Assembly: GCF_006381105.1 (NCBI RefSeq)
Contig: NZ_VDET01000002.1
Location: 372,001 to 436,000, forward strand
Length of the DNA stretch: 64,000 nucleotides
Origin: Flavicella sediminum
Lineage (GTDB): Bacteria > Bacteroidota > Bacteroidia > Flavobacteriales > Flavobacteriaceae
Direction of reading: 5' to 3'
Of this stretch, positions 1 to 64,000 are shown piece by piece. Numbering within the stretch: position 1 is the first letter of the stretch; each line of letters starts with the position of its first letter. The translations under genes and the position numbers were made by a program. The notes beneath the pieces were generated by a model, which saw only the letters and a list, made by a program, of their open reading frames with translations, ran no database searches and was not told the DNA's origin.

Positions 1-1597
1 AAAAATTAGCATCAGGAGAACTTTTATCCCAAGCTCTACGAGGAGCTTCATCTCTACAATACTCACTTTCTATTATTGGTAAATTTGGATATTCTCCTTC
101 CCATCCTTCTGTACCAATCTCTATGCTCACATATCTCTCAGAACAAGCGGAATTATCAGCTCGCCTATTCCCCATCAATCTTTTCCCATTGGGATCGTAA
201 GTATTAATTACATTCAATATTTCTTCATAATGCGCAGCAGACTCAGCCCAATTACCACCTTCCCAAATAAAAATGGAAGGATGGTTACGGTAATAGACAA
301 TCATATCTCTAAAAGCCGCAATACGAATATCCCAAGTTTCGCCTTCATCTTCAGATTCTCCTGCTACACCAGGCATTAAAGTTACAAAACCATACTTATC
401 CCCCATGGCAATCTCAGAAGGAGATCCAGCACAATGTCCCCATCGAATAAAATTCCCACCTGCTTCATCCATTAAATTATAAGTAAAATCTCTTAACCAA
501 TCTGGCAAAGCAGCACCAAGGCCTGCCCAACTGTTTGTTGGTTTTTGCCCCCATCCATGTAATTTTGCATATTCTCCATTTATGTGAAAACCTGTATCTT
601 TATTAAATTCAAAACTTCTTATCCCTAAAGGAGTTTCTTGACTATCTAAAACTATATTGTTTTGTTTTACAACCGATACTACCTTATACATATAAGGATA
701 ACGCGTATACCAAAGTTTAGGATTGCTTATGGTTATTTGAGTTTCAAAAACAAATTTTTCATTTGCTCCTATGTTATGTGCATCCATTCCTTTTTGTACG
801 ATATTCCCTTCACTGTCTACTATAAAAGATTCAAAAACAACATTTTTAATGTCTTTGTACTCATTGTACACTTCTGACTTTACCGTTATAGTTGCACTTT
901 TTTTACTAACATTCTCTGCATATGCATAAGTTCCAACCGTTTTTAAATTATCATACAAGGGTAAAGTTATATGAAGTGGATCCATGGTGTGTAAAAATAC
1001 ATTTCTATAAATCCCACCATGCGTTGGATGCCAATGTTCATGATTCCAAACTAGTGGAAAATTTTTTCTAAAATGATCTGCTCTGTCGTTCTTTACTTTT
1101 ACGGCAATCACATTTTCTTCTCCAAACTTTATATGAGGAGTTAAATCAAAACCAAACGGTATAAAACCTGTCTGATTTTGGCCTAAGAAAACACCATTTA
1201 CGTAAACATCCGCTATCTGTCGTACCGATTCAAATTCGATAAAAATTTTCTTTCCATTGGCTGTTTTTGGCAAGGTAAAATGTTTTCTATACCAAACAGT
1301 CCCTCTCCATTGATTCGACTCTCCGTCATGATGCCCTAAACTAAAATCATCAAAAGTATCAATATCATTGTAAGTATGTGGACAACTAATAGTAGACCAT
1401 GCAGCATCGTCGTAATCTTTAACTTGTGCTTTATCTGGATTGTCTTTTACAAATTTCCAATCCAAATTAAAATTATAACGAACTCGATTGCTACTTAAAA
1501 CCGCTTTATTAGTTTTATTTGTACCACAAGCTATAAAACCTAAACTAAGGACAACTAAATAAAATATATTTGCTATTACTTTACACATACCATTCAT
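1..1597 (-). CDS. GH2 family glycoside hydrolase, lipoprotein, 3' part cut by window edge
   Basis: The frame is open from 1597 to the left edge, so the C-terminus lies outside. I translated it from the sequence. It starts MNGMCKVIAN (a second possible Met is at 1588) and has a lipobox ending IACG, so it is probably an exported lipoprotein. The order is GH2 sugar-binding domain (WRGTVWYRKHF, VYVNGVFLG), immunoglobulin-like domain, then a TIM barrel beginning near LHGWGQKP. The nucleophile motif IIESEY is present near base 60. The usual acid/base motif (W-S-x-G-N-E) reads IWEGGNWAES near bases 235-270, so the Glu after Asn is Trp. GH2 enzymes are beta-glycosidases or beta-glucuronidases and the substrate here is unknown. 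It is the last visible gene of the GH5-GH3-GH2 operon, 22 nt after the GH3 stop. Confidence 0.9.
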   Translation of the reverse strand, partial: MNGMCKVIANIFYLVVLSLGFIACGTNKTNKAVLSSNRVRYNFNLDWKFVKDNPDKAQVKDYDDAAWSTISCPHTYNDIDTFDDFSLGHHDGESNQWRGTVWYRKHFTLPKTANGKKIFIEFESVRQIADVYVNGVFLGQNQTGFIPFGFDLTPHIKFGEENVIAVKVKNDRADHFRKNFPLVWNHEHWHPTHGGIYRNVFLHTMDPLHITLPLYDNLKTVGTYAYAENVSKKSATITVKSEVYNEYKDIKNVVFESFIVDSEGNIVQKGMDAHNIGANEKFVFETQITISNPKLWYTRYPYMYKVVSVVKQNNIVLDSQETPLGIRSFEFNKDTGFHINGEYAKLHGWGQKPTNSWAGLGAALPDWLRDFTYNLMDEAGGNFIRWGHCAGSPSEIAMGDKYGFVTLMPGVAGESEDEGETWDIRIAAFRDMIVYYRNHPSIFIWEGGNWAESAAHYEEILNVINTYDPNGKRLMGNRRADNSACSERYVSIEIGTEGWEGEYPNLPIIESEYCRDEAPRRAWDKSSPDANF

Positions 1598-1619
1598 CTA
1601 TAAATTCTTAAAGTGCTAT

Positions 1620-3779
1620 TTATTTTAACACCTTTAAAGTGCTCGTTTTTAAATCTTCTTTTTTAGAGGATGTTCCCAAAGAAATTGTAAACGTGCCAGG
1701 TTCCACTACTTTCTTCATTTCTTGATTTAAAATATTTAGTTCGTTAAATCCTAAATTAAAAGTTACTGTTTTTGTTTCGCCTGGATGTAATGTAATACGT
1801 TCAAAACCTTTTAGCATTTTAAGGTAACGTCCTACAGAAGCATAATCATCACGTACATACATTTGTACAACCTCATCACCAACTCTGTTTCCTGTGTTCG
1901 TTACATCAATAGAAATAGTTGTCGTTCCATTTTTAGCAATCGTTTTGTTTTTCAATTTGGGTGTTCCCAATGAAAACGTTGTATAACTCAATCCGTATCC
2001 AAAAGGAAACAGGGCAGATTTATTCGCTTCTTTATACAATCCCTTTCCAGAACCTATGAAATCTGGTCGTTCTAAATAAGTGACAGGAAGCTGACCTACA
2101 GATCTTGGAAAAGAAACCGTTAATTTACCACCAGGATTCACATCTCCAAAAATTGCATCTGCGATAGCATCACCAGATCGCATACCCAAATACCAAGTTT
2201 CCAATACAGAAGGAATATTTTCAGCAATATAATTAATCGCTAACGGACGTCCGTTAATTAAAACTACGACCACTGGCTTTCCTGTTTTATGAATAGCTTC
2301 GACCAAATCATTTTGAACTCCAAATAAATTAAGATCAGAGCGATCTACACCTTCTCCTCCAGTTCTTCTAGAACCACCTACGACTAATACCACGGCATCT
2401 GATTTTTTTGCAGCAGAAATAGCCGCAGAGAAACCTGCTTTTGAATTACTTAACAGATCGCATCCTTTTGCATAATTAATTTGAACTTTTCCAGCAAGCT
2501 TTTTTGTAATTCCTTCCAAGGCCGAAACATAATAAGGAGGCAATCCTGAATATCCGCCTAATAAGGAATAGGTTCCTTTTTTAGGCTGCTTCTCATGTGC
2601 ATTGGGCCCTATAATAGCTAATGATTTTATTTTAGACATATCCAACGGCAATAAATTATTGTCATTTTTCAACAAAACCATTGCCTTTTTCGCCATTTCG
2701 TAGGCATATTCTTGATGCTCTTTTGTACTTACAACCGTATCTTTTTTAACCGCTTTCAATTCCGAACCAAAAAGCCCTAATTTATGTTTTGCCGTAAGAA
2801 TTCTGGCTGTTGCTTGATTTACATACTTAACAAGTGCTGGATTTTTTTCTAATGTATCTTTTAATACTGTTGCATGGTAGGTATATAATTCTAAAGGCTT
2901 TCCTAAAACCAAATCCATATCTACACCCGCTTTTAATCCTAAAATTGCAGCCTCCGCTCTTGTTTCAGGAATAAAATGCATGGTTTGCAATCGCCCTACA
3001 TCATTATTATCCGATACTAAAAAACCATCAAAACCGAGTTCTCCTCGTAAAACATCGTTTAACAACCATGAATTCATATGACAAGGCACACCGTTAAAAT
3101 CCTGATGTCCTGGCATAATACAACCTACTTGAGCTTCTTTTACAGCAGCTTCAAAAGGAGGTAAGAATATTTCTCTTAAACGACGTTCAGACATATCGCT
3201 AAAACCTCCATTTATACCTCTTCTATTTTCTGGATACCCAATAAAATGTTTTGCTGTTGTTAAAATATGGTTTTTATCTAAACGCTCAGCACCCATACCT
3301 TGCATTCCTTGTATGAATGCCACTCCCATTCTAGAAACCAAATAAGGATCTTCTCCATAAGATTCTTCAACTCTACCATATCTAGCGTCACCTGCAATAA
3401 CATCTAGGTTAGGCGAATAACAATGTGTAATATTCAACGCACGAGCTTCCAATGCTGTTTGAGCAGCCATTTTTTTTATCAATTCAGGTTCCCATGTAGA
3501 CCCACATGCTATTGCCTGCGGATACACCGTTACTCCATCATACCACAAGCCATGTAACCCTTCACCAAACTTCATAAAAGGAATTCCCAACCTATCGTTA
3601 GCAGGAGCATCTTGCGTCATTTCAGCTATTTTTTCCTCTAAAGTCATCTGTGAAATAAGTCCGTCTACTTTTTTGGCTATCTCAGTGTCTTCTTGACTTT
3701 TTACTATTGTATTTCCTTTTTTTGAATTACAACTTAAAATTGAAAAAACAAAAATTCCAATAACTACTAATTTATTCAT
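1620..3779 (-). CDS. GH3 family glycosidase, xylosidase-like, lipoprotein
   Basis: 719 residues. The signal peptide ends in a lipobox (FSILSC, Cys17), so it is an exported lipoprotein. The GH3 N-terminal barrel contains KHFIGYPENRRG and the nucleophile segment FLVSDNNDVGR (Asp257). It is followed by the alpha/beta sandwich domain and a C-terminal Fn3-like domain (about 610-719). The GEGLHGL and YSPNLDVIAGDARYGRVEESYGED segments resemble GH3 beta-xylosidases and beta-glucosidases. In a sulfated rhamnan/ulvan context, removal of beta-xylose is the best guess (inference). It lies 26 nt downstream of the GH5 gene and 22 nt upstream of the GH2 gene, so the three are probably cotranscribed from the promoter at 5234-5278. 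A second GH3 lies at 60913-63183. Confidence 0.93.
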   Translation of the reverse strand: MNKLVVIGIFVFSILSCNSKKGNTIVKSQEDTEIAKKVDGLISQMTLEEKIAEMTQDAPANDRLGIPFMKFGEGLHGLWYDGVTVYPQAIACGSTWEPELIKKMAAQTALEARALNITHCYSPNLDVIAGDARYGRVEESYGEDPYLVSRMGVAFIQGMQGMGAERLDKNHILTTAKHFIGYPENRRGINGGFSDMSERRLREIFLPPFEAAVKEAQVGCIMPGHQDFNGVPCHMNSWLLNDVLRGELGFDGFLVSDNNDVGRLQTMHFIPETRAEAAILGLKAGVDMDLVLGKPLELYTYHATVLKDTLEKNPALVKYVNQATARILTAKHKLGLFGSELKAVKKDTVVSTKEHQEYAYEMAKKAMVLLKNDNNLLPLDMSKIKSLAIIGPNAHEKQPKKGTYSLLGGYSGLPPYYVSALEGITKKLAGKVQINYAKGCDLLSNSKAGFSAAISAAKKSDAVVLVVGGSRRTGGEGVDRSDLNLFGVQNDLVEAIHKTGKPVVVVLINGRPLAINYIAENIPSVLETWYLGMRSGDAIADAIFGDVNPGGKLTVSFPRSVGQLPVTYLERPDFIGSGKGLYKEANKSALFPFGYGLSYTTFSLGTPKLKNKTIAKNGTTTISIDVTNTGNRVGDEVVQMYVRDDYASVGRYLKMLKGFERITLHPGETKTVTFNLGFNELNILNQEMKKVVEPGTFTISLGTSSKKEDLKTSTLKVLK

Positions 3780-3805
3780 AAACTTAACTTTAACGATTTC
3801 CTAAT

Positions 3806-5206
3806 TTACTTTACTTCAAAATTCCTGATACCCGGAGCAATTTTTATTTTTAAAATGGCTGTATCCTTGGGCCATTTTAATACTATTAATTTTTGCTGCA
3901 TCTCATCCCAAACAAAACTTGAAGGATCCACATCTTTCGGGCATTTATACACTTCCAATCCTACCTTCTTAATTGGATTGTAAAACAAGACCAAATCTTC
4001 ATTTATTAGCACGGAAAAACCATCAGGATAATGCCTATTAGCTCCGATAAATATTTTTGACATTCCTTTCGCTTTATCCGTCTTTATCTTTAAATCCAAA
4101 GTCCGAGTAGCATGGTTGAATAAAAAAGAATGAATATCTCCGGCAATGGCTTGCGGAAAAGGCCTGGCAATAATGTCTGTAATATATTTTCTCTCTACAG
4201 TTCCCGCCGCTTTTTCATCACTAAAAACAGACCAAGTTGAAGGGCCTCCTGGCAAAAAATTTTGCATGCTTCGGTTTCCCAAAAACCAAGCTTTAATTGA
4301 CCCTACCCCCATTCTATCAAAAACTTCAGCCGTTTTAATATAAAGTTCTCTGTATTCTAATTGACCTAACTTCCCACTGATCAAGGTATCGGTTTTAGCG
4401 AAGGTTGGAAACCCCCATTCTCCAATAAGAATTGGAGCTTTTAATATATCGGATTCTTTATCAAAACGATCCATAACGGTTTTTACAAGTTCTTTTTTAT
4501 CTTGATAAATATGAGGTGCAAACACGATATTTTTTCTATATATTGGCTTTTTTATTTCCGCATATTGATTGTTATCAATGGCTTCCCCTTTGTTCATAAA
4601 AACAGACTGAAAGAGTATCAATTTGTTTGGGTTTATTTTTTGACTTTCGTCTATAATTTTTTGATATAAAGGAATAAGGTATTTATTAGTTAACGCTGTA
4701 TATGAAATTTTCTTGGTTAATTTTCTTGGCTCATTGACTACGTCATATCCTAAAACTGATCTTGTATCAGCATATCTTTTCCAAATAACTTTCCAAGCGT
4801 CTATATAGGTTTCGTGCTCTTGTTTTTTATTTTCCCAAAAATCTTCCCAAATAAATTTATCTACCCCATAAACAGTCATTTTAAAAACTGTTTTAATTCC
4901 TGCATTTTTCCCTAACGCCACTAGTGAATCTAGTTTTAAAAGATAATTTGATTCTAATTTTCCTCCAGGAAAATAACTTAGCTTACCTAATTCTAAGCGC
5001 ACAACTTGTGTGTTAGCACCCATCCTAACCATTCTCATATAATCATCGCTATTAAAGAATACTTCTCCTCTTCCATCATTTGTATTCACAACAAACCCTC
5101 GGGGAACAATATGCCGACCTACTTCGTCTCTAAGTCCGTGTTTAATTTGGGAAAACCCCATAAAACAGGTACCTAAAAACAGAAAACAAACAATGGTATA
5201 TTTCAT
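3806..5206 (-). CDS. GH5-like secreted glycoside hydrolase
   Basis: 466 residues. The signal peptide ends CFMGFSQ, giving a periplasmic or secreted protein. The clan GH-A TIM barrel covers about 20-345. The acid/base is in YDVVNEPR (Glu159) and the nucleophile in ILIGEWGFP (Glu263), both as expected for GH5. HIYQ near 232 is the conserved active-site His-Tyr region. The last 100 residues form a beta-rich tail like that of endoglycoceramidase-like GH5 enzymes. The substrate cannot be told from sequence. Its place as first gene of an operon with GH3 and GH2 suggests it trims oligosaccharides of the same glycan. It is preceded by a copy of the shared promoter motif 58 nt upstream of the start. 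Confidence 0.88.
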   Translation of the reverse strand: MKYTIVCFLFLGTCFMGFSQIKHGLRDEVGRHIVPRGFVVNTNDGRGEVFFNSDDYMRMVRMGANTQVVRLELGKLSYFPGGKLESNYLLKLDSLVALGKNAGIKTVFKMTVYGVDKFIWEDFWENKKQEHETYIDAWKVIWKRYADTRSVLGYDVVNEPRKLTKKISYTALTNKYLIPLYQKIIDESQKINPNKLILFQSVFMNKGEAIDNNQYAEIKKPIYRKNIVFAPHIYQDKKELVKTVMDRFDKESDILKAPILIGEWGFPTFAKTDTLISGKLGQLEYRELYIKTAEVFDRMGVGSIKAWFLGNRSMQNFLPGGPSTWSVFSDEKAAGTVERKYITDIIARPFPQAIAGDIHSFLFNHATRTLDLKIKTDKAKGMSKIFIGANRHYPDGFSVLINEDLVLFYNPIKKVGLEVYKCPKDVDPSSFVWDEMQQKLIVLKWPKDTAILKIKIAPGIRNFEVK

Positions 5207-5233
5207 AACAGAATAAATTAAAGAAAACTACTG

Positions 5234-5278
5234 CAAGATATATTTCGCAACCTTATTCTGTAACCTGTACTGTACCGA
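5234..5278 (-). promoter_or_regulatory. Shared-motif promoter for GH5-GH3-GH2 operon
   Basis: Plus strand 5264-5278 reads ACCTGTACTGTACCG, a degraded second half of the TCCTG-N5-TCCTG repeat. On the minus strand a -7-like box (TATCTTGC, 5234-5241) starts 22 nt after the repeat. The repeat ends 58 nt before the GH5 start codon. Confidence 0.6.
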
Positions 5279-5293
5279 TAAGTCCTAAAAAAA

Positions 5294-5329
5294 GAAAAGA
5301 CCGAAATAAAAATATCTCGATCTTTTCTG
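5294..5329 (-). terminator. Rho-independent terminator after susCD
   Basis: The arms are AGAAAAGACCGA (5294-5305) and TCGATCTTTTCT (5318-5329). They pair over 12 bp, with one G-U pair in the minus-strand transcript. A T-rich run (TTTTTTTAGG) follows on the minus strand. It lies just past the SusD stop at 5353. Confidence 0.7.
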
Positions 5330-5352
5330 AACTACTAAAACAAAACTAACTA

Positions 5353-6945
5353 TTATCTATATCCATTATTTGTTGGATCTGATTCTAATAAGATAGGATT
5401 ATTTATCAATTCTTGTAAAGGAATAGGCAATTTGACATGCCACGGTTTGATGTTAGCGGCAGGGGTCCAAAATCGATATTCTAAATTAGAAACGACATCT
5501 GTTAAAATCCCCCATCTTATCAAGTCATATCTTCTCCAAGCTTCACCAGCTAATTCCCATTTACGTTCATCGTAAATAGCTTCCCTAAACTCCTGTTGTG
5601 TTAGTCCTTTAATTGCTTCTGCCTCAACAACGGTAGCATAAGATCGTTCTCTAATTTCTTTGATGTATTCGTAAGCAGCAGTTGGATTACCACCTGGGCG
5701 TTCATTTTCACATTCAGCCGCCATTAAATGCACATCTGCTAATCGAAAAACCATTCTATTGTCAGAGTGATTGAAACGAGGAGAAGTATCCAGTGATAAG
5801 TTCATAATCTTAGCCATATAAGGAAAATTCAAATCATACCCTAAATAACTATCCATGATATTTAAGGGTCTTCTTAAATCATTTACTGGAAATTTCTCTG
5901 CAAAATCCATTGATGCTATTTGCAAACCTGTACCGTTAAACGACTCTCCTCTTGCTGTTAGAGCATCTTTCAATGCGTTTCTATCTGCGGTGTTTTTGGG
6001 TTCATCACGTAATCTAGGATTAAACATACTTGGCCTCCAATTTCCATTTCCAAAAACAGGGTTTAAATTACCATCTGCATCAGCTACCCCTTCTTCAAAC
6101 TGTCCTCTAATATCTTTTGCAAAATCTAAAGACCAAATTATTTCAGAATTGTATTCATTATTAGGATCAAATACAGCTGCATAGGTGGACTGTAAACTAT
6201 GTGGTGATTGATTGATAATTTCCAAACACTTTGTTAAAGCTTCGTCCCATTTTTTCTGTTGCATTAAAATTTTTGCTTCAATTAATGCTGCTGCCCATTT
6301 AGAACCTCTACCGGCTTCACTCCCCGTATATGCCCCTTTTAAATTGGCTTGTGCAAATTGTAAATCTTCTAAAACGGCATCAATTATAATTGCTTCATCA
6401 ACTCTTCCTAGCGAACTTATTTCTTCAAGAGTAAGCACTTCCGTATAAAAAGGAGCAGCTCCCCATAAATTTGTAATGTGCCAATAACACAATGCTCTTA
6501 CAAATCTAGCATCAGCAATTATATCGGTTTGTGATACTTGTGAAATAGCTTCATTACCAGTTACTCTTTCAATTATAACATTTGTATTTAAGATTACTCT
6601 GTATAAATCTTTCCAAGTATCAGATACACTCATTTTTTGAGTTGACACATCTGCTGAAGCTTCTGTTAACGAATAATTCCCCATTGGCTCGAAGAAATTA
6701 GCCGAACGATTTGGTTCAATAATATCGGCTCCATTGTCATAAAAAACATCAAGGCCTACCTGACCATAAATTGAATTGTTTTTTAAAATCGCATAATACC
6801 CATTCATAAACTGTCTGGCATCACTTTCTGAAGCAAAAAATGTTTCAGGTGCGATTAAGGCTCTTGGGTCTTCTTCTAAAAAATCTTCACAAGCAAAACA
6901 GGTGAAAATTATGAAGGCGTATAAAAATATGTTTTTTGTTCTCAT
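5353..6945 (-). CDS. susD: SusD/RagB family glycan-binding lipoprotein
   Basis: 530 residues. The lipoprotein signal ends FTCFAC followed by EDFLEEDP, the standard SusD N-terminus with acidic residues after the Cys that favour surface display. The helical TPR-like scaffold covers the N-terminal half (LYRVILNTNVIIERV, ARFVRALCYWHITNLWG). The C-terminal SusD region has VFRLADVHLMAAEC and the terminal WELAGEAWRRYDLIRWG motif. SusD proteins sit on the outer surface, bind the glycan and form the lid of the SusC transporter. The gene is 23 nt downstream of susC, so the pair is cotranscribed. A terminator follows at 5294-5329. Confidence 0.97.
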   Translation of the reverse strand: MRTKNIFLYAFIIFTCFACEDFLEEDPRALIAPETFFASESDARQFMNGYYAILKNNSIYGQVGLDVFYDNGADIIEPNRSANFFEPMGNYSLTEASADVSTQKMSVSDTWKDLYRVILNTNVIIERVTGNEAISQVSQTDIIADARFVRALCYWHITNLWGAAPFYTEVLTLEEISSLGRVDEAIIIDAVLEDLQFAQANLKGAYTGSEAGRGSKWAAALIEAKILMQQKKWDEALTKCLEIINQSPHSLQSTYAAVFDPNNEYNSEIIWSLDFAKDIRGQFEEGVADADGNLNPVFGNGNWRPSMFNPRLRDEPKNTADRNALKDALTARGESFNGTGLQIASMDFAEKFPVNDLRRPLNIMDSYLGYDLNFPYMAKIMNLSLDTSPRFNHSDNRMVFRLADVHLMAAECENERPGGNPTAAYEYIKEIRERSYATVVEAEAIKGLTQQEFREAIYDERKWELAGEAWRRYDLIRWGILTDVVSNLEYRFWTPAANIKPWHVKLPIPLQELINNPILLESDPTNNGYR

Positions 6946-6968
6946 ATCTATTCTTTAATTTATAGTTG

Positions 6969-9900
6969 TTAAAAAGTTACATTTAACCCAAGTGTTAAAA
7001 CTCTAGGATTTGGATAGGATCCATTATGATAACCTTGTGCAATATTTCCTAAACCTGTTCTTCCAAAATTACTTGCTTCTGGATCAATTAATCTAAAGTT
7101 TGAGAATAGTAACAAATTATTACCTGAGAAATAAATTGTGGCATTTTTAATAGAGTCTAAGCCCCATTTATCAACAGGAACGTTGTAAGCCAATTTCAAT
7201 GTTTTAAGACGAATATGAGATCCATCCTCCACATATTCTGAATTTGGAGGTGTTCCAGTTACGGAATCTCCACCTGCCCTAGGAATGTTTGAAGTTGGAT
7301 TTTCAGGAGTCCAACGATTTGCTACATCTCCAAATTTGGTTGTTTCACCACGATTAAAATAATGGTTCCGGGTTCTTAAATTAAACACTTCATTCCCTGT
7401 AGTTCCTTGAAAGTAGAATGAAAAATCCCAATTTTTATACCGAAGTGTATTTTCAAAACCGAAAATCAAATCTGGTGTGGGGTCGCCTAAAACCACATAA
7501 TCTTCACTTGAAATAATCCCATCTCCGTTAATATCATCATAGCGTGCTCCTCCGACAACAGTAGGATCTGTAATTCCAGAAGCATCAATTTCATCTTGAC
7601 TTTTCCATGTTCCTAAATATCGTGCACCTGTAAACACGGGTACTGACTCTCCAACAATTAAGCGAGTATTCCCAGAACCTAAAATCTCATCAACAGTAAC
7701 GTCTATAAAATCTACATCTCCTAAATCTAAAATCTTATTTTTATTCGCCGATAATGTCAAAGTAGATTTCCATGTGAAATGATCATTGGTCACATTGGTA
7801 GAATTTACAAGAAATTCCCATCCTTTATTTTCCAATGAACCTATGTTTTGTAACTGACTTGTAAAGCCTGTTTGTCTAGGAATTGTTACATCTAATAATA
7901 AATCTTCCGTTTTTTTGTAGTAGTAATTCAATTCTGTAAATACTCTACCTCCTAAAAATGAAGCTTCCAAAGCAATATCTAAAGAATTTGTAGTTTCCCA
8001 TTTCAAATTAGGATTTGCCGGTCTACCTAAAGTTAACCCAGGATTTTCAGCCCCACCTAATGTCGTATTCGCTTCTGTCAACAAACCCAATGTTCTATAA
8101 GCTCCAATTGCTTGGTTCCCTGATTTACCAAAACTAGCCCTTAGCTTCAAGTCTTTAAATACATCTTGATCTTGCATAAAAGATTCTTCGCTAACCTTCC
8201 AAGCCGCTGCTACAGATGGATAAAACTCGAATTTATTTCCTTCTGCAAAAACAGAACTACCGTCACTTCTTCCCACCAAAGTAAATAGATATTTATCTTT
8301 AAAAGTATAGTTCAATCTTCCAAAGAATGAAGCAACCTGAAAACCAGAATAATCACTTGATACAACAGATCTACTTGGCTCAGAAAAACCCAAATTATTA
8401 TACCCCGCAGCATCACTTGTGATACCATAGGCTTCTGCCATGGCACTTTCTGTGTATACTTTTTGAAAAGAAGCACCTGCAAGTGCAGTAATGCTATGAT
8501 TCTTATTTATATCTGTTTCATACTGAATTGTATTTTCATTGTTCCAACCATTAGTAGCAACAGTTCTAACACTTGCACTACCTCCATCGGTAACGCCAAT
8601 AGACAGGAAATTTGGTGACTGACTTGAAGTAAACCTGTTCTGTTTGATATTGTTAATTTCCGGACTAAAAGTTGATCTAACAGTCCATTTTGGTGAAGGA
8701 CTATATTCTAAATAAACCGTTGCCAACAAATTATTAGAAAATGTTTGATTGGTATTTAAGGCAATGTTAGCAATTGGGTTTGAAAACGGAGCTCCAATCA
8801 CATCATCGAAACCATTATAAGAACCATCTGCATTGTAAATAGGTTGCGTTGGTAAAGTTGCAAAGGCATTTCCAAAACTAGCCAAACCATTGTCTTGCAT
8901 AATTCTTGAATAATTAACTCTAAATCCTGTTTTTAATTGATCACTAAGTTTATAATCTAAATTGGATCTGAAAATAAATTTTTCAATACCAGAACTTTTC
9001 ACAAGTCCGTCTTGGTTAAAATAACTTAGTGAATTATAATAATTCACATCATCCGTAGATCCTGATATGGAAACATCCGCATTGTATATTGGTGATGCAT
9101 CCAATAATAAGTCATACCAATTGTTATTTGGGTAATCTGAAGGATTTCCCGGAAAGGGTTCAGCTGCCGATCTAAAACGAGCACTTTCGTTCGTAAAAGC
9201 AATTTGCTCTACCTGTGAAAGCATGTGTGGTAATTCTGGAACCAATTGCATACTTGTATAAAGATTTACGCTTACTTCAGGTTTTCCTGAACCGGCACTT
9301 CTACCGTTTTTTGTGGTAACCAAAACCACACCATTGGCACCTCGAGAACCATATATCGCAATAGAAGAGGCATCTTTTAAAATCTCAATAGATTTGATAT
9401 CATTTGAATTGATATTGTTCAAATTGAAATTTGTCCCTACTACAATACCGTCTATAACCCAAAGAGGCTCATTACTACCAGTAATAGAGTTCCCACCCCT
9501 TACTCTTATAACCGTACCTGCTCCAGGTGCACCACTAACTTGAGTTACTTGAACTCCAGAAGCTCTACCTTGCAATGCTTGATCAACTCTGGCTACTGGA
9601 CTTGATGTAATGTCTTTGGCGCTAACAGAAGATACCGAACCTGTCAAATCAGATTTTTTCTGGGTTCCATAACCAATTACAACAACTTCGTCTAATTGAT
9701 TATCTGATTCTAATAAAACTCTTAATTTTGATTGGTTTCCTACCAATACTTCCTTTGTTGCGTAACCAACATAGCTAATGACAAGCACACTTTGTGCATT
9801 TGCCTTAATTGTAAAATTTCCATCAAAATCGGTACTCGTACCAACAGAAGTTCCTTTTAATTGAACCGTTGCTGCCGGCAGTGGTTGGCCATCGGCAAAT

Positions 9901-10016
9901 ACGGTTCCTGAAACCGATTGAGCATTTGAAATTGACACGCATGCCAATACAAAAACAGCATATATCCAAGTTTTCCTAAAACTCAGAAAGGTTTTAATTG
10001 TGGTTTTTAATTTCAT
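6969..10016 (-). CDS. susC: SusC/RagA family TonB-dependent oligosaccharide transporter
   Basis: 1015 residues. The signal peptide ends SISNAQ. A carboxypeptidase-D regulatory-like domain follows (about 34-110, VSGTVFADGQPLPAA to YVGYATKEV), then the TonB-box/plug junction DEVVVIGYGTQKKSDLTGSVSSV (shown in part; about residues 110-132), the plug with VIDGIVVG and SIEILKDASSIAIYGSRGANGV, and a 22-strand barrel ending NPRVLTLGLNVTF. It imports oligosaccharides across the outer membrane using TonB energy. It is the first gene of the susCD operon and has the most elaborate copy of the shared promoter repeat upstream (10076-10110). This is the only SusC in the window, so the locus appears to rely on one transporter unless others lie outside. 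Confidence 0.97.
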   Translation of the reverse strand: MKLKTTIKTFLSFRKTWIYAVFVLACVSISNAQSVSGTVFADGQPLPAATVQLKGTSVGTSTDFDGNFTIKANAQSVLVISYVGYATKEVLVGNQSKLRVLLESDNQLDEVVVIGYGTQKKSDLTGSVSSVSAKDITSSPVARVDQALQGRASGVQVTQVSGAPGAGTVIRVRGGNSITGSNEPLWVIDGIVVGTNFNLNNINSNDIKSIEILKDASSIAIYGSRGANGVVLVTTKNGRSAGSGKPEVSVNLYTSMQLVPELPHMLSQVEQIAFTNESARFRSAAEPFPGNPSDYPNNNWYDLLLDASPIYNADVSISGSTDDVNYYNSLSYFNQDGLVKSSGIEKFIFRSNLDYKLSDQLKTGFRVNYSRIMQDNGLASFGNAFATLPTQPIYNADGSYNGFDDVIGAPFSNPIANIALNTNQTFSNNLLATVYLEYSPSPKWTVRSTFSPEINNIKQNRFTSSQSPNFLSIGVTDGGSASVRTVATNGWNNENTIQYETDINKNHSITALAGASFQKVYTESAMAEAYGITSDAAGYNNLGFSEPSRSVVSSDYSGFQVASFFGRLNYTFKDKYLFTLVGRSDGSSVFAEGNKFEFYPSVAAAWKVSEESFMQDQDVFKDLKLRASFGKSGNQAIGAYRTLGLLTEANTTLGGAENPGLTLGRPANPNLKWETTNSLDIALEASFLGGRVFTELNYYYKKTEDLLLDVTIPRQTGFTSQLQNIGSLENKGWEFLVNSTNVTNDHFTWKSTLTLSANKNKILDLGDVDFIDVTVDEILGSGNTRLIVGESVPVFTGARYLGTWKSQDEIDASGITDPTVVGGARYDDINGDGIISSEDYVVLGDPTPDLIFGFENTLRYKNWDFSFYFQGTTGNEVFNLRTRNHYFNRGETTKFGDVANRWTPENPTSNIPRAGGDSVTGTPPNSEYVEDGSHIRLKTLKLAYNVPVDKWGLDSIKNATIYFSGNNLLLFSNFRLIDPEASNFGRTGLGNIAQGYHNGSYPNPRVLTLGLNVTF

Positions 10017-10045
10017 AAATGTTTAGATATTTAATTGTTAGATAT

Positions 10046-10110
10046 TAAAACTATAGCAAGACCTTTTCAATACCATCCTGCTCTAGCCTGCTCTATCCTG
10101 TACTGTCATG
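10046..10110 (-). promoter_or_regulatory. susC promoter with four-unit TCCTG-type repeat array
   Basis: On the plus strand four TCCTG-like pentamers follow each other at 10-bp steps: TCCTG (10076), GCCTG (10086), TCCTG (10096), TCATG (10106). The minus-strand -7 box TAGTTTTA lies at 10046-10053, 22 nt after the proximal pair. The proximal repeat ends 60 nt before the susC start. Other sites in the window have two units. The rest of the 398-bp gap (10017-10414) holds the terminator at 10279-10330 and no further gene. Confidence 0.75.
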
Positions 10111-10278
10111 ACCCAAAGACAAAACACTATATAACAACTATTTTAAAAAAAACATAAAGTAAAAAAGGAGAAAATTCACCTAAACAAATTTCTAGACATC
10201 AATTAAAACCAATACATGCTCACTTATTTTTTATAAAATGAAGTGACAAACAATTATTTTTAGTCACTCTAAAACAAA

Positions 10279-10330
10279 ACTCCTGTTCCTTTTCTAAACC
10301 TTTTTTAAGATTTAGAAAAAGAACAGGAGT
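10279..10330 (-). terminator. Strong rho-independent terminator after GH39 gene
   Basis: The 20-nt arms at 10279-10298 and 10311-10330 are complementary except for one position, which becomes a G-U pair in the minus-strand RNA. TTTTGTTTT follows on the minus strand. It separates the GH39 gene (stop at 10415) from the susC promoter. Confidence 0.85.
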
Positions 10331-10414
10331 ACATTTATTTAAAGAACAATACTTGCAGAACAAACACAAATATTTGCTCTTAGACACTTACTTTAAACTT
10401 GATTTTGAAAATTA

Positions 10415-12079
10415 CTATTGCGGTATTAGTTCAATAAGTTTTACACTGTGCGGCTCAAGTTCTACTTTTAAAGTAATTTTAGTATCCCTGACTTCAATAA
10501 GTGTACCATCAATAGTCTTGGGCAACTTTGCCAAGTTTTCATATTTAGTCTTATTAGCGTCAAATACACTATTCCAGCCATCTTCAAAATAATCATCTGG
10601 TCTATTTCCATATATACGAGCACTACTGGTTGTTTTATTTGCAACTCCTGCGGCTCTTACATCTTTATACAACTCATTCATAAAAACACCATGCGTCTTA
10701 TCAATCGTCCATTCGTTCATCTTCCATGTACTAGTACTCGATACTTCACCTCCTTCAATTACCGGATACATAACTTTACTTGCAGTACTACTTCTTGTTG
10801 TATTGTGATTGTATGCCAATATGTAAATTCTACCATTTTTTACAACTGGAATTACACCTGTAAATCCACTAAAATTATGTTCTGCAACAAGTCGATTACC
10901 CCCTTCCATTTTCAAGAACATCTCTGTAACATTTCTTCTTCCTGTAGCTAATCCATCTGTAGATTCCTGCCCCCAATCATATATTTCTGAAATCCTATAT
11001 TGATATGCCATTTCTGCTATGGTAGCATACCAACTTGCCCCAACTTCAGTAGCATCACTTAAACTTAGTCCTCTTTTTCCATTATCACCTTTTAATATCC
11101 CAAATTCCTGAATATCAAAAGGAATATCTTTAAACTGCGGATAACTATTTAATTTAGCTCTATAGGGCGCTATTTTTTCTTCTAGTTTTATTGTTTTCTG
11201 ATCTAATTTCTCATAGTACGACAAACAGAAAAAGCTCATCTTTGTTCCTTTGGTTCCCGTAGCATAATTGGTTCCTGTAGCACAGTGATCAATAATATCA
11301 GTCGTCCAGGTAGCAGCACCTTCTGTCAACAAGTTTCCTGGTCCAATGATAGCATCAGGAATTACTTTTAAAACTTCATCCACCGTTATGTCATAATGTT
11401 TGAAATATTCATCCCTTGTTCCTCTCCAATGGTGTGGTGTATAATTAGGTTCTGTGGCAACACGAAAACGCCAAGTTTTCACTGTATTCTGACCAAATTC
11501 TGTGATTAGTGTTTGTAAAAAAGCATTTATATATTGTCTCCAAAGATCATAATTAATTGGCGGCTTAGAATTCCCATAAGTATCAACTACTCGATCTCCG
11601 CTCATATCCCAAGGCACATTGTCTAATACGATCCTAGGTTTAAATCCGGTTTTCATAAAAGCTCTCATACTAGTAAGTAGGTCGCTGAAATCTGTAATAA
11701 TTTTGCCAGAAGCATCAACTCCTTTATAAAAATTATTTTTATCATCAGTTCTTCCTCCTAAGACACGAACCAAATTATAGCTTTTTACATAGGGCTTAAT
11801 ACCAACTAGACTAGAAGTAAATCCAGTTCCCGTAAATCGTGTTTGATTAATCATTGGTCGTGTAGACCAAAAGTTATACAATTCTCCGACTACAGCACCT
11901 GTATTTATAGCAACCACTTTATCAGGATCAACGGTAACAGGACCTTCTGGCTCAGGCTCTTCTGGTTTTGGTGTTACAACTATTTCTTCTTCAACCGGGT
12001 CACTTGAGCACGAAAAGAACAAGGCACTTGTGATGCAAAAAGCTACACTAAAAAGTATTTTTCTATTGATTACGAACAT
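10415..12079 (-). CDS. GH39-like (clan GH-A) glycosidase, surface lipoprotein
   Basis: 554 residues. The lipobox is ALFFSC (Cys24), followed by a Pro/Glu-rich linker (PKPEEPEPEGP, about 37-48) that may hold the enzyme away from the membrane. The TIM barrel has the acid/base in FRVATEPNYT (Glu210) and the nucleophile in FDIQEFGIL (Glu325), the GH39 pattern. A beta-sandwich follows (about 410-554). GH39 members include beta-xylosidases, and a GH39 enzyme is reported in the Formosa ulvan PUL, so xylose removal is plausible (inference). It has its own promoter motif (12124-12168) and a strong terminator, so it is monocistronic. Confidence 0.82.
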   Translation of the reverse strand: MFVINRKILFSVAFCITSALFFSCSSDPVEEEIVVTPKPEEPEPEGPVTVDPDKVVAINTGAVVGELYNFWSTRPMINQTRFTGTGFTSSLVGIKPYVKSYNLVRVLGGRTDDKNNFYKGVDASGKIITDFSDLLTSMRAFMKTGFKPRIVLDNVPWDMSGDRVVDTYGNSKPPINYDLWRQYINAFLQTLITEFGQNTVKTWRFRVATEPNYTPHHWRGTRDEYFKHYDITVDEVLKVIPDAIIGPGNLLTEGAATWTTDIIDHCATGTNYATGTKGTKMSFFCLSYYEKLDQKTIKLEEKIAPYRAKLNSYPQFKDIPFDIQEFGILKGDNGKRGLSLSDATEVGASWYATIAEMAYQYRISEIYDWGQESTDGLATGRRNVTEMFLKMEGGNRLVAEHNFSGFTGVIPVVKNGRIYILAYNHNTTRSSTASKVMYPVIEGGEVSSTSTWKMNEWTIDKTHGVFMNELYKDVRAAGVANKTTSSARIYGNRPDDYFEDGWNSVFDANKTKYENLAKLPKTIDGTLIEVRDTKITLKVELEPHSVKLIELIPQ

Positions 12080-12123
12080 CTATAATATATTTAATTTCAG
12101 CTGTCTATAATTTAACAGCCTTA

Positions 12124-12168
12124 CAAATTTCATTAATTAAAATAAAAAAAGTGTCCTGAGGTGTTAGG
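12124..12168 (-). promoter_or_regulatory. Shared-motif promoter for GH39 gene
   Basis: Plus strand 12154-12168 reads TCCTGAGGTGTTAGG. The first pentamer is intact and the second is poor. The minus-strand -7-like box GAAATTTG (12124-12131) is at the standard 22-nt spacing. It is the weakest member of the set but sits where expected, 75 nt from the start. Confidence 0.5.
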
Positions 12169-12236
12169 AGTTAGAAAAAACTCAAATTTAAAGGCTTATT
12201 TTGTTTCGCTCATTGCCCACAATTCAATAAGAAAAA

Positions 12237-13202
12237 CTATTCGTACTTTATAATTTTTTTGAAGAAGTGCACATCTCGATCTGTACTTGAAATAAAATAG
12301 ATACCATTAGGAAAGTTAGTCATATCGATTGTTTCTGATGCGTTCGAAGTAGTAAGTTTTTTTAGAACAGCCCCATAGGCATTTGAAATTATCAAATTTG
12401 AATTAAGAGGTAGGTTTGCTAAAGCAAGTTTAGCTTTTGTCGGATTGGGAAATATTTTTATTTCTTTTATTTTCTGGGCATCAACAGATAAAGCTTCGTA
12501 GCAACTAGATGCTTCATTGTCTAAATCGAAAGCAGAACTATCGGAAATGCCATTTTTTCTTAAAACCATTTTATCTATAAATAAATTTGAAGACCTTGCA
12601 TCTACCGTGATTGTGTATTCTTTAGCTTCATTAAAAGTTACAAATACTCTGTGTGCAACGTGGTCATTTGTATTGGTTACAAATACCCAATCCAAGGTAT
12701 TCCCAAAAGCCTTTATAAAATTATCTGTGGAAGTTCCAGCAGCACAGGTCAAATCATCACTTGAGTTACAGTAAGGTTTAGGATACACTTTTGCTCCATT
12801 TTTCACCCCATAAAAATCTTCCGCATCAATTTTTAACCAGGCATCATTATGTTCTCCTTTGGAGATCCCTAGGCCTACTTTCATTCTCCATGCAAAACGA
12901 TAAGTCCCAGGATTGTTTATTTTAACATTGTAAACAATTGGCGCATTAGAAAGACTATTAAATGACTCAGAACCGGACCAATACAAATAATTTGTATCTC
13001 TATTTTCTCCATTTATAGTTTCCGTTTCCGTACCAATTTTCCATCTGTTATCATTGATAACTCCTGATTCCATCTCAATAGTTAACAAGCCTTCTTTTTC
13101 TTCGAAAGGAAGTAAACCATTACAAGTAGCTTCTTGAGATAACATGGGCATTAATGGTATCAAGACTAAATAAATTACTGTTTTTCTAAGCTGTTTTAAC
13201 AT
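12237..13202 (-). CDS. T9SS-secreted protein with carbohydrate-binding-like beta-sandwich
   Basis: 321 residues. An N-terminal signal peptide is followed by one beta-sandwich domain (about 38-220). The segments LTIEMESGVI, NPGTYRFAWRMKV, HRVFVTFNEAKEYTITVDARSS and FIDKMVLRK resemble CBM6/CBM35-type modules: an acidic start, ligand aromatics and a final FIDKM strand. A T9SS type A sorting domain is at about 245-321 (IKIFPNPTKAKL, NGIYFISS, FFKKIIKYE). There is no catalytic domain, so it is probably a secreted glycan-binding protein. It is monocistronic with its own motif promoter. Confidence 0.75.
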   Translation of the reverse strand: MLKQLRKTVIYLVLIPLMPMLSQEATCNGLLPFEEKEGLLTIEMESGVINDNRWKIGTETETINGENRDTNYLYWSGSESFNSLSNAPIVYNVKINNPGTYRFAWRMKVGLGISKGEHNDAWLKIDAEDFYGVKNGAKVYPKPYCNSSDDLTCAAGTSTDNFIKAFGNTLDWVFVTNTNDHVAHRVFVTFNEAKEYTITVDARSSNLFIDKMVLRKNGISDSSAFDLDNEASSCYEALSVDAQKIKEIKIFPNPTKAKLALANLPLNSNLIISNAYGAVLKKLTTSNASETIDMTNFPNGIYFISSTDRDVHFFKKIIKYE

Positions 13203-13225
13203 AACTATTTTTTACAAGTTAACTT

Positions 13226-13270
13226 CGAAAATAATTTGTTAGTTCAAAGATAGCATCCTGTACAATCACG
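13226..13270 (-). promoter_or_regulatory. Shared-motif promoter for T9SS carbohydrate-binding protein
   Basis: Plus strand 13256-13270 reads TCCTGTACAATCACG. The minus-strand -7 box TATTTTCG (13226-13233) starts 22 nt after the repeat. The repeat ends 54 nt before the start codon at 13202. Confidence 0.72.
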
Positions 13271-13290
13271 ATTAGAAAACATTTAATTTG

Positions 13291-15099
13291 TCATTTTTTA
13301 AACTCACGTAACTTTCCTTCAAGACTTGCTATGAATTCTCTAGGAAAACGAGCATCTTTAGCGGTATTTATAGTCTTTTGAAGATAATAAAGAGCTTTAT
13401 CCTTTTCATTTAATTGAAAATAAGCCATCGCTAACGACTGCCCAGCTACGACCTGAGTTCGCATATCAGACCTATAATTTATCAATGCTCTTTCACTAAA
13501 TTCTTTTGCTTGCTTAGGGTTTCGTATATGCTCATTTGGACAATTAATTAAAAAAGAACCATATGCCTCTTGAATGAAAGGATTGTTAGGGGAAAATTTT
13601 AAAGCCGTTTTATATACATCAGCTAGTTCAGTCCACATTTTATTATTTCTATAATAATCGGTAAGGTAATTTATTATAAATACTTGGTCTGGAGTTTCTT
13701 TAAATGCCGATTCATAATATTTTATTGCCCCTTTTACATCTCCAGCATTTTTTGCTAAAATTCCATTAAAAATATTAATTCTCGGGTTTTTAGAATCCAG
13801 TTTTTCTAATCTCAATAAATACTTTTTTGCATTTATCAAATCTCCTTGTTGTATAGCTAAAAATGTGGCTCCTCCTATTACAGCAGGATCATTTGGGTAC
13901 TGCGCTACTAATTCATTCATTAAAGCTACACCTTTCTCTTTCATACCTAACCTATCGAAAAAAAATCCTGCTAATCTAGATTTCGTTTCAGGTTTTTGAT
14001 TTTCACTTTTTTCAGCTACTAAGAAATATTTTTTAGCGGCACTTTTAAGCCCCGAATTTGACAAACCTTTTCCTACACCAATAATCTCATTATAGTCATT
14101 TTTAAAAGCTTCCAAATGTACATCTAAATAAGGGAGTGCTTTTCTTCCCATGTTCATAGAAAGATATAGTCGAATGGCTTTAGAAACTATATATTTATTT
14201 TCGGGAATTTTTTTCAAACTAAAATCCACCAACTCCATTGCCCAAAGTAAATTATTACTTCTAATGGCATCTTCAATTTGTTTTAATAAATACGTTTCAG
14301 TTCTAGAATGGAAGCTTAACTTATCTAACCAAGGATCCACCGGAGATCTATAGTCCTCTAAATCTTTTGATCGCTCTGAATAATACTCACTCAACTTTCT
14401 GTTCCCTTTTTCAGCATACATGATACTTAATTGTTTATACGCTGGGCCAAATGAATTCTCACTAGCAATCAATTTTTTTAGTTGATTTTCTGCCAATAAA
14501 ACTTTACCGCTACTATGATAAGACTTTGCCAATTCTAAACTAGCATAAGCTGATAGCGGAAAATAAGACGTTCTTTTAGTATTCTTTAAAACAAAATATT
14601 TCTTATCCATTCCTACTAAGCTTTCAAGTAACTCTTCAAATTGAGTCGTCTCACCTATTTGGTTGTGAGCTTCAGCTTTGTAATACCATGCCAAGTATAT
14701 ATTAGGTTGAATTTCTAAAACATTATTAAAATTCTTAATTGCATCTACAGAATCACTAAGTTCTCTTTTTAAACATCCCAAATAATAACTCCAAATCCAC
14801 TCTTTAGGAGCTCGTTCAATAGCCAATAGATAGCATACTTCTGCTTGTTCAAAATAATTATTAGCATGATATATCATTCCTAACTTACCAAGGTTGGTAA
14901 CAGAAGGTTTGCTAATCGTCTTTGCATTGACATTTACAATATATTTTTGAAATGAAATTGAAGTATCGTTTAAATCTGGAATTTCAGGTAATCGATTTGC
15001 ATATTGATTTTCAATATTTTTATTGATTAAAAAATAGGACAACCCCATACAAAAAACAACTATAGACGAAATAGTCAGTAATATTTTTTTTCTATTCAT
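13291..15099 (-). CDS. Membrane-anchored TPR-repeat protein
   Basis: 602 residues. One N-terminal membrane segment (about 5-26, ILLTISSIVVFCMGLSYFLI) anchors a long helical repeat region facing the periplasm. TPR-type pairs recur through the protein, for example WSYYLGCLKRELSDSVDAIK, AWYYKAEAHNQIGET, NIFNGILAKNAGDVKGAIKYYESAF and AMAYFQLNEKDKALYYLQKTI. It is likely a scaffold for protein contacts and no enzyme motif is visible. It is transcribed divergently from the cytochrome c/FG-GAP pair and shares a 127-bp intergenic region. A conventional promoter (TTG, 20 nt, TATTTTAG at 15118-15125) precedes it, not the shared PUL motif, so its regulation probably differs. Confidence 0.85.
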   Translation of the reverse strand: MNRKKILLTISSIVVFCMGLSYFLINKNIENQYANRLPEIPDLNDTSISFQKYIVNVNAKTISKPSVTNLGKLGMIYHANNYFEQAEVCYLLAIERAPKEWIWSYYLGCLKRELSDSVDAIKNFNNVLEIQPNIYLAWYYKAEAHNQIGETTQFEELLESLVGMDKKYFVLKNTKRTSYFPLSAYASLELAKSYHSSGKVLLAENQLKKLIASENSFGPAYKQLSIMYAEKGNRKLSEYYSERSKDLEDYRSPVDPWLDKLSFHSRTETYLLKQIEDAIRSNNLLWAMELVDFSLKKIPENKYIVSKAIRLYLSMNMGRKALPYLDVHLEAFKNDYNEIIGVGKGLSNSGLKSAAKKYFLVAEKSENQKPETKSRLAGFFFDRLGMKEKGVALMNELVAQYPNDPAVIGGATFLAIQQGDLINAKKYLLRLEKLDSKNPRINIFNGILAKNAGDVKGAIKYYESAFKETPDQVFIINYLTDYYRNNKMWTELADVYKTALKFSPNNPFIQEAYGSFLINCPNEHIRNPKQAKEFSERALINYRSDMRTQVVAGQSLAMAYFQLNEKDKALYYLQKTINTAKDARFPREFIASLEGKLREFKK

Positions 15100-15117
15100 T
15101 TCAATTAAATTAATTAG

Positions 15118-15148
15118 CTAAAATAACAAAAACCAAGGTGAACATCAA
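15118..15148 (-). promoter_or_regulatory. Conventional Bacteroidota promoter for the TPR gene
   Basis: On the minus strand a TTG (15146-15148), a 20-nt spacer and TATTTTAG (15118-15125) match the -33/-7 pattern. The start codon follows at 15099. No TCCTG repeat is present. On the plus strand, TACTTTCG at 15190-15197 may be the -7 box of the divergent cytochrome gene. Confidence 0.4.
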
Positions 15149-15226
15149 TAAAACTAAGAAAATTACACACCTGATTTTTTTAATTTATGTACTTTCGTTT
15201 TAGTATTTTTAAAATGAAATTCAATA

Positions 15227-15646
15227 ATGTATCCCTCAAAAAGAAATAACACAAAAACAGTGTATTTTGTATTTTTATTTGTTTCATCTTTATTTTTTGG
15301 ATGTAAAAATTCGGAAGAAAAAATCAATTTTAAAAAAGCACAAAAAGGACAAGAATTATTTACTTCAGTTGGCTGTGCAACCTGCCACTCTTTATCTGGA
15401 GCCAAATTTTACGGACCTTCATTAAATAAAATCTTAGGAACTAAGACTAAAGTAATTCGAAATCATAAAGAATATACCGTTTTCTTTGATGAAAATTATA
15501 TTAAAAAATCAATTATAGATCCAGATTTCGAAAAACCAATTTTGTTTAAAAGTAAAAAAATGCCAAAGCCAAGTCTTACAACTTTTGAAGTAGATTGCCT
15601 TACTAACTACCTTGTAAGCATCAACAAAACATCAACAAAACACTAA
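15227..15646 (+). CDS. Small monohaem cytochrome c lipoprotein
   Basis: 139 residues. The lipobox is SLFFGC (Cys26). A single haem-binding motif CATCH (50-54) lies in GQELFTSVGCATCHSLSG, and a likely axial Met (KKMPKP, Met112) lies near the end, as in class I cytochrome c. It would carry one electron in the periplasm or at the outer membrane. It is one of only three plus-strand genes and is followed 2 nt later by an FG-GAP lipoprotein, so the two are cotranslated. The electron donor and acceptor are unknown and no oxidase or dehydrogenase is visible in the window. Confidence 0.9.
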   Translation: MYPSKRNNTKTVYFVFLFVSSLFFGCKNSEEKINFKKAQKGQELFTSVGCATCHSLSGAKFYGPSLNKILGTKTKVIRNHKEYTVFFDENYIKKSIIDPDFEKPILFKSKKMPKPSLTTFEVDCLTNYLVSINKTSTKH

Positions 15647-15648
15647 CT

Positions 15649-16944
15649 ATGCAAAAAAAACATACAGTTCTTTTTTTGTTTTTCTTTTCCGTTTTACTAA
15701 TCAATTGTAAAAACAAAGAGCGTGAAGAAAACACGAATGAACAAGCAAAAGCTAAAATCCAAAATGAAAATAAATCATTAAAAAATATTTTAACTAAATT
15801 TACGCCTATTGCAATTGGAAACAAATTTGAAGATCCTCCACAAATTTCAAATCTTGCTATTGGTGACATCAACAAAGATGAGTTATTAGATGTTGTCGTA
15901 TGTGACATTAAGAACAATACGATTTCTATAATTAGTCAACATCCTAAAGATACATTTACAGAAAAAATAGTTGCAGACAGTATTGAAGCACCTGCACATG
16001 TTCAAATTTTTGATTTTGACAAAGACGGTGATCAGGATTTAATTGTTGCGTTACTGGGCATGCTTTTTCCAAACAATGACAGAATCGGATCAATTATTGT
16101 TCTTGAAAATGATGGAGAAAATAATTTTTCTAAAAGAATTGTCCTCGAAAACATAGCTCGTGTTGCCGATGTAAGAGCGGGTGATATAGATGGCGATGGA
16201 GATATAGATTTAGCTACTGCCCAATTTGGTTATGATGATGGAGAAACTTCTTGGATCGAAAACTTAGGAAATTGGGCCTTTAAAAATCATAGCTTACAAA
16301 ATCTTTCTGGCCCCATAAATGTAGAATTAATAGATATTGATTTAGATAATGATTTAGATATTATTTCTTTAGTAACCCAAGAATGGGAAACCATATATTG
16401 CTTTGAAAATGATGGCAAAGGCAACTTCAAATCTAAAAAAATATGGGGTGCTAGTAACCAAGATTATGGATCTAGTGGTATTTCAATCACAGATATAAAC
16501 AAAGACGGAAAGCTAGATATTCTTTACACTAACGGAGATGCTTTCGACTACCTACCTCCGCTTCCAAGACCTTGGCATGGAGTACAATGGCTTAAGAATT
16601 TAGGCCATTTAAAATTTAAACATTACCCTATTACTAATTTCCCAGGTGCTTTTAGTGCAAGAACTACTGATATTGACAAAGATAATGACGAAGATATTTT
16701 TGTTGTTAGTGGCTTTAATTATTGGGACAAAGCATCTGCCGAAAGTTTAATATTACTGGAAAACAATGGTAACAATACTTTTAAAAAACATACCATAGCA
16801 AAATCTCCAACACACTTAATTACATTAGAACTAGGTGATTTTAATAAAGATGGGCTTATGGATATGGTCACAGGTGGTGTATATATTTATCCTCCTTTTG
16901 ACAAATTAGAGCGTGTTACACTTTGGATGAATACAGGAAAATAA
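15649..16944 (+). CDS. FG-GAP/VCBS-repeat beta-propeller lipoprotein
   Basis: 431 residues. The lipobox is VLLINC (Cys20). At least six calcium-binding-type repeats are visible: DINKDELLDVV, DFDKDGDQDLI, DIDGDGDIDLA, DIDLDNDLDII, DINKDGKLDIL and DFNKDGLMDMV, with DIDKDNDEDIF between the last two. This spacing suggests a seven-bladed propeller. No catalytic motif was recognised. Such propellers often serve in binding or protein interaction. It starts 2 nt after the cytochrome c stop and faces the TPR gene across the divergent promoter region, suggesting a three-protein envelope complex (inference). Confidence 0.88.
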   Translation: MQKKHTVLFLFFFSVLLINCKNKEREENTNEQAKAKIQNENKSLKNILTKFTPIAIGNKFEDPPQISNLAIGDINKDELLDVVVCDIKNNTISIISQHPKDTFTEKIVADSIEAPAHVQIFDFDKDGDQDLIVALLGMLFPNNDRIGSIIVLENDGENNFSKRIVLENIARVADVRAGDIDGDGDIDLATAQFGYDDGETSWIENLGNWAFKNHSLQNLSGPINVELIDIDLDNDLDIISLVTQEWETIYCFENDGKGNFKSKKIWGASNQDYGSSGISITDINKDGKLDILYTNGDAFDYLPPLPRPWHGVQWLKNLGHLKFKHYPITNFPGAFSARTTDIDKDNDEDIFVVSGFNYWDKASAESLILLENNGNNTFKKHTIAKSPTHLITLELGDFNKDGLMDMVTGGVYIYPPFDKLERVTLWMNTGK

Positions 16945-17048
16945 CACTTACCATCTCTTACATCAAAAAAATCGAATTCTTGCAACTACAAGCTACTACC
17001 TTCAATCAATTAGACAATTGAATACAAATATTGCAGTTAATAATAAGT

Positions 17049-17798
17049 CTAGTACTTTATTCTAATGTTTTTATACTGCACTTTCATTGGTGGCCCTATA
17101 TGAACTTGAACACCAAGAAAACCTTTGTTTACTCTATTGATGGTATCTAAATCTAAAACATCACTCATTAAAACACCATTGACATAATGCTGCATACGAT
17201 TGCCTTTAACAATAAGGTGAACTTTATTCCAATCGTTTGATTTAATGTGCGATTTCAATTGTAATCTACTACCCAAAGTATCAAGTATTGTTCTAGTTTG
17301 CCAACAATTCTTGTTTACGTTGTTACGCAATCTGTTCTTAGAAATATTCCTAGGCATTGGTGGGATACTTACTTTTTCACCAACATAAGCTAAAGTTGTT
17401 CGTTTTTTTTCCTCGTAGTTTTGCCCCGTGTATCTATTTTTCCCATCAATATCGCATTGATAACCGCTTAGAGCAAAAGGAATCGTATCCATAAGTTTAC
17501 TTCTATAGTTGATTCCACTGTTACCCGTTTCCGATATTTTATATTCTAATTTTAACTCAAAATCTTTGGGTTGTACTTTTTGATAAATAATAAAAGAATT
17601 GCGTTTTAAAATTGTTTCAGGTGTTACCTCTCCAATTAAACGACCTTCTTTAACACTCCAATAAGTAGAATCTCCATGCCAACCATCTAAATTTTCGCCA
17701 TTAAAAACAGACCTAAAGTCATCCTTTTTAACAGCTTTTTTTTTACCAATACAAGCCGATAAGCAAACACTTAAAAATAGAATTGTTAGCTGTTTCAT
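17049..17798 (-). CDS. DUF1080 family (3-keto-glycoside hydrolase-like) lipoprotein
   Basis: 249 residues. The lipobox is CLSAC (Cys16). The fold is concanavalin-like DUF1080: FNGENLDGWHGDSTYWSVKEG, the central segment LEYKISETGNSGINYRS and the end GFLGVQVHIGPPMKVQYKNIRIK (in part; about 225-249). Some members of this family hydrolyse 3-keto-glycosides, while others may only bind glycans. The start ATG overlaps the GH43 stop by one base (TAATG), so translation is coupled. It ends in a 104-bp convergent gap facing the FG-GAP gene. Confidence 0.85.
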   Translation of the reverse strand: MKQLTILFLSVCLSACIGKKKAVKKDDFRSVFNGENLDGWHGDSTYWSVKEGRLIGEVTPETILKRNSFIIYQKVQPKDFELKLEYKISETGNSGINYRSKLMDTIPFALSGYQCDIDGKNRYTGQNYEEKKRTTLAYVGEKVSIPPMPRNISKNRLRNNVNKNCWQTRTILDTLGSRLQLKSHIKSNDWNKVHLIVKGNRMQHYVNGVLMSDVLDLDTINRVNKGFLGVQVHIGPPMKVQYKNIRIKY

Positions 17799-19585
17799 TA
17801 TTCTTTTTTTGCTTTTGGACCATCATAATCATACCTAAACCAATCTACATCAATATGACCAGCATCTTCTTTTTCGTTCCAAGAAAAGAAACCTAATCTA
17901 TCTCCCGTCCATTTTCCAAAGGCAATTGTAAATTTGGGACCAAATGGTTTAAATTCTGCCCCATTTAAGCTATACTCATAGATGGCTTGATTCACAATAT
18001 TTGAAGTTCTAATATACAATTCATTGCCTGTTATTTTTGGCCCTTTTGTTTTTTCTGACATTGGATTCATATAAAACAAATTCTTCTTTCCATTTTCATC
18101 AACCTCAACACCTAATAAATTATATACACCACCATATCTCACAAAACCTGCCAATTGATGTGGTTTCATTCCTGATATATCAAATTTAGCGACAGCGGTA
18201 CCTGTTGTAATTCCCATTATACGTTGACTTAATGTATTACAAGCTCTCCAAAAATCCGAATCTGACCCATCATTATTCGTCCACTGATTTATATTGGGGC
18301 CAAAACCTTTTTTATGAGGTAAAACTTTGCTCGCTTTTAAACGCAGCCAACCCGGTTTTTCTGTCAATGACCAATGTGTATTTCTTGGATTGTGATTCCA
18401 TTCCCATTGAAAACCTAGTTTCTCTTTAGAAAAATCATCGTCAGAACTCGGAGCAGCGATTGGATAGCCCATAATTGGTTTTTTATACTTTTTGACTGGC
18501 TCTCCAATACCATCATTATCTTCATCAACTCCAATAATTGGCCAACCGCCTACCCAAGTAACAGGAGCCAAACATTGTGGTCTTCCCTGAAACGGGATAT
18601 CATCATTTTGAATTAATTGATGCATATACCACCAAGATTTATCTGGAGCTTGCATCAATCCACCTTGACTGCAACTCCTATCGTTAAATGCCGTCCCTTT
18701 TTCCATCACAGTTTTTACTTCATAAGGACCATAAATACTTTCTTTAGAACGCAATACAATTTGTTTCCTATCATTTTTCGGATTTTTAACACCCGGTTTT
18801 GTTGAGTTGTCACCAATAGTCCATTGCGCTAAGAAAATGTACCATGTACCTTCAATCTTATAAATTTTAGCAGCCTCTGCTCCCATACCTGTATACACCA
18901 ATTTACCCTCGTCTAGGATTTTAGTACCATCCCAACTCATTTCATAAATTCTGTTTTCGTTCCCTTCAATCTTGTTGGTTGAACTTTTTTGTTTTCCTGC
19001 AGTATTAATAATTATATAAGCTTTATGCGCCTCTTCATCCCAAAACACCCCAGGATCATCCAATACTTCTGATTTTGGAAGCATCATTTTAGGCTTACTC
19101 CATGGCCCTTTAATATCCTTCGCAGTAGTTACCATTAAACCATGCTGATAATCTATTTGATAACAAAACCAAGTACCTTCATGATATGCTAAATCACCAG
19201 CCCAAACACCAAAAGAATAACCATTCATTCTATCCCAATTGTATTCAGGCCCCCAAGACAAGTCATTAAAAACGTGTCCAACATTTGTCCAATTCACCAT
19301 GTCCTTAGATTCCAAAATTGGCATTCCAGGAGACATGTGTTGCTTAGAGGTAATCATATAATACGTATCACCAACTTGCTCAATATCCGAGTCTGGATAA
19401 TCTGCATTCAATATGGGATTTACGTAAGTACCATCACCTTGATCTCCCCAACTTCCTGTAGTAGACTTAGCCAACACATTTGCCTGTGTACTTCCTTTTT
19501 TTTCTGATTTTGAATTGCATGCGAAAAAAGTAATTACGAGTAGGTAACCAAATAATTTGCTAAATGTTGAATTGTATATTTTCAT
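17798..19585 (-). CDS. GH43 family glycosidase lipoprotein with C-terminal beta-sandwich
   Basis: 595 residues. The lipobox is VITFFAC (Cys23). The five-bladed GH43 propeller (about 50-350) has the base in NPILNADYPDSDIEQVG (Asp65 region), the pKa-modulating Asp in LDDPGVFWDEE and the acid Glu in YTGMGAEAAKIYK. A C-terminal concanavalin-like domain (about 375-590) resembles the GH43 xylosidase accessory domain. Family activities include beta-xylosidase and alpha-L-arabinofuranosidase. With ulvan as the likely substrate, xylosidase is favoured (inference). It is cotranscribed with DUF1080 from the motif promoter at 19613-19657. Confidence 0.92.
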   Translation of the reverse strand: MKIYNSTFSKLFGYLLVITFFACNSKSEKKGSTQANVLAKSTTGSWGDQGDGTYVNPILNADYPDSDIEQVGDTYYMITSKQHMSPGMPILESKDMVNWTNVGHVFNDLSWGPEYNWDRMNGYSFGVWAGDLAYHEGTWFCYQIDYQHGLMVTTAKDIKGPWSKPKMMLPKSEVLDDPGVFWDEEAHKAYIIINTAGKQKSSTNKIEGNENRIYEMSWDGTKILDEGKLVYTGMGAEAAKIYKIEGTWYIFLAQWTIGDNSTKPGVKNPKNDRKQIVLRSKESIYGPYEVKTVMEKGTAFNDRSCSQGGLMQAPDKSWWYMHQLIQNDDIPFQGRPQCLAPVTWVGGWPIIGVDEDNDGIGEPVKKYKKPIMGYPIAAPSSDDDFSKEKLGFQWEWNHNPRNTHWSLTEKPGWLRLKASKVLPHKKGFGPNINQWTNNDGSDSDFWRACNTLSQRIMGITTGTAVAKFDISGMKPHQLAGFVRYGGVYNLLGVEVDENGKKNLFYMNPMSEKTKGPKITGNELYIRTSNIVNQAIYEYSLNGAEFKPFGPKFTIAFGKWTGDRLGFFSWNEKEDAGHIDVDWFRYDYDGPKAKKE

Positions 19586-19612
19586 AAGTTCATTGTTTAT
19601 TTATGATAATTT

Positions 19613-19657
19613 CAAATATAAGTAAGCATTGCATAAATATTATCCTGACCTATCATG
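19613..19657 (-). promoter_or_regulatory. Shared-motif promoter for GH43-DUF1080
   Basis: Plus strand 19643-19657 reads TCCTGACCTATCATG. The minus-strand -7 box TATATTTG (19613-19620), a perfect TAnnTTTG, starts 22 nt after it. The repeat ends 58 nt before the start codon. Confidence 0.78.
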
Positions 19658-19750
19658 CATTCTTGAAAAAACTACCTTTACAGAAGTGTTAATACCGTAG
19701 TTAACTTAACGATTCTCTAAGAATATTTTATACTTAAGTATTATTACTTA

Positions 19751-21190
19751 TTAATTTATTTTTAAATCGACAACTCGTAAGACGCTTGGCTTTCTAATAG
19801 CAATTGGTTCATCTTGAAGCATAATAGACAAAACACCTTCGTTTTTCCAACGATAAATATCGCCTAACATATCATTCATAAACGGACCTTTTACCGAATG
19901 TGCAATATGCCAATCTTGCCAATTATTTTTAGCGGTCGCCACTGCTACAATTAAATCTTCTCCATCGGCATCATTACTTCTTCCTTTGATTGACGTATTT
20001 GTTGTACCACAGTAAATCATTACCAGATTGTCGTTTTTGTCTGAAAAAATTTTAGGTCGATTCCCAACTGCCATTGGCAATTCTAAGCTATTCCATTTTC
20101 CTTTTTTAGTGCGCCAATAATGAAAATACCGTTGCGCTGCTTTTGGTCCCCAGCGACTTGCTCCTAATTTGCCGCCTGCTGCTTCAATTGTTTCTTTAGT
20201 TCCATGAAACATGACCACATGAACCCGTCCTTTTGAGTCTATTACCTGACCATGATCATTCATTAAACCGAATACCCTTGGAATAGAGTGCACCACTATG
20301 CCCGGTGAATTAACATTTGGAATTTCTGCAAACAACTTTCCTTTATTGTTCTTCCATGTAACTCCTTGATCATCGCTATAAACATACATTAAATCGTGAT
20401 TTGCCCCTTGACTATTTTCTCGCCATACAAAAGTTACATGAAGCCTTCCGCTAGGATCATAGTCATAACCATTGGGATAAGAACAACGTGTTTCACTTTT
20501 CCCCAACTGATCTTCAAACTCCCCTAAAGCCGAGTCTATTTGTCTAGTATTTTCCCATCTCCCAATTTGGGCATTGTAATCAACCAACATACGATCTCCA
20601 TTTCCGGACCCTCCTCTTCGATAGTTCATTTGAAGATTACCTTCAGGAGTTTGCCAAAATTTTGGATACGTTATTCTGATAGGTTTATTTTCTTCTAACT
20701 CTCCCTTAATGGGACCAAATGAAGCCGCATTCCACTCCATAGTTTCAGGATTTGTAGCTAAACCTTTTTTTGAAACTCGATAATGCAAAGGGTACACATG
20801 ATGGTCAAATGCCAAGTGAATAGTACCATCATTAGGACAAATACCTAAGGAAACAATATTATGTGAATCGTCACTTTTAAAATCGTAATCTAAAAACTGT
20901 ATGGTTTTCCAAGGCCCTGAAGGAAGTCTTCTTCTGGAAATACAGACACGTCGGTTTTGATTATAATAAGTAATATATTGATACCCTTTATGCGAGGCCA
21001 ATGCATCTTTTTGATACGTTCTGCCATTTATGGCTTGTCCAAATCTACCTTTTATTGTCAGCGCTTTTGAATCTACAATAGAAATACTTTTTTCCTCGAT
21101 TGTAATTTGTGCATTTACAAAAGTAACAAACAACATAAAAAAGCAACATGCATATCGCATGTTTATTATCATGAACTTCCCCATAAACAT
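19751..21190 (-). CDS. Secreted beta-propeller lyase candidate (PL24/PL25 ulvan lyase-like, BNR_4)
   Basis: 479 residues. The signal peptide ends TFVNAQ (about residue 28); a shorter start at Met11 (21160) is possible. The body is a BNR_4-type propeller. Residues 105-131 (FKSDDSHNIVSLGICPNDG then TIHLAFDHH) carry two His separated by 20 residues, a feature of the PL24/PL25 ulvan lyases. ITYPKFWQTPEGNLQMNYR and RNPKI-like NRPKIFSDKND lie further on. Such enzymes cleave Rha3S-uronic acid linkages by beta-elimination, leaving unsaturated uronyl ends that GH105 can remove. It is cotranscribed with GH78, 11 nt downstream. Family assignment is firm; activity is inferred. Confidence 0.8.
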   Translation of the reverse strand: MFMGKFMIINMRYACCFFMLFVTFVNAQITIEEKSISIVDSKALTIKGRFGQAINGRTYQKDALASHKGYQYITYYNQNRRVCISRRRLPSGPWKTIQFLDYDFKSDDSHNIVSLGICPNDGTIHLAFDHHVYPLHYRVSKKGLATNPETMEWNAASFGPIKGELEENKPIRITYPKFWQTPEGNLQMNYRRGGSGNGDRMLVDYNAQIGRWENTRQIDSALGEFEDQLGKSETRCSYPNGYDYDPSGRLHVTFVWRENSQGANHDLMYVYSDDQGVTWKNNKGKLFAEIPNVNSPGIVVHSIPRVFGLMNDHGQVIDSKGRVHVVMFHGTKETIEAAGGKLGASRWGPKAAQRYFHYWRTKKGKWNSLELPMAVGNRPKIFSDKNDNLVMIYCGTTNTSIKGRSNDADGEDLIVAVATAKNNWQDWHIAHSVKGPFMNDMLGDIYRWKNEGVLSIMLQDEPIAIRKPSVLRVVDLKIN

Positions 21191-21201
21191 TAAATTCTTT
21201 T

Positions 21202-24057
21202 TTATTTTAAATACTCAAAATGATAGACACCTGAACCCAATAGTATTCCTGAATCGTCAACAATTTCTACCTTATTTTCTTTTTGATATGTTTGAAAGCT
21301 TTCGCCGTTAATTTTTAAAGTTTCTAACTCCTTATTCGTTAGTACAACTTGTGCTTTTGTATTAAAAGGAACTTCTAAATTCATTGAAAAAATGTTTTCC
21401 TTTACTTCCCATGAATTATGAATAGTTCCATAGGGTGTGGGTATTGAAACATTCGTACTTGTTATTTTTGCTGAAAACTCTGGATTCACGGTAAATAATT
21501 TATAACCTGTTGCTTTATTTGAAGATTTCACACCACCTAAAGACTCAAAGAAATATGCTGCGAAACCACTGTGCATAGGATGATTTAACGAATTCGTTGG
21601 TCCTTCCATTTTCTCCCATTCAAACTGACGCTCTGGCCAAGTAGTAAATCCATTATTCATCACATAGGTTTGACTTGGAAAATCGGGCGTTGTTAAAATT
21701 TCATAGGCTAAATCTGCTTTTCCATGTTTTGCTAAAACAGTATAAATATATCTATTTCCATGAATGCCCGTTGAATGATGCCCACCCTTAACGTCAACAA
21801 TGTCATGAACCAATCCATTCACTACATTTTCTAAATCAGCTTCTGGCACCATACCAAACTGCAAGGCCTGAACCGTAGCTGTTTGACTTTGATACCACTT
21901 GTGATTTGTTCCTGAAACCTCAACCAAAAAAGCTTTGTTAAAAGCTGCTTTTAACTCCTGCTTTTCTTTTTTCATTTTAGCTTCATAGGCCTTATCGTTG
22001 TTCACTTTAGCAAAACGTTCCATAATGCCTAAGACATCATAGAAATAAGCATTTGCCGAGATAATAGGATTACATTCCATAGCTCCTGGGTTTTTTCTTC
22101 TATCCCAACTTGGCGGACACCAATCTCCCATTCCATCTTGCATGATGCCATTGTTATTTTTATATGACAAATAAAAATTCGTCAAGCTTTTCATCTCTTT
22201 GTAATATTCTTTTACAATTGAATCATCTCCATAATGCAAATAATTATACCAAGGCAAATACATGGTTGCCACACCCCAATCAATTTTTGCATAGCTTGAC
22301 GTACGTTTTCCAGGAGCGATCATTGTTGGTACCTGAAATTTAATTTCAGGATTATTATGTCCTTTAGTTGGTCTCATTTGAGTACGAATATCTTCCATGT
22401 ATTTTTTATAGAAATCATACATGTCATAATTATATAATGCATATTCACAAAACGCGTGTGCATCTCCTAACCAACCACATTTTTCGCGATGCGGACAATC
22501 CTCTGGAATTCCATGAACATTATCAACTATGGTCCACTTACTAATACGATGCATTTTATTTAACAAGGCATCTGAAGAAGAAAAACTTCCTGTTTCTTGA
22601 ATATCTGTAGCTACTAAAACAGCTTTAATCATTTTGCTGTCTGGTTTTGTAGACACCCCTTTTATTTTTGCATATCGAAAACCGTGATAACTAAATTTTG
22701 GCTCCCAAGATTCTATTTCACCTCCTTTACAGATATATTTATAAACCTGAGCCATACCATTTGCTCCACCACCTGTAGAACCTTGAAAAATATCTTTTCC
22801 ATTTCTTAACAAGGCTTCTGTTGTTGTAATTTCTATAAGTTGGCCTTCTTTTTCTTTTACATTTATTTTTACCCAACCAGCAATATTCTGTCCAAAATCT
22901 ACAATCCAATCTCCATTTGGAGCTTTAAATACCTTTTTCGGCTTAAATTCTTTTAATTTTTTAATTGCAGGAATTTGTTGTGCACTTATTTTTTTGACTT
23001 TAGGTGCTACTTCTTTTGCGGTCCCCCATGAACTGTCGTCATATTTAACAGTAGTCCAATTACCTAATTCATAATTGGCGTCATAGGTATCACCTCCATA
23101 AATATTATTGAAAACTATTGGCCCCGTTGATTCTTTCCATGTTTCATCTGTATAAAATGTAGTTTTAGTTCCATCTACATATGTTACATTCACCAAAAAC
23201 CGAACTGCTGGAGAGCCATAAGACATATCTTTTTCCGATTCTGGATCTCTTTTCCAAGAAATATCTTGGCCATAAAAACCATTTCCTAAAATAATTCCAA
23301 AAGCATTTTTCCCTGATTTTAGTTGTTCCGAAATATCATAATTTACATAATAAGCTTGCTTATCGTAATTAGAAGGAGCAGGATCTAAAACATGATCGCC
23401 TACTTTAGCACCATTCAAATAAAGCTCATAATACCCCAATCCACAAATATAAGCTTGTGCATTTTCTATTTCTTTTTCTGTATTAATAACATTTCTAAAA
23501 TAAGATGCTGCTTGCCCATTAACCATGATAGACGCTTTCATTGGTCCTGTTTTGTATTCACGAAAACTATGTTCTGATGTTCTTGTGTCTTTATTTAGGC
23601 TTATCCATTTTGAGTCTCCCCAATTTGCTTCATCTATCAACCCCGTTTGAAAACTTTGAGTTTCAGACCAATCTGATTCTTGTTTTTTCTCGTCCCAAAT
23701 TTTTACTTTCCAGTAATACGCAGTTACTGCATTAAGTTTTGTTCCTTTATATTTTATAAAAGTAGATTTTGCATCTTCCGTTTTACCAGAATTCCATAAA
23801 TCTCCCTGATTGTTATTTAATTTTTCTAAACTAGATGCTACTAATATTTGATAAGCTGATTGCGACTTATTAAATCCTTCAGCATTTACAAGCCATGAAA
23901 AAAGAGGTTCTTCACTTTCTATAGCTGTTGGATTCTCTTTTGAATTGACTACCAATTTATCAAAAGCAATGGCTGTATTTGAAATTGTGACATCCTTACA
24001 AGAAATGAAAATTAATGCCATCCATACAATAGACAATAACGGTTGTTTTTTTATCAT
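21202..24057 (-). CDS. GH78 alpha-L-rhamnosidase, lipoprotein
   Basis: 951 residues. The lipobox is LIFISC (Cys20). The order is an N-terminal Fn3-like domain (about 30-140), rhamnosidase beta-sandwich domains (AQAYICGLGYYELYLNG), the (alpha/alpha)6 catalytic barrel, and a C-terminal beta-sandwich. The catalytic strip DCPHREKCGWLGDAH (around residue 520) keeps the conserved Asp, Glu and Asp. TTWPERQFEWEKMEG with NHPMHSGFAAYFF supplies the second conserved Glu and His. It should release alpha-L-rhamnose from oligosaccharides. It heads a two-gene operon with the propeller lyase, driven by the motif promoter at 24158-24202. Confidence 0.93.
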   Translation of the reverse strand: MIKKQPLLSIVWMALIFISCKDVTISNTAIAFDKLVVNSKENPTAIESEEPLFSWLVNAEGFNKSQSAYQILVASSLEKLNNNQGDLWNSGKTEDAKSTFIKYKGTKLNAVTAYYWKVKIWDEKKQESDWSETQSFQTGLIDEANWGDSKWISLNKDTRTSEHSFREYKTGPMKASIMVNGQAASYFRNVINTEKEIENAQAYICGLGYYELYLNGAKVGDHVLDPAPSNYDKQAYYVNYDISEQLKSGKNAFGIILGNGFYGQDISWKRDPESEKDMSYGSPAVRFLVNVTYVDGTKTTFYTDETWKESTGPIVFNNIYGGDTYDANYELGNWTTVKYDDSSWGTAKEVAPKVKKISAQQIPAIKKLKEFKPKKVFKAPNGDWIVDFGQNIAGWVKINVKEKEGQLIEITTTEALLRNGKDIFQGSTGGGANGMAQVYKYICKGGEIESWEPKFSYHGFRYAKIKGVSTKPDSKMIKAVLVATDIQETGSFSSSDALLNKMHRISKWTIVDNVHGIPEDCPHREKCGWLGDAHAFCEYALYNYDMYDFYKKYMEDIRTQMRPTKGHNNPEIKFQVPTMIAPGKRTSSYAKIDWGVATMYLPWYNYLHYGDDSIVKEYYKEMKSLTNFYLSYKNNNGIMQDGMGDWCPPSWDRRKNPGAMECNPIISANAYFYDVLGIMERFAKVNNDKAYEAKMKKEKQELKAAFNKAFLVEVSGTNHKWYQSQTATVQALQFGMVPEADLENVVNGLVHDIVDVKGGHHSTGIHGNRYIYTVLAKHGKADLAYEILTTPDFPSQTYVMNNGFTTWPERQFEWEKMEGPTNSLNHPMHSGFAAYFFESLGGVKSSNKATGYKLFTVNPEFSAKITSTNVSIPTPYGTIHNSWEVKENIFSMNLEVPFNTKAQVVLTNKELETLKINGESFQTYQKENKVEIVDDSGILLGSGVYHFEYLK

Positions 24058-24157
24058 TTTAATGGAATTTGATTTTAAGATAGATTTAAAAAGTATACAT
24101 TTTAAGAGTTACTACTTCCAATTCTTTGACGAATTAAAAATAAAAAATCATGGTGTG

Positions 24158-24202
24158 TAAAGTTATCCCTACCACCCGTTGTAATTATCCTGTACTGTCA
24201 TG
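24158..24202 (-). promoter_or_regulatory. Shared-motif promoter for GH78-propeller lyase operon
   Basis: Plus strand 24188-24202 reads TCCTGTACTGTCATG. The minus-strand -7 box TAACTTTA (24158-24165) starts 22 nt after it. The repeat lies 131 nt from the GH78 start, leaving a leader of roughly 90-100 nt. Confidence 0.75.
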
Positions 24203-24225
24203 TTACTATTTAAGTAATACAAGCG

Positions 24226-25278
24226 CTAAATAGAATTCCCTATTCCCACTAAAACTACAGATAAAAGAATCACTAAAATTCCACCTGTAATGGTATATTT
24301 TGTTTTTTTAGCAACACCAGTCCATTCTTTACGATACACTCCCCAAAGGTTTGCTGTTAAGATAATAGTAGACATGTGTAAAATCCAAGAACTAGCACCA
24401 TTCCCTAATTTACTTTCTCCCATACCGTAGAAAAAGAATTGCATAAACCAGATGGTTCCTGCTAATACAGAAAACATAATATTTTTTGATATTGGTGTGC
24501 TTTTATTTGTAAAATCTTTATAAGATTTATTTTTGATACTTAACAAAGTAGTCCACACTAAATTAGACACCAATCCGCCCCAAAGAATGACAACAAATGT
24601 GACATTGTTTGAGTACAAATGATCGTAACCAGCTTCGACCGCAGCATCTGCTAAAGGTTTTCCTGCTTCTATACCAAAGCTAAAAAAAGAACTTAAAATA
24701 CCAGAAAGTACAGCTACTATTAGCCCTTTTACCAAATTAAATTCTGATACACTTTTCTTTTTTTCTTCATCGGATAGTTCTTTTTCTTTTAGAACTCCTG
24801 CTTTTCCACAAATTGCAATTCCTAACACACACACTAAAACACCAAGTAATACAACTTGTCCGCCAGAATCGGCCAACATATCTGTAAAAGATGTTTTTCC
24901 TGCTTCAGGATTAATATTGTAATAAATGGAAGGTACTATAGCACCAAAAGCAGCACAAAAACCAAGTACTACAGAATTACCCAAAGACATCCCTAAGTAA
25001 CGTACACCAAGCCCGTAAGACAAACCTCCAACACCCCAAAGTAATCCCATTAAAAAGGTAAAACTTAAAATAGTACTAGAACTTGCTGTGATTATACCTA
25101 CGAAACCAGGGACAGTTAAATATGCCGCAATTGGCGGTACTATCAACCACGACATGACACCACCAACCATCCAATAAGTTTCCCAAGACCAACCTTTTAC
25201 CTTGTTGTACGGCATATAAAAACTACCTGCGGCTACGCCTCCTAATGAATGAAATAGCACTCCTAATATTGCTTGCAT
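24226..25278 (-). CDS. rhaT: L-rhamnose-proton symporter
   Basis: 350 residues, very hydrophobic, about ten membrane segments. The N-terminus (ILGVLFHSLGGVAAGSFYMPYNKVKGWSWE), shown here in part as GGVAAGSFYMPYNKVKGWSW, matches the RhaT family, and the length is that of E. coli RhaT. VGGLSYGLGVRYLGMSLG and SWILHMSTIILTANLWG are further family-like segments. It transports L-rhamnose with protons across the inner membrane, which fits a locus with five rhamnosidase-type genes. It follows a sulfatase gene by 28 nt and is probably cotranscribed with it. No rhamnulokinase or aldolase is visible. Confidence 0.93.
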   Translation of the reverse strand: MQAILGVLFHSLGGVAAGSFYMPYNKVKGWSWETYWMVGGVMSWLIVPPIAAYLTVPGFVGIITASSSTILSFTFLMGLLWGVGGLSYGLGVRYLGMSLGNSVVLGFCAAFGAIVPSIYYNINPEAGKTSFTDMLADSGGQVVLLGVLVCVLGIAICGKAGVLKEKELSDEEKKKSVSEFNLVKGLIVAVLSGILSSFFSFGIEAGKPLADAAVEAGYDHLYSNNVTFVVILWGGLVSNLVWTTLLSIKNKSYKDFTNKSTPISKNIMFSVLAGTIWFMQFFFYGMGESKLGNGASSWILHMSTIILTANLWGVYRKEWTGVAKKTKYTITGGILVILLSVVLVGIGNSI

Positions 25279-25306
25279 AATATTTTAAATATGAAATTTA
25301 TTTACA

Positions 25307-26698
25307 CTAAATTTTATTAACATACTCCGGGTTTTGAATTTTTGGAATAGGTGCATTTGTTTTTTCCCACCATTTCTTCAAAAGCTTTAATAACTCTTCT
25401 ACTTTTTCAGGATTTGCTTCTGCAAGATTATATCTTTCTCCAATATCTTGGGATAAATTATATAGCTCAACACCATCATCTTCAAAATAATAATGAAGCT
25501 TCCAATTTCCTTTTCTTATGACAGATCCTGGGCGTGTTCTAAATAATGGATCTCGATTTTCATTATCATTTACATTATAAGCTTGTAAATAAATTGGGAA
25601 ATGCCAATATAAAGGACGTTCAAAAACCTGTACTTCTTCTTCTAAAACAGGTGATAAATTATTACCATCCAATTGAAACGAGCTAGCATCAATACCTGCA
25701 TATTCCAATACCGTTGGGAAAATATCTAAATTCGTTATCGGAATGCCACTCTTCGTATTCGGTTGAATCTTACCATTTAATACAAAGAAAAAAGGCTCTC
25801 TAATACCACCTTCATAATAGCTACCTTTTCCAGCTCTTAATGGTTTTTGTTTGGTTATTCCATACAAACCGCCGTTATCCGAAGTAAAAACAATTAAGGT
25901 ATTATCAAAAAGATTTCTTTCTTTTAATTTATTGATGAGTAACCCAATATTTCTATCTAAATTGTCTACCATAGAAGCGTATTCTGGATTTCCCTGACCT
26001 TTCCAAGGTGATTTTTTCTCATACTTAGGCACAATACTATCTACTGCCATTATAGGTACATGAACCGCATAGGGCGAATAATTCAAATAAAATGGTTTTT
26101 GAACGGTATCTACAAACTTTAAAGCATTTTCCATAACCAAATCGGTCAAATACTGGCTATTACCTTTTTCGATATTAACATTTTTATAGGGTGGGTAATA
26201 ACTCTTAGGTAGCCCATTATGCCCTCCTGCGATATTAACATCAAAACCATATTCTAAAGGATTGTCACTTAAATGCCACTTGCCAGCATGACAGGTTATA
26301 TAACCGTTTTTATGCAAAACCTCTGGTAAAATAATATGCTTTGGAGATAAAGTATGTGTGTTTTTAGTTGGAATTAGTTTTCTGTTTTCAGATTTTCCTC
26401 GTGTTGAGGGACTAACTGTATAAATGCCATGGCGCTGTGCCCATTGCCCTGTCATTAAATTGGCTCTACTGGGCGCACAATTAGCTGCTGATGCATAACC
26501 ATTTGTAAACACCATACCTAAACTAGAAAGATAATCTATGTTTGGTGTTTCATAATATTTACTTCCCATAAAACCAACATCCTTCCAACCCATATCATCA
26601 ACATTTATGATGACTATGTTTGGAACTTTCGATTTCGGTTCATTATCACAAGACCAATAAAGTAATACTACTAAAAATACAGCTATTAGTTTTTTCAT
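25307..26698 (-). CDS. S1 family sulfatase, lipoprotein
   Basis: 464 residues from the chosen start at 26698. The frame is also open to an ATG at 26764, but that ATG lies inside the promoter repeat (26751-26765). Starting at 26698 gives a proper lipoprotein signal (MKKLIAVFLVVLLYWSC). The canonical formylglycine site is NCAPSRANLMTG (Cys74). The metal-binding NVDDMGWKDVG and the later VFTSDNGG are present, and a C-terminal subdomain carries WKLHYYF. It would remove a sulfate ester from the glycan after maturation by a formylglycine-generating enzyme. It is upstream of rhaT in the same operon. Confidence 0.94.
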   Translation of the reverse strand: MKKLIAVFLVVLLYWSCDNEPKSKVPNIVIINVDDMGWKDVGFMGSKYYETPNIDYLSSLGMVFTNGYASAANCAPSRANLMTGQWAQRHGIYTVSPSTRGKSENRKLIPTKNTHTLSPKHIILPEVLHKNGYITCHAGKWHLSDNPLEYGFDVNIAGGHNGLPKSYYPPYKNVNIEKGNSQYLTDLVMENALKFVDTVQKPFYLNYSPYAVHVPIMAVDSIVPKYEKKSPWKGQGNPEYASMVDNLDRNIGLLINKLKERNLFDNTLIVFTSDNGGLYGITKQKPLRAGKGSYYEGGIREPFFFVLNGKIQPNTKSGIPITNLDIFPTVLEYAGIDASSFQLDGNNLSPVLEEEVQVFERPLYWHFPIYLQAYNVNDNENRDPLFRTRPGSVIRKGNWKLHYYFEDDGVELYNLSQDIGERYNLAEANPEKVEELLKLLKKWWEKTNAPIPKIQNPEYVNKI

Positions 26699-26720
26699 TC
26701 TTTCAATAAAATTAAAAGAA

Positions 26721-26765
26721 CGAAAATAGTACAGATATACCCTTTCTATATCCTGATGTGTCATG
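26721..26765 (-). promoter_or_regulatory. Shared-motif promoter for sulfatase-rhaT
   Basis: Plus strand 26751-26765 reads TCCTGATGTGTCATG. The minus-strand -7 box TATTTTCG (26721-26728) starts 22 nt after it, identical to that of the gene at 12237-13202. The repeat ends 53 nt before the start at 26698 and decides that start. Confidence 0.75.
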
Positions 26766-26782
26766 TTTCAAAATACATCCAA

Positions 26783-28195
26783 CTAACAAATACAAACTAC
26801 CCTTAAATTTAAAAGTCTACCAAGTTTTCCTAATTTATTTCCTATGTGCCCTACGCCAATAGCACAATGATGCGATGGTCCTTGTTTAGACCATTCGTTC
26901 ATAAACCCTCTTGCACCTATAGAAAAACGATAACGACTATTTGTATTTCCTATTTGTAACACAGGCCCTTCTACAGATTCACCTTCGGCAACCAATAAAA
27001 ACACATCGTCTTTACCTTCTACTACAGATAATAAGGTTACTGGGCCATGTTTTACAGTCATTTGAATAGATAATCCTTTACCTGGTTTACCGTGGTATAC
27101 AGGAAGCGGAACCAATTGTACATTGCCTTCTGCTATAGCTAAATGTGCTGGTCCATCATGCCCGAGCATCACAATATCATCGTTAAAATCCATAGCATAA
27201 AACTCAGAAAAAGAACCACCAACACCAAAGGCATCCATAATTTTCATGGCTTGTGCATTTTTGACTTCATACTCGCCAGCTACAGGTATATTTCTCCCTG
27301 TTAATAAGGTGTTTCCTGCAATAACAGAGGTTACAATATTTTCATATTCATTTCCTGAATCTCCTTCATAATAATAGGCTAAAGATCCTAAATTATGTAC
27401 TTCAACTAATTTATCTAACGCTACAGATGTTTTAGCTGCACGTTTTATTTCGTCTTCCTCACAAGCCTCAACCACTTCAAACGTGGTATGAAATTCTTTA
27501 ATTTTTTCATTTACCTCCGTATCTGTAGCTTCATCTCTATACCTTTTAAGCTCACACATTTCTACAATTTCTATATGCGTGCCAAATGCTGCCGATTGCT
27601 TCGTTAAATCTGAATATACATCTAGCATACCACAGTAATAATGTCCTAAAATACCTAAACGATTGTTATTCATTACTGAAGCCACGTTAGCTGCATCTAT
27701 CCAATCTTGAATCTCGTCCCAAACCGCTTGCTCATCTAAATACCCTGTAACAAATTCATAATCTATCCCCGAACGGTTAAATACATTTGCTAATTCTGGC
27801 ACTGAACACGCTTGACAATGTGCCAACCACTCGCCTGTCATTTTTCCTCTATCTCCTAGTTTGTTAAAACTTTCGTAGTCTATCGCAGCTACAGGCTGTA
27901 TATTTAAAATTATAATTGGGCAACCTAGTTTTTGAACGACAGGTAAAACTGTAGATGATAAGGCATAGGTAGACACATATAAAAAAAGGATATCTACATC
28001 CTCAGTTTTCAAAACTTGAGCCTTTTCTCGTGCTTTTACAGGCGAATCCACCAAGCCTACATTAATTACCTCTGCCCCAAAACTTTGCATTTTGTCTGCA
28101 ACTTGCTTTTGATAGCCTTCTAATCGTTCTAACAAACCTTCAAATTGTGGCCAATAGGTATCTAAACCGACACCAAATAATCCTACTTTTATCAT
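26783..28195 (-). CDS. L-fucose/L-arabinose isomerase-like cytoplasmic protein
   Basis: 470 residues with no signal peptide, so cytoplasmic, unlike nearly all neighbours. It begins IKVGLFGVGLDTYWPQF and shows the N-terminal Rossmann-like layers of the fucose/arabinose isomerase superfamily (VDILFLYVSTYALSS, LGILGHYYCGMLDVYSD) and a C-terminal domain with MLGHDGPAHLAIAEG and VYHGKPGKGLS. MLGHDGPAH carries the metal-site His typical of the superfamily. Placed directly after GH106 and near rhaT, it may isomerise L-rhamnose or another released sugar (inference). It is the last gene of the operon that begins at 39733. Confidence 0.8.
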   Translation of the reverse strand: MIKVGLFGVGLDTYWPQFEGLLERLEGYQKQVADKMQSFGAEVINVGLVDSPVKAREKAQVLKTEDVDILFLYVSTYALSSTVLPVVQKLGCPIIILNIQPVAAIDYESFNKLGDRGKMTGEWLAHCQACSVPELANVFNRSGIDYEFVTGYLDEQAVWDEIQDWIDAANVASVMNNNRLGILGHYYCGMLDVYSDLTKQSAAFGTHIEIVEMCELKRYRDEATDTEVNEKIKEFHTTFEVVEACEEDEIKRAAKTSVALDKLVEVHNLGSLAYYYEGDSGNEYENIVTSVIAGNTLLTGRNIPVAGEYEVKNAQAMKIMDAFGVGGSFSEFYAMDFNDDIVMLGHDGPAHLAIAEGNVQLVPLPVYHGKPGKGLSIQMTVKHGPVTLLSVVEGKDDVFLLVAEGESVEGPVLQIGNTNSRYRFSIGARGFMNEWSKQGPSHHCAIGVGHIGNKLGKLGRLLNLRVVCIC

Positions 28196-28222
28196 TGTTA
28201 TATCTTTTTCTTAATCTTATTA

Positions 28223-31090
28223 TTAATAGTTTAAAAGCTTTACAGGTCCTTGTATACCTGTTGGTACTAAATCTTTATATCGTCTAGTCCAACCATTTGT
28301 CATTTTATTATTTTTAAGCGATTTGGCGTAGTTTGCCAATACTGTGGTATAATGAATTTCTATTTCGTTATCTCCTTTCTTAAGATAATTTGCTATATCA
28401 TAAAGTGCTTTTCCGTACCAACGTTTCCCTACTTTTTGTCCATTTATGTACAACTCTGTAACTCCTTCGTTTACATCGCCTAAATCTAAATGTGTAAAAC
28501 CTGCTGTGTTACTTACCGTTGTTTTATAAATTATTTTTCCACCAAAACCACTTTGTGTGCTATCATTAGATTTGCTAAAATCGATAAGTTCTTTCATTTG
28601 CCACGTAAAAGTTTGCTTATCTATTTGATTTCCTGTTACGGTCCAATTAACATCTAATACTTTAGAATCTTTTATTTTAGTGCTTACAGGAACAGCTTTT
28701 ACAGATGGTTTTTCATCTTCAAAAATTAATAATAAAGACTCTAAAGGTTTTAAACTGATGCTTAACTCATTTGTTTTAGAAGCGTAATAATACGGTGTTC
28801 TTTCTCCTGTTTCAGGATTCCAAACCCAAGGGTATTTCCCTTCAACAGGAAATTTAGCATCAAAATTGGTGGTTTCGAACCTGTGTATATTCGTAAAGAA
28901 GTAAATATCTTTATCAGCAGTAAACTGATGTAATTGATACACCTTTTTTGTTGGATTGCTAATGACAACATCTGCAGCAATTTTAGATTCTTTTAAGATC
29001 TGTTCTGTCCATGGCAATAAGTCATCTAAAGATTTTGGTTCTTTTACCTGAATGAAAGATTTAGGATTTTCTGCCAACAACTTATCTAAAGTACTTTTTA
29101 CAATGTTATCATTTTTTTCAAAATCTTTAAAATGTAATGATTTTGTTGGCATTTGATCTACAACCACTACTTTTCCTCCAGATTCTACATAGTTTTTTAT
29201 AATGATTGCAGCCTCTGGACTAATCGATTTTAAGCTTGCTAAAACAAGTAAATCATAAGTCATATCACCAAAAGAAATAGTCCCATCTTTAATTACAGAT
29301 CCTTCTAAAACTCTTTGATTGATATATTCACACGAATACCCTAACTGACTGATAGGCTCCCATAATTTATACAAATACCCTAAGTTATCTTGCAGTTTCC
29401 CTCTATTTAATCCGTAATCACCCCAAACATCTGCAGTTGGGCCAACAATAGCCACCGATTTTTCTGCTTGCGAATTTTGAAATACATGAGATAAACGTGC
29501 ATTATAACCTGTCCAATGGTTTAAATGCTCCCACCATGTATTATGTTCACTAAAATAAGTTCCAAAACGTACCCATCCTGGAAACTCAACTTCAGGTGGC
29601 GAATAGTTATAACCATGCACTACAGTATGATTAATTCCTGTAATAAAATTCATATCATCATGCTGCTTTATCTCTTCTAGAGTTGCTTTAAAAACCCCAT
29701 GTAAATTGGTAAATGCTTCACTACTTGTAATTTTCTTTCCTGTTAAGTGTGCCCCTGCTGATGCATGCATATTCCAAAGCATATACCCATGATCTTCTTT
29801 CCATTTCCAGATAGAATCTTTCATTTCTACGGTATAAATCCAGTTATTACTTTCAGGAATATCTGGTATCATATTACCATCTAACAGCCCCATTAAAAAT
29901 GGTGTTCCGTATGCTTGGTAACGGCATAACACATTATTTTCTATACAAAAATCTTTATAAGTTTGGGTAAAGTTTTTTAAGAATGTTTCTACCAATAATT
30001 TATTATAATCATAACGTACACGCTTTAATTGATCTTTAAACTCTGGAGTGAAATTTTTAGAATATTTATCTTTTGAATAATCATCATAGGCTAAATAAAA
30101 CACAAAAGGCATCCAATTATCTAATTTATAACCATAGGTTTTATAAAAAATATCAGCAAAACCATCGGTCCAGTTTGCTCCAGAAACTTCTATACTATCG
30201 CAAAACAAGGCTCTTATTAAATCGCTTAAAGGATAACCCGATCGTTCAGAAATTTTCTTTAATCTATTTAAATATGCTAAGGTCATTTCTTTTTTGTAAT
30301 GATCCATTACAGGGCCTGCACCACCTGGTGCACCTAATGTTACATCTCTAAAATTTTGTTGTACTAAGCCGTAACTTAAAAAGTAATCTCCTTCTTTTTC
30401 TATCTTGTAAGATAATTTTCCGTTGCTATCTAAATGCTTATTAAGATCAATCACCTCATTTGCATTCTCGCAATTTTCTGGCACTAAGGTTACATGCGAT
30501 AGTTTATAAGTTGTACGTTTACTAATGTGTTTTTGAGCACGGTAGTTTTTATATTTTTCTTTATATAAATTGATAAGAAAAGGCTCGTCTACAGAAATAG
30601 TTTCGCCACCTTTGTAAGCCACATTATCGGAAACCATTCGCTGGCAAGTTTCATCGTCTTTAAGAAACTCTCCACCAAATGGCCAACCCGTTCCCGCAAT
30701 CATATCGGTAATCATGCCTAAATCTTTGGCTTTTATACAAGCATGTACTACCATATCAATCCATTCGTCACTCATCCAAACTAAGGACTTATCTCCATTA
30801 TCAGGAGCTGCAGGCATACCAATAGGGTTAATTTCTACACCGCCAAAACCTACACTATGCAGCGACTCCAATTCTCGATCTAATTCTTTCGCTTTAATTT
30901 TATCTCCGTTCCACCACCAACGAACAAATGGACGTGCTTGGGCTGGTGGATTTTGGAAACTACTGTAAAAATCTTTATGTGTTTTTTCTGCATTATCAGT
31001 ATTGCAACTACCTACAATAATAAAGAGAAATACATAAACCGATAATGTTCTAAAAATTCTCTTAGTAGTTAATATTCTTTTATTTTTCAT
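28223..31090 (-). CDS. GH106-type alpha-L-rhamnosidase, lipoprotein
   Basis: 955 residues. The lipobox is FIIVGSC (Cys29). The family opening is clear: FQNPPAQARPFVRWWWNGDK followed by ELDRELESLHSVGFGGVEINP. Next come a TIM-barrel catalytic region (DMIAGTGWPFGGEFL, LIRALFCDSIEV), further beta domains, a glutamine-amidotransferase-like segment (YDLLVLASLKSISPEAA), and a C-terminal galactose-binding-like domain (VTELYINGQKVGKRWYG). GH106 enzymes release alpha-L-rhamnose, often from substituted sites. It lies 12 nt after the PF05426-type gene and 28 nt before the isomerase gene, in one operon. Confidence 0.88.
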   Translation of the reverse strand: MKNKRILTTKRIFRTLSVYVFLFIIVGSCNTDNAEKTHKDFYSSFQNPPAQARPFVRWWWNGDKIKAKELDRELESLHSVGFGGVEINPIGMPAAPDNGDKSLVWMSDEWIDMVVHACIKAKDLGMITDMIAGTGWPFGGEFLKDDETCQRMVSDNVAYKGGETISVDEPFLINLYKEKYKNYRAQKHISKRTTYKLSHVTLVPENCENANEVIDLNKHLDSNGKLSYKIEKEGDYFLSYGLVQQNFRDVTLGAPGGAGPVMDHYKKEMTLAYLNRLKKISERSGYPLSDLIRALFCDSIEVSGANWTDGFADIFYKTYGYKLDNWMPFVFYLAYDDYSKDKYSKNFTPEFKDQLKRVRYDYNKLLVETFLKNFTQTYKDFCIENNVLCRYQAYGTPFLMGLLDGNMIPDIPESNNWIYTVEMKDSIWKWKEDHGYMLWNMHASAGAHLTGKKITSSEAFTNLHGVFKATLEEIKQHDDMNFITGINHTVVHGYNYSPPEVEFPGWVRFGTYFSEHNTWWEHLNHWTGYNARLSHVFQNSQAEKSVAIVGPTADVWGDYGLNRGKLQDNLGYLYKLWEPISQLGYSCEYINQRVLEGSVIKDGTISFGDMTYDLLVLASLKSISPEAAIIIKNYVESGGKVVVVDQMPTKSLHFKDFEKNDNIVKSTLDKLLAENPKSFIQVKEPKSLDDLLPWTEQILKESKIAADVVISNPTKKVYQLHQFTADKDIYFFTNIHRFETTNFDAKFPVEGKYPWVWNPETGERTPYYYASKTNELSISLKPLESLLLIFEDEKPSVKAVPVSTKIKDSKVLDVNWTVTGNQIDKQTFTWQMKELIDFSKSNDSTQSGFGGKIIYKTTVSNTAGFTHLDLGDVNEGVTELYINGQKVGKRWYGKALYDIANYLKKGDNEIEIHYTTVLANYAKSLKNNKMTNGWTRRYKDLVPTGIQGPVKLLNY

Positions 31091-31101
31091 TTTATACTTT
31101 T

Positions 31102-32400
31102 TTATTTTTTTCTGTGTAAAAGATTTATCGGTGGATACCTTAAAGCATCAAGTGGCTTCAAATTAGTATAAGTTTTAAATTTAGAATCTATTAATATGGT
31201 GTCCAAAGCAGTAGATGCCATAGAAAACACTGGTACCATATACTTATTAATTGCTTTTTCTGGTCCGCCTTCGGTAATTTGTCTCTGAGGCCATTTTTCA
31301 GTACCTAACACAAAAGGAGTTAAATACGAATAAGCCTTCTTGAGGCTTCTGCCATCTTCAGTTTCAAAACCCCATAAATCTATACCTAATTTTCGCCCCA
31401 TAAGCGTTAACTCGGTTAAAGACCATAAATTTAAAGTGGCATATTGAACAGATTTGGTTCTTCCCATTTCTCTAGGCTGACTTCCATCTGGCATAATTTG
31501 ATCTGCAATTCGAGCTTGTTTAGCTTCTTCAACCACCTGTTTAGCTTCTTCATTTTTACCGAGATACATCATTAACCCGACTACTTGATAATTATAATGA
31601 TTTGCATGGTTCTGCCTAGTTAAACCCGCTTCTATTGCCATAGGGTTGGTTATAAGCCAATGGAGATAATCATTAAACCAAATATCCATGCCTTGTTTTA
31701 CGTCAATTGGTAGAATCCCATCGTTTTCAAACATTTGCATTGCTGTGATTACTTGAGATTGCTGACACCATTCCTGTACTCCGGCCTTTCTTCCATCTGC
31801 AAGTCCTGGAACTGCTTGACCAAAATTAATATTGGGATTTACCCTAGTTTCAAGATTCAAATACCAAACCTTTATCAATTCAATCGCTTTTTCTGCAAAC
31901 CTTTTATCTTCTGAAAAATAATAAGACCATGTTAGCTTCTCTATGGCATCAAAAAAAGCTGTATTTCTGCTAAAATCTGTATCTGCACCAAGTGACACAG
32001 GATTAATTATACCGTCGCGAGCAATCCAAGGCAAGCCATCTGGCTTAGAATTATCTGGCCATCTATAAGGCGCGTAACTTAAATAATCGTGTAGATCTTT
32101 ACTAGGTGGTATTTGGGTTTTATTTGTTACAGGATCCGCCACATAATCCAACGCCGCATGCCCTTCTTTTAACACCTCATGGTACTTATTAATGAAATAA
32201 CTATCCTTTTCTTTTATTCGTTTTTTTACTAATTGTAAATGAAGTTCATTGTAATAAATCAAGATATTAGACTTATCATCTGCAATGCTATTTTCACCTA
32301 TTGAGTTTAAACTCTTTTTCCCTGAAGCGTTACAAGATGTTAGTATTAAAACCATTAGTAGAGTATTAACTAATATACTTCGCAATAAAAAATGTTTCAT
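31102..32400 (-). CDS. PF05426 (alginate lyase-like) (alpha/alpha)-toroid lipoprotein
   Basis: 432 residues. The lipobox is LILTSC (Cys23). The sequence is mostly helical with the PF05426 pattern: PPSKDLHDYLSYAPYRWPD, FSRNTAFFDAIEKLTWSYYF, VQEWCQQSQVITAMQMF and RQNHANHYNYQVVGLMMYLG. The NHANHYNYQ strip supplies His and Tyr residues that act in related lyases. Members cleave uronic acid polymers (alginate, glucuronan), so a role on the uronic acid of ulvan-type oligosaccharides is possible. Exact family (for example PL38-like) is uncertain. It lies between SGNH and GH106 genes with gaps of 11 nt on each side. Confidence 0.75.
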   Translation of the reverse strand: MKHFLLRSILVNTLLMVLILTSCNASGKKSLNSIGENSIADDKSNILIYYNELHLQLVKKRIKEKDSYFINKYHEVLKEGHAALDYVADPVTNKTQIPPSKDLHDYLSYAPYRWPDNSKPDGLPWIARDGIINPVSLGADTDFSRNTAFFDAIEKLTWSYYFSEDKRFAEKAIELIKVWYLNLETRVNPNINFGQAVPGLADGRKAGVQEWCQQSQVITAMQMFENDGILPIDVKQGMDIWFNDYLHWLITNPMAIEAGLTRQNHANHYNYQVVGLMMYLGKNEEAKQVVEEAKQARIADQIMPDGSQPREMGRTKSVQYATLNLWSLTELTLMGRKLGIDLWGFETEDGRSLKKAYSYLTPFVLGTEKWPQRQITEGGPEKAINKYMVPVFSMASTALDTILIDSKFKTYTNLKPLDALRYPPINLLHRKK

Positions 32401-32411
32401 ATAATCTTTAT

Positions 32412-33146
32412 TTATTCAAAATATTTAATAATTTGGTTTGCAATTAACTCATGTCCTTTTTTATTAGGATGATTTATTTGTGCCATATAACTATTCAATT
32501 CCTCTTTATCAGCATAAAGAAATTCGAATACTTTATAGCTATCTACCAAACCAACATTATACTTTTTGGCGAGCAACCTTATTTGATTTACATGCTGTTT
32601 TAATTCGTTTTCAGGGTTATTATAATCAACTCTCGTGTCTGGAGAAGGTGTTAATAATATAACAAGTATATCATTTTTTAATGCCTTTACTATCATGTAC
32701 TCCCACGCTTTTTTAGCTTTTTCTAAACCAACACGTCTATCATTTAAAGCGTAGTCTATAAAAAGCACATCTGGTTTGTGGTTTAAAACAGTATTTTTAA
32801 ACCTAGCAACACCCTTTACAGAGTTTTCTCCACCAATACCTGTTACAATAGTATTTATTACCGCATACGGATATTTTTCTTTTAACTTTTCTAAAACCAA
32901 ATGCGGATATGCAGCTAGTGTATTTACATTTGGTGTTTTAAAATACCCCGACGGCACACTATGACCGTGAAATACAATGTTTATGGTTTTATTATCTGGC
33001 CACTCTTTTAAAAGTTCTTGTTTTACTTTAGACAAATAATTATGTGCATCTACCTCTTTAGCAATTACAATACGAGACGCTGTGCAACCACAAAAAAGGG
33101 CTACACAACATAAAGTGATAAAATACCTAAATCTTAAGACCTCCAT
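32412..33146 (-). CDS. SGNH/GDSL-type esterase lipoprotein
   Basis: 244 residues. The lipobox is ALFCGC (Cys21). SGNH blocks are visible: HGHSVPSGY (Ser63 nucleophile), Gly in TGIGGEN, Asn in DYALNDRRVG, and the C-terminal NHPNKKGH, in which His is present while the usual Asp of D-x-x-H is Asn. The family removes acyl groups from sugars. It may deacetylate the glycan or its oligosaccharides, although ulvan is not known mainly for acetylation. It is in the GH78-GH78-SGNH-lyase-GH106 operon, 5 nt after the GH78 stop. Confidence 0.82.
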   Translation of the reverse strand: MEVLRFRYFITLCCVALFCGCTASRIVIAKEVDAHNYLSKVKQELLKEWPDNKTINIVFHGHSVPSGYFKTPNVNTLAAYPHLVLEKLKEKYPYAVINTIVTGIGGENSVKGVARFKNTVLNHKPDVLFIDYALNDRRVGLEKAKKAWEYMIVKALKNDILVILLTPSPDTRVDYNNPENELKQHVNQIRLLAKKYNVGLVDSYKVFEFLYADKEELNSYMAQINHPNKKGHELIANQIIKYFE

Positions 33147-33151
33147 TTTAT

Positions 33152-36100
33152 TTAATTAGATTGATCTATTTTTATTTCTGAAATTGATGGTGCTTTTTTA
33201 GCATCTCTAATATAAATTCTACATTTTGTAGCTGTAACAGCATCGAATTTATGCGTTTTATTTGCACCACAAGTGGTACCAATTACAATATCTTTCCATT
33301 TGCCATTTTCCCAGTATTGTAATTTATATGAGGTAATATTATTCTCATATTCATCAATAATAATTTTATTAAATTTTTGAGGTTTTACCCACTCTACTTC
33401 TAGGTATTGATTTTTGGTTTCTGTAGCAAACCAACGCGTTTCTTCATCTTCATCATTCACTCTAAAAGCTTCAAAAACGGGTAGTTTTTCTGTTTGAATA
33501 AACATAGAGGATGCATTCATTCTACCTAATTTTGCCAAATTCTCTGTGTTTTGTAACGGTTCTATAAATTGAGTTACAGGCAATTCATCTACTTTAAAAT
33601 TGTAAACTCCTGAGGTAACATTATAAATCACATAATTACCAACAGCTTTATTTTTTTCTGTTCCTACATAAGTTATGTTTTCAGTATTCTCAGCTAAAAC
33701 ACCGCTTTCTTTTATAACCTCTTTACTTATTGCTGGCAAAAACACTTTTGCTGTTGTATTTACAGGAACTTCAATATGAAACGTAGCTGTGTTTGCTTTC
33801 TTTGTCCAATTAACAACCACATTACCATACATCGATTCATATGCTGTATTGGCATAGGTTAAATCGCCAACAGGAGCTGGTTTTATAATCATATTTTGCA
33901 TTCCTAAACTTTCCGGATTTGGTCTAATTCCACCAAAACCTTTAATAAAATACCCACCAATACCTGTGTAACAAGTGTGAATTTGACTATTTCCTACCGC
34001 AGACCAACGCTCTGGCCATACTGTTTTACCTTGTTCTAGGAAGTAACCATAACTTGGGTGGTGTTTGTCTCTTAACAACTCATAAATTAAATCCATACGC
34101 TCACCAGACTCTGTAAAATAGCGTGTATAAAGGGCTTGCCCAGAACTACCTGTATCGTAATATGGAAAATCATACAAGACATTATTAACCAATTGCGCCT
34201 CTGCTTTTTCTTTTTCTGATGCTGGTGTTACTCCCGATAAAAGTGCAAAAGCTTGATCTACTTGATACCCCTTTAAATATTTACCCGTTTCTGGATTGTA
34301 AGACAATTTATGGGTTGCTTCTTGCTGCACTTTCAATCTATTTTTATAAGCTAGCGCATCTTCAGTTTTATTCAGTGCCTCTGAAATATGCATCGCATTT
34401 TCTAACATAAAAGCATATAAACAATTGTTAAAATGTGCTGCGTCTGGAGAATTACTACTTGTCCAGAAATTACCACGTGGCGTACACCAATCTCCCAAAC
34501 CTGGCATTTCTCTTTTTCCTTGTTCACCAATTATTAAAGCACCACCAGTTTTGTAATTAGAATGCTCATACAACCAAGTCATCCATTTTTGCATCGATTC
34601 GTAATTATCTTCTAGTACTTTTTTATCGCCTAACATTCTGTAAGTTTCCCAAACTGTTAGTGGGTTATTTGCTTTCCACATTAAAAACGGACGATCTTCT
34701 TCATTTAATACGGCTCTAGTTTGACCATCTGGAAATTGTGCATCTCTAGTATATTGTAAATATTGATCCATATACGCGCCACTTTCAAAATTGGGCAACG
34801 CGTCACCATACATTGCAGCTACAGTAACTTCTCCCCAACCACGTCGTTCACGGTGTGGACAATCGACCAAAATACCATCCATAGTATTGGCTAAATAGGT
34901 ATTTAAATTAACTTGATAAATTTGATTCAATTGCGCACTTGAAGATTCAAATTTGCTGATTTGCTTACGATTGTTAGTCACTACATAACCTCTTGCATCT
35001 GCTATTTTAGGTTCATATTTTAACCCATAAACGGTAACCCAACGTCCTCCTGCAACATTAAACCGGTTGGAAAACTTTCCTTTTCCTGATTTTCCAAAAA
35101 TATATTTACTTTTTTGACTCCAATTCATAATTCTTTCGGTCTGATCACTAATTTCAAACAAAATAGAATCACCTTCCTTTCCATTATACAAATCCATTTC
35201 AAAAAAACCTGTATAGTTTTCTCCTAAATCAATACGATAGGTTCCATCATCATTTTTAGCAACCCCAATAGCTTTTATCTTCTTAAATTTTACTTGAGGC
35301 TCTACCATTTGAGCGCTTAACTCAGCTTTTATTGGGCTATACAATGCACGAACTTCTCTGTTTTTATTACTGTTTAAGGCAAAACTTATATTGTTACCTT
35401 CAGGTATTTTAGCATTTAAAACTTCATAATCGTACACACTTGCATTCATCCAATTGCTGTCATTATATTGTGCAGTATTCCAATCGTCTTCTCTTTTGCT
35501 ATCATCAATCGTTTCACCTCCAAAACGCAGTATATCCCAATCTCCATAATATTCAGAATTACTTTTTTTAGTTTTCCAAGTTTCATCTGTACTTAAAGTA
35601 ATATTTTCTCCTCCTGCAACAATTTCTGCTTGTGCTTTAAATACAAACGGAACCATTCTATATTCTCGAATACGTGTCCAACGTGCCCAACCAGCAGCGT
35701 GCCATACCGCAATAACATTGTTTCCTTTTTTTAATTTATCAGCAATATCATATGTTAAATAAGGAATCCTTTTTTTCATATAAGATGCCACAGGATTCAA
35801 TACATTATCGGTAACTTTTTCACCGTTCACATACAATTCATGATAACCAAAAGATCCTACGTGCACAAAAGCCGAAGTCGCATTTTCTGAAAGTGTAAAC
35901 GTTTTTCTATACCAGTTATGATCGGTCTTTTTTTGATCTGCTTTGTAAATCCAATCCCCTTTCCAATCTTCTGATTTTAAAAGTCCCATTGAAAATTTAC
36001 CAGAATCACTCCAATTAGATTCCTTGTTTGTAGCATCCCAAACTTTTACTTTCCAAAAACAGGCTTGGTTAGATGCTAATTTTTTACCCGCGTAAACATT

Positions 36101-36424
36101 ATTTACAGACGCATTGGTTTCCGTTTTTCCAGAATCCCATAAATCGCCAATATTATTGTTCAAATTATCTAAACTACTCGCAACAAGTATTTGAAACGCT
36201 GTTTGTTTTTGTCCTCTTTTTTGATGTTGATCAACTAACTTCCAACTTAATCTTGGCGCAGTATTATCTATACCTAAAGGATTTACTCGGTATTCGCAAC
36301 GCAAATCATTCACTTCAAGTATTTCTGAATTATCAGATTTACAACTAGATAGTAATGCTAAAAAAAGTATAGTCAGCATAGTACCGCCTACCCATTTTAG
36401 ATTTGTATTGAAGAAATTATTCAT
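33152..36424 (-). CDS. GH78-family protein with C-terminal F5/8-type C domain (paralogue 2)
   Basis: 1090 residues. The lipobox is ALLSSC (Cys28). The order is Fn3-like domain, rhamnosidase sandwich domains (SFGYHELYVNGEKV), (alpha/alpha)6 barrel, C-terminal sandwich, then an F5/8-type C (CBM32-like) domain at about 965-1090 (VFEAFRVNDEDEETRWFA, YLEVEWVKPQKFNKIII, CRIYIRDAKKAPSISEI). The catalytic strip reads DCPHRERRGWGEVT near residue 520. Asp and Glu are kept, but the G-D of the usual GWxGD is missing. TVWPERW supplies the later Glu. It is closely similar throughout to the next upstream gene, with a 36-nt gap, so this is a tandem duplication. Confidence 0.88.
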   Translation of the reverse strand: MNNFFNTNLKWVGGTMLTILFLALLSSCKSDNSEILEVNDLRCEYRVNPLGIDNTAPRLSWKLVDQHQKRGQKQTAFQILVASSLDNLNNNIGDLWDSGKTETNASVNNVYAGKKLASNQACFWKVKVWDATNKESNWSDSGKFSMGLLKSEDWKGDWIYKADQKKTDHNWYRKTFTLSENATSAFVHVGSFGYHELYVNGEKVTDNVLNPVASYMKKRIPYLTYDIADKLKKGNNVIAVWHAAGWARWTRIREYRMVPFVFKAQAEIVAGGENITLSTDETWKTKKSNSEYYGDWDILRFGGETIDDSKREDDWNTAQYNDSNWMNASVYDYEVLNAKIPEGNNISFALNSNKNREVRALYSPIKAELSAQMVEPQVKFKKIKAIGVAKNDDGTYRIDLGENYTGFFEMDLYNGKEGDSILFEISDQTERIMNWSQKSKYIFGKSGKGKFSNRFNVAGGRWVTVYGLKYEPKIADARGYVVTNNRKQISKFESSSAQLNQIYQVNLNTYLANTMDGILVDCPHRERRGWGEVTVAAMYGDALPNFESGAYMDQYLQYTRDAQFPDGQTRAVLNEEDRPFLMWKANNPLTVWETYRMLGDKKVLEDNYESMQKWMTWLYEHSNYKTGGALIIGEQGKREMPGLGDWCTPRGNFWTSSNSPDAAHFNNCLYAFMLENAMHISEALNKTEDALAYKNRLKVQQEATHKLSYNPETGKYLKGYQVDQAFALLSGVTPASEKEKAEAQLVNNVLYDFPYYDTGSSGQALYTRYFTESGERMDLIYELLRDKHHPSYGYFLEQGKTVWPERWSAVGNSQIHTCYTGIGGYFIKGFGGIRPNPESLGMQNMIIKPAPVGDLTYANTAYESMYGNVVVNWTKKANTATFHIEVPVNTTAKVFLPAISKEVIKESGVLAENTENITYVGTEKNKAVGNYVIYNVTSGVYNFKVDELPVTQFIEPLQNTENLAKLGRMNASSMFIQTEKLPVFEAFRVNDEDEETRWFATETKNQYLEVEWVKPQKFNKIIIDEYENNITSYKLQYWENGKWKDIVIGTTCGANKTHKFDAVTATKCRIYIRDAKKAPSISEIKIDQSN

Positions 36425-36460
36425 TTTATAAATTTTGTTTGTAGTATGATATTCAACTAT

Positions 36461-39400
36461 TTATTTTTGATACACTTCAAATTCTGAAACACTAGGTTTA
36501 TCTTTAGCGCTAGTGATAAATAATCTACATTTTTTAGATGTAACCGTTTCAAAATTGAATGTTTTAAGATCTCCAATAGAAGTTCCGTTAGCAAGATCTA
36601 CCCATTGGTTTTCTTTTAAATATTGAATTTTATAATTGGTGATATGCTTGTCTATTTCTTTAAGTACAATAGTATTGAAAGTTACAGGCTTCACCCATTC
36701 TATCTCTAACCATTCCTTTTCTAAACCACTTGCTTTCCAATGCGTTTCAATATTTTCATCATTCGCTCTAAAAGCTTCAAAAACTGGTAATTTATCAGAT
36801 TTAATAGTCATTGAAGACGCATTCATTCGTGCTATTAAAGCTAAATTTTCTTGCTGATTTAACGGCTCTGGATAGGTTGTTTTTGGAAGTTGCGTCACGT
36901 TAAAATTGTACACACCAGAACTAACTTCATAAATAACATAGTTTCCAACGGCATCACTTTTTTCTGTGCCTGTATAATTAATTCCATCAACATCTTCTGC
37001 AATAACATTACCTTCTAAAACATCTTGACTTGAAGTAGCCGGAATGTATATTTTAGCTGATGTATTTACAGGAACTTCAACTTGAAAAACTGCTGAATTA
37101 TCCGTTTTTTTCCAATTTACAGCAATATCGCCATACATCGATGTATAAGCTGTGTTAGCGTACGTTAAATCGCCTACCGGAGCAGGTTTTACAATAAAAC
37201 GTTTCATTCCAAATGTTTCAGAATCTGGTCTTATACCTCCAAAACCTTTGATAAAATAACCACCAATACCTGTGTAACACGTGTGTATTTGACTGCCACC
37301 TACCGCAGACCATCGCTCTGGCCATACCGTTTTTCCTTGCTCAATAAAATACCCATAACTTGGGTGGCGTTTATCTTGAAGTAGTTCGTAAATTAAATCC
37401 ATACGCTCGCCGTACTCGGTAAAATAACGCGTGTAAAGTGCCTGACCAGAACTACCTGTATCATAATATGGAAACTTATACAATACTTGGTCTACCAAAT
37501 TATCATATACCTTTTGTTTTTCTGATTCTGGCGTAATACCTGCAATTAATGCAAAAGCCTGATTTACTTGATGTCCTTCGCCATATTTCCCTGTTTCAGG
37601 ATTGTAAAGTTCATTATGCGTAGCCTTACGTTGCACCTCTAAACGGCTTGCAAAAACTTTTTCATCTTCATCCTTATCTAATGCTTCGGCAATATTTTTT
37701 GCTGATTCTAGCATAAAAGCATACACACAATTATTAAAATGAGCTGATTCTGGGGAGTTACTAGATGTCCAGAAATTACCTCTTGGCGTACACCAATCTC
37801 CTAAACCAGGAAAAGCCATAGAACCTTGCTTCCCTACTTTTAACGCTCCGCCTGTGTTGTAATTTGAATGTTCGTATAGCCAATGCATCCATTTTTTTAA
37901 TGCTGGATAATGGTTGTTAAGTAATTTTTTATCGCCCAACATTCTATACGTTTCCCAAATGGTAATTGGGCTGTTTGCCATCCACATTAAAAAGTTAAAA
38001 TCATCACCATTAATTACGGCTCTCATTTTACCATTATCTGCTTGGGCATCTTGCATAAACTGTGCGTATTGCTCCATATAAGCACCGCTTTCAAAATTAG
38101 GTAAAGCATCACCGTACATAGCTGCTACGGTAACTTCTCCCCAACCACGTCTTTCACGATGCGGACAATCTACCAAAATACCATCAATAGTATTTGCGAT
38201 ATAAGTGTCTAAATTAATTTTGTAAATTTTATTTAAAAGTTCGCTAGAGCTTTCAAATTTGCTAATCTGTTTACGATCGTTTGTAATTACGTACCCCTTA
38301 ATATCTTTTAATTCTGGCTTGTAATTTATCCCCTGAATAGTAACCCAACGACCACCTGCTAAATTAAAACGATTGGTAAAATGACCTTTACCAGATTTAT
38401 CAAAAATACACATACTTCTTTGTTGCCAAGAAGAAGTTTGCCCTAACTGGTCGCTAATTTCGAAGGTAACTGTATCGCCTTCTGAACCGTTAAATAAATT
38501 CATCTCGAAGAAACCTGTGTAGTTTTCTCCCATATCTACCACGTAAGTACCATCGTTATTTTTTTGAACACCAATAGGTTTTACCTCTTTAAACTTAACT
38601 TGAGGTTCTACCATTTGCGCACTTAGAGTCGCGGTTATTTTACTTGTTGGCGGATTATTATCGGTGCTTTCTACAACTTTAGCTCCTTTTAAACCCAAAT
38701 AAATATCGGCTTTACCAATTTCTTTTGCATCAGACTGATTGAAAACAACGGCATTTGCCCAATTGCTATCGTCATAATCTGCTTTGTTCCAATCATCTTC
38801 ACGTAAACGCTCATCAATGACTTCACCACCAAAATTTAAAATATCCCAAGGCCCGTAATACGCGCTGTAACTTTTTTTACATTTCCAGGTTGTATCTGTT
38901 GCTAAAACCAAATTATTACCTGCAACAGAAATAGTAGCTTGCGCTTTAAATACAAACGGCGCATCGTGATACTCAACCATTCTTCCCCATCTAGCCCATC
39001 CTGCGGCGTGCCAAATACCAATAACGTTATCTCCTTTTTTAAGGTGATTTTTTATATCATAAGTTAAATACGGTAAACGTTTTTTCATTACCGAATACAC
39101 CGGATTCATAACAGCATTACTTACTTTTTCGCCATTCACATAAACTTCGTGGTATCCAAAAGAAGCCACGTATATAAGTCCAGATTCTGGAACATCAGTA
39201 AGTGTTACGTTTTTTCTGTACCAGTTATGATCTTTTTTTGTTTGGTCGTTTTTGTAAATCCAATCGCCTGTCCAATCTTTTTCATTTAACAATCCCATTG
39301 CAAATTTGGCTGGCTCGCTCCAATTAGAAACGCTACCAGATGCATCCCAAACACGAACTTTCCAATAACAAATTTGTCCGGAAGTTAATGCTTTACCTTG

Positions 39401-39733
39401 GTATATATTATTAACAGATTGCGCATCTGAAACCTGACCAGAATCCCATACATCACCTTTATTTGCGTTTAGATTTTCTATACTATTGGCTACTATTATT
39501 TGAAACCCTGTTTGATTTTGACCACGGGTTTTATTTTTATCTATAATTTTCCAACTTAATCTTGGTTGTACATTATCTATTCCTAACGGATCTTCACGGT
39601 ATTCGCATTTAAGATCTATTGGTGTAACCTCGCTTTTAATTTTTGAATTACAACTGATTATTGTTAACATAAAAACGGTAACAATAACAACTTTAAAAAC
39701 TGAATTAAATGGACTTAATAATTTATTTTTCAT
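36461..39733 (-). CDS. GH78-family protein with C-terminal F5/8-type C domain (paralogue 1)
   Basis: 1090 residues from the start at 39733. The frame extends to an ATG at 39763, but starting at 39733 gives a clean lipoprotein signal (MKNKLLSPFN to LTIISC). The domain order is the same as its downstream twin, ending in an F5/8-type C domain (VFEAFRANDENIETHWKA, EWLEIEWVKPVTFNTIVL). The catalytic strip again reads DCPHRERRGWGEVT, lacking the usual GWxGD Asp. YDTGSSGQALYTRYFTE and KTVWPERWSAVGGSQIHTCY are identical or nearly so in both copies. It is the first gene of a six-gene operon and diverges from the AraC gene. No clear copy of the shared PUL motif precedes it. Confidence 0.88.
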   Translation of the reverse strand: MKNKLLSPFNSVFKVVIVTVFMLTIISCNSKIKSEVTPIDLKCEYREDPLGIDNVQPRLSWKIIDKNKTRGQNQTGFQIIVANSIENLNANKGDVWDSGQVSDAQSVNNIYQGKALTSGQICYWKVRVWDASGSVSNWSEPAKFAMGLLNEKDWTGDWIYKNDQTKKDHNWYRKNVTLTDVPESGLIYVASFGYHEVYVNGEKVSNAVMNPVYSVMKKRLPYLTYDIKNHLKKGDNVIGIWHAAGWARWGRMVEYHDAPFVFKAQATISVAGNNLVLATDTTWKCKKSYSAYYGPWDILNFGGEVIDERLREDDWNKADYDDSNWANAVVFNQSDAKEIGKADIYLGLKGAKVVESTDNNPPTSKITATLSAQMVEPQVKFKEVKPIGVQKNNDGTYVVDMGENYTGFFEMNLFNGSEGDTVTFEISDQLGQTSSWQQRSMCIFDKSGKGHFTNRFNLAGGRWVTIQGINYKPELKDIKGYVITNDRKQISKFESSSELLNKIYKINLDTYIANTIDGILVDCPHRERRGWGEVTVAAMYGDALPNFESGAYMEQYAQFMQDAQADNGKMRAVINGDDFNFLMWMANSPITIWETYRMLGDKKLLNNHYPALKKWMHWLYEHSNYNTGGALKVGKQGSMAFPGLGDWCTPRGNFWTSSNSPESAHFNNCVYAFMLESAKNIAEALDKDEDEKVFASRLEVQRKATHNELYNPETGKYGEGHQVNQAFALIAGITPESEKQKVYDNLVDQVLYKFPYYDTGSSGQALYTRYFTEYGERMDLIYELLQDKRHPSYGYFIEQGKTVWPERWSAVGGSQIHTCYTGIGGYFIKGFGGIRPDSETFGMKRFIVKPAPVGDLTYANTAYTSMYGDIAVNWKKTDNSAVFQVEVPVNTSAKIYIPATSSQDVLEGNVIAEDVDGINYTGTEKSDAVGNYVIYEVSSGVYNFNVTQLPKTTYPEPLNQQENLALIARMNASSMTIKSDKLPVFEAFRANDENIETHWKASGLEKEWLEIEWVKPVTFNTIVLKEIDKHITNYKIQYLKENQWVDLANGTSIGDLKTFNFETVTSKKCRLFITSAKDKPSVSEFEVYQK

Positions 39734-39906
39734 TTGTAATAATTTAAAAATCTTATAATACATGTTACCTGTTTGTTATCATAAAACACAGATTTGAAAA
39801 CATGCTTTATTTTAAATTGAAGTAGGGACTTTATTTTTTTATAAATTTCTATAATTAAACACTATTTATCAATTAACAATTTGATATATTAGTTGCACAA
39901 AATGAT

Positions 39907-40791
39907 ATGAAAAACACGTACCGAAAATATCTAATAACTCTTGAAAATGATAAAAAATGGGGTTTTTACATAAATAACCTAGGACGAACTGTTATCGAAA
40001 AAAACAGTAATTACCCTCCAAAAGACCATCCAGATAATTATTTTTTCACTTGGAACAGAGGTCGTGTTTTAGATGAATTTCATGTTGTGCTTATAACCAA
40101 AGGCGAAGGTTTTTTTGAAAGTAAAGAAAGTGGACCTCTAAAAGTATCTGATGGGGACCTTTTTTTATTATTTCCTGGAGTTTGGCATAAATACAAACCG
40201 TTAAAAAAAACAGGATGGACAGAACGCTGGGTTGGATTCTCTGGTGACATAGCCAATCAGTTATTATCAAATGGTTTTTTTACGCCTAATGAGCCTGTAA
40301 TATCTAAATGCAATAAACCTCAAGTTTTAAATTATTTTAATTCCCTTTTTAAATTATTTGATGAAGAACCTTTTGGGTTTCAAAAATTAGCCTCGGGTAT
40401 ATGTATGCAACTTATGGCAGAACTCCATAACATAAAGCACGGAGGAAACAACATAGAAGACCTAAACTCTATGGTCTCTAAAGCAAAAGGTTTAATGTAT
40501 GAAAACATTAATAAAAACATTGACTTAAAAAAAATGGCTGCCGAATTGGGTGTGAGCTATTCTAAATTTAGATTAGACTTTAAAAAGCAAACGGGTGTTT
40601 CTCCTTTGCAGTATTATTTATTATTAAAAGTTGAAAAATCTAAAGAGCTATTGTTAAGTTCCGAAAAAAACCAAAAAGAAATAGCCTATGAGCTAGGTTT
40701 TGAATCTGATTATTATTTTAACAGATTGTTTAAAAGTAAAACGGGATTATCACCTGGTAAATTTAGAAACCTAAGTAAAATACATACTTAA
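39907..40791 (+). CDS. AraC-family transcriptional regulator with cupin sensor domain
   Basis: 294 residues, cytoplasmic. The N-terminal cupin (about 45-150: FHVVLITKGEGFFES, DGDLFLLFPGVWHKYKP) is the usual sugar-sensing part. The C-terminal double helix-turn-helix (about 188-290) has DLKKMAAELGVSYSKFRLDF and QKEIAYELGFESDYYFNRLF, with KTGLSPGKFR at the end. It is transcribed divergently from the GH78 operon over 173 bp. TATATTAG at 39885-39892 could be its -7 box. It is the only transcription factor in the window and the obvious candidate activator for the neighbouring operon, possibly responding to rhamnose or its products. Whether it also binds the shared TCCTG repeat is open. Confidence 0.95.
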   Translation: MKNTYRKYLITLENDKKWGFYINNLGRTVIEKNSNYPPKDHPDNYFFTWNRGRVLDEFHVVLITKGEGFFESKESGPLKVSDGDLFLLFPGVWHKYKPLKKTGWTERWVGFSGDIANQLLSNGFFTPNEPVISKCNKPQVLNYFNSLFKLFDEEPFGFQKLASGICMQLMAELHNIKHGGNNIEDLNSMVSKAKGLMYENINKNIDLKKMAAELGVSYSKFRLDFKKQTGVSPLQYYLLLKVEKSKELLLSSEKNQKEIAYELGFESDYYFNRLFKSKTGLSPGKFRNLSKIHT

Positions 40792-40801
40792 AATTGTAGT
40801 T

Positions 40802-42718
40802 TTAGCTTACTGTTAATGAAATAAGCAGTTCCTTTATACCTTCTTCAAAAAATACTTCTAAAGGCAATGCTTCGACTCCTGGTACCATATTAAAAGTTCT
40901 TGAGCCTTCCATTTCTTTTATTCTGATAGGCACATTCGCTTTTACAGTAACCAATCCTTCCGATTTTTGAATACTTATTTCTGTATCGCTTACTTGATTA
41001 AAAACTTCTTTATTTGGAGAAACAATAGGTAACACAAATGCGGTTGGCTCTGAAACCACTTGTTTTGAATTTACTTTAATTTTCATAATATCTGCTGAAC
41101 AGATATATGATATAAAAAACTCTGAAGCTGTATTTTCAATTACATTTCTATCAACATCTTTCAATTTTACATTTGCTAGTAATTCAACATTACCATTTTC
41201 ATCTTTACTAGTTACAGTGGCTGGCAAATCATAAAGGTTTGTGTACCAAACCTCATCTTTAAATGTTTCAATTCGCGGCGTTAAACAAATATCTTTTCCA
41301 GGTTGTGACTGTTGATTATTTTTTTCAACCATATGATACTCTGCCATACTTGCAGCACATAATAGCCCAACTCTATTATGATACAACGCACCTAACGCAC
41401 CTCCTGAAGCTTGACGATAATCATATTTATAATGGTACTCGGCATCATAAGCACTTACAGTTCCTCTCCAATCGCCTCGTGCAAAAAGTGAAACATCTAA
41501 ATCGTCAAAGTGTTTTACGCCATCAGCCATTGTTCTTGGAAGAGCTGTGTTTGTATTTATTTCTGGCAGGTGTTCCCAGTGATCTAACATCGATGCCAAA
41601 GGTTTTGCATGCGCAAAGGTATGATGTACGCAAGGTTTTATTCCTGCCGACACAAAATGTGGTCCACCATGAATCAAACCATCTGCAGTGCAACGTTTTA
41701 ATAATTCTGTATTTTTAACCGCTGCCGTTCCGAAAGCTGGATTTATGTGTGCCATCATTCCAAAGGCTGGCTGACTTCCATCACAAGTACGACTTCCCCA
41801 GTAACTCCATTTATACATACGATTCCCCCAACTATTGTCCCAAGCTCCATCTGGCATCATAAATTCTAAATGACTATTTAAAGATTTTGTAACGATTTGC
41901 AATAAATCTTCCTCCTTATGTTTTAAAGCATACATTACAAGACTATTCAATGTTTCTTCTACATTATACCCCAAATCTACCCCATGTAAACCTTTAGCAC
42001 TTAACTTACTTGAACTTTTTTTACATTCGCCAAACAACAAGCCTTCATTTTTTGTAAAATACCTTTTTACCTCATTTGCTAGTTTTGCACTTTTTGTTTT
42101 AAAATCTTCATTCCCTATAACATCACCAATTAAATCCAATCCATAAATGGCGGTACCTCCGTAATTTATATTGGTAAAATCTATCGTAAATTCCTTATAA
42201 ATAAACTGCCCTGCTTTCGTCAAACGTTCTGTCCAAGATTTACGTGTTTTTTCATCTAAAACATGACCATGATAATGCAAAGCCTCAGCCAAAGCTATAG
42301 CGCCAAAAACAGTAATTCCTTTCCACGATTTTGGATTTGGGATTACAGTCCAAGCTCCATTTTCTTGAGAGACATTATTTTCTGCCCAAGTCATCACTAA
42401 TTTTGCAGCCTCTATATATTTTTTATCACCACTAATGTCTGCCATATACAAAAAAGGATAGACTGCGTCCATACAACGCCCGTGAATATGAAAACAAGAA
42501 GGACAATCTAGCGCACCATGCTCTTCTAAATTAGCGGGATTGTTTATTTGTACTTTTAGCATACCATCACACCAATCTTTTAGAAGCGCTGCTATCATTT
42601 TTTTAAATTCCACGGAATGTTCTGGGTGATTCGAACAAGAATTAAAAACACTTCCCGATGGAATTGACAAGCCTAATCCCGCCAGTGTTGACAATTGTAT
42701 AAAATTTCTTCTTTCCAT
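40802..42718 (-). CDS. Unclassified (alpha/alpha)-toroid secreted protein with twin-arginine signal
   Basis: 638 residues from the start at 42718. A longer start at 42760 would place 14 residues before the twin-arginine signal MERRNFIQLSTLAGLGL, so the shorter start is preferred. The N-terminal two thirds (about 35-420) are alpha-helical with repeated short segments typical of (alpha/alpha) toroids (FLYMADISGDKKYIEAAKLV, NYGGTAIYGLDLIGDV, GAWDNSWGNRMYKWSYWGSR). The last third is beta-rich. CPSCFHIHGRCMDAV is a conspicuous Cys/His-rich strip near residue 52. I do not recognise the family. The layout resembles polysaccharide lyases and GH88/GH105-like enzymes. It follows the 1070-residue propeller lyase candidate in the same operon and converges with AraC, leaving 10 nt. 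Confidence 0.7.
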   Translation of the reverse strand: MERRNFIQLSTLAGLGLSIPSGSVFNSCSNHPEHSVEFKKMIAALLKDWCDGMLKVQINNPANLEEHGALDCPSCFHIHGRCMDAVYPFLYMADISGDKKYIEAAKLVMTWAENNVSQENGAWTVIPNPKSWKGITVFGAIALAEALHYHGHVLDEKTRKSWTERLTKAGQFIYKEFTIDFTNINYGGTAIYGLDLIGDVIGNEDFKTKSAKLANEVKRYFTKNEGLLFGECKKSSSKLSAKGLHGVDLGYNVEETLNSLVMYALKHKEEDLLQIVTKSLNSHLEFMMPDGAWDNSWGNRMYKWSYWGSRTCDGSQPAFGMMAHINPAFGTAAVKNTELLKRCTADGLIHGGPHFVSAGIKPCVHHTFAHAKPLASMLDHWEHLPEINTNTALPRTMADGVKHFDDLDVSLFARGDWRGTVSAYDAEYHYKYDYRQASGGALGALYHNRVGLLCAASMAEYHMVEKNNQQSQPGKDICLTPRIETFKDEVWYTNLYDLPATVTSKDENGNVELLANVKLKDVDRNVIENTASEFFISYICSADIMKIKVNSKQVVSEPTAFVLPIVSPNKEVFNQVSDTEISIQKSEGLVTVKANVPIRIKEMEGSRTFNMVPGVEALPLEVFFEEGIKELLISLTVS

Positions 42719-42772
42719 ATTTCTTATTCCTATAATCCGTTCAACGATATCCCTATTCATTATTGACTTAAA

Positions 42773-45700
42773 CTATTCAACAATTAATTTCGATTGAATC
42801 ATTTTTTGATCGTCCGTTTTTAAAACGACAAGATAAATACCCCTTGTTAATTTTTCAGTTATCTCTGTACTATTTCCAACGACCTTTTTTTCAAACACTT
42901 TTGTTCCTAAAATGGTATAAATTTCAACCTTAAATCCATTTGATTTTTCACAAACTATGGTAAATTCATTTTTAGTTGGATTTGGATATACTTTTAAAGA
43001 AGAAATATTCGATTCGTATTTATGAACATTTAGCAATGGTCCGCCAGTACCTATAACTTGCCATTTACTTCTTTCATCATTTGCATCGACTGTAAGATTG
43101 TAAAACTTGTCATCTGTTTGGTGATACAAAAATCTACCTGTGTTTTTTGCTTCGAACCTAAAAGTATTGTCTGTTTCATCGTGATGAACAGTCCAAATTT
43201 TATCTGAATCATTCGCTGGCGGTGCTTTTGTTGTACTTACTACTAAATAAGCACCTGTTGCAAATCCACTTCCTGTAGCCCGTAATATCCCATTGTCCTT
43301 GCTATCTATATTATAATAATCTACCCCCTCTATAGTCGTTTTAACAAATTCCCATTTTCTATCTACGCCATCACCTGAATCACGCATCATAACGGGTTGG
43401 GAACTTCCCGCTGCACCCAAAAATTTTCCCGTTGCAACATTTACAAGCTGGTAAACGCCTACCTCACTACCTCCTTCATTTACTCCCCCACTAGATTGAC
43501 CATTGGTTATTTTCATTCGATCAAAATTAAAACCACCGACTTCACCTACAATTTTAATTTTTTGAAGACCTTTTTTAAGTGAAATATTTGCTTTAGACCC
43601 CTTAAAAACGGTAAGACTTGGTGTTACTGTAAGCGAGATAGAACTAAGTTTGGTAGAACCACTCATGATTTTTAATTTTTTTAAAGATCCAGGGGATGCT
43701 GCAAAAACTTCGACTTGATAAGTTCCGTCGCTAGGCACATCAATCGTATATTCGGCAAAATCATCGGTATTCCAAGAATTCAAGTAAAAAATAGAATTAC
43801 TCCATCTTGTAACATTTACACCATTTTTCGTTGTAAAATATTCAGCTTCAATCTCAGTTGGAAGAAGGTGCGTTTTTGGCTTTACAGTAATTGTTTTCGT
43901 GGCTTGAGCCGCAGTATAATATTCATTCTCCTCTGCCGTAACAGTAATTGTTGCACTTCCTGCGCCTAAAACTTCTCTTACCTGGTCATTCCAAACAATG
44001 GCAACTTGATTATTAGGACAAACAAATCTTAGATTTGCATCAGAATTATTACTCGTAGCTTGAAGACTAAATGGGCTATCTCCAGAAGTTACTTGTGGAA
44101 TATCTTGAAAAGTAATTACTTGTTGACGCTTAGGAACATTAAATTCGTGACTTACAATAGGCGCAGCATTATACGTACTGTTGCCTATTTGTAAAGCATT
44201 AATTGCAGTAGTTCCTGCACGTTTCACCTGCAATTTTCCATCTACAACAACCGCAACATCAGTATTTGTACTTTCGTATTGCACAGGCAAACCTGAACTA
44301 GCTGTAGCGCTTAATACCTGGTCTGCACTATCCCAAGTATGTGTGCTTGACTGTAAATTGAATTCGATTGTTTGATTCGATTTTGAAACATTCGAATTTA
44401 TCACTAAAGTTTTCGACCTATCGGCTGCTTTTTCATAAACGCCATTTCCACTTTGATGTGCAATTATATCACAAGTTCCAACTCCCATTATTCTTACTTT
44501 ATGACCATCAACAATACGTGCAATATTCGTATTTGATGAAGTATAAGAAACCTCCAAACCAGAACTTGCCGAAGCACTTAGTATAAAATCCGGATCACCT
44601 TCTGTCTTTTCTAAATAGGCTCCAAAATTAATAGTTTGTGGCTGGTATTCTTCTTTTTGAATTCGAAGTACAAAACAATGAACTGGCACTTTATCACTAC
44701 TTTTATTCTCACTAAAAACAGCTGCAATTACGCCATTGTCCATGATCGTAATACTTTTTTTAAGATTCACCCCAACACTCTTTCGAAAATCTTCACGCCA
44801 TACATAGCTACCCGCCAAAGCACTTTTAATTACAAAATCACCACCTGTCATGATGAACTTATACATACGATTCCCGTACATAGCACCTAAAGAACCTTTA
44901 TTTCGATCTACAGTAAATGTTGTTTCACCATCTTTTTTAAGGTAGTTATAATGATCAGTGTTTTTGGGTTTGATATACATATAGATATCATTTTTTGGAG
45001 AAATGGCAACCTGAGGACCACCTGCCCAACCTGCAGTACTCGGAACACTCCTAGGATCCGCTATAAAGAATGGAGCATGATCGATAATGGGTAAATCATA
45101 ACTTTTACCATCAACAGTAGTTGCTTTATCATTCATACGTGCCCCTAGTTCCATTAAATAAATCCCCTCTCCCAAAGTAGTAGGTGATTCTGCCCATCTT
45201 GGTGAATATGCGTAGTAAAATTTACCATTGAAAAAATAGGCAGTCCCATAACAAAAATTTCGTTCTCCCTGACTTACTTCAGGCCCCGTTCCTTGTATAA
45301 TAGTAGTTTCAGGAGACCAAGAATTCCCATCATAATACGTCATTACAATATTTCCACCAACAGCAGATCCAAGTCTTCTTTCAAAATACATTTCACCCTG
45401 ATCGTTGTTAAATAAATCAGGATAGGTAACTCCATTAACTTTTTTCCCTGGAATTAAATAATTTTGTTGCGCAAGAAAATTGGCTGCGGTAAAGTCACTA
45501 TCTGGACCGAAAGCAATGTTTTTCTTAGACTTTATATAATTTAAATCTTCATTATGATGATCGAACATCAAATGAACAGTGCCATCTATAGGGCAAATAC
45601 CAATGTTTGTAGTTAAATGCGTATCTCCTTTACCTCCTACCAAACTCAACTTTGCAGGAAGTGCAACATGTATCCATGACCCTTCTCCAATTTTCTTACG

Positions 45701-45985
45701 GGAAACCATCAAAGTACGATCTGCCCAACCACCACGATACCAAGTATAAAAAACAAAACCATTAGAAACTTTGACACAGTTACCATGTGGATTAATAGCC
45801 GGCGCATAATGGTAGGGTTTTGGATCGTCTGCCTTCCAAAAGTAAAATGCTTCATCAGTTATTACAGAATTTTCCAAAAACGTTACTTGTGCTGAAATTT
45901 TCTTTGGAAATAAATTTGTGATCATTAACAAAAGGATGACAAAACTGTTAATTTTAAAATAATTTGAGTGCGTCTTTTTTTTCAT
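42773..45985 (-). CDS. Multidomain T9SS-secreted propeller lyase candidate (PL24/25-like) with binding domains
   Basis: 1070 residues. The signal peptide (about 1-32) precedes a BNR_4-type propeller (about 33-450) with GDTHLTTNIGICPIDGTVHL and MFDHHNEDLNYI, sharing the ICPxDGTxHLxFDHH signature with the protein at 19751-21190. Three Ig-like repeats follow (about 453-700, each starting QTI-F and containing ATASSGL or similar), then a CBM6-like domain (about 707-830, EAEYFTTKNGVNVTRW, FDRMKITNG), a ricin-like trefoil (about 845-985, YQLVNVATGKFLGAAG, KNTGRFLYHQTDDKFYN) and a T9SS type A sorting domain (VYPNPTKNEFTIV to the end). It is probably an extracellular endo-lyase that attacks the intact polymer. 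Activity is inferred. Confidence 0.8.
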   Translation of the reverse strand: MKKKTHSNYFKINSFVILLLMITNLFPKKISAQVTFLENSVITDEAFYFWKADDPKPYHYAPAINPHGNCVKVSNGFVFYTWYRGGWADRTLMVSRKKIGEGSWIHVALPAKLSLVGGKGDTHLTTNIGICPIDGTVHLMFDHHNEDLNYIKSKKNIAFGPDSDFTAANFLAQQNYLIPGKKVNGVTYPDLFNNDQGEMYFERRLGSAVGGNIVMTYYDGNSWSPETTIIQGTGPEVSQGERNFCYGTAYFFNGKFYYAYSPRWAESPTTLGEGIYLMELGARMNDKATTVDGKSYDLPIIDHAPFFIADPRSVPSTAGWAGGPQVAISPKNDIYMYIKPKNTDHYNYLKKDGETTFTVDRNKGSLGAMYGNRMYKFIMTGGDFVIKSALAGSYVWREDFRKSVGVNLKKSITIMDNGVIAAVFSENKSSDKVPVHCFVLRIQKEEYQPQTINFGAYLEKTEGDPDFILSASASSGLEVSYTSSNTNIARIVDGHKVRIMGVGTCDIIAHQSGNGVYEKAADRSKTLVINSNVSKSNQTIEFNLQSSTHTWDSADQVLSATASSGLPVQYESTNTDVAVVVDGKLQVKRAGTTAINALQIGNSTYNAAPIVSHEFNVPKRQQVITFQDIPQVTSGDSPFSLQATSNNSDANLRFVCPNNQVAIVWNDQVREVLGAGSATITVTAEENEYYTAAQATKTITVKPKTHLLPTEIEAEYFTTKNGVNVTRWSNSIFYLNSWNTDDFAEYTIDVPSDGTYQVEVFAASPGSLKKLKIMSGSTKLSSISLTVTPSLTVFKGSKANISLKKGLQKIKIVGEVGGFNFDRMKITNGQSSGGVNEGGSEVGVYQLVNVATGKFLGAAGSSQPVMMRDSGDGVDRKWEFVKTTIEGVDYYNIDSKDNGILRATGSGFATGAYLVVSTTKAPPANDSDKIWTVHHDETDNTFRFEAKNTGRFLYHQTDDKFYNLTVDANDERSKWQVIGTGGPLLNVHKYESNISSLKVYPNPTKNEFTIVCEKSNGFKVEIYTILGTKVFEKKVVGNSTEITEKLTRGIYLVVLKTDDQKMIQSKLIVE

Positions 45986-46067
45986 AAAATCAATTAATTT
46001 ACATCGGCAACGTTGGTTCTTTTTTTAATCGGCTAAAAAGAATTGCTATATACCTGAACTTCATCTC

Positions 46068-46112
46068 TAAAATTAAACAGAACCTCACTAGACATTGTCC
46101 TGCACTATCCTG
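46068..46112 (-). promoter_or_regulatory. Shared-motif promoter for the multidomain propeller protein operon
   Basis: Plus strand 46098-46112 reads TCCTGCACTATCCTG, a perfect pentamer pair. The minus-strand -7 box TAATTTTA (46068-46075) starts 22 nt after it. The repeat ends 113 nt before the start codon. Confidence 0.78.
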
Positions 46113-46168
46113 CCAATTAAAATCTTAATCTATTTGATATAAGAAATTACTCCCCTTGAAAAAACCTG

Positions 46169-46870
46169 TTAATTCGTTTTAAAACTCCATATTTGACCAA
46201 TGGTAACTCCACCTTTTCCATCTTTTACAACTACTTTAAAATAGTAAGTTGTTGCTGCCGTCAAACCTGTTGCATTAAATGTTGTGGCTGTTTGATTTTC
46301 TGAAATTTTTGTTACCGGCGCACTTGCCGTATCTAAATACACATCAAAAAGTAGTGAATCATTATCTACATCATTTGCAGTCCAACTCAAAGTTGCATTT
46401 GCTCCGCCTATTGTTTCATCTAATTCTGGCGAAACCAATTCTGGCGCAAATGGCAAATGATTGGAAACACCTTCTCCTTCCGTTAAAAACTGACTTACAG
46501 CTGAAAAATCACTCTCCATATTTCGAGCATCCAATGCTCTAACTCTCCAATAAAAAGATTTTCCCTTTTCTAATAAAATAGTCGTAGATCGACCACCTAC
46601 TTCTTTCTCTTTTATTAAACTTGAAAAATCACTCATTTCTGAAATCTCTAATTCATATGATATCGCGTCTCCATCTTCATCTGACGAAGCATTCCACTGA
46701 AAATTTATTTCATTATCGATACAAAGTGTATTATTTAATGGATAAACTTGACTTGGCACTGTTGGTGCGTTATTAACCGAACTATCAGGACCTCCATCCT
46801 CTCCGTCTCCACCTCCACATGAATATGTTAAACTAACTAGTACTACTAAATATAAATACGCTTTTCTCAT
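46169..46870 (-). CDS. Two-domain Fn3-like surface lipoprotein
   Basis: 233 residues. The lipobox is LTYSC followed by GGGDGEDGGPD, a glycine/acid-rich stretch like the export signals that direct Bacteroidota lipoproteins to the cell surface. Two Fn3-type domains follow (about 38-130 and 140-233), seen in NEINFQWNASSDEDGDAISYELEIS (in part) and TLSWTANDVDNDSLLFDVYLD, with KSFYWRVRALD and TTYYFKVVVKDG. There is no catalytic motif. It may bind glycan or tether a partner. It starts 6 nt after the stop of the heparinase-like T9SS protein, so the two are likely coexpressed and may act together. Confidence 0.85.
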   Translation of the reverse strand: MRKAYLYLVVLVSLTYSCGGGDGEDGGPDSSVNNAPTVPSQVYPLNNTLCIDNEINFQWNASSDEDGDAISYELEISEMSDFSSLIKEKEVGGRSTTILLEKGKSFYWRVRALDARNMESDFSAVSQFLTEGEGVSNHLPFAPELVSPELDETIGGANATLSWTANDVDNDSLLFDVYLDTASAPVTKISENQTATTFNATGLTAATTYYFKVVVKDGKGGVTIGQIWSFKTN

Positions 46871-46876
46871 CTTTAT

Positions 46877-49800
46877 TTATTTCTTTATTATTTTTACAAA
46901 AATCGGTTTATCTGAATTCAATTTCACAAAGTACAAACCCCTTGACTCATTCACTATATTCAATACTACTTTACCTTCTTTTACTTCGTAAGTTTTTGAG
47001 GCTATTAGTTGTGAGTATACATTATAAATCTCCAAGTAAATAGTATCTAAACTATAAGGGACATACAATATAAAAGTCCCCTTTGTTGGATTAGGATAGG
47101 CTTTGATATCTTCTAACAAATTAATTTGCTTTAAAAGTTCTCCTTGACAAGCAGATTTACTTTGAACCTGCAGATTATCTCCATGATCTACATTAATTGA
47201 AAAATTAGTTTCGTTGGTTACTAAAACAGTTTCTCCATTTTTAAAAACCGTATAGGGTGCGGTTCCTTCCAAAATACGAACTACGGCCGAATGCTTATTC
47301 ACATCAATTTTACCACTTAAATTAGCTCCTCCTACAATTGTGACTTGATAACACTGCTCAAACGATTCTTCTTCCACAGCTATACACAAGTCATACGTAC
47401 CGGGACCTAAGTTTTCAATACTTGTTTTTTTCGAAAAATGATAGGAATTTCCAGCTATACTAGCAACGTAATTACTCGTTACGGCAGCGTCTATTTGAAT
47501 ACTTCCATTTCTCTTAGAGGCACATGTTTCTCCAATAGATTCTATTAAGAAATTCTCAGCAGTAATTGGAAAGGTGTACGCATAATCTAAAGCAAGTTTT
47601 TTGATTCCTTTTCCTTCCTGATCTGCTTTAAAAACTTCTCCATTAAAACGAAGCTCTTCTCCTTCTCCTATGTACATTGACACATCGGTAACTCCATTTT
47701 TCACTTTCAATCGAACCACGGCGAACCTCCCTTTAAAACTAATATCATATGCTTTTAAGATACTATTCCCTGTCGAACTATCATTCGATAAAATTATATC
47801 TGTAACTCTTTCTCCATTTACTTCAGACACCACTTTAACTCCGACTACTTTGTCATTATAAAAAATAGTCGACGTTTCTATTATGGTACTTTCGGAATTT
47901 CCAGAGGATTCATAAATTGCTATAAAAGGTTTATCCCAAGCTTCTCCATATTTACGCATGATAAACATTTGCGTATCTTTTTTATCATAGCCATTTTTTA
48001 CATCTTGTGTTGGTGGAGCTAAAGCAGAACTATATTCTTTATCAACACCTCCCGGAACGCTCACATGTAAATAAGCATTCGTTGCCTGTAAATCAAATCT
48101 AGCCGTAATAGCATCACTCGTAAGTGCCGATGTTTTTGGATTCGTATAATATTGCCAACCTGGTTGATTACGAGGGGCTCCTGACTCTGCTGGATAACGA
48201 TTTGGAGTATTGGATAAAGCAAGTGAAGCTTCACCTGTTTTTATTTTCATTACATCTCCTAAGCCATGAAATAAATAATCATGAAAATTATTTGTTGCAT
48301 TAGAAACAGATCGAAATATATCAACATAATAACCCGAGGTTGGACTTGTGCGTATGATGCTATTTGTTCTTTGTTGGTCTAAATCATTTATACCATCGTC
48401 TAAAAACTGCGTAGAAAAACTAAAATTTTCTGCTATTGGATTTGCTTTTACTTTTGGTTCACTTGCTTGCAATACAATGGGATCCACAATATTATCCCAG
48501 GTTCCAGAACTTGGAACACCACGTTTAGTAGTTCCATTTACTATAATGGTATTATGAGCGGCATGAGACACAGCGTATTCTTCATGAAGCGTTGTACCAT
48601 AACCAGCAGCATCCCCACCATGATCTGGCCCGATTACATAACCTGCACCATAAAACTCCATATCTAACCCTGTTGCATGGGCATGTACATAAGTACCACC
48701 TCCAGTATAATACATGAGCCCATACTGTTCATTATCTGCCTTTACATAATTACGTTGCATTACAACACCAGCATGCGTAGCTGTAACTGTTCCATATTGA
48801 GGTTCGCCTAGAGCACTTACTTCGTCGCCTATATTAACACCCCATAATAATTGTAGTGGGTTGTTCCATTCTAGTCGCTGGTCTTCTATAAGGGGTGCGT
48901 AGCCTCCTGCTGCTGTATAAATTTTTCTAAGGGTTGAAGCCGCTCTTTCTTTTATATCCATATACCCATTTTTAGCTGCAATTGCCAAAACATTTCGAAA
49001 AATAGGTGCATGATCATTGAAATCTCTGCCAATATCTCCATAAGCCATAGTAGCCCCATTTGGATATAAAAAATTCTCATAAATAAAGATACTCTCTAAC
49101 AGATCTTTATTATTATCTAATAAATTTAATTCTGGTTTGTAGCGATCTGCAATACTTAAAGCTTGTAAAAAAATAGAATGTGTAAACTTAGCATAACCTG
49201 TAGATTCCGGCCATAAACGATCCCCGTCGCTAAATCGATCCAACATCCAATTTATCCCAGGTTGTTTAGAATTGGCTGCCCCATTTAGCAATTTATCAAA
49301 ATAAGCAGCTCTAATTGCGTCATCTTCCATACTCAAAACGCTATACAAACCTCCTGGTAATTCTAAAACAGGATGATTAGAATTATTCCCACCTACTTGT
49401 ATCACATTATCAGCCATCACTTCAAATGCTTTTTGCGAAGTAGTAAAATTAAACGGTACATTTGTACCACTATCCAAATCATAAACTGTAGTTCCTTGTT
49501 TTGACAAAAAAGGTTGTACAAAATCATAAATCATAGCAACTCTTGGAAAAAGCTCACGTGGTGGAATTAAATGATTAAAACTCCCCGTATAAAACTCGAA
49601 GCTTAAAGGATCCTGAACACTTATTAATTTCACATATTGATTTAAAATATCTGCAGATAACTGAGCATAGTCTTCATCTCCTGTTAAGTAATATAAAAAA
49701 GACGATTCTGCTGCTGCATTAAGTCTATTACGGTGTTGTGTTCTGTCACCGGGTATTGCAGGAATTTGATTTAATATAGCAGTTGGATTGGAACTATGAC

Positions 49801-50698
49801 TCGATTTAAGACTAGATTGCCTTGTTTTAAGCTGGTTAAACAGACTACTCGCCCATGTAAAGTTTGCAATATTATCCAATATCTTTTGCTTATCTGAATT
49901 TGTTACCCATATATGTGGGTGTACTAAGGATTTTGTAACTGGTTTAGGAGCATAATCATTTAAAAAATCTTTGTACTCAAAATTATCAAAATCTAAAGTA
50001 GCTAAAGGTAAAAATGAATTATTTTGTAATTTAAAACTACCTAATTCTAAGTCAGGATTATTGGCACTAATATCATTAAAAACTTTTGTTGTTCCTATCC
50101 ATATTTCCCAAGTATCATTTGCAATAGTTTCTGTACTTGAATTTGGAGCTTCATAAGTTTGTGAAGTACCCGAATTATTTGCGACAAATGTAATTGTTTG
50201 ATTCCCTGAAAACTCAGATGAACTTGTACCTGAACTTCCAATTAACTTTATAAAAAAGCTCCCTGAGGTTTCACTTATTCCTAGTCCAAAAGCACAAAAT
50301 GATTTTGTAATTGAAGAAGCTTCGTTTGAGTAAGCTGGTCCAAAATAAAAAGGGATTTCTCTACGATTATCTGGGTGATTGGGATCATTATTTGTGACTT
50401 CAAAATCGAATTTTAATTGTATAAATGTTGGAGCTGGAGAAAGTGCAGGATTTGGTGTACGGTAAAAATAAGATGAAGAGACTGCCTTTTTTTCAAACCT
50501 TAATTTACCCCCGATTATACTTGTAGGTGTATTAGAGCTATTACTAACACCACTAAATTTCCCGACATCCGGCACACTGCTAACATAATCAGAAACTGTA
50601 GTTGATTCGCTAAAATTTTGTTTAAAAAGCTGAGCTTTTAAGGAAAAAGAAACGACTAATATGAAAGAAAAAATCAGAATATTCTTCACCATTTTCAC
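46877..50698 (-). CDS. T9SS-secreted heparinase II/III-like polysaccharide lyase
   Basis: 1273 residues. The signal peptide ends FSLKAQ. An N-terminal beta-sandwich (about 23-245) precedes the helical toroid (about 255-600, HIWVTNSDKQKILDNI, FLYYLTGDEDYAQLSADILN, GGNNSNHPVLELPGG). The heparinase II/III beta-sandwich follows, with the diagnostic HAHATGLDMEFYGAGYVIGP and HAAHNTIIVNG (about 665-735). SprB-like or Ig-like repeats (about 1040-1180) and a T9SS type A sorting domain (AYPNPTKGTFILYV, SRGLYFVKL, VKIIKK) end the protein. Family members cleave uronic acid-containing glycans by beta-elimination. Some ulvan lyases belong to heparinase-like families, but I cannot assign a CAZy number with confidence. 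Confidence 0.85.
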   Translation of the reverse strand: MKMVKNILIFSFILVVSFSLKAQLFKQNFSESTTVSDYVSSVPDVGKFSGVSNSSNTPTSIIGGKLRFEKKAVSSSYFYRTPNPALSPAPTFIQLKFDFEVTNNDPNHPDNRREIPFYFGPAYSNEASSITKSFCAFGLGISETSGSFFIKLIGSSGTSSSEFSGNQTITFVANNSGTSQTYEAPNSSTETIANDTWEIWIGTTKVFNDISANNPDLELGSFKLQNNSFLPLATLDFDNFEYKDFLNDYAPKPVTKSLVHPHIWVTNSDKQKILDNIANFTWASSLFNQLKTRQSSLKSSHSSNPTAILNQIPAIPGDRTQHRNRLNAAAESSFLYYLTGDEDYAQLSADILNQYVKLISVQDPLSFEFYTGSFNHLIPPRELFPRVAMIYDFVQPFLSKQGTTVYDLDSGTNVPFNFTTSQKAFEVMADNVIQVGGNNSNHPVLELPGGLYSVLSMEDDAIRAAYFDKLLNGAANSKQPGINWMLDRFSDGDRLWPESTGYAKFTHSIFLQALSIADRYKPELNLLDNNKDLLESIFIYENFLYPNGATMAYGDIGRDFNDHAPIFRNVLAIAAKNGYMDIKERAASTLRKIYTAAGGYAPLIEDQRLEWNNPLQLLWGVNIGDEVSALGEPQYGTVTATHAGVVMQRNYVKADNEQYGLMYYTGGGTYVHAHATGLDMEFYGAGYVIGPDHGGDAAGYGTTLHEEYAVSHAAHNTIIVNGTTKRGVPSSGTWDNIVDPIVLQASEPKVKANPIAENFSFSTQFLDDGINDLDQQRTNSIIRTSPTSGYYVDIFRSVSNATNNFHDYLFHGLGDVMKIKTGEASLALSNTPNRYPAESGAPRNQPGWQYYTNPKTSALTSDAITARFDLQATNAYLHVSVPGGVDKEYSSALAPPTQDVKNGYDKKDTQMFIMRKYGEAWDKPFIAIYESSGNSESTIIETSTIFYNDKVVGVKVVSEVNGERVTDIILSNDSSTGNSILKAYDISFKGRFAVVRLKVKNGVTDVSMYIGEGEELRFNGEVFKADQEGKGIKKLALDYAYTFPITAENFLIESIGETCASKRNGSIQIDAAVTSNYVASIAGNSYHFSKKTSIENLGPGTYDLCIAVEEESFEQCYQVTIVGGANLSGKIDVNKHSAVVRILEGTAPYTVFKNGETVLVTNETNFSINVDHGDNLQVQSKSACQGELLKQINLLEDIKAYPNPTKGTFILYVPYSLDTIYLEIYNVYSQLIASKTYEVKEGKVVLNIVNESRGLYFVKLNSDKPIFVKIIKK

Positions 50699-50805
50699 TA
50701 TTTATTTATCAATGAATTTTTATTTGTCATAGTATTCAACTGATTTTATTTCTATTTTTATAGCGTTCACTAAAAAAAAGCACTGCAATCGAAATCTATT
50801 GACCA

Positions 50806-50850
50806 TAAAACTAATTTTCTAGTCAACAGATATCATCCTGTACTGTCCTG
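50806..50850 (-). promoter_or_regulatory. Shared-motif promoter for heparinase-like T9SS gene
   Basis: Plus strand 50836-50850 reads TCCTGTACTGTCCTG, the consensus copy. The minus-strand -7 box TAGTTTTA (50806-50813) starts 22 nt after it and equals that of susC. The repeat ends 138 nt before the start codon. Confidence 0.8.
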
Positions 50851-50932
50851 TTTAAAAACTTTACTTCAGTTTAAAACACTTCTAAACGGCAATCCATTTA
50901 TGAAAAAACAATTAGGCACCAAATAACCTAAG

Positions 50933-53683
50933 CTATTTTTTAATATTGAATTTAAAAACACCTGATTTTACATCTACAGCTTTGTTAGGAAGTATAATTC
51001 TTGCAGTACAATTAACAGGAATTGTTCCTGAATATTCATAGGTGTCTTTAGCTGTTTTTTTCCATTCAGCTTTTATTTCTCCGTGAATCGAATTGTAACT
51101 TGCTTTCGCAAAATCCATTGCTTCTATAAAGTTGGGTTTTAGAATTATTTCTTTAAAGCCTGGTGTATTTTCGTCGAAATTAATACCGACCATATGGCGA
51201 TAAAAAAAATTATCTACAGCCCCCATAAAATGATGAATATCTGAAGATTCAAACTTATATCCCTCTGGTAATGTTGTGGCTCCTTCTTTAATCAACCAAC
51301 CAAAAGAAGGCCATTCTTCATTTACCACAACTTTATGCATCATATCTGCATAACCATTTTTCGGCAAATACTCGTAAGCAGAATGTACTGTAAACACACC
51401 TCCCCACAAATGGTAATTTTTATCTTTTACGATATTGTCAACTACTTTTCGCTCCAATTGTTCACGGTATTTTTCTGGAACTATATCATAATTAAGTGCC
51501 AAAATATTTACCACAGGTAAAAATTCATTAAACGGTTTTAACCCTGCGTATTCTACTTTTTCTTTATCAAAAGCCCATTTCTGAATTCCTGCATGGATAC
51601 GTTTTACTTGTTGTTCTAAACGTTTTTTATCTTTTTTCTTAGCTAGCTTGTCTGCCATAATAGCCAAACGTTTTAAAACTAAATAAAAATTCATAGAAGC
51701 TATCACCTCATTTCCTCCTGGTTTACCTCCTCCTTTATATGTTCTATCATAAGGGGTTACCCAGTCGTTATACATTTCAGTAAACATGCCATCTTTTTCT
51801 GCTACATTGTTATGTTTCCAAGAATAGTCTACCCATAACATCATTTTTTTCCAATATTCATCAAACAACCTTGTATCTCCATAATAGGTATACATATACC
51901 AAGGCACATGTACACCTGCCGAAGACCATAAAGTAGACCTCCCTGTTCTATAATCATTTGCTGGTGCAATGGCTGCCATTCCACCTGCTTCATTTTGAGT
52001 ATCCCAAATATCACGAGTAAACTTGGTCATTAATGCTGCCAAATCATAGTTTGCCATACCAAATTCCATACCTGTAACTACGTCTCCTAACCATCCGTTT
52101 TTTTCTCTGTTTGGGCAGTCGGTAGCAATACTATGTAAATTAAAAATTAAAGACTTTCTACAAATAGCATCAACCGCATTTACTACTTTATCCGAAGATT
52201 CAAAATGCCCTACTCTTGGCACATCAGAATGTACAATTTTTACCTCAACGTCATCTTTCGTTATTTTGGTTTTATACCCTTTAACCTGTACGTAACGATA
52301 CCCTTTATAGGAAAAACGACATTCTGCAAATTCTTCTTTTGCTCCTTTACCAATGTACCCCATTTGTTGCCAACGACCTGGTTGACCACTAGAAGTTGGG
52401 TCTTCATGTTCTCCATAAAAAATTAAAACTTGCTGTCCTTTTTTTAAGTTTTTAAGACGAAGTTTGATCCAACCCGAACTATTTGTACCGGTATCAATCC
52501 ATTGCCCATAATTTCCTTTAGATTGAATTTCTACAGGTTTAAACGTTTTGGTAACACGAATAGGTTGACACATTTGCGACACCAACTCACCTCCTGGATG
52601 CGGAGATGGTTTTACTGTTTCCCAACTAGAAGCATCAAAGTTGGCTAAATTCCAATTCGGAATTTCTTTTGTTGCGTCGTAAATTTCTCCCATGTGTGGG
52701 CCATCATAAATAATGGGACCTCCTGTAATTTTCCAGCTTAAATCGCTAATTACATTTTCTTCGCTACCATCTTCATATTCTACTCTTATTCGGCACATTA
52801 ATTTAGGCTGACCTATATAACCATCTTTTTTATAAAATCCCCAATGATCGTAAGCTAACTGCCCGTAATTACCACGACCTAGCATAACTCCTGCCAAATT
52901 AGCTCCGCTTTGCAGCTCATTTGTAATATCGTGGGTAGCGTATAAAATTGTTTTTCTGTAATCTGTCCATCCCGGATCTAAAACTTGATTTCCAATTCTT
53001 TTTCCGTTGATAAACAATTCATAATACCCAATTCCACTAATGTATGCTTTGGCTGTTTTTACTTTTTTAGTTACTTTAAAATCTTTTCGGAGCAAAGGAG
53101 CTGCATCATACGGGCTATCATGATGAAATTGATAACGTTCCCATAAGGTCATACTAGCCCCAAAATAACTTGGCAACTGAAATTGCAAGGCTTTAGATTC
53201 TACCTCTTTATTACCCCACCATTTTTCTGCCCATTCTTCTTGATTTCTCCATGCAATCCATTGCGCTCCTTTCCAATCTTCTTTTTTATATAAACCCGTT
53301 GAAAAATAAGCTAATGCACTCCATTTAGAAGCTTTATGGTTTTTATCCCAAACCTTTACTTTCCAGTAATACTGAGAGGTAGACCTTAAGCTTTTGCCTT
53401 TGTATACTACCTGAGTAGTTTGCGAACTTCTTACTTTTTTAGAATCGTAAGCATCACCTATATTTTTATCTAAATTTTCTTTTGATGTTGCGACTAAAAG
53501 TTGATAAGCTGTTTGATATTCCGCTGCTTCTTTTGATTCTAATTTCCAAAAAAATCTTGGTTTTATAACATCAACACCTTCTGGATTCGAACGATATTCT
53601 AATTTAAGATCGTAAGGTTTCATCTGGGAAAACCCTGAAATTGCAATGAAAACTACTAAAAATATTGAAAATATTTTATTCAT
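50933..53683 (-). CDS. GH78 alpha-L-rhamnosidase, secreted
   Basis: 916 residues. The signal peptide ends AISGFSQ, with no lipobox, unlike the other three GH78 proteins. An Fn3-like N-domain, sandwich domains (AKAYISGIGYYELFINGKRIG), the (alpha/alpha)6 barrel and a C-terminal sandwich follow. The catalytic strip DCPNREKNGWLGDVV near residue 520 has all three conserved acids. LPEGYKFESSDIHHFMG supplies the later Glu and His residues. It lies 6 nt downstream of a sulfatase and is the third gene of a sulfatase-sulfatase-GH78 operon. This suggests it acts on rhamnose after desulfation. Confidence 0.93.
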   Translation of the reverse strand: MNKIFSIFLVVFIAISGFSQMKPYDLKLEYRSNPEGVDVIKPRFFWKLESKEAAEYQTAYQLLVATSKENLDKNIGDAYDSKKVRSSQTTQVVYKGKSLRSTSQYYWKVKVWDKNHKASKWSALAYFSTGLYKKEDWKGAQWIAWRNQEEWAEKWWGNKEVESKALQFQLPSYFGASMTLWERYQFHHDSPYDAAPLLRKDFKVTKKVKTAKAYISGIGYYELFINGKRIGNQVLDPGWTDYRKTILYATHDITNELQSGANLAGVMLGRGNYGQLAYDHWGFYKKDGYIGQPKLMCRIRVEYEDGSEENVISDLSWKITGGPIIYDGPHMGEIYDATKEIPNWNLANFDASSWETVKPSPHPGGELVSQMCQPIRVTKTFKPVEIQSKGNYGQWIDTGTNSSGWIKLRLKNLKKGQQVLIFYGEHEDPTSSGQPGRWQQMGYIGKGAKEEFAECRFSYKGYRYVQVKGYKTKITKDDVEVKIVHSDVPRVGHFESSDKVVNAVDAICRKSLIFNLHSIATDCPNREKNGWLGDVVTGMEFGMANYDLAALMTKFTRDIWDTQNEAGGMAAIAPANDYRTGRSTLWSSAGVHVPWYMYTYYGDTRLFDEYWKKMMLWVDYSWKHNNVAEKDGMFTEMYNDWVTPYDRTYKGGGKPGGNEVIASMNFYLVLKRLAIMADKLAKKKDKKRLEQQVKRIHAGIQKWAFDKEKVEYAGLKPFNEFLPVVNILALNYDIVPEKYREQLERKVVDNIVKDKNYHLWGGVFTVHSAYEYLPKNGYADMMHKVVVNEEWPSFGWLIKEGATTLPEGYKFESSDIHHFMGAVDNFFYRHMVGINFDENTPGFKEIILKPNFIEAMDFAKASYNSIHGEIKAEWKKTAKDTYEYSGTIPVNCTARIILPNKAVDVKSGVFKFNIKK

Positions 53684-53689
53684 AAATAA

Positions 53690-55144
53690 TTAATGTTGTC
53701 TATAAGGAACTGTTTCTGTTTTATCTATTGGGTACCCCCATTTTTTTATGTAAGTCAAGCCTGGCAAAAACTCGTCTTTGTTTTTCTTTAATCGAGCTAG
53801 CAATCGATTTTCCAAATCAGCTTGTATTTTCGCTAACTCTGGCTTACCTATTAAATTATTCATTTGATAAGGATCCGCATGATTATCAAACAATAGCCAT
53901 GGTCCCTTTAAATCTTTTACATACGTATACTTTTGAGTAACCAAAGCTCGGTATTCTTTTCCATGATGCACAGGTCTATTCCATTGTCCAAACGGCTGGA
54001 CACAAGTAAGAATGGTTTCTTCTCCAATATCACTTTGCGCACCCTCCATATAAGATCGATAATTTAACCCTTCAATGCTACTTGGTTCCTGTATATTAGA
54101 CAGACCTAATAGTGTAGGTAAAATATCCTCTGAGTTTATCAAAGCATCTCTTTTACCTGGCTTTATTTTATAAGCTTTTGGAATATAAAACAACATAGGA
54201 ACTTGGGCAGATTCAGCATAAGGCTGTTGCTTTTTATAAGCACCGTGCGAGCCAAGTAAATCACCATGATCTGATGTAAATACAATAATCGTATTTTCAA
54301 GCTGATTTGCTGCTTCTAAATTGTCTATTATTTTTCCTACCATATCATCAATTGCTGCAATATGCGCGTAATACCCTGCCAAGTCCTTCTTTACTCTTTC
54401 ATGCATTTTTTCAGGAACATTAGGCCTAAGCTTCATGTTTTCTGGCTTAAACATACCTTTATACTCCTGTGGAGCCGTATGATATGGTGCATGTGGCGTT
54501 CCCCAAGAAAGCACTAATAAAAAAGGATTATTCGTATCTTTTTTTGAATCCATATACTTCAAAGCTGCATCTGTTTGAGCAAAAGTGTCGTAACCTTTCC
54601 AATATTTGGGTTTTGGATCATCGTTATCATAATAAACAGAACGATTGTAATTATGTGTACATTCATTGGCCATCCAAAACTGAAACCCTTGTCGCCTATT
54701 TCCAGGTGGTATAAATCTCTGTCTGCCGTGCCCATCCATATGCCACTTACCAATATATCCCGTGTCGTAACCTGCTTTTGAATAGATTTTCCCCATAGAT
54801 ATGGCGTTCGTATCTAACTGAACATCGTTCATAAACAAACCATGAGTGAGCGGTCTTTGCCCAGTTAATAAAGATGCTCCATACGGAGTACAAACGGGCA
54901 TTCCGGATACTGCATTTTTAAAATTCACACTCATAGAAGCTAATTTATCTATATGTGGTGTTTTAATATTTGGGTCGCCCCCATAGCCTGTAGCTTGAGT
55001 TCTTAATTGATCCGTTAATACGATCAATATATTTGGTTTCTTTTCTCCTGCTACAGCTACTGAGCTCTCTTTTTTAACTCCACAAGAAAAAAGCATTGTT
55101 ACGCCAATGACAACTAAAGCTAGTTTATTTAATCTTTTACACAT
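53690..55144 (-). CDS. S1 family sulfatase with altered formylglycine motif
   Basis: 484 residues. The lipobox is TMLFSC (Cys21). The start of the sulfatase domain is PNILIVLTDQLRTQATGYGG, then TPHIDKLASMS and FTSDHGDLLGSHG for the metal site. The formylglycine site reads VCTPYGASLLTGQ: Cys85 and Pro87 are present, but the Arg two residues after Pro is Gly89 (codon GGA). In the usual C-x-P-x-R rule the Arg aids maturation. The rest of the protein is intact and full length. It is the middle gene of the sulfatase-sulfatase-GH78 operon, 34 nt after the upstream sulfatase. Confidence 0.92.
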   Translation of the reverse strand: MCKRLNKLALVVIGVTMLFSCGVKKESSVAVAGEKKPNILIVLTDQLRTQATGYGGDPNIKTPHIDKLASMSVNFKNAVSGMPVCTPYGASLLTGQRPLTHGLFMNDVQLDTNAISMGKIYSKAGYDTGYIGKWHMDGHGRQRFIPPGNRRQGFQFWMANECTHNYNRSVYYDNDDPKPKYWKGYDTFAQTDAALKYMDSKKDTNNPFLLVLSWGTPHAPYHTAPQEYKGMFKPENMKLRPNVPEKMHERVKKDLAGYYAHIAAIDDMVGKIIDNLEAANQLENTIIVFTSDHGDLLGSHGAYKKQQPYAESAQVPMLFYIPKAYKIKPGKRDALINSEDILPTLLGLSNIQEPSSIEGLNYRSYMEGAQSDIGEETILTCVQPFGQWNRPVHHGKEYRALVTQKYTYVKDLKGPWLLFDNHADPYQMNNLIGKPELAKIQADLENRLLARLKKNKDEFLPGLTYIKKWGYPIDKTETVPYRQH

Positions 55145-55178
55145 ACTCTTTTATTTTTCTATTTTACTTACTTATAAA

Positions 55179-57107
55179 TTAATCCACCCTCCTTCTTTGA
55201 GGCCAAAGTTTTATTGCATCGTTTATGATTCTCTTGCTATACTCTTTACCAAATTTATCCACTGCATCATCTGTTGTGAATTTTTTGTTTTTGAAAAACA
55301 CCCAATCTTGTTTTGTCAAATATTCATCCGTATGAGAATACTGCAAGGCATTCAAACCGAACAAAAACACGAAACCATCTCTTGCCGATTTTGTATCATC
55401 ATATAGATATGCAAATGCGTTTTTTTTATCTCCTGAAACCGCTAATGCTTGAGCCAATATCAATCGGTTTACAGGAATTTTTTCTTTTGCTATTCGTTTT
55501 TTTAATTCCTTTTGAAGTTTTTTATCATCCTTTGCTATTCTAAAAATCCCATAAGCGCCCCAGTAACGAACAATTGGATCTTTATCGCATAGAAATTTCA
55601 AGAAGTCCTTTTTATTAGAAACATCCCCTTTGGCACAAATTTTTGCTATCGGTAAAATTCTCTCAATAGCATAATCATCACTTTGCGCAAATTCATAAAT
55701 GGTCACATATTTTTTACCCGTACCAACAAGATCATGAAACATAGGCTCAGGTATCAATCCGATATCCTTAATCTCTAGCATCCAACGATCTAATTCCTTT
55801 GACAACTCTACTAATTTTTGCTGATACTCCGTTTCATTAGCGATACTTTTAATATGATAAGGATCCTTTTTTGTATTAAATAACTCCACTGGATTTTTCG
55901 GTTTATAGAATTGTGCTTGCACAGCATTTGATGTTCCATTTGCAAAACTCTCTTCATTGGCTCTCCAATTTTGTTGCACCGTATATCCATATCGAGTTGA
56001 ACGTCCACGAGGTCTATGCGGAACAAAATTTTGAATCAGATAGTACTCGCCATCTGTCACCGCTCTATTAAAATCATAACGTTCAGACATACGATCTCTG
56101 TAAAAATGTACATACTTAGGTTGTGCTTCCATCTCTTTTCCTAAAAACACTTTACCTTGCATTTTTTCAGGAACAGGCAATCCTAAAACCGATACGATTG
56201 TTTTTGAAAAATCTACAAATCGCACTATTTTATCTTCTGTGCTTCCTGATTTATAATCTGGAACTAGGTGCTGCCACTTTTTAGGAACATGCACTAAAAA
56301 AGGTACTTGTGTTCCTACATTATACAAATAACGTTTCGAACGAGAAAGCATACCTCCGTGATCGGAAAAGAAAAATACGATTGTATTATCATCTAGTTTT
56401 TTATCCTTTAGTTCTTGTAACAGACTGCCTACTTTTTTATCCATTAAGGTAATTAAATCATGAAAACGTGCCCAATCTTCTCTAACTTCTGGAACATCTG
56501 GATGGTAGGGAGGCAACACAATACTTGAAGGATGTATTCTTGATTCTTTAGGTATCTCACCTCGCTCAACATACCCTTTAATTTTATCTGCTGCCAGCTG
56601 ACTTTCATGTGTTGTTTTGATGTTAAACACGGAAAAAAAAGGTTGTCCTTCTTTTCTGTTTTTGTAATGTGCTTTGCTATTAGATTCACTCCATAAAGTA
56701 CGATCTGTTTCGTAACTAGAATTGTAATCTCGTTTATAGTTATTGGTACAATAGTAACCTGCTTCTTTAAATATTTTTGGATATGCTGGAATTACAGATG
56801 GAAGCAGTGTATTGGTTCTAAAATTATGACTTCCAATAGTTGGAGCATACATTCCTGTTAAAAGAGTAACTCGAGCAACTCCACAAACGGGCGCATTGGC
56901 ATAGGCATTTGTATATCTAATACTTTGATCTGCTAGTCTGTCTAAGTGAGGTGTATGTGCTTGTTCAAAGCCATAACTCCCTATGTATGGACTAATATCT
57001 TCACAGGTAATCCAAAGCACATTTGGTTTATTTTGACTTTGGACTGTACTTAACAGCACATTACTTGTAAAGAGTATGGCACATAACACTACTTCAATTT
57101 TTCTCAT
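55179..57107 (-). CDS. S1 family sulfatase with C-G-V-A-R site and helical C-terminal extension
   Basis: 642 residues. The signal peptide ends STVQSQ. The sulfatase opening is NVLWITCEDISPYIGSYG, resembling heparan N-sulfatase-like S1 members. The maturation site is PVCGVARVTLLTG (Cys75), in which the usual Pro is Val77 and Arg79 is kept. FFFSDHGGMLSRSKRY is the second metal segment. Residues about 480-642 form a helical extension with HEAT-like pairs (DPIVRYWGAYGIFRIAKDD, KIPVNRLILAQALAVSGDKK). It is the first gene of its operon, with a motif promoter at 57188-57232. Confidence 0.92.
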   Translation of the reverse strand: MRKIEVVLCAILFTSNVLLSTVQSQNKPNVLWITCEDISPYIGSYGFEQAHTPHLDRLADQSIRYTNAYANAPVCGVARVTLLTGMYAPTIGSHNFRTNTLLPSVIPAYPKIFKEAGYYCTNNYKRDYNSSYETDRTLWSESNSKAHYKNRKEGQPFFSVFNIKTTHESQLAADKIKGYVERGEIPKESRIHPSSIVLPPYHPDVPEVREDWARFHDLITLMDKKVGSLLQELKDKKLDDNTIVFFFSDHGGMLSRSKRYLYNVGTQVPFLVHVPKKWQHLVPDYKSGSTEDKIVRFVDFSKTIVSVLGLPVPEKMQGKVFLGKEMEAQPKYVHFYRDRMSERYDFNRAVTDGEYYLIQNFVPHRPRGRSTRYGYTVQQNWRANEESFANGTSNAVQAQFYKPKNPVELFNTKKDPYHIKSIANETEYQQKLVELSKELDRWMLEIKDIGLIPEPMFHDLVGTGKKYVTIYEFAQSDDYAIERILPIAKICAKGDVSNKKDFLKFLCDKDPIVRYWGAYGIFRIAKDDKKLQKELKKRIAKEKIPVNRLILAQALAVSGDKKNAFAYLYDDTKSARDGFVFLFGLNALQYSHTDEYLTKQDWVFFKNKKFTTDDAVDKFGKEYSKRIINDAIKLWPQRRRVD

Positions 57108-57187
57108 AGGATGGTGTAATTTAACTTAATCAGATTCCTTAAATTAAGCCTTCTTTTTAACCAAAAAAAACTCCGCTAAAAACTCTA

Positions 57188-57232
57188 CTAATATAGGTTT
57201 CAAATAGCCTAGCAGTATCCTGTACTATACTG
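57188..57232 (-). promoter_or_regulatory. Shared-motif promoter for sulfatase-sulfatase-GH78
   Basis: Plus strand 57218-57232 reads TCCTGTACTATACTG. The minus-strand -7 box TATATTAG (57188-57195) starts 22 nt after it. The repeat ends 111 nt before the start codon. Confidence 0.72.
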
Positions 57233-57282
57233 AGAAAACTTAAAGGATTTTGTTATTTAAAAATTTCTTTACTAAAAACAAA

Positions 57283-57308
57283 AAATCCCTTTTAATTAAA
57301 AGGGATTT
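57283..57308 (-). terminator. Palindromic terminator after the 271-residue T9SS protein
   Basis: A perfect 26-bp palindrome (arms AAATCCCTTTTAA and TTAAAAGGGATTT) follows the stop at 57338. On the minus strand it is followed by TTTTTGTTTTT. Confidence 0.75.
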
Positions 57309-57337
57309 CCTGTTCGAAGTAAAATAGAATAACGAAC

Positions 57338-58153
57338 TTATTGTTTTATTACTTTCACGGTATGTTTTCCACTTATTCCTATTATTTCTACAACATATAC
57401 GCCACTCGGAAGTGTACTTACATCTGTACTAAAAGATACTTGTCCCTCAACTTTTTTGGTTAAAATTTCACTCCCAAGTAAAGAATATACTGAAATTTGC
57501 TTTACAGTAGTAGGAAGCCCATTGATAATTAACTGATTATTTACAGGATTTGTAACAATAATAGATGCTGAATCAAATTCGTTCGTACTTAATGCAGATA
57601 CAAATTTAAATTCAAGTTTATCTATTCCTCCACCATCGAATTGCACAGGGTCACCTGCTGCAGATGGCGCTACACCGTATCTCGAACCACCTTCACTTGG
57701 TGTTTTAATAAACAACGCATCGTTTCCACCATTATTGGTAGCTGATTTTCTTCTTTGAAACTGATCATAACCATAGTTTTCAGCGGTGTTGTCACTTATC
57801 GGATCGCCTAGTCTAACCGTAAGCGTAGTATTTTTACCACTTATATTTGCAGGTATTGTACCCATGGTATAGTTTCCTTCACCAGCAATAGTTGCGGTAA
57901 TTTGCATATAACCGGTAGATGCTGGTGATACATGATCTACTATAGCCCATACTTGTTTTTCATCATCGCCTGGTAATTTTGCAGCCCACTCTAAATCACC
58001 TGAAGCATTAATTGTCATAAAAAGATCCTCACCAGGTACGCCAATTGTATACCAACCATTTTGAGTCCATTCTTCATATACTTGAGCTTGTACCTGAAGC
58101 GTCATAAATGTTAAAAATAAAAAAGAGGTCATTTTAAATGTAATTTTTTTCAT
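57338..58153 (-). CDS. T9SS-secreted small protein, possibly trefoil glycan-binding (paralogue A)
   Basis: 271 residues. The signal peptide ends LQVQAQ. The middle (about 25-190) is beta-rich, with NGWYTIGVPGEDLFMTINAS and EKQVWAIVDHVSPASTGYMQ, resembling one ricin-like trefoil repeat, and LDFK-like EFKFVSALSTNEF before the tail. A T9SS type A sorting domain ends it (VNNQLIINGLPTTVKQISVY, GVYVVEIIG). The signal peptide and the VSALSTNE segment are very similar to the next upstream gene, so the two are paralogues. The function is not recognised. It has its own motif promoter and terminator. Confidence 0.7.
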   Translation of the reverse strand: MKKITFKMTSFLFLTFMTLQVQAQVYEEWTQNGWYTIGVPGEDLFMTINASGDLEWAAKLPGDDEKQVWAIVDHVSPASTGYMQITATIAGEGNYTMGTIPANISGKNTTLTVRLGDPISDNTAENYGYDQFQRRKSATNNGGNDALFIKTPSEGGSRYGVAPSAAGDPVQFDGGGIDKLEFKFVSALSTNEFDSASIIVTNPVNNQLIINGLPTTVKQISVYSLLGSEILTKKVEGQVSFSTDVSTLPSGVYVVEIIGISGKHTVKVIKQ

Positions 58154-58179
58154 GTTTTGTAGTTTAATTGATTATTCCT

Positions 58180-58225
58180 TAAATATACGTACAGTCCGTA
58201 GTTCAAAGAGTCCTGTAGTATCCTG
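58180..58225 (-). promoter_or_regulatory. Shared-motif promoter for T9SS paralogue A
   Basis: Plus strand 58211-58225 reads TCCTGTAGTATCCTG, a perfect pentamer pair, with a further CCCTG at 58230. The minus-strand -7 box TATATTTA (58180-58187) starts 23 nt after it, the only site not at 22. The repeat ends 58 nt before the start. Confidence 0.76.
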
Positions 58226-58260
58226 AAAGCCCTGCTTTTTTTGTTATAAAATGTATAGAA

Positions 58261-58296
58261 AAAGGGCTATCCTAAACAAATTTGGAATAGCCCTTT
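58261..58296 (-). terminator. Hairpin after the 253-residue T9SS protein
   Basis: AAAGGGCTATCC (58261-58272) pairs with GGAATAGCCCTTT (58284-58296), with one bulge. It follows the stop at 58316. The T-run on the minus strand is weak. Confidence 0.55.
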
Positions 58297-58315
58297 CACA
58301 CTGATTACTATATTA

Positions 58316-59077
58316 TTAATTTGAAATAAGCACTTTATTTGAGTTTGCTGTTTTTAAAACATAGGTTCCTTTTGCAAAAGCCGATAAGTCGATACTTTTT
58401 CCTTTTCCATTTAACAATTCAGCACCTAACAAAGAATATACTGACCATTCCGTTTCAATATTCAATTTATACTGACCATTGTTTGATGGGTTTGGATACA
58501 CCGTTAATTCATTTGACTCAAGCACATTTTCTTTAGTACTTAATACAGAAACAAAAACGAAGTCAAAGCTTATGGTACTACCTCCATTTAGCTTTACTGC
58601 ATCTGTTTCATCTGCAGAGCCAACTACTCCAATTCTTCTTTTTGCGATACCTGACCATGAAGTTCCTGTTGCATCACTTTCCAAAAAAATTTGAGTTCCA
58701 GAACCTCTAGTAGGATTCCATTGATCATGTTGCCCTGAACCTCCAGCAGCATTCCCTTTGCAACCAATTGCTGGAAATGCAGTACCCGATGTAACTAAGG
58801 TCTCTATAGCTCCTTTTCCTGAAATACTAGAAGTAATAGAATAATGCGATCCGCTAGGGTGATTGTCTATTTCAAATAATTGCGTATCACTACCAGGTGC
58901 TTCAGCTTCATAGGTTAAATCTTCTGTAGAACTTGACTGTGTTAAATAAAGACTCGTTCCTTGTTTTTTAATTTTATAAACACCTGTTGTCCCAGTAACA
59001 AAAGCTTGCGCTTGCACCTGAATACCAGCCAATACAAATACTAAAAATGCGATAATTTTAAATGTAATTTTTTTCAT
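58316..59077 (-). CDS. T9SS-secreted small protein, possibly trefoil glycan-binding (paralogue B)
   Basis: 253 residues. The signal peptide ends IQVQAQ. TGVYKIKKQGTSLYLTQSS and DTQLFEIDNHPSGSHYSIT resemble the start of a ricin-like trefoil, in which a bound-ligand statement is followed by a 'QLFEI' strand. The tail is a T9SS type A sorting domain (LTVYPNPSNNGQYKL, KGTYVLKT). FVFVSVLSTKENV parallels the segment before the tail in paralogue A. No catalytic motif is seen. It is likely a secreted binding protein made in quantity, given the strong motif copy at 59105-59149 and a monocistronic arrangement. Confidence 0.7.
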   Translation of the reverse strand: MKKITFKIIAFLVFVLAGIQVQAQAFVTGTTGVYKIKKQGTSLYLTQSSSTEDLTYEAEAPGSDTQLFEIDNHPSGSHYSITSSISGKGAIETLVTSGTAFPAIGCKGNAAGGSGQHDQWNPTRGSGTQIFLESDATGTSWSGIAKRRIGVVGSADETDAVKLNGGSTISFDFVFVSVLSTKENVLESNELTVYPNPSNNGQYKLNIETEWSVYSLLGAELLNGKGKSIDLSAFAKGTYVLKTANSNKVLISN

Positions 59078-59104
59078 AAAAAAGTGGTTTTAATTAAGTT
59101 ACAG

Positions 59105-59149
59105 CTAAATTACACAGTCGCAACACTCTAAGAATCCTGCACTGTCCTG
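59105..59149 (-). promoter_or_regulatory. Shared-motif promoter for T9SS paralogue B
   Basis: Plus strand 59135-59149 reads TCCTGCACTGTCCTG, a perfect pentamer pair. The minus-strand -7 box TAATTTAG (59105-59112) starts 22 nt after it. The repeat ends 58 nt before the start codon. Confidence 0.78.
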
Positions 59150-59240
59150 CCCAATACTTTAAAGCCTTATTCTATTTTTAAAATAGCAGAATTCTTCAAA
59201 AAAACCTTTAGCTGCTTGGGCACACAACATACCTAAGCCT

Positions 59241-59390
59241 AATAAATTGGTTTTTTATTATTTTTCCTTTAGCCAATTTCAGCAAATAGATTCCTGTTTG
59301 AATACCTTAAAGGACTTACCTACTTTATATTTTTTTTTGATTCTGACTTTTAAATCCGTCAATATTGTAGCCTATCAATTTAGAAATAAA
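59241..59390 (-). pseudogene. Possible remnant of a T9SS sorting domain
   Basis: This lies in the 699-bp gap 59078-59776. Reading the minus strand from about 59390 gives LIGYNIDGFKSQNQKKNIK, a stop, then VGKSF. After a one-base shift it gives GIQTGIYLLKLAKGKIIKNQFI (about 59241-59306; listed here in part). The pattern YNIDG followed by TGIYLLKLAKGKIIKNQF is that of a T9SS type A tail, broken by a stop and a frameshift. No upstream part of the gene could be recovered. The rest of the gap holds the promoter at 59105-59149, the CAA repeat and a terminator. Confidence 0.45.
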
Positions 59391-59596
59391 AGTTTCTATT
59401 CATTGCATTAACATTGAATGAAGCTGCAATAGTGCTTGGTAAACAGAACTGAAATTGTTGTCTCGACATTGAAAGTGTAAAAGCTTATAACGCTGCAATA
59501 GCAGCTATTTTTATTCTTATTGGAACCTATTAAAACAGTAAGTAGGTAATTTTAAGTTTATAGGGACACAACTACAAAAGTTCTGCACAGTGTTCG

Positions 59597-59662
<66 letters not shown>

Positions 59663-59717
59663 CCTAATACCGGGCTAAACTTAAGCATGAAAACACGGGC
59701 ATACCTAAAGCAAAAAA

Positions 59718-59747
59718 AAGCCACCACCCTAAAAAGAGTAATGGCTT
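59718..59747 (-). terminator. Rho-independent terminator after the GH43-GH3-GH105 operon
   Basis: In the minus-strand RNA, AAGCCAUUAC (59747-59738) pairs with GUGGUGGCUU (59727-59718) over 10 bp including two U-G pairs. A run of U residues follows (59719-59712). It lies 30 nt after the GH105 stop at 59777. Confidence 0.7.
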
Positions 59748-59776
59748 CGATACGATGATCTATTTTTTAAGAGAAC

Positions 59777-60907
59777 TTATTTTAACTTCAACACCTCACT
59801 ACCTGCTAATAAATAAGCACCCGTTCCATAATTCTGCCAACTGTCATAAGATGCTGGTTCTGGTGAAGCTCCAATATTCTGAACCCAACCAACTCGACCA
59901 TCTTCATGTTGACAAGCTGCTAAGGCATTCCATGCTTTTTTTACAGCAGGCGTATGCTTTTTATCTAACAAACCATTATTAATTCCCCAAGCTAAAGCAA
60001 AAGTATAAAATCCACTCCCACTTACTTCTCCATGATCATAACTTTCAGGACATAATAAGCTTGTTCTCCACAAACCATCTTCAGGTTGAAGTTCAAGTAT
60101 TTTAGCCGACATATCTTTATATAAGTTTTCGTAAAAAGCACGGTGTTTGTAATCTTTTGGCATATCATCTAAAATTAACGCCAAGCCTCCTATAACCCAA
60201 CCATTACCTCTAGCCCAAAATATTTTTTTCCCGTTTTCTTCTTTTAAATCTTTTTTATTCCCCTTCCAAACATAGCGCATATCTCTAGCAAACAATTGCT
60301 CATCTTTATCATATAATTGCTTGTAAGTTTCTAAATAAAACGAATGCATATCGTCCAAATACTTGGACTGATTGGTATGTTTTGCGTATAAATTAATTAC
60401 AGGAGGGGCCATAAATAAAGCATCACACCACCACCATAAAATACTTTTCCCTTCTTTACCTATATGAGTCCCAGACTTGAAACTATCATCGTCGTATAAA
60501 TGCGCATCGATAAACTTTTTTGTAGGTTCTAAATCTACAAAATTTCTCCTTTTATCATTCATTCCAATATATAAATAACTATACGATATCGCAATATCAT
60601 CAGCATGATGCAAACGAACATAAGTCTGCCAATCATTCTTATAAGCTTGATTTTTCAATGCTGCCATATACATCATGTCTTTTGTTGTTTTATGAGCTCT
60701 AGAAACCCCCACATAATATGCTCCATTTGTCCAATCGGTGGGGGCTATTGCTATGATTGGATGCGCTTCTTGCCATTCTAATGCTTTGATCATTGATTGC
60801 TTGATTTCAGCCGCATTTAAATCCTTCTGAACTATTGTGTTTTTAGCAACTGAACAACTAACAAGTGTTAGCAGAATTACGAATTGTAAAATTAATTTCT
60901 TAATCAT
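59777..60907 (-). CDS. GH105 unsaturated uronyl hydrolase, lipoprotein
   Basis: 376 residues. The lipobox is TLVSC (Cys18). The (alpha/alpha)6 barrel shows the family markers [16 protein letters not shown] (Asp103/104), [14 protein letters not shown] (Asp162), [13 protein letters not shown] and [19 protein letters not shown]. The length is that of GH105 proteins. It removes the 4,5-unsaturated uronic acid that lyases leave at the non-reducing end, working downstream of the propeller and heparinase-like lyases. It is 5 nt after the GH3 gene and is the last gene of an operon that enters the window from the right. Confidence 0.92.
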
Positions 60908-60912
60908 TTTTT

Positions 60913-63183
60913 TTATTTTATTAATTTGAACGTTGTTTCTAAATAATCATTAGAAGAAGCACCTATCATTACTTTATAATCTCCTGCTTCTAGTATTTTT
61001 TTCATTTGAATCCCTGTAAATTCTAACATGTTAGGTGTAATTTTAAATGTTACTACTTTACTTTCTTTTGGATTTAATTCTATTTTAGAGAAGGCTTTTA
61101 ATTCTTTATCAGGTCTTGTAACCGACCCTATTTCATCTTTCACATACATTTGAACAATTTCTTTGGCTTTAATATTACTTGTATTTGTTACGGTAACACT
61201 CACCTCCAATTCTGTATTTTCTGAAATTGTTGAATTTGATATTTTTATATCAGAATATTTAAAATCTGCATAACTTAAACCAAAACCAAATGGATAAATG
61301 GGTCCGTCTTTAACAAATAAATAACCTTTTTTATAATTAATTTCTTTCATACTATAATGATAAGGCAATTGACCAATTGACCTTGGAACCGTTACGGGTA
61401 GTTTTCCTGAAGGCGAAACTTCTCCAAAAATGATTCTTGCAGTAGATGCATCCCCAAACTCACTTAAATCCCAAGTATCTAAAATCGCATCTGCTGCTTC
61501 TGAAATTGTATTGATAGATAAGGTTCTTCTATGTTTTAAAACAACAATTACAGGTTTTCCAAGTGCTTTAATTTTTTCTATCAATTCATCTTGTGGTCCT
61601 ACAGGATCAATAGTTGCTCTGTCTCCAATTGCATTATTAAAAAAAGCTTCTTTTGAGGTAAATTCATCTCCTCCTAAGAACAAAATAGACAGGTCTGATT
61701 TTTTAGCTATTGCTAGCATTTTCGCAATGGCTTTTGGATCTCTTTTCAATAAACTTGGCGCACCTTTATTTTCATTTGTTAAATGAAATCCTTTTTCTTC
61801 AACAAATTTAATGTTAGCACCTGTTACAGATTCAAACATGGCTTTTGTATTCTCCTTTACAAGCGGTCCCAAAAGTGCAATTTTTATTGCTTTATTTTTA
61901 TTTAACGGCAGGGTATTCTTTTCGTTTTTCAGCAAAATAATTGATTCTAAATCCGATTCTTTAGCCAAATTTAAAGAAGCCTCAGAGCGTACTTCTTTTT
62001 TTACTTGTTCAATATCTACATACGGATTATCAAACAGACCTAAAATAAATTTAGTTCTTAAAACACGTTTAACAGATCTATCAATCAATTTTTCAATTTC
62101 AGGGTTTTTCTTCACCATTTCTGGCAGAAGTGCATATGCATCCTCTGCATATAAATCGATATCAACACCTGCAGTCAACCCCATTAATGCAGCTGCTTCT
62201 GGTGTTTCTGCAACTTTCATAAAATAATGCAAACGCCCAATATCATTTGCATCAGACACTACATACCCATTAAACCCCCAATGATCACGAAGTACACCCG
62301 TTAACAATTCTGGATTTCCATGACTAGCCACTCCGTTTAAATCGCCATGAGAAGCCATAATACCTAAAGTTCTAGCGTCTTTTACGGCTGCTTCAAAAGG
62401 TGGATAAATTTCATCTATCAAGGTGCGTTCTGAAATTTCAATTGCGGCAAAGTTTGTTCCTCCTAGAACTTGACCATAACCTGCAAAATGCTTAGCAACA
62501 GCTCCAATATGAGTTCCTTTTCCTAAACCTTCATAATTTCCTTGAACCCCTATAATAGCATTTGTTACCATTTGAGTTGTTAAATAAGTATCTTCTCCAA
62601 ATGCCTCACTCATACGTCCGAATCTAGGATCACGCACCAAATCTGCTTCTGGTGAATGACACATATGCATTCCACGTAAACGAGCTTCCTTTCCTACTAC
62701 ATCCCATACTTTTCTCGTTAATTCAGGATTGAACGAGGCCGCTGAGGCTATAGGTCTACCAAACTTAGTACATCCTTCTGCATCTACACCATTGTAGGAT
62801 TCTGTTACAAATAATGCAGGAATTCCCCAGCGATTGTGTTCAATAATATACTTTTGCAATTCATTGTTTAATTTTGCTGCGGCAACTGGATGAATATGCT
62901 CTCCTGGATTTTTTATACCAGCAATACCTATTTCCAGTTTTTTAATTACTTTTTGCGAAAGTTTTAGTTTTCCATCTTTATCAGATTTAACGCCAATATT
63001 TGCATGAAAAATTCGCATTTGGGCTACTTTTTCTTTTAAGGAAAGTAGTGGTAACAATGCTTCTACACGCTCATCAACAGACAAGGATGCATCTTTATAA
63101 TCTTTTGTAGATACTTCTTTTTTATCACAAGACTGGAACAAAACTCCAAGTGCGATTACCGATAGATAAAGTATTTTCTTCAT
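60913..63183 (-). CDS. GH3 family glycosidase, lipoprotein
   Basis: 756 residues. The lipobox is GVLFQSC (Cys19). The N-terminal GH3 barrel holds [12 protein letters not shown] and the nucleophile segment [12 protein letters not shown] (Asp311), followed by the alpha/beta sandwich domain and a C-terminal Fn3-like domain ([20 protein letters not shown]). Its length and segments are those of beta-glucosidase/beta-xylosidase-type GH3 proteins. It is clearly distinct from the shorter GH3 at 1620-3779. The substrate is unknown. Lying between GH43 and GH105 suggests a beta-xylosidase or a similar exo-enzyme (inference). Confidence 0.93.
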
Positions 63184-63213
63184 AAGAGACTTTAATTATT
63201 GAATTATGTTTGT

Positions 63214-64000
63214 TTATAAAAATGAAAAAGAGTCTATTGACAAACTTTTCCCATTATGTTGTGTGAATAAAAAATACAAATCCTCTGTGTTTTTTGTATT
63301 TTTAAAATCTATTTCTATGTTTTGTGCAGGCATTTTTTTTGATGCTACTTGAAATGTTTTCACACCAATTATCTCACCAGCCAACTGATCTTTTCGGATT
63401 TGTACTGTAAACATGCCACCGTTAAATGACGTTACATTTAATTTAATTTTAGTTTTTCCAGTTAAATTTTTCACATTTGAAAAACTTAAGTAGCTTTTAT
63501 TTGCACTTGTCGTAACTACAAAATTAGAATCAAACTCTTGCTTTTTTAAGCCATCTGCTTTGAAATAATCTTCTGCTTCAATTTTTTGTTGATTTACATC
63601 ATAATTTGCAACTCCAATACCATCCACTCTAATAGCAGCCATTTCTCCATTCTCTTTGTAATGAATATAACTTATAAAAGCATCTCTAAAATAACGATTG
63701 CCTGTTTGGCTTATATCACAGTAAACAAAATACCATTGTTTGTGCCATTCAAAAAAAGAACCGTGCCTTCCTTGTTTAAATCCAGTTGGCCAAGTTGGTG
63801 CATCATAACCTTTTGCAAAACTCTCTTTTTTAATTACTGAATCCCTGTAATCATAGGGACCATAAAGATTTTCAGACATTGCATAAAAACAGCCCCAAGA
63901 CAAATAGTACTTCCCGTTGTACTTATGCATAAAAGGTTTATCATCAGTAGGTTTTTCTTTATTTTCACCATCAAGGTTATAAGGTCCTTTTGGATTATTG
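63214..64000 (-). CDS. GH43 family glycosidase, C-terminal part with CBM6-like domain, cut by right edge
   Basis: The frame is open to the right edge, so the N-terminus is missing. Reading from the edge gives NPKGPYNLDGENKEKPTDDK then PFMHKYNGKYYLSWGCF, the late GH43 propeller pattern. MSENLYGPY and GRHGSFFEWHKQWYFVYCD continue it (HGSFF carries the conserved His). A CBM6-like beta-sandwich follows (about 120 residues, IEAEDYFKADGLKKQEF to LSIDSFSFL). The family acts on beta-xylosides or alpha-L-arabinofuranosides. It is 30 nt upstream of the GH3 gene in the same operon. The promoter lies outside the window. Confidence 0.88.
   Translation of the reverse strand, partial: NNPKGPYNLDGENKEKPTDDKPFMHKYNGKYYLSWGCFYAMSENLYGPYDYRDSVIKKESFAKGYDAPTWPTGFKQGRHGSFFEWHKQWYFVYCDISQTGNRYFRDAFISYIHYKENGEMAAIRVDGIGVANYDVNQQKIEAEDYFKADGLKKQEFDSNFVVTTSANKSYLSFSNVKNLTGKTKIKLNVTSFNGGMFTVQIRKDQLAGEIIGVKTFQVASKKMPAQNIEIDFKNTKNTEDLYFLFTQHNGKSLSIDSFSFL

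Follow-up and report, generated by a model that had tools for sequence, protein, structure and literature searches.

A tandem-repeat operator at the promoters of an ulvan locus in Flavicella sediminum, probably read by a GntR-type rhamnose sensor

The window is a 64,000-nucleotide stretch of the Flavicella sediminum genome (contig NZ_VDET01000002.1, positions 372,001 to 436,000). It holds the core of a locus for ulvan, a green-seaweed polysaccharide of which rhamnose is a main sugar. A RhaT-family rhamnose symporter gene (24226–25278, minus strand; PF06379, E 1.6e-70) lies in the cluster, downstream of a sulfatase gene (25307–26764), and an AraC-family regulator is encoded on the plus strand at 39907–40791 (PF12833, PF02311). 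In a preliminary description, twelve minus-strand promoters within 5234–59149 were reported to share one architecture and to precede the genes of the locus core. All twelve elements were present, the operator stands in front of the core genes, and eleven of the twelve starts were reproduced; the first element starts at 5263, not at 5264.

The operators and their −7 boxes, all on the minus strand, were as follows. The first (5233–5277; operator 5263–5277, CGGTACAGTACAGGT; spacing 22 nt; box TATCTTGC) stands before a GH5 gene (3806–5206). Three overlapping registers in 10-bp phase (10076, 10086, and 10096; feature 10046–10110) precede susC (6969–10016), the register at 10076 having a spacing of 22 nt and the box TAGTTTTA. 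The weakest site (12124–12168; operator 12154–12168, CCTAACACCTCAGGA; −7 box GAAATTTG), with the lowest training score (17.2), precedes a GH39-family gene (10415–12079). A T9SS-tail protein gene (12237–13202) follows the operator at 13256–13270 (CGTGATTGTACAGGA; box TATTTTCG; feature 13226–13270), a GH43 gene (17798–19585) the one at 19643–19657 (CATGATAGGTCAGGA; box TATATTTG; 19613–19657), and a GH78 gene (21202–24057) the one at 24188–24202 (CATGACAGTACAGGA; box TAACTTTA; 24158–24202). The operator at 26751–26765 (CATGACACATCAGGA; box TATTTTCG; 26721–26765) precedes the sulfatase gene 25307–26764, the longest-ORF start of which is over-called. Before an ulvan-lyase-type gene (42773–45985, PF24208) the operator lies at 46098–46112 (CAGGATAGTGCAGGA; box TAATTTTA; 46068–46112), before a T9SS-tail protein gene (46877–50698) at 50836–50850 (CAGGACAGTACAGGA; box TAGTTTTA; 50806–50850), and before a second sulfatase gene (55179–57107) at 57218–57232 (CAGTATAGTACAGGA; box TATATTAG; 57188–57232). 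The last two are found before a T9SS-tail protein gene (57338–58153; operator 58211–58225, CAGGATACTACAGGA; spacing 23 nt; box TATATTTA; 58180–58225) and a T9SS-tail/lectin protein gene (58316–59077; operator 59135–59149, CAGGACAGTGCAGGA; box TAATTTAG; 59105–59149).

The element had been described as a pentamer pair, TCCTG-N5-TCCTG. The direct repeat is there, but its unit is 8 bp, longer than a pentamer: the operator is 18 bp long (CAGKAYAGTRCAGGATAS), with the 8-bp unit repeated at a 10-bp period, and its half-sites are two tandem 8-mers (CAGKAYAG-TR-CAGGATAS). Identity of the 8-mers at a direct shift of 10 was 5.62/8, so the repeat is direct, not inverted. An inverted-repeat reading centred on GTAC, inspected by eye only, was rejected on its mismatching arms. 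Exact CAGGA-N5-CAGGA was found in four sites (46098, 50836, 58211, and 59135), five sites had one mismatch to it, 13256 had two, and 5263 and 12154 had three.

With up to one mismatch allowed, this pair occurred 12 times in the window (shuffle mean 1.88, largest 6), always on the minus strand, with 0 matches on the plus strand. These matches were nine of the described sites, two overlapping susC-promoter registers, and an in-gene match at 47606. When the core was combined with the −7 box (up to three mismatches), 12 matches were obtained vs 0.37 by chance (largest 2), namely ten of the described sites (12154 and 58211 were missed), one overlapping register, and 17046, which is probably a chance match. 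In the whole genome, 11 of the 14 matches to CAKGAYAGTRCAGGA with up to one mismatch fell within C12:328443–442627, or 2.5% of the genome; the similar density elsewhere that the preliminary description had named as refuting its element therefore did not occur. At three mismatches the pattern is unspecific (331 matches in the whole genome vs 263 for the reversed pattern). A matrix was built from 19 own sites, 12 of them in the window and 7 beyond it, and was thus trained on this locus; the in-gene match 338218, without a −7 box, was aligned at first as a 20th site and dropped before matrix building. At a score of at least 17, the matrix gave 25 matches, all 19 training sites among them, in a 190-kb region around the window vs 0 in the reversed sequence.

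The distance from the operator to the TAnnTTTG-like −7 box was 22 nt in eleven promoters and 23 nt in one (58211), as described. The usual distance of TTTG before the −7 box is 19–21 nt. The claim that all twelve promoters lack TTTG or TTG at −33 held for eleven, in which no TTG was found 15–26 nt before the box; 58211 has TTTG 16 nt before it. The proximal half-site does occupy the −33 position. The element also recurs in other Flavobacteriaceae, where TAnnTT stood at exactly 22 nt in 145 of 189 core-chosen non-own sites. As the filter for these sites itself demands CAGG at positions 10–13, the 100% CAGG in the set is by construction, and the sites, which include those of related species, are non-independent. 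In geometry only, the arrangement is that of a class II activator, with the site centred near −41 at a fixed distance and the −33 box replaced.

A candidate regulator, GntR1, is encoded at C12:329656–330702 and was invisible to the preliminary description because the gene lies outside the window. GntR1 is a GntR-family protein with a winged-helix domain (PF00392, 43.4 bits vs cut-off 27) and a LacI-type sugar sensor (PF13377, 33.2 bits vs cut-off 26.5; Peripla_BP_3 domain). Foldseek gave LacI and RbsR as the best matches for the model of an orthologue with 85% identity, and the AraR DNA-binding domain was among the PDB sequence matches, so that GntR1 classifies as an AraR-like GntR/LacI chimera. 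No aminotransferase-like sensor of the MocR type was seen by Pfam or fold, both of which give the LacI-type sensor; NCBIfam MocR models match the DNA-binding domain only. GntR1 is not a DeoR-family protein like DeoR-type RhaR, having a GntR domain instead. Inverted repeats are typical, not universal, for the GntR family, and as most GntR regulators bind them, the direct repeat was counted against the assignment to GntR1. A close paralogue, GntR2 (C12:363212–364252), lies inside the ulvan locus, and the genes for FBPase and GntR1 are found behind the top-scoring own site, 328443. Around two other own paralogues, no site was present in the fetched 20 kb (C30) and 16 kb (C5), although the recognition helix of the C30 paralogue is nearly identical to that of GntR1.

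Loci of GntR1 orthologues were fetched by protein alone; 67 were returned, and four distant ones were left out, leaving 63 (58–85% identity). The site was present in 61 of these (117 sites vs 5 in reversed sequence). The rhamnose catabolism gene rhaEW was found in 50 loci, with the site directly upstream in 49 and inside an over-called ORF start in the 50th (L210). The regulator thus stands beside rha catabolic genes (RhaEW and RhaI were identified) with the site in their promoter, as in a RhaR role. In a second set, which overlaps the first in genomes, the site was at 17/17 rhaEW promoters in 18 loci (in G125 inside an over-called start), and the 20 loci of this set together had 34 sites vs 1 reversed. 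Among 397 genomes, GntR1 (at least 400 bits) was present in 30 of 44 with the exact motif vs 48 of 353 without it (Fisher 5e-14, from manually read lists). A second Fisher test with in-ORF motif matches removed was not used, the removal being one-sided and including the uninspected G330. In the 14 motif genomes without GntR1, eight of ten inspected matches (G020, G192, G320, and G330 left out) were inside ORFs, and those of G314 and G150 were outside. All 20 genomes behind 24 motif-chosen regions had GntR1. Within the fetched stretches only, a GntR1/GntR2 relative was present in 7 of these 24 regions and HTCS relatives in 5, which was counted against a GntR regulator.

Operator and recognition helix were found to covary. 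Among ten genomes that carry rhaEW but only distant relatives of GntR1, an altered operator was found at the same place in five, and the distant relatives in those five carry a changed recognition helix. No operator was found at rhaEW of G247, G024, and G207, which have only distant relatives, nor of G037, where the start is uncertain; G020 was unreadable. The wing change R to P alone was rejected as the cause of the operator change because the L237 orthologue has P in the wing and keeps CAGGAT-type operators. The helix change E to V is the better candidate.

In the own genome, 23 promoters of the ulvan locus have the operator in front of them. Six off-locus sites precede genes for a PL28 ulvan lyase, a GH106 rhamnosidase, a 3-keto-disaccharide hydrolase-family protein, RhaEW (a gene divided between two contig ends), and two related proteins. 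The element would be the operator of a GntR1-type regulator (GntR family, LacI-type sugar sensor) whose common target in Flavobacteriaceae would be the rhamnose operon with rhaEW, rhaI, and further genes. Because the same operator stands before the 23 locus promoters, the polysaccharide genes would respond to rhamnose inside the cell or to a derivative, and the ulvan gene set is probably controlled through one short repeated DNA signal, read by a rhamnose sensor. To this reading from sequence, a GntR regulator with its operator and a rhamnose-responsive regulon extended to the ulvan locus, whatever the sign of control, we assign a probability of roughly 0.78.

A dimer would bind the two tandem 8-bp half-sites on one face of the DNA, centred at about −40.5, and, when sugar-bound, stand in for the missing −33 box by contacting RNA polymerase. 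The activator on two elements one helical turn apart proposed earlier agrees with the tandem half-sites, the fixed geometry, and the shared operator; activation itself is plausible, if unproven. Given this regulator, operator, and regulon, it is favoured over repression with some confidence because the spacing is fixed and the −33 box is missing. The fuller account has about even odds: a GntR/LacI-chimera rhamnose sensor would activate in a class-II-like manner from 10-bp tandem half-sites replacing the −33 box, and spread of the promoter module would have put a monosaccharide regulator in overall command of a polysaccharide regulon of unusual size, with 23 promoters across some 125 kb and, farther away, genes for a lyase and a rhamnosidase.

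Repression lifted by rhamnose, through the same GntR regulator and operator, is possible but rather unlikely. Repressor sites usually float relative to the promoter, whereas the spacing here is rigid (the 145 of 189 sites at exactly 22 nt), and eleven of the twelve window promoters have no TTG in the −33 zone and so look weak without help. Binding over the −33 region would nevertheless block RNA polymerase, and the GntR protein AusR represses most Zobellia alginate genes and is released by oligosaccharides, as the available part of a review describes (PMC8286568). That AusR, the best precedent for a locus of this kind, is a repressor was counted against the main reading.

The AraC protein 39907–40791 or a hybrid two-component regulator had been proposed as the binder, and this is improbable; a GntR protein tracks the signal instead. 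The genes for HTCS1 (C12:357030–361094) and HTCS2 (C12:457268–461302; domains confirmed by profile) do flank the ulvan locus, HTCS1 has a possible site upstream (361303, score 22.4), and in four genomes an HTCS2 relative and a site are about 1 kb apart. Published HTCS sites, in the part of the study available, consist of two boxes spaced by about 21 bp (PMC3878776), but no second box was found at −21 or +21 over the 19 own sites, and 0/189 had one at +21, the only one of these offsets counted in that set. A strong extra copy at −20 was present in the own susC promoter alone; among the 189 other sites, seven had one at −20 and seven at +20. An AraC-type ORF was found in only 4 of the 50 loci with GntR1 and rhaEW, and HTCS1-like and HTCS2-like proteins each in 1 of the 63 GntR1 loci. 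In the 24 motif regions of other genomes, HTCS1 relatives were found in one, HTCS2 relatives in four, and a close relative of the AraC protein in one, with two further AraC-type ORFs by HMM. HTCS1, HTCS2, and the AraC protein were rejected as the common regulator, being missing from most motif loci. An alternative (ECF) sigma factor using the element as its upstream element, though consistent with the fixed spacing to the downstream box, is very improbable, as that box is TAnnTTTG, which in flavobacteria belongs to the primary sigma factor, and a 10-bp direct repeat tightly linked to a GntR gene is unexpected for a sigma factor.

The GntR1-type regulator can be compared with known systems as far as the available parts of the sources describe them. 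Regulators of L-rhamnose, RhaR/RhaS and others, belong to the AraC, DeoR, and LacI families (Rodionova et al. 2013, PMC3870299); "GntR" and "Flavobacteria" each have 0 occurrences in the available text. GntR1 would resemble them in controlling rhamnose catabolic genes including RhaEW, and some of them co-regulate rhamnose-oligosaccharide genes; Bacteroides RhaR differs in being AraC-type with a 21-bp repeat. A GntR-type rhamnose regulator would thus be added to the three types of that comparative study. Like AusR of Zobellia galactanivorans, compared by review description only (PMC8286568), GntR1 would be a GntR-family regulator that places an algal-polysaccharide locus of flavobacteria under the control of a breakdown product, although AusR is an alginate repressor. 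With the MocR-subfamily activators GabR, PdxR, and TauR (PMC5320631), which often act on direct repeats, GntR1 shares the GntR-type DNA-binding domain and would share the direct-repeat site and activation; they have an aminotransferase-like sensor where GntR1 has a LacI-type one. Direct-repeat sites upstream of polysaccharide-locus operons are also known from Bacteroides HTCS regulons (Ravcheev et al. 2013, PMC3878776), which differ in having two boxes (12–16 bp in examples) about 21 bp apart, an AraC-type DNA-binding domain, and a hybrid-kinase sensor. For the breakdown of ulvan by marine Flavobacteriaceae, the analysis names a candidate regulator, its operator, and a likely inducer, and the matrix with its fixed promoter geometry points to rhamnose-polymer genes elsewhere, here the distant PL28 ulvan lyase and GH106 rhamnosidase. 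It also suggests that control of a large polysaccharide locus can depend on a released monosaccharide and not on an oligosaccharide-sensing hybrid kinase.

The window carries a large ulvan-type locus (SusC/SusD, GH78, GH106, GH43, GH39, GH5, GH3, GH88, an ulvan-lyase-type protein, sulfatases, RhaT, and T9SS-tail proteins). The twelve CAGGA-N5-CAGGA-like elements listed in the preliminary description were all recovered on the minus strand, the first at 5263 instead of 5264; the element at 12154 was weak. As had been claimed, the TAnnTTTG-like −7 box began 22 nt past the 15-mer in 11 elements and 23 nt past it in one. Matches in the window were clearly more numerous than in shuffles: 12 vs a shuffle mean of 1.88 for the repeat core, and 12 vs 0.37 for core plus −7 box. 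The density was not similar genome-wide: in the 4.58-Mb genome, 14 matches deviated at no more than one position, and 11 of them lay inside C12:328443-442627 (C12, the contig of the window, which occupies C12:372001-436000). Twenty own sites were aligned, among them one in-gene match, removed afterwards; conservation was seen in the core and the −7 box, and no column exceeded 0.40 bits in the 45 nt upstream. The longest-ORF start of the sulfatase 25307-26764 falls within the operator, the true start being probably ~52 nt downstream of the element. Two large proteins of the ulvan locus, 40802-42760 (652 aa, relatives in genomes G378 and G169) and C12:351787-353709 (640 aa), had no Pfam match at E 0.001.

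A matrix was built from 19 own sites of the ulvan locus (core plus −7 box, spacing 21–23) and, with the training locus also being the locus scanned, gave 25 matches at a score of at least 17 in the own 190-kb region and 0 in reversed sequence. These correspond to 23 promoters, since three matches are overlapping registers of the susC promoter (10076-10110), where four CAGGA-like pentamers stand in 10-bp phase. Twelve promoters are inside the window and 11 outside, the latter preceding FBPase-GntR1 (site 328443), sulfatases (334906 and 363151), GH2 (343889), an alginate-lyase2-family protein (351758), a BNR_4/T9SS-tail protein (356336), rhaM (356855), HTCS1 (361303), the gene C12:435214-436569 (436646), a sulfatase-GH78 fusion (442613), and a second SusC (453948). 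The fusion (C12:438986-442498, L036:8986-12498) joins a sulfatase to a GH78-type rhamnosidase and has relatives in several other motif regions. Thirteen off-locus regions of the own genome, each picked by pattern matches, were also scanned, and six had a site: before a PL28 ulvan lyase, a GH106 rhamnosidase, a 3-keto-disaccharide hydrolase-family protein, and the rhamnose catabolism genes rhaEW, and at L038:9951 and L040:1816, upstream of related 677- and 646-aa proteins. The last two operators have an identical 16-bp core; one of the two proteins was weakly transglutaminase-like, below cut-off.

The 189 unique sites from other genomes, picked by core alone (reversed control, 4), gave the consensus CAGKAYAGTRCAGGATAS, with TAnnTT at exactly 22 nt in 145. 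The likeness of the halves was highest at shift 10 (3.94 bases out of 5, and 5.62 out of 8), and the repeated unit is therefore 8 bp. Extra core-like copies were found at −10 (13), +10 (14), −20 (7), and +20 (7).

Besides the AraC gene (39907-40791), the locus flanks hold two HTCS genes (C12:357030-361094 and C12:457268-461302) and two genes that combine a GntR domain with a Peripla_BP_3 sensor, GntR1 (C12:329656-330702) and its close paralogue GntR2 (C12:363212-364252). The reading we prefer, at a probability of about 0.78, is that GntR1/GntR2 is the rhamnose-responsive regulator at the operator. The exact motif occurred in 44 of 397 family genomes; by lists compiled by hand from search outputs, GntR1 (at least 400 bits) was present in 30 of these 44 vs 48 of the 353 that lacked the motif (Fisher 5e-14). 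When 29 motif matches were inspected, 8/10 in genomes without GntR1 lay inside ORFs vs 1/19 in genomes with it. In 24 regions around exact matches in other genomes (1.2 Mb, 20 genomes), 103 matrix matches scored at least 17 vs 2 in reversed sequence, which shows clustering and not independent discovery because the regions were picked by motif. All 20 genomes had GntR1, with a GntR1/GntR2 relative inside the fetched stretch in only seven regions. Six genomes (G378, G153, G169, G145, G374, and G163) carried relatives of the ulvan locus, with sites preceding several of the same genes.

Starting from the protein is a fairer test than motif-chosen regions. From the public genome collection, 67 GntR1 orthologues were returned and 63 kept, four distant ones being omitted (sources: Algibacter, Polaribacter, Winogradskyella, Lutibacter, Tamlana, Maribacter, Nonlabens ulvanivorans, as well as uncultured and other organisms). 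A site was present in 61 of the 63 loci (exceptions L193 and L224), with 117 sites vs 5 reversed. rhaEW was found in 50 loci, with a site directly upstream in 49; a second set of 18 loci, sharing genomes with the first, had the site at 17/17 rhaEW promoters, in one case within a gene start that was over-called. RhaEW clears the cut-off of TIGR02632, and the gene next to it matched rhamnose isomerase models strongly, but under their cut-offs. The own rhaEW spans two contig ends, with the site upstream.

HTCS relatives occurred in five of the 24 motif regions, and the HTCS genes may form a second regulatory layer. The AraC protein, earlier put forward as the binder, is unlikely, with a close relative in one of these regions and an AraC-type ORF of any kind in 4/50 rhaEW loci. 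Within the preferred GntR reading, either GntR1 or GntR2 may act at the ulvan locus, since their recognition helices are nearly identical. Two more GntR1 paralogues, L171:9885-10931 (contig C30, 67%) and L172:14757-15845 (contig C5, 65%), sit among sulfatase-like ORFs (weak BLAST labels), and the operator was not found around them in the fetched 20 and 16 kb, respectively.

A search for rhaEW covered 80 genomes, of which 79 had no GntR1 reaching 400 bits and the remaining one was the own genome; rhaEW was found in 11, own included. By coordinates, 8 of the 10 others had a GntR relative of 41–45% identity within a few kb. Nine of the ten were readable (all but G020), and five of the ten had an altered operator at unchanged distance to the −7 box: CAGGA was CAGAA in both halves in G357 (CAGAACTGTACAGAAC) and G222 (CAGAACGGTACAGAAC), and the first half was weaker in G108 (CTTAACAGTACAGAAC), G384 (CTTAACAGTGCAGAAC), and G307 (CCTAACAGTTCATAAC). 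The recognition helix in these five was SRDT(I/V)V(R/K)AY vs SRDTVEKAY. No operator was found at the rhaEW loci of G247, G024, and G207, nor at that of G037, where the gene start is uncertain.

The predicted structure of an 85%-identical GntR1 orthologue (pLDDT 88.6, pTM 0.70) matched LacI and RbsR, consistent with a sugar effector; solely from gene neighbourhood, we infer rhamnose or a derivative.

Class II activators sit around −40.5. With the −7 box at −12 to −5, as a passage on Flavobacterium psychrophilum places it (PMC9723704), the element would lie at about −49 to −32, centred on −40.5. This centre and the absence of a −33 box from the element promoters favour activation rather than repression, and the regulator is probably an activator. 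That a GntR/LacI-type rhamnose sensor is the activating master switch of a large polysaccharide regulon has about an even chance.

Neither an operator of this form nor a GntR-type rhamnose regulator was found in the open-licence literature searched, which omits most subscription papers, and a term search of Rodionova 2013 (PMC3870299) returned no such regulator; absence from the literature covered does not prove novelty. AusR is described as a GntR repressor of alginate genes, which makes repression a possible mode at the operator here. The MocR subfamily is described as including GntR activators that act on direct repeats.
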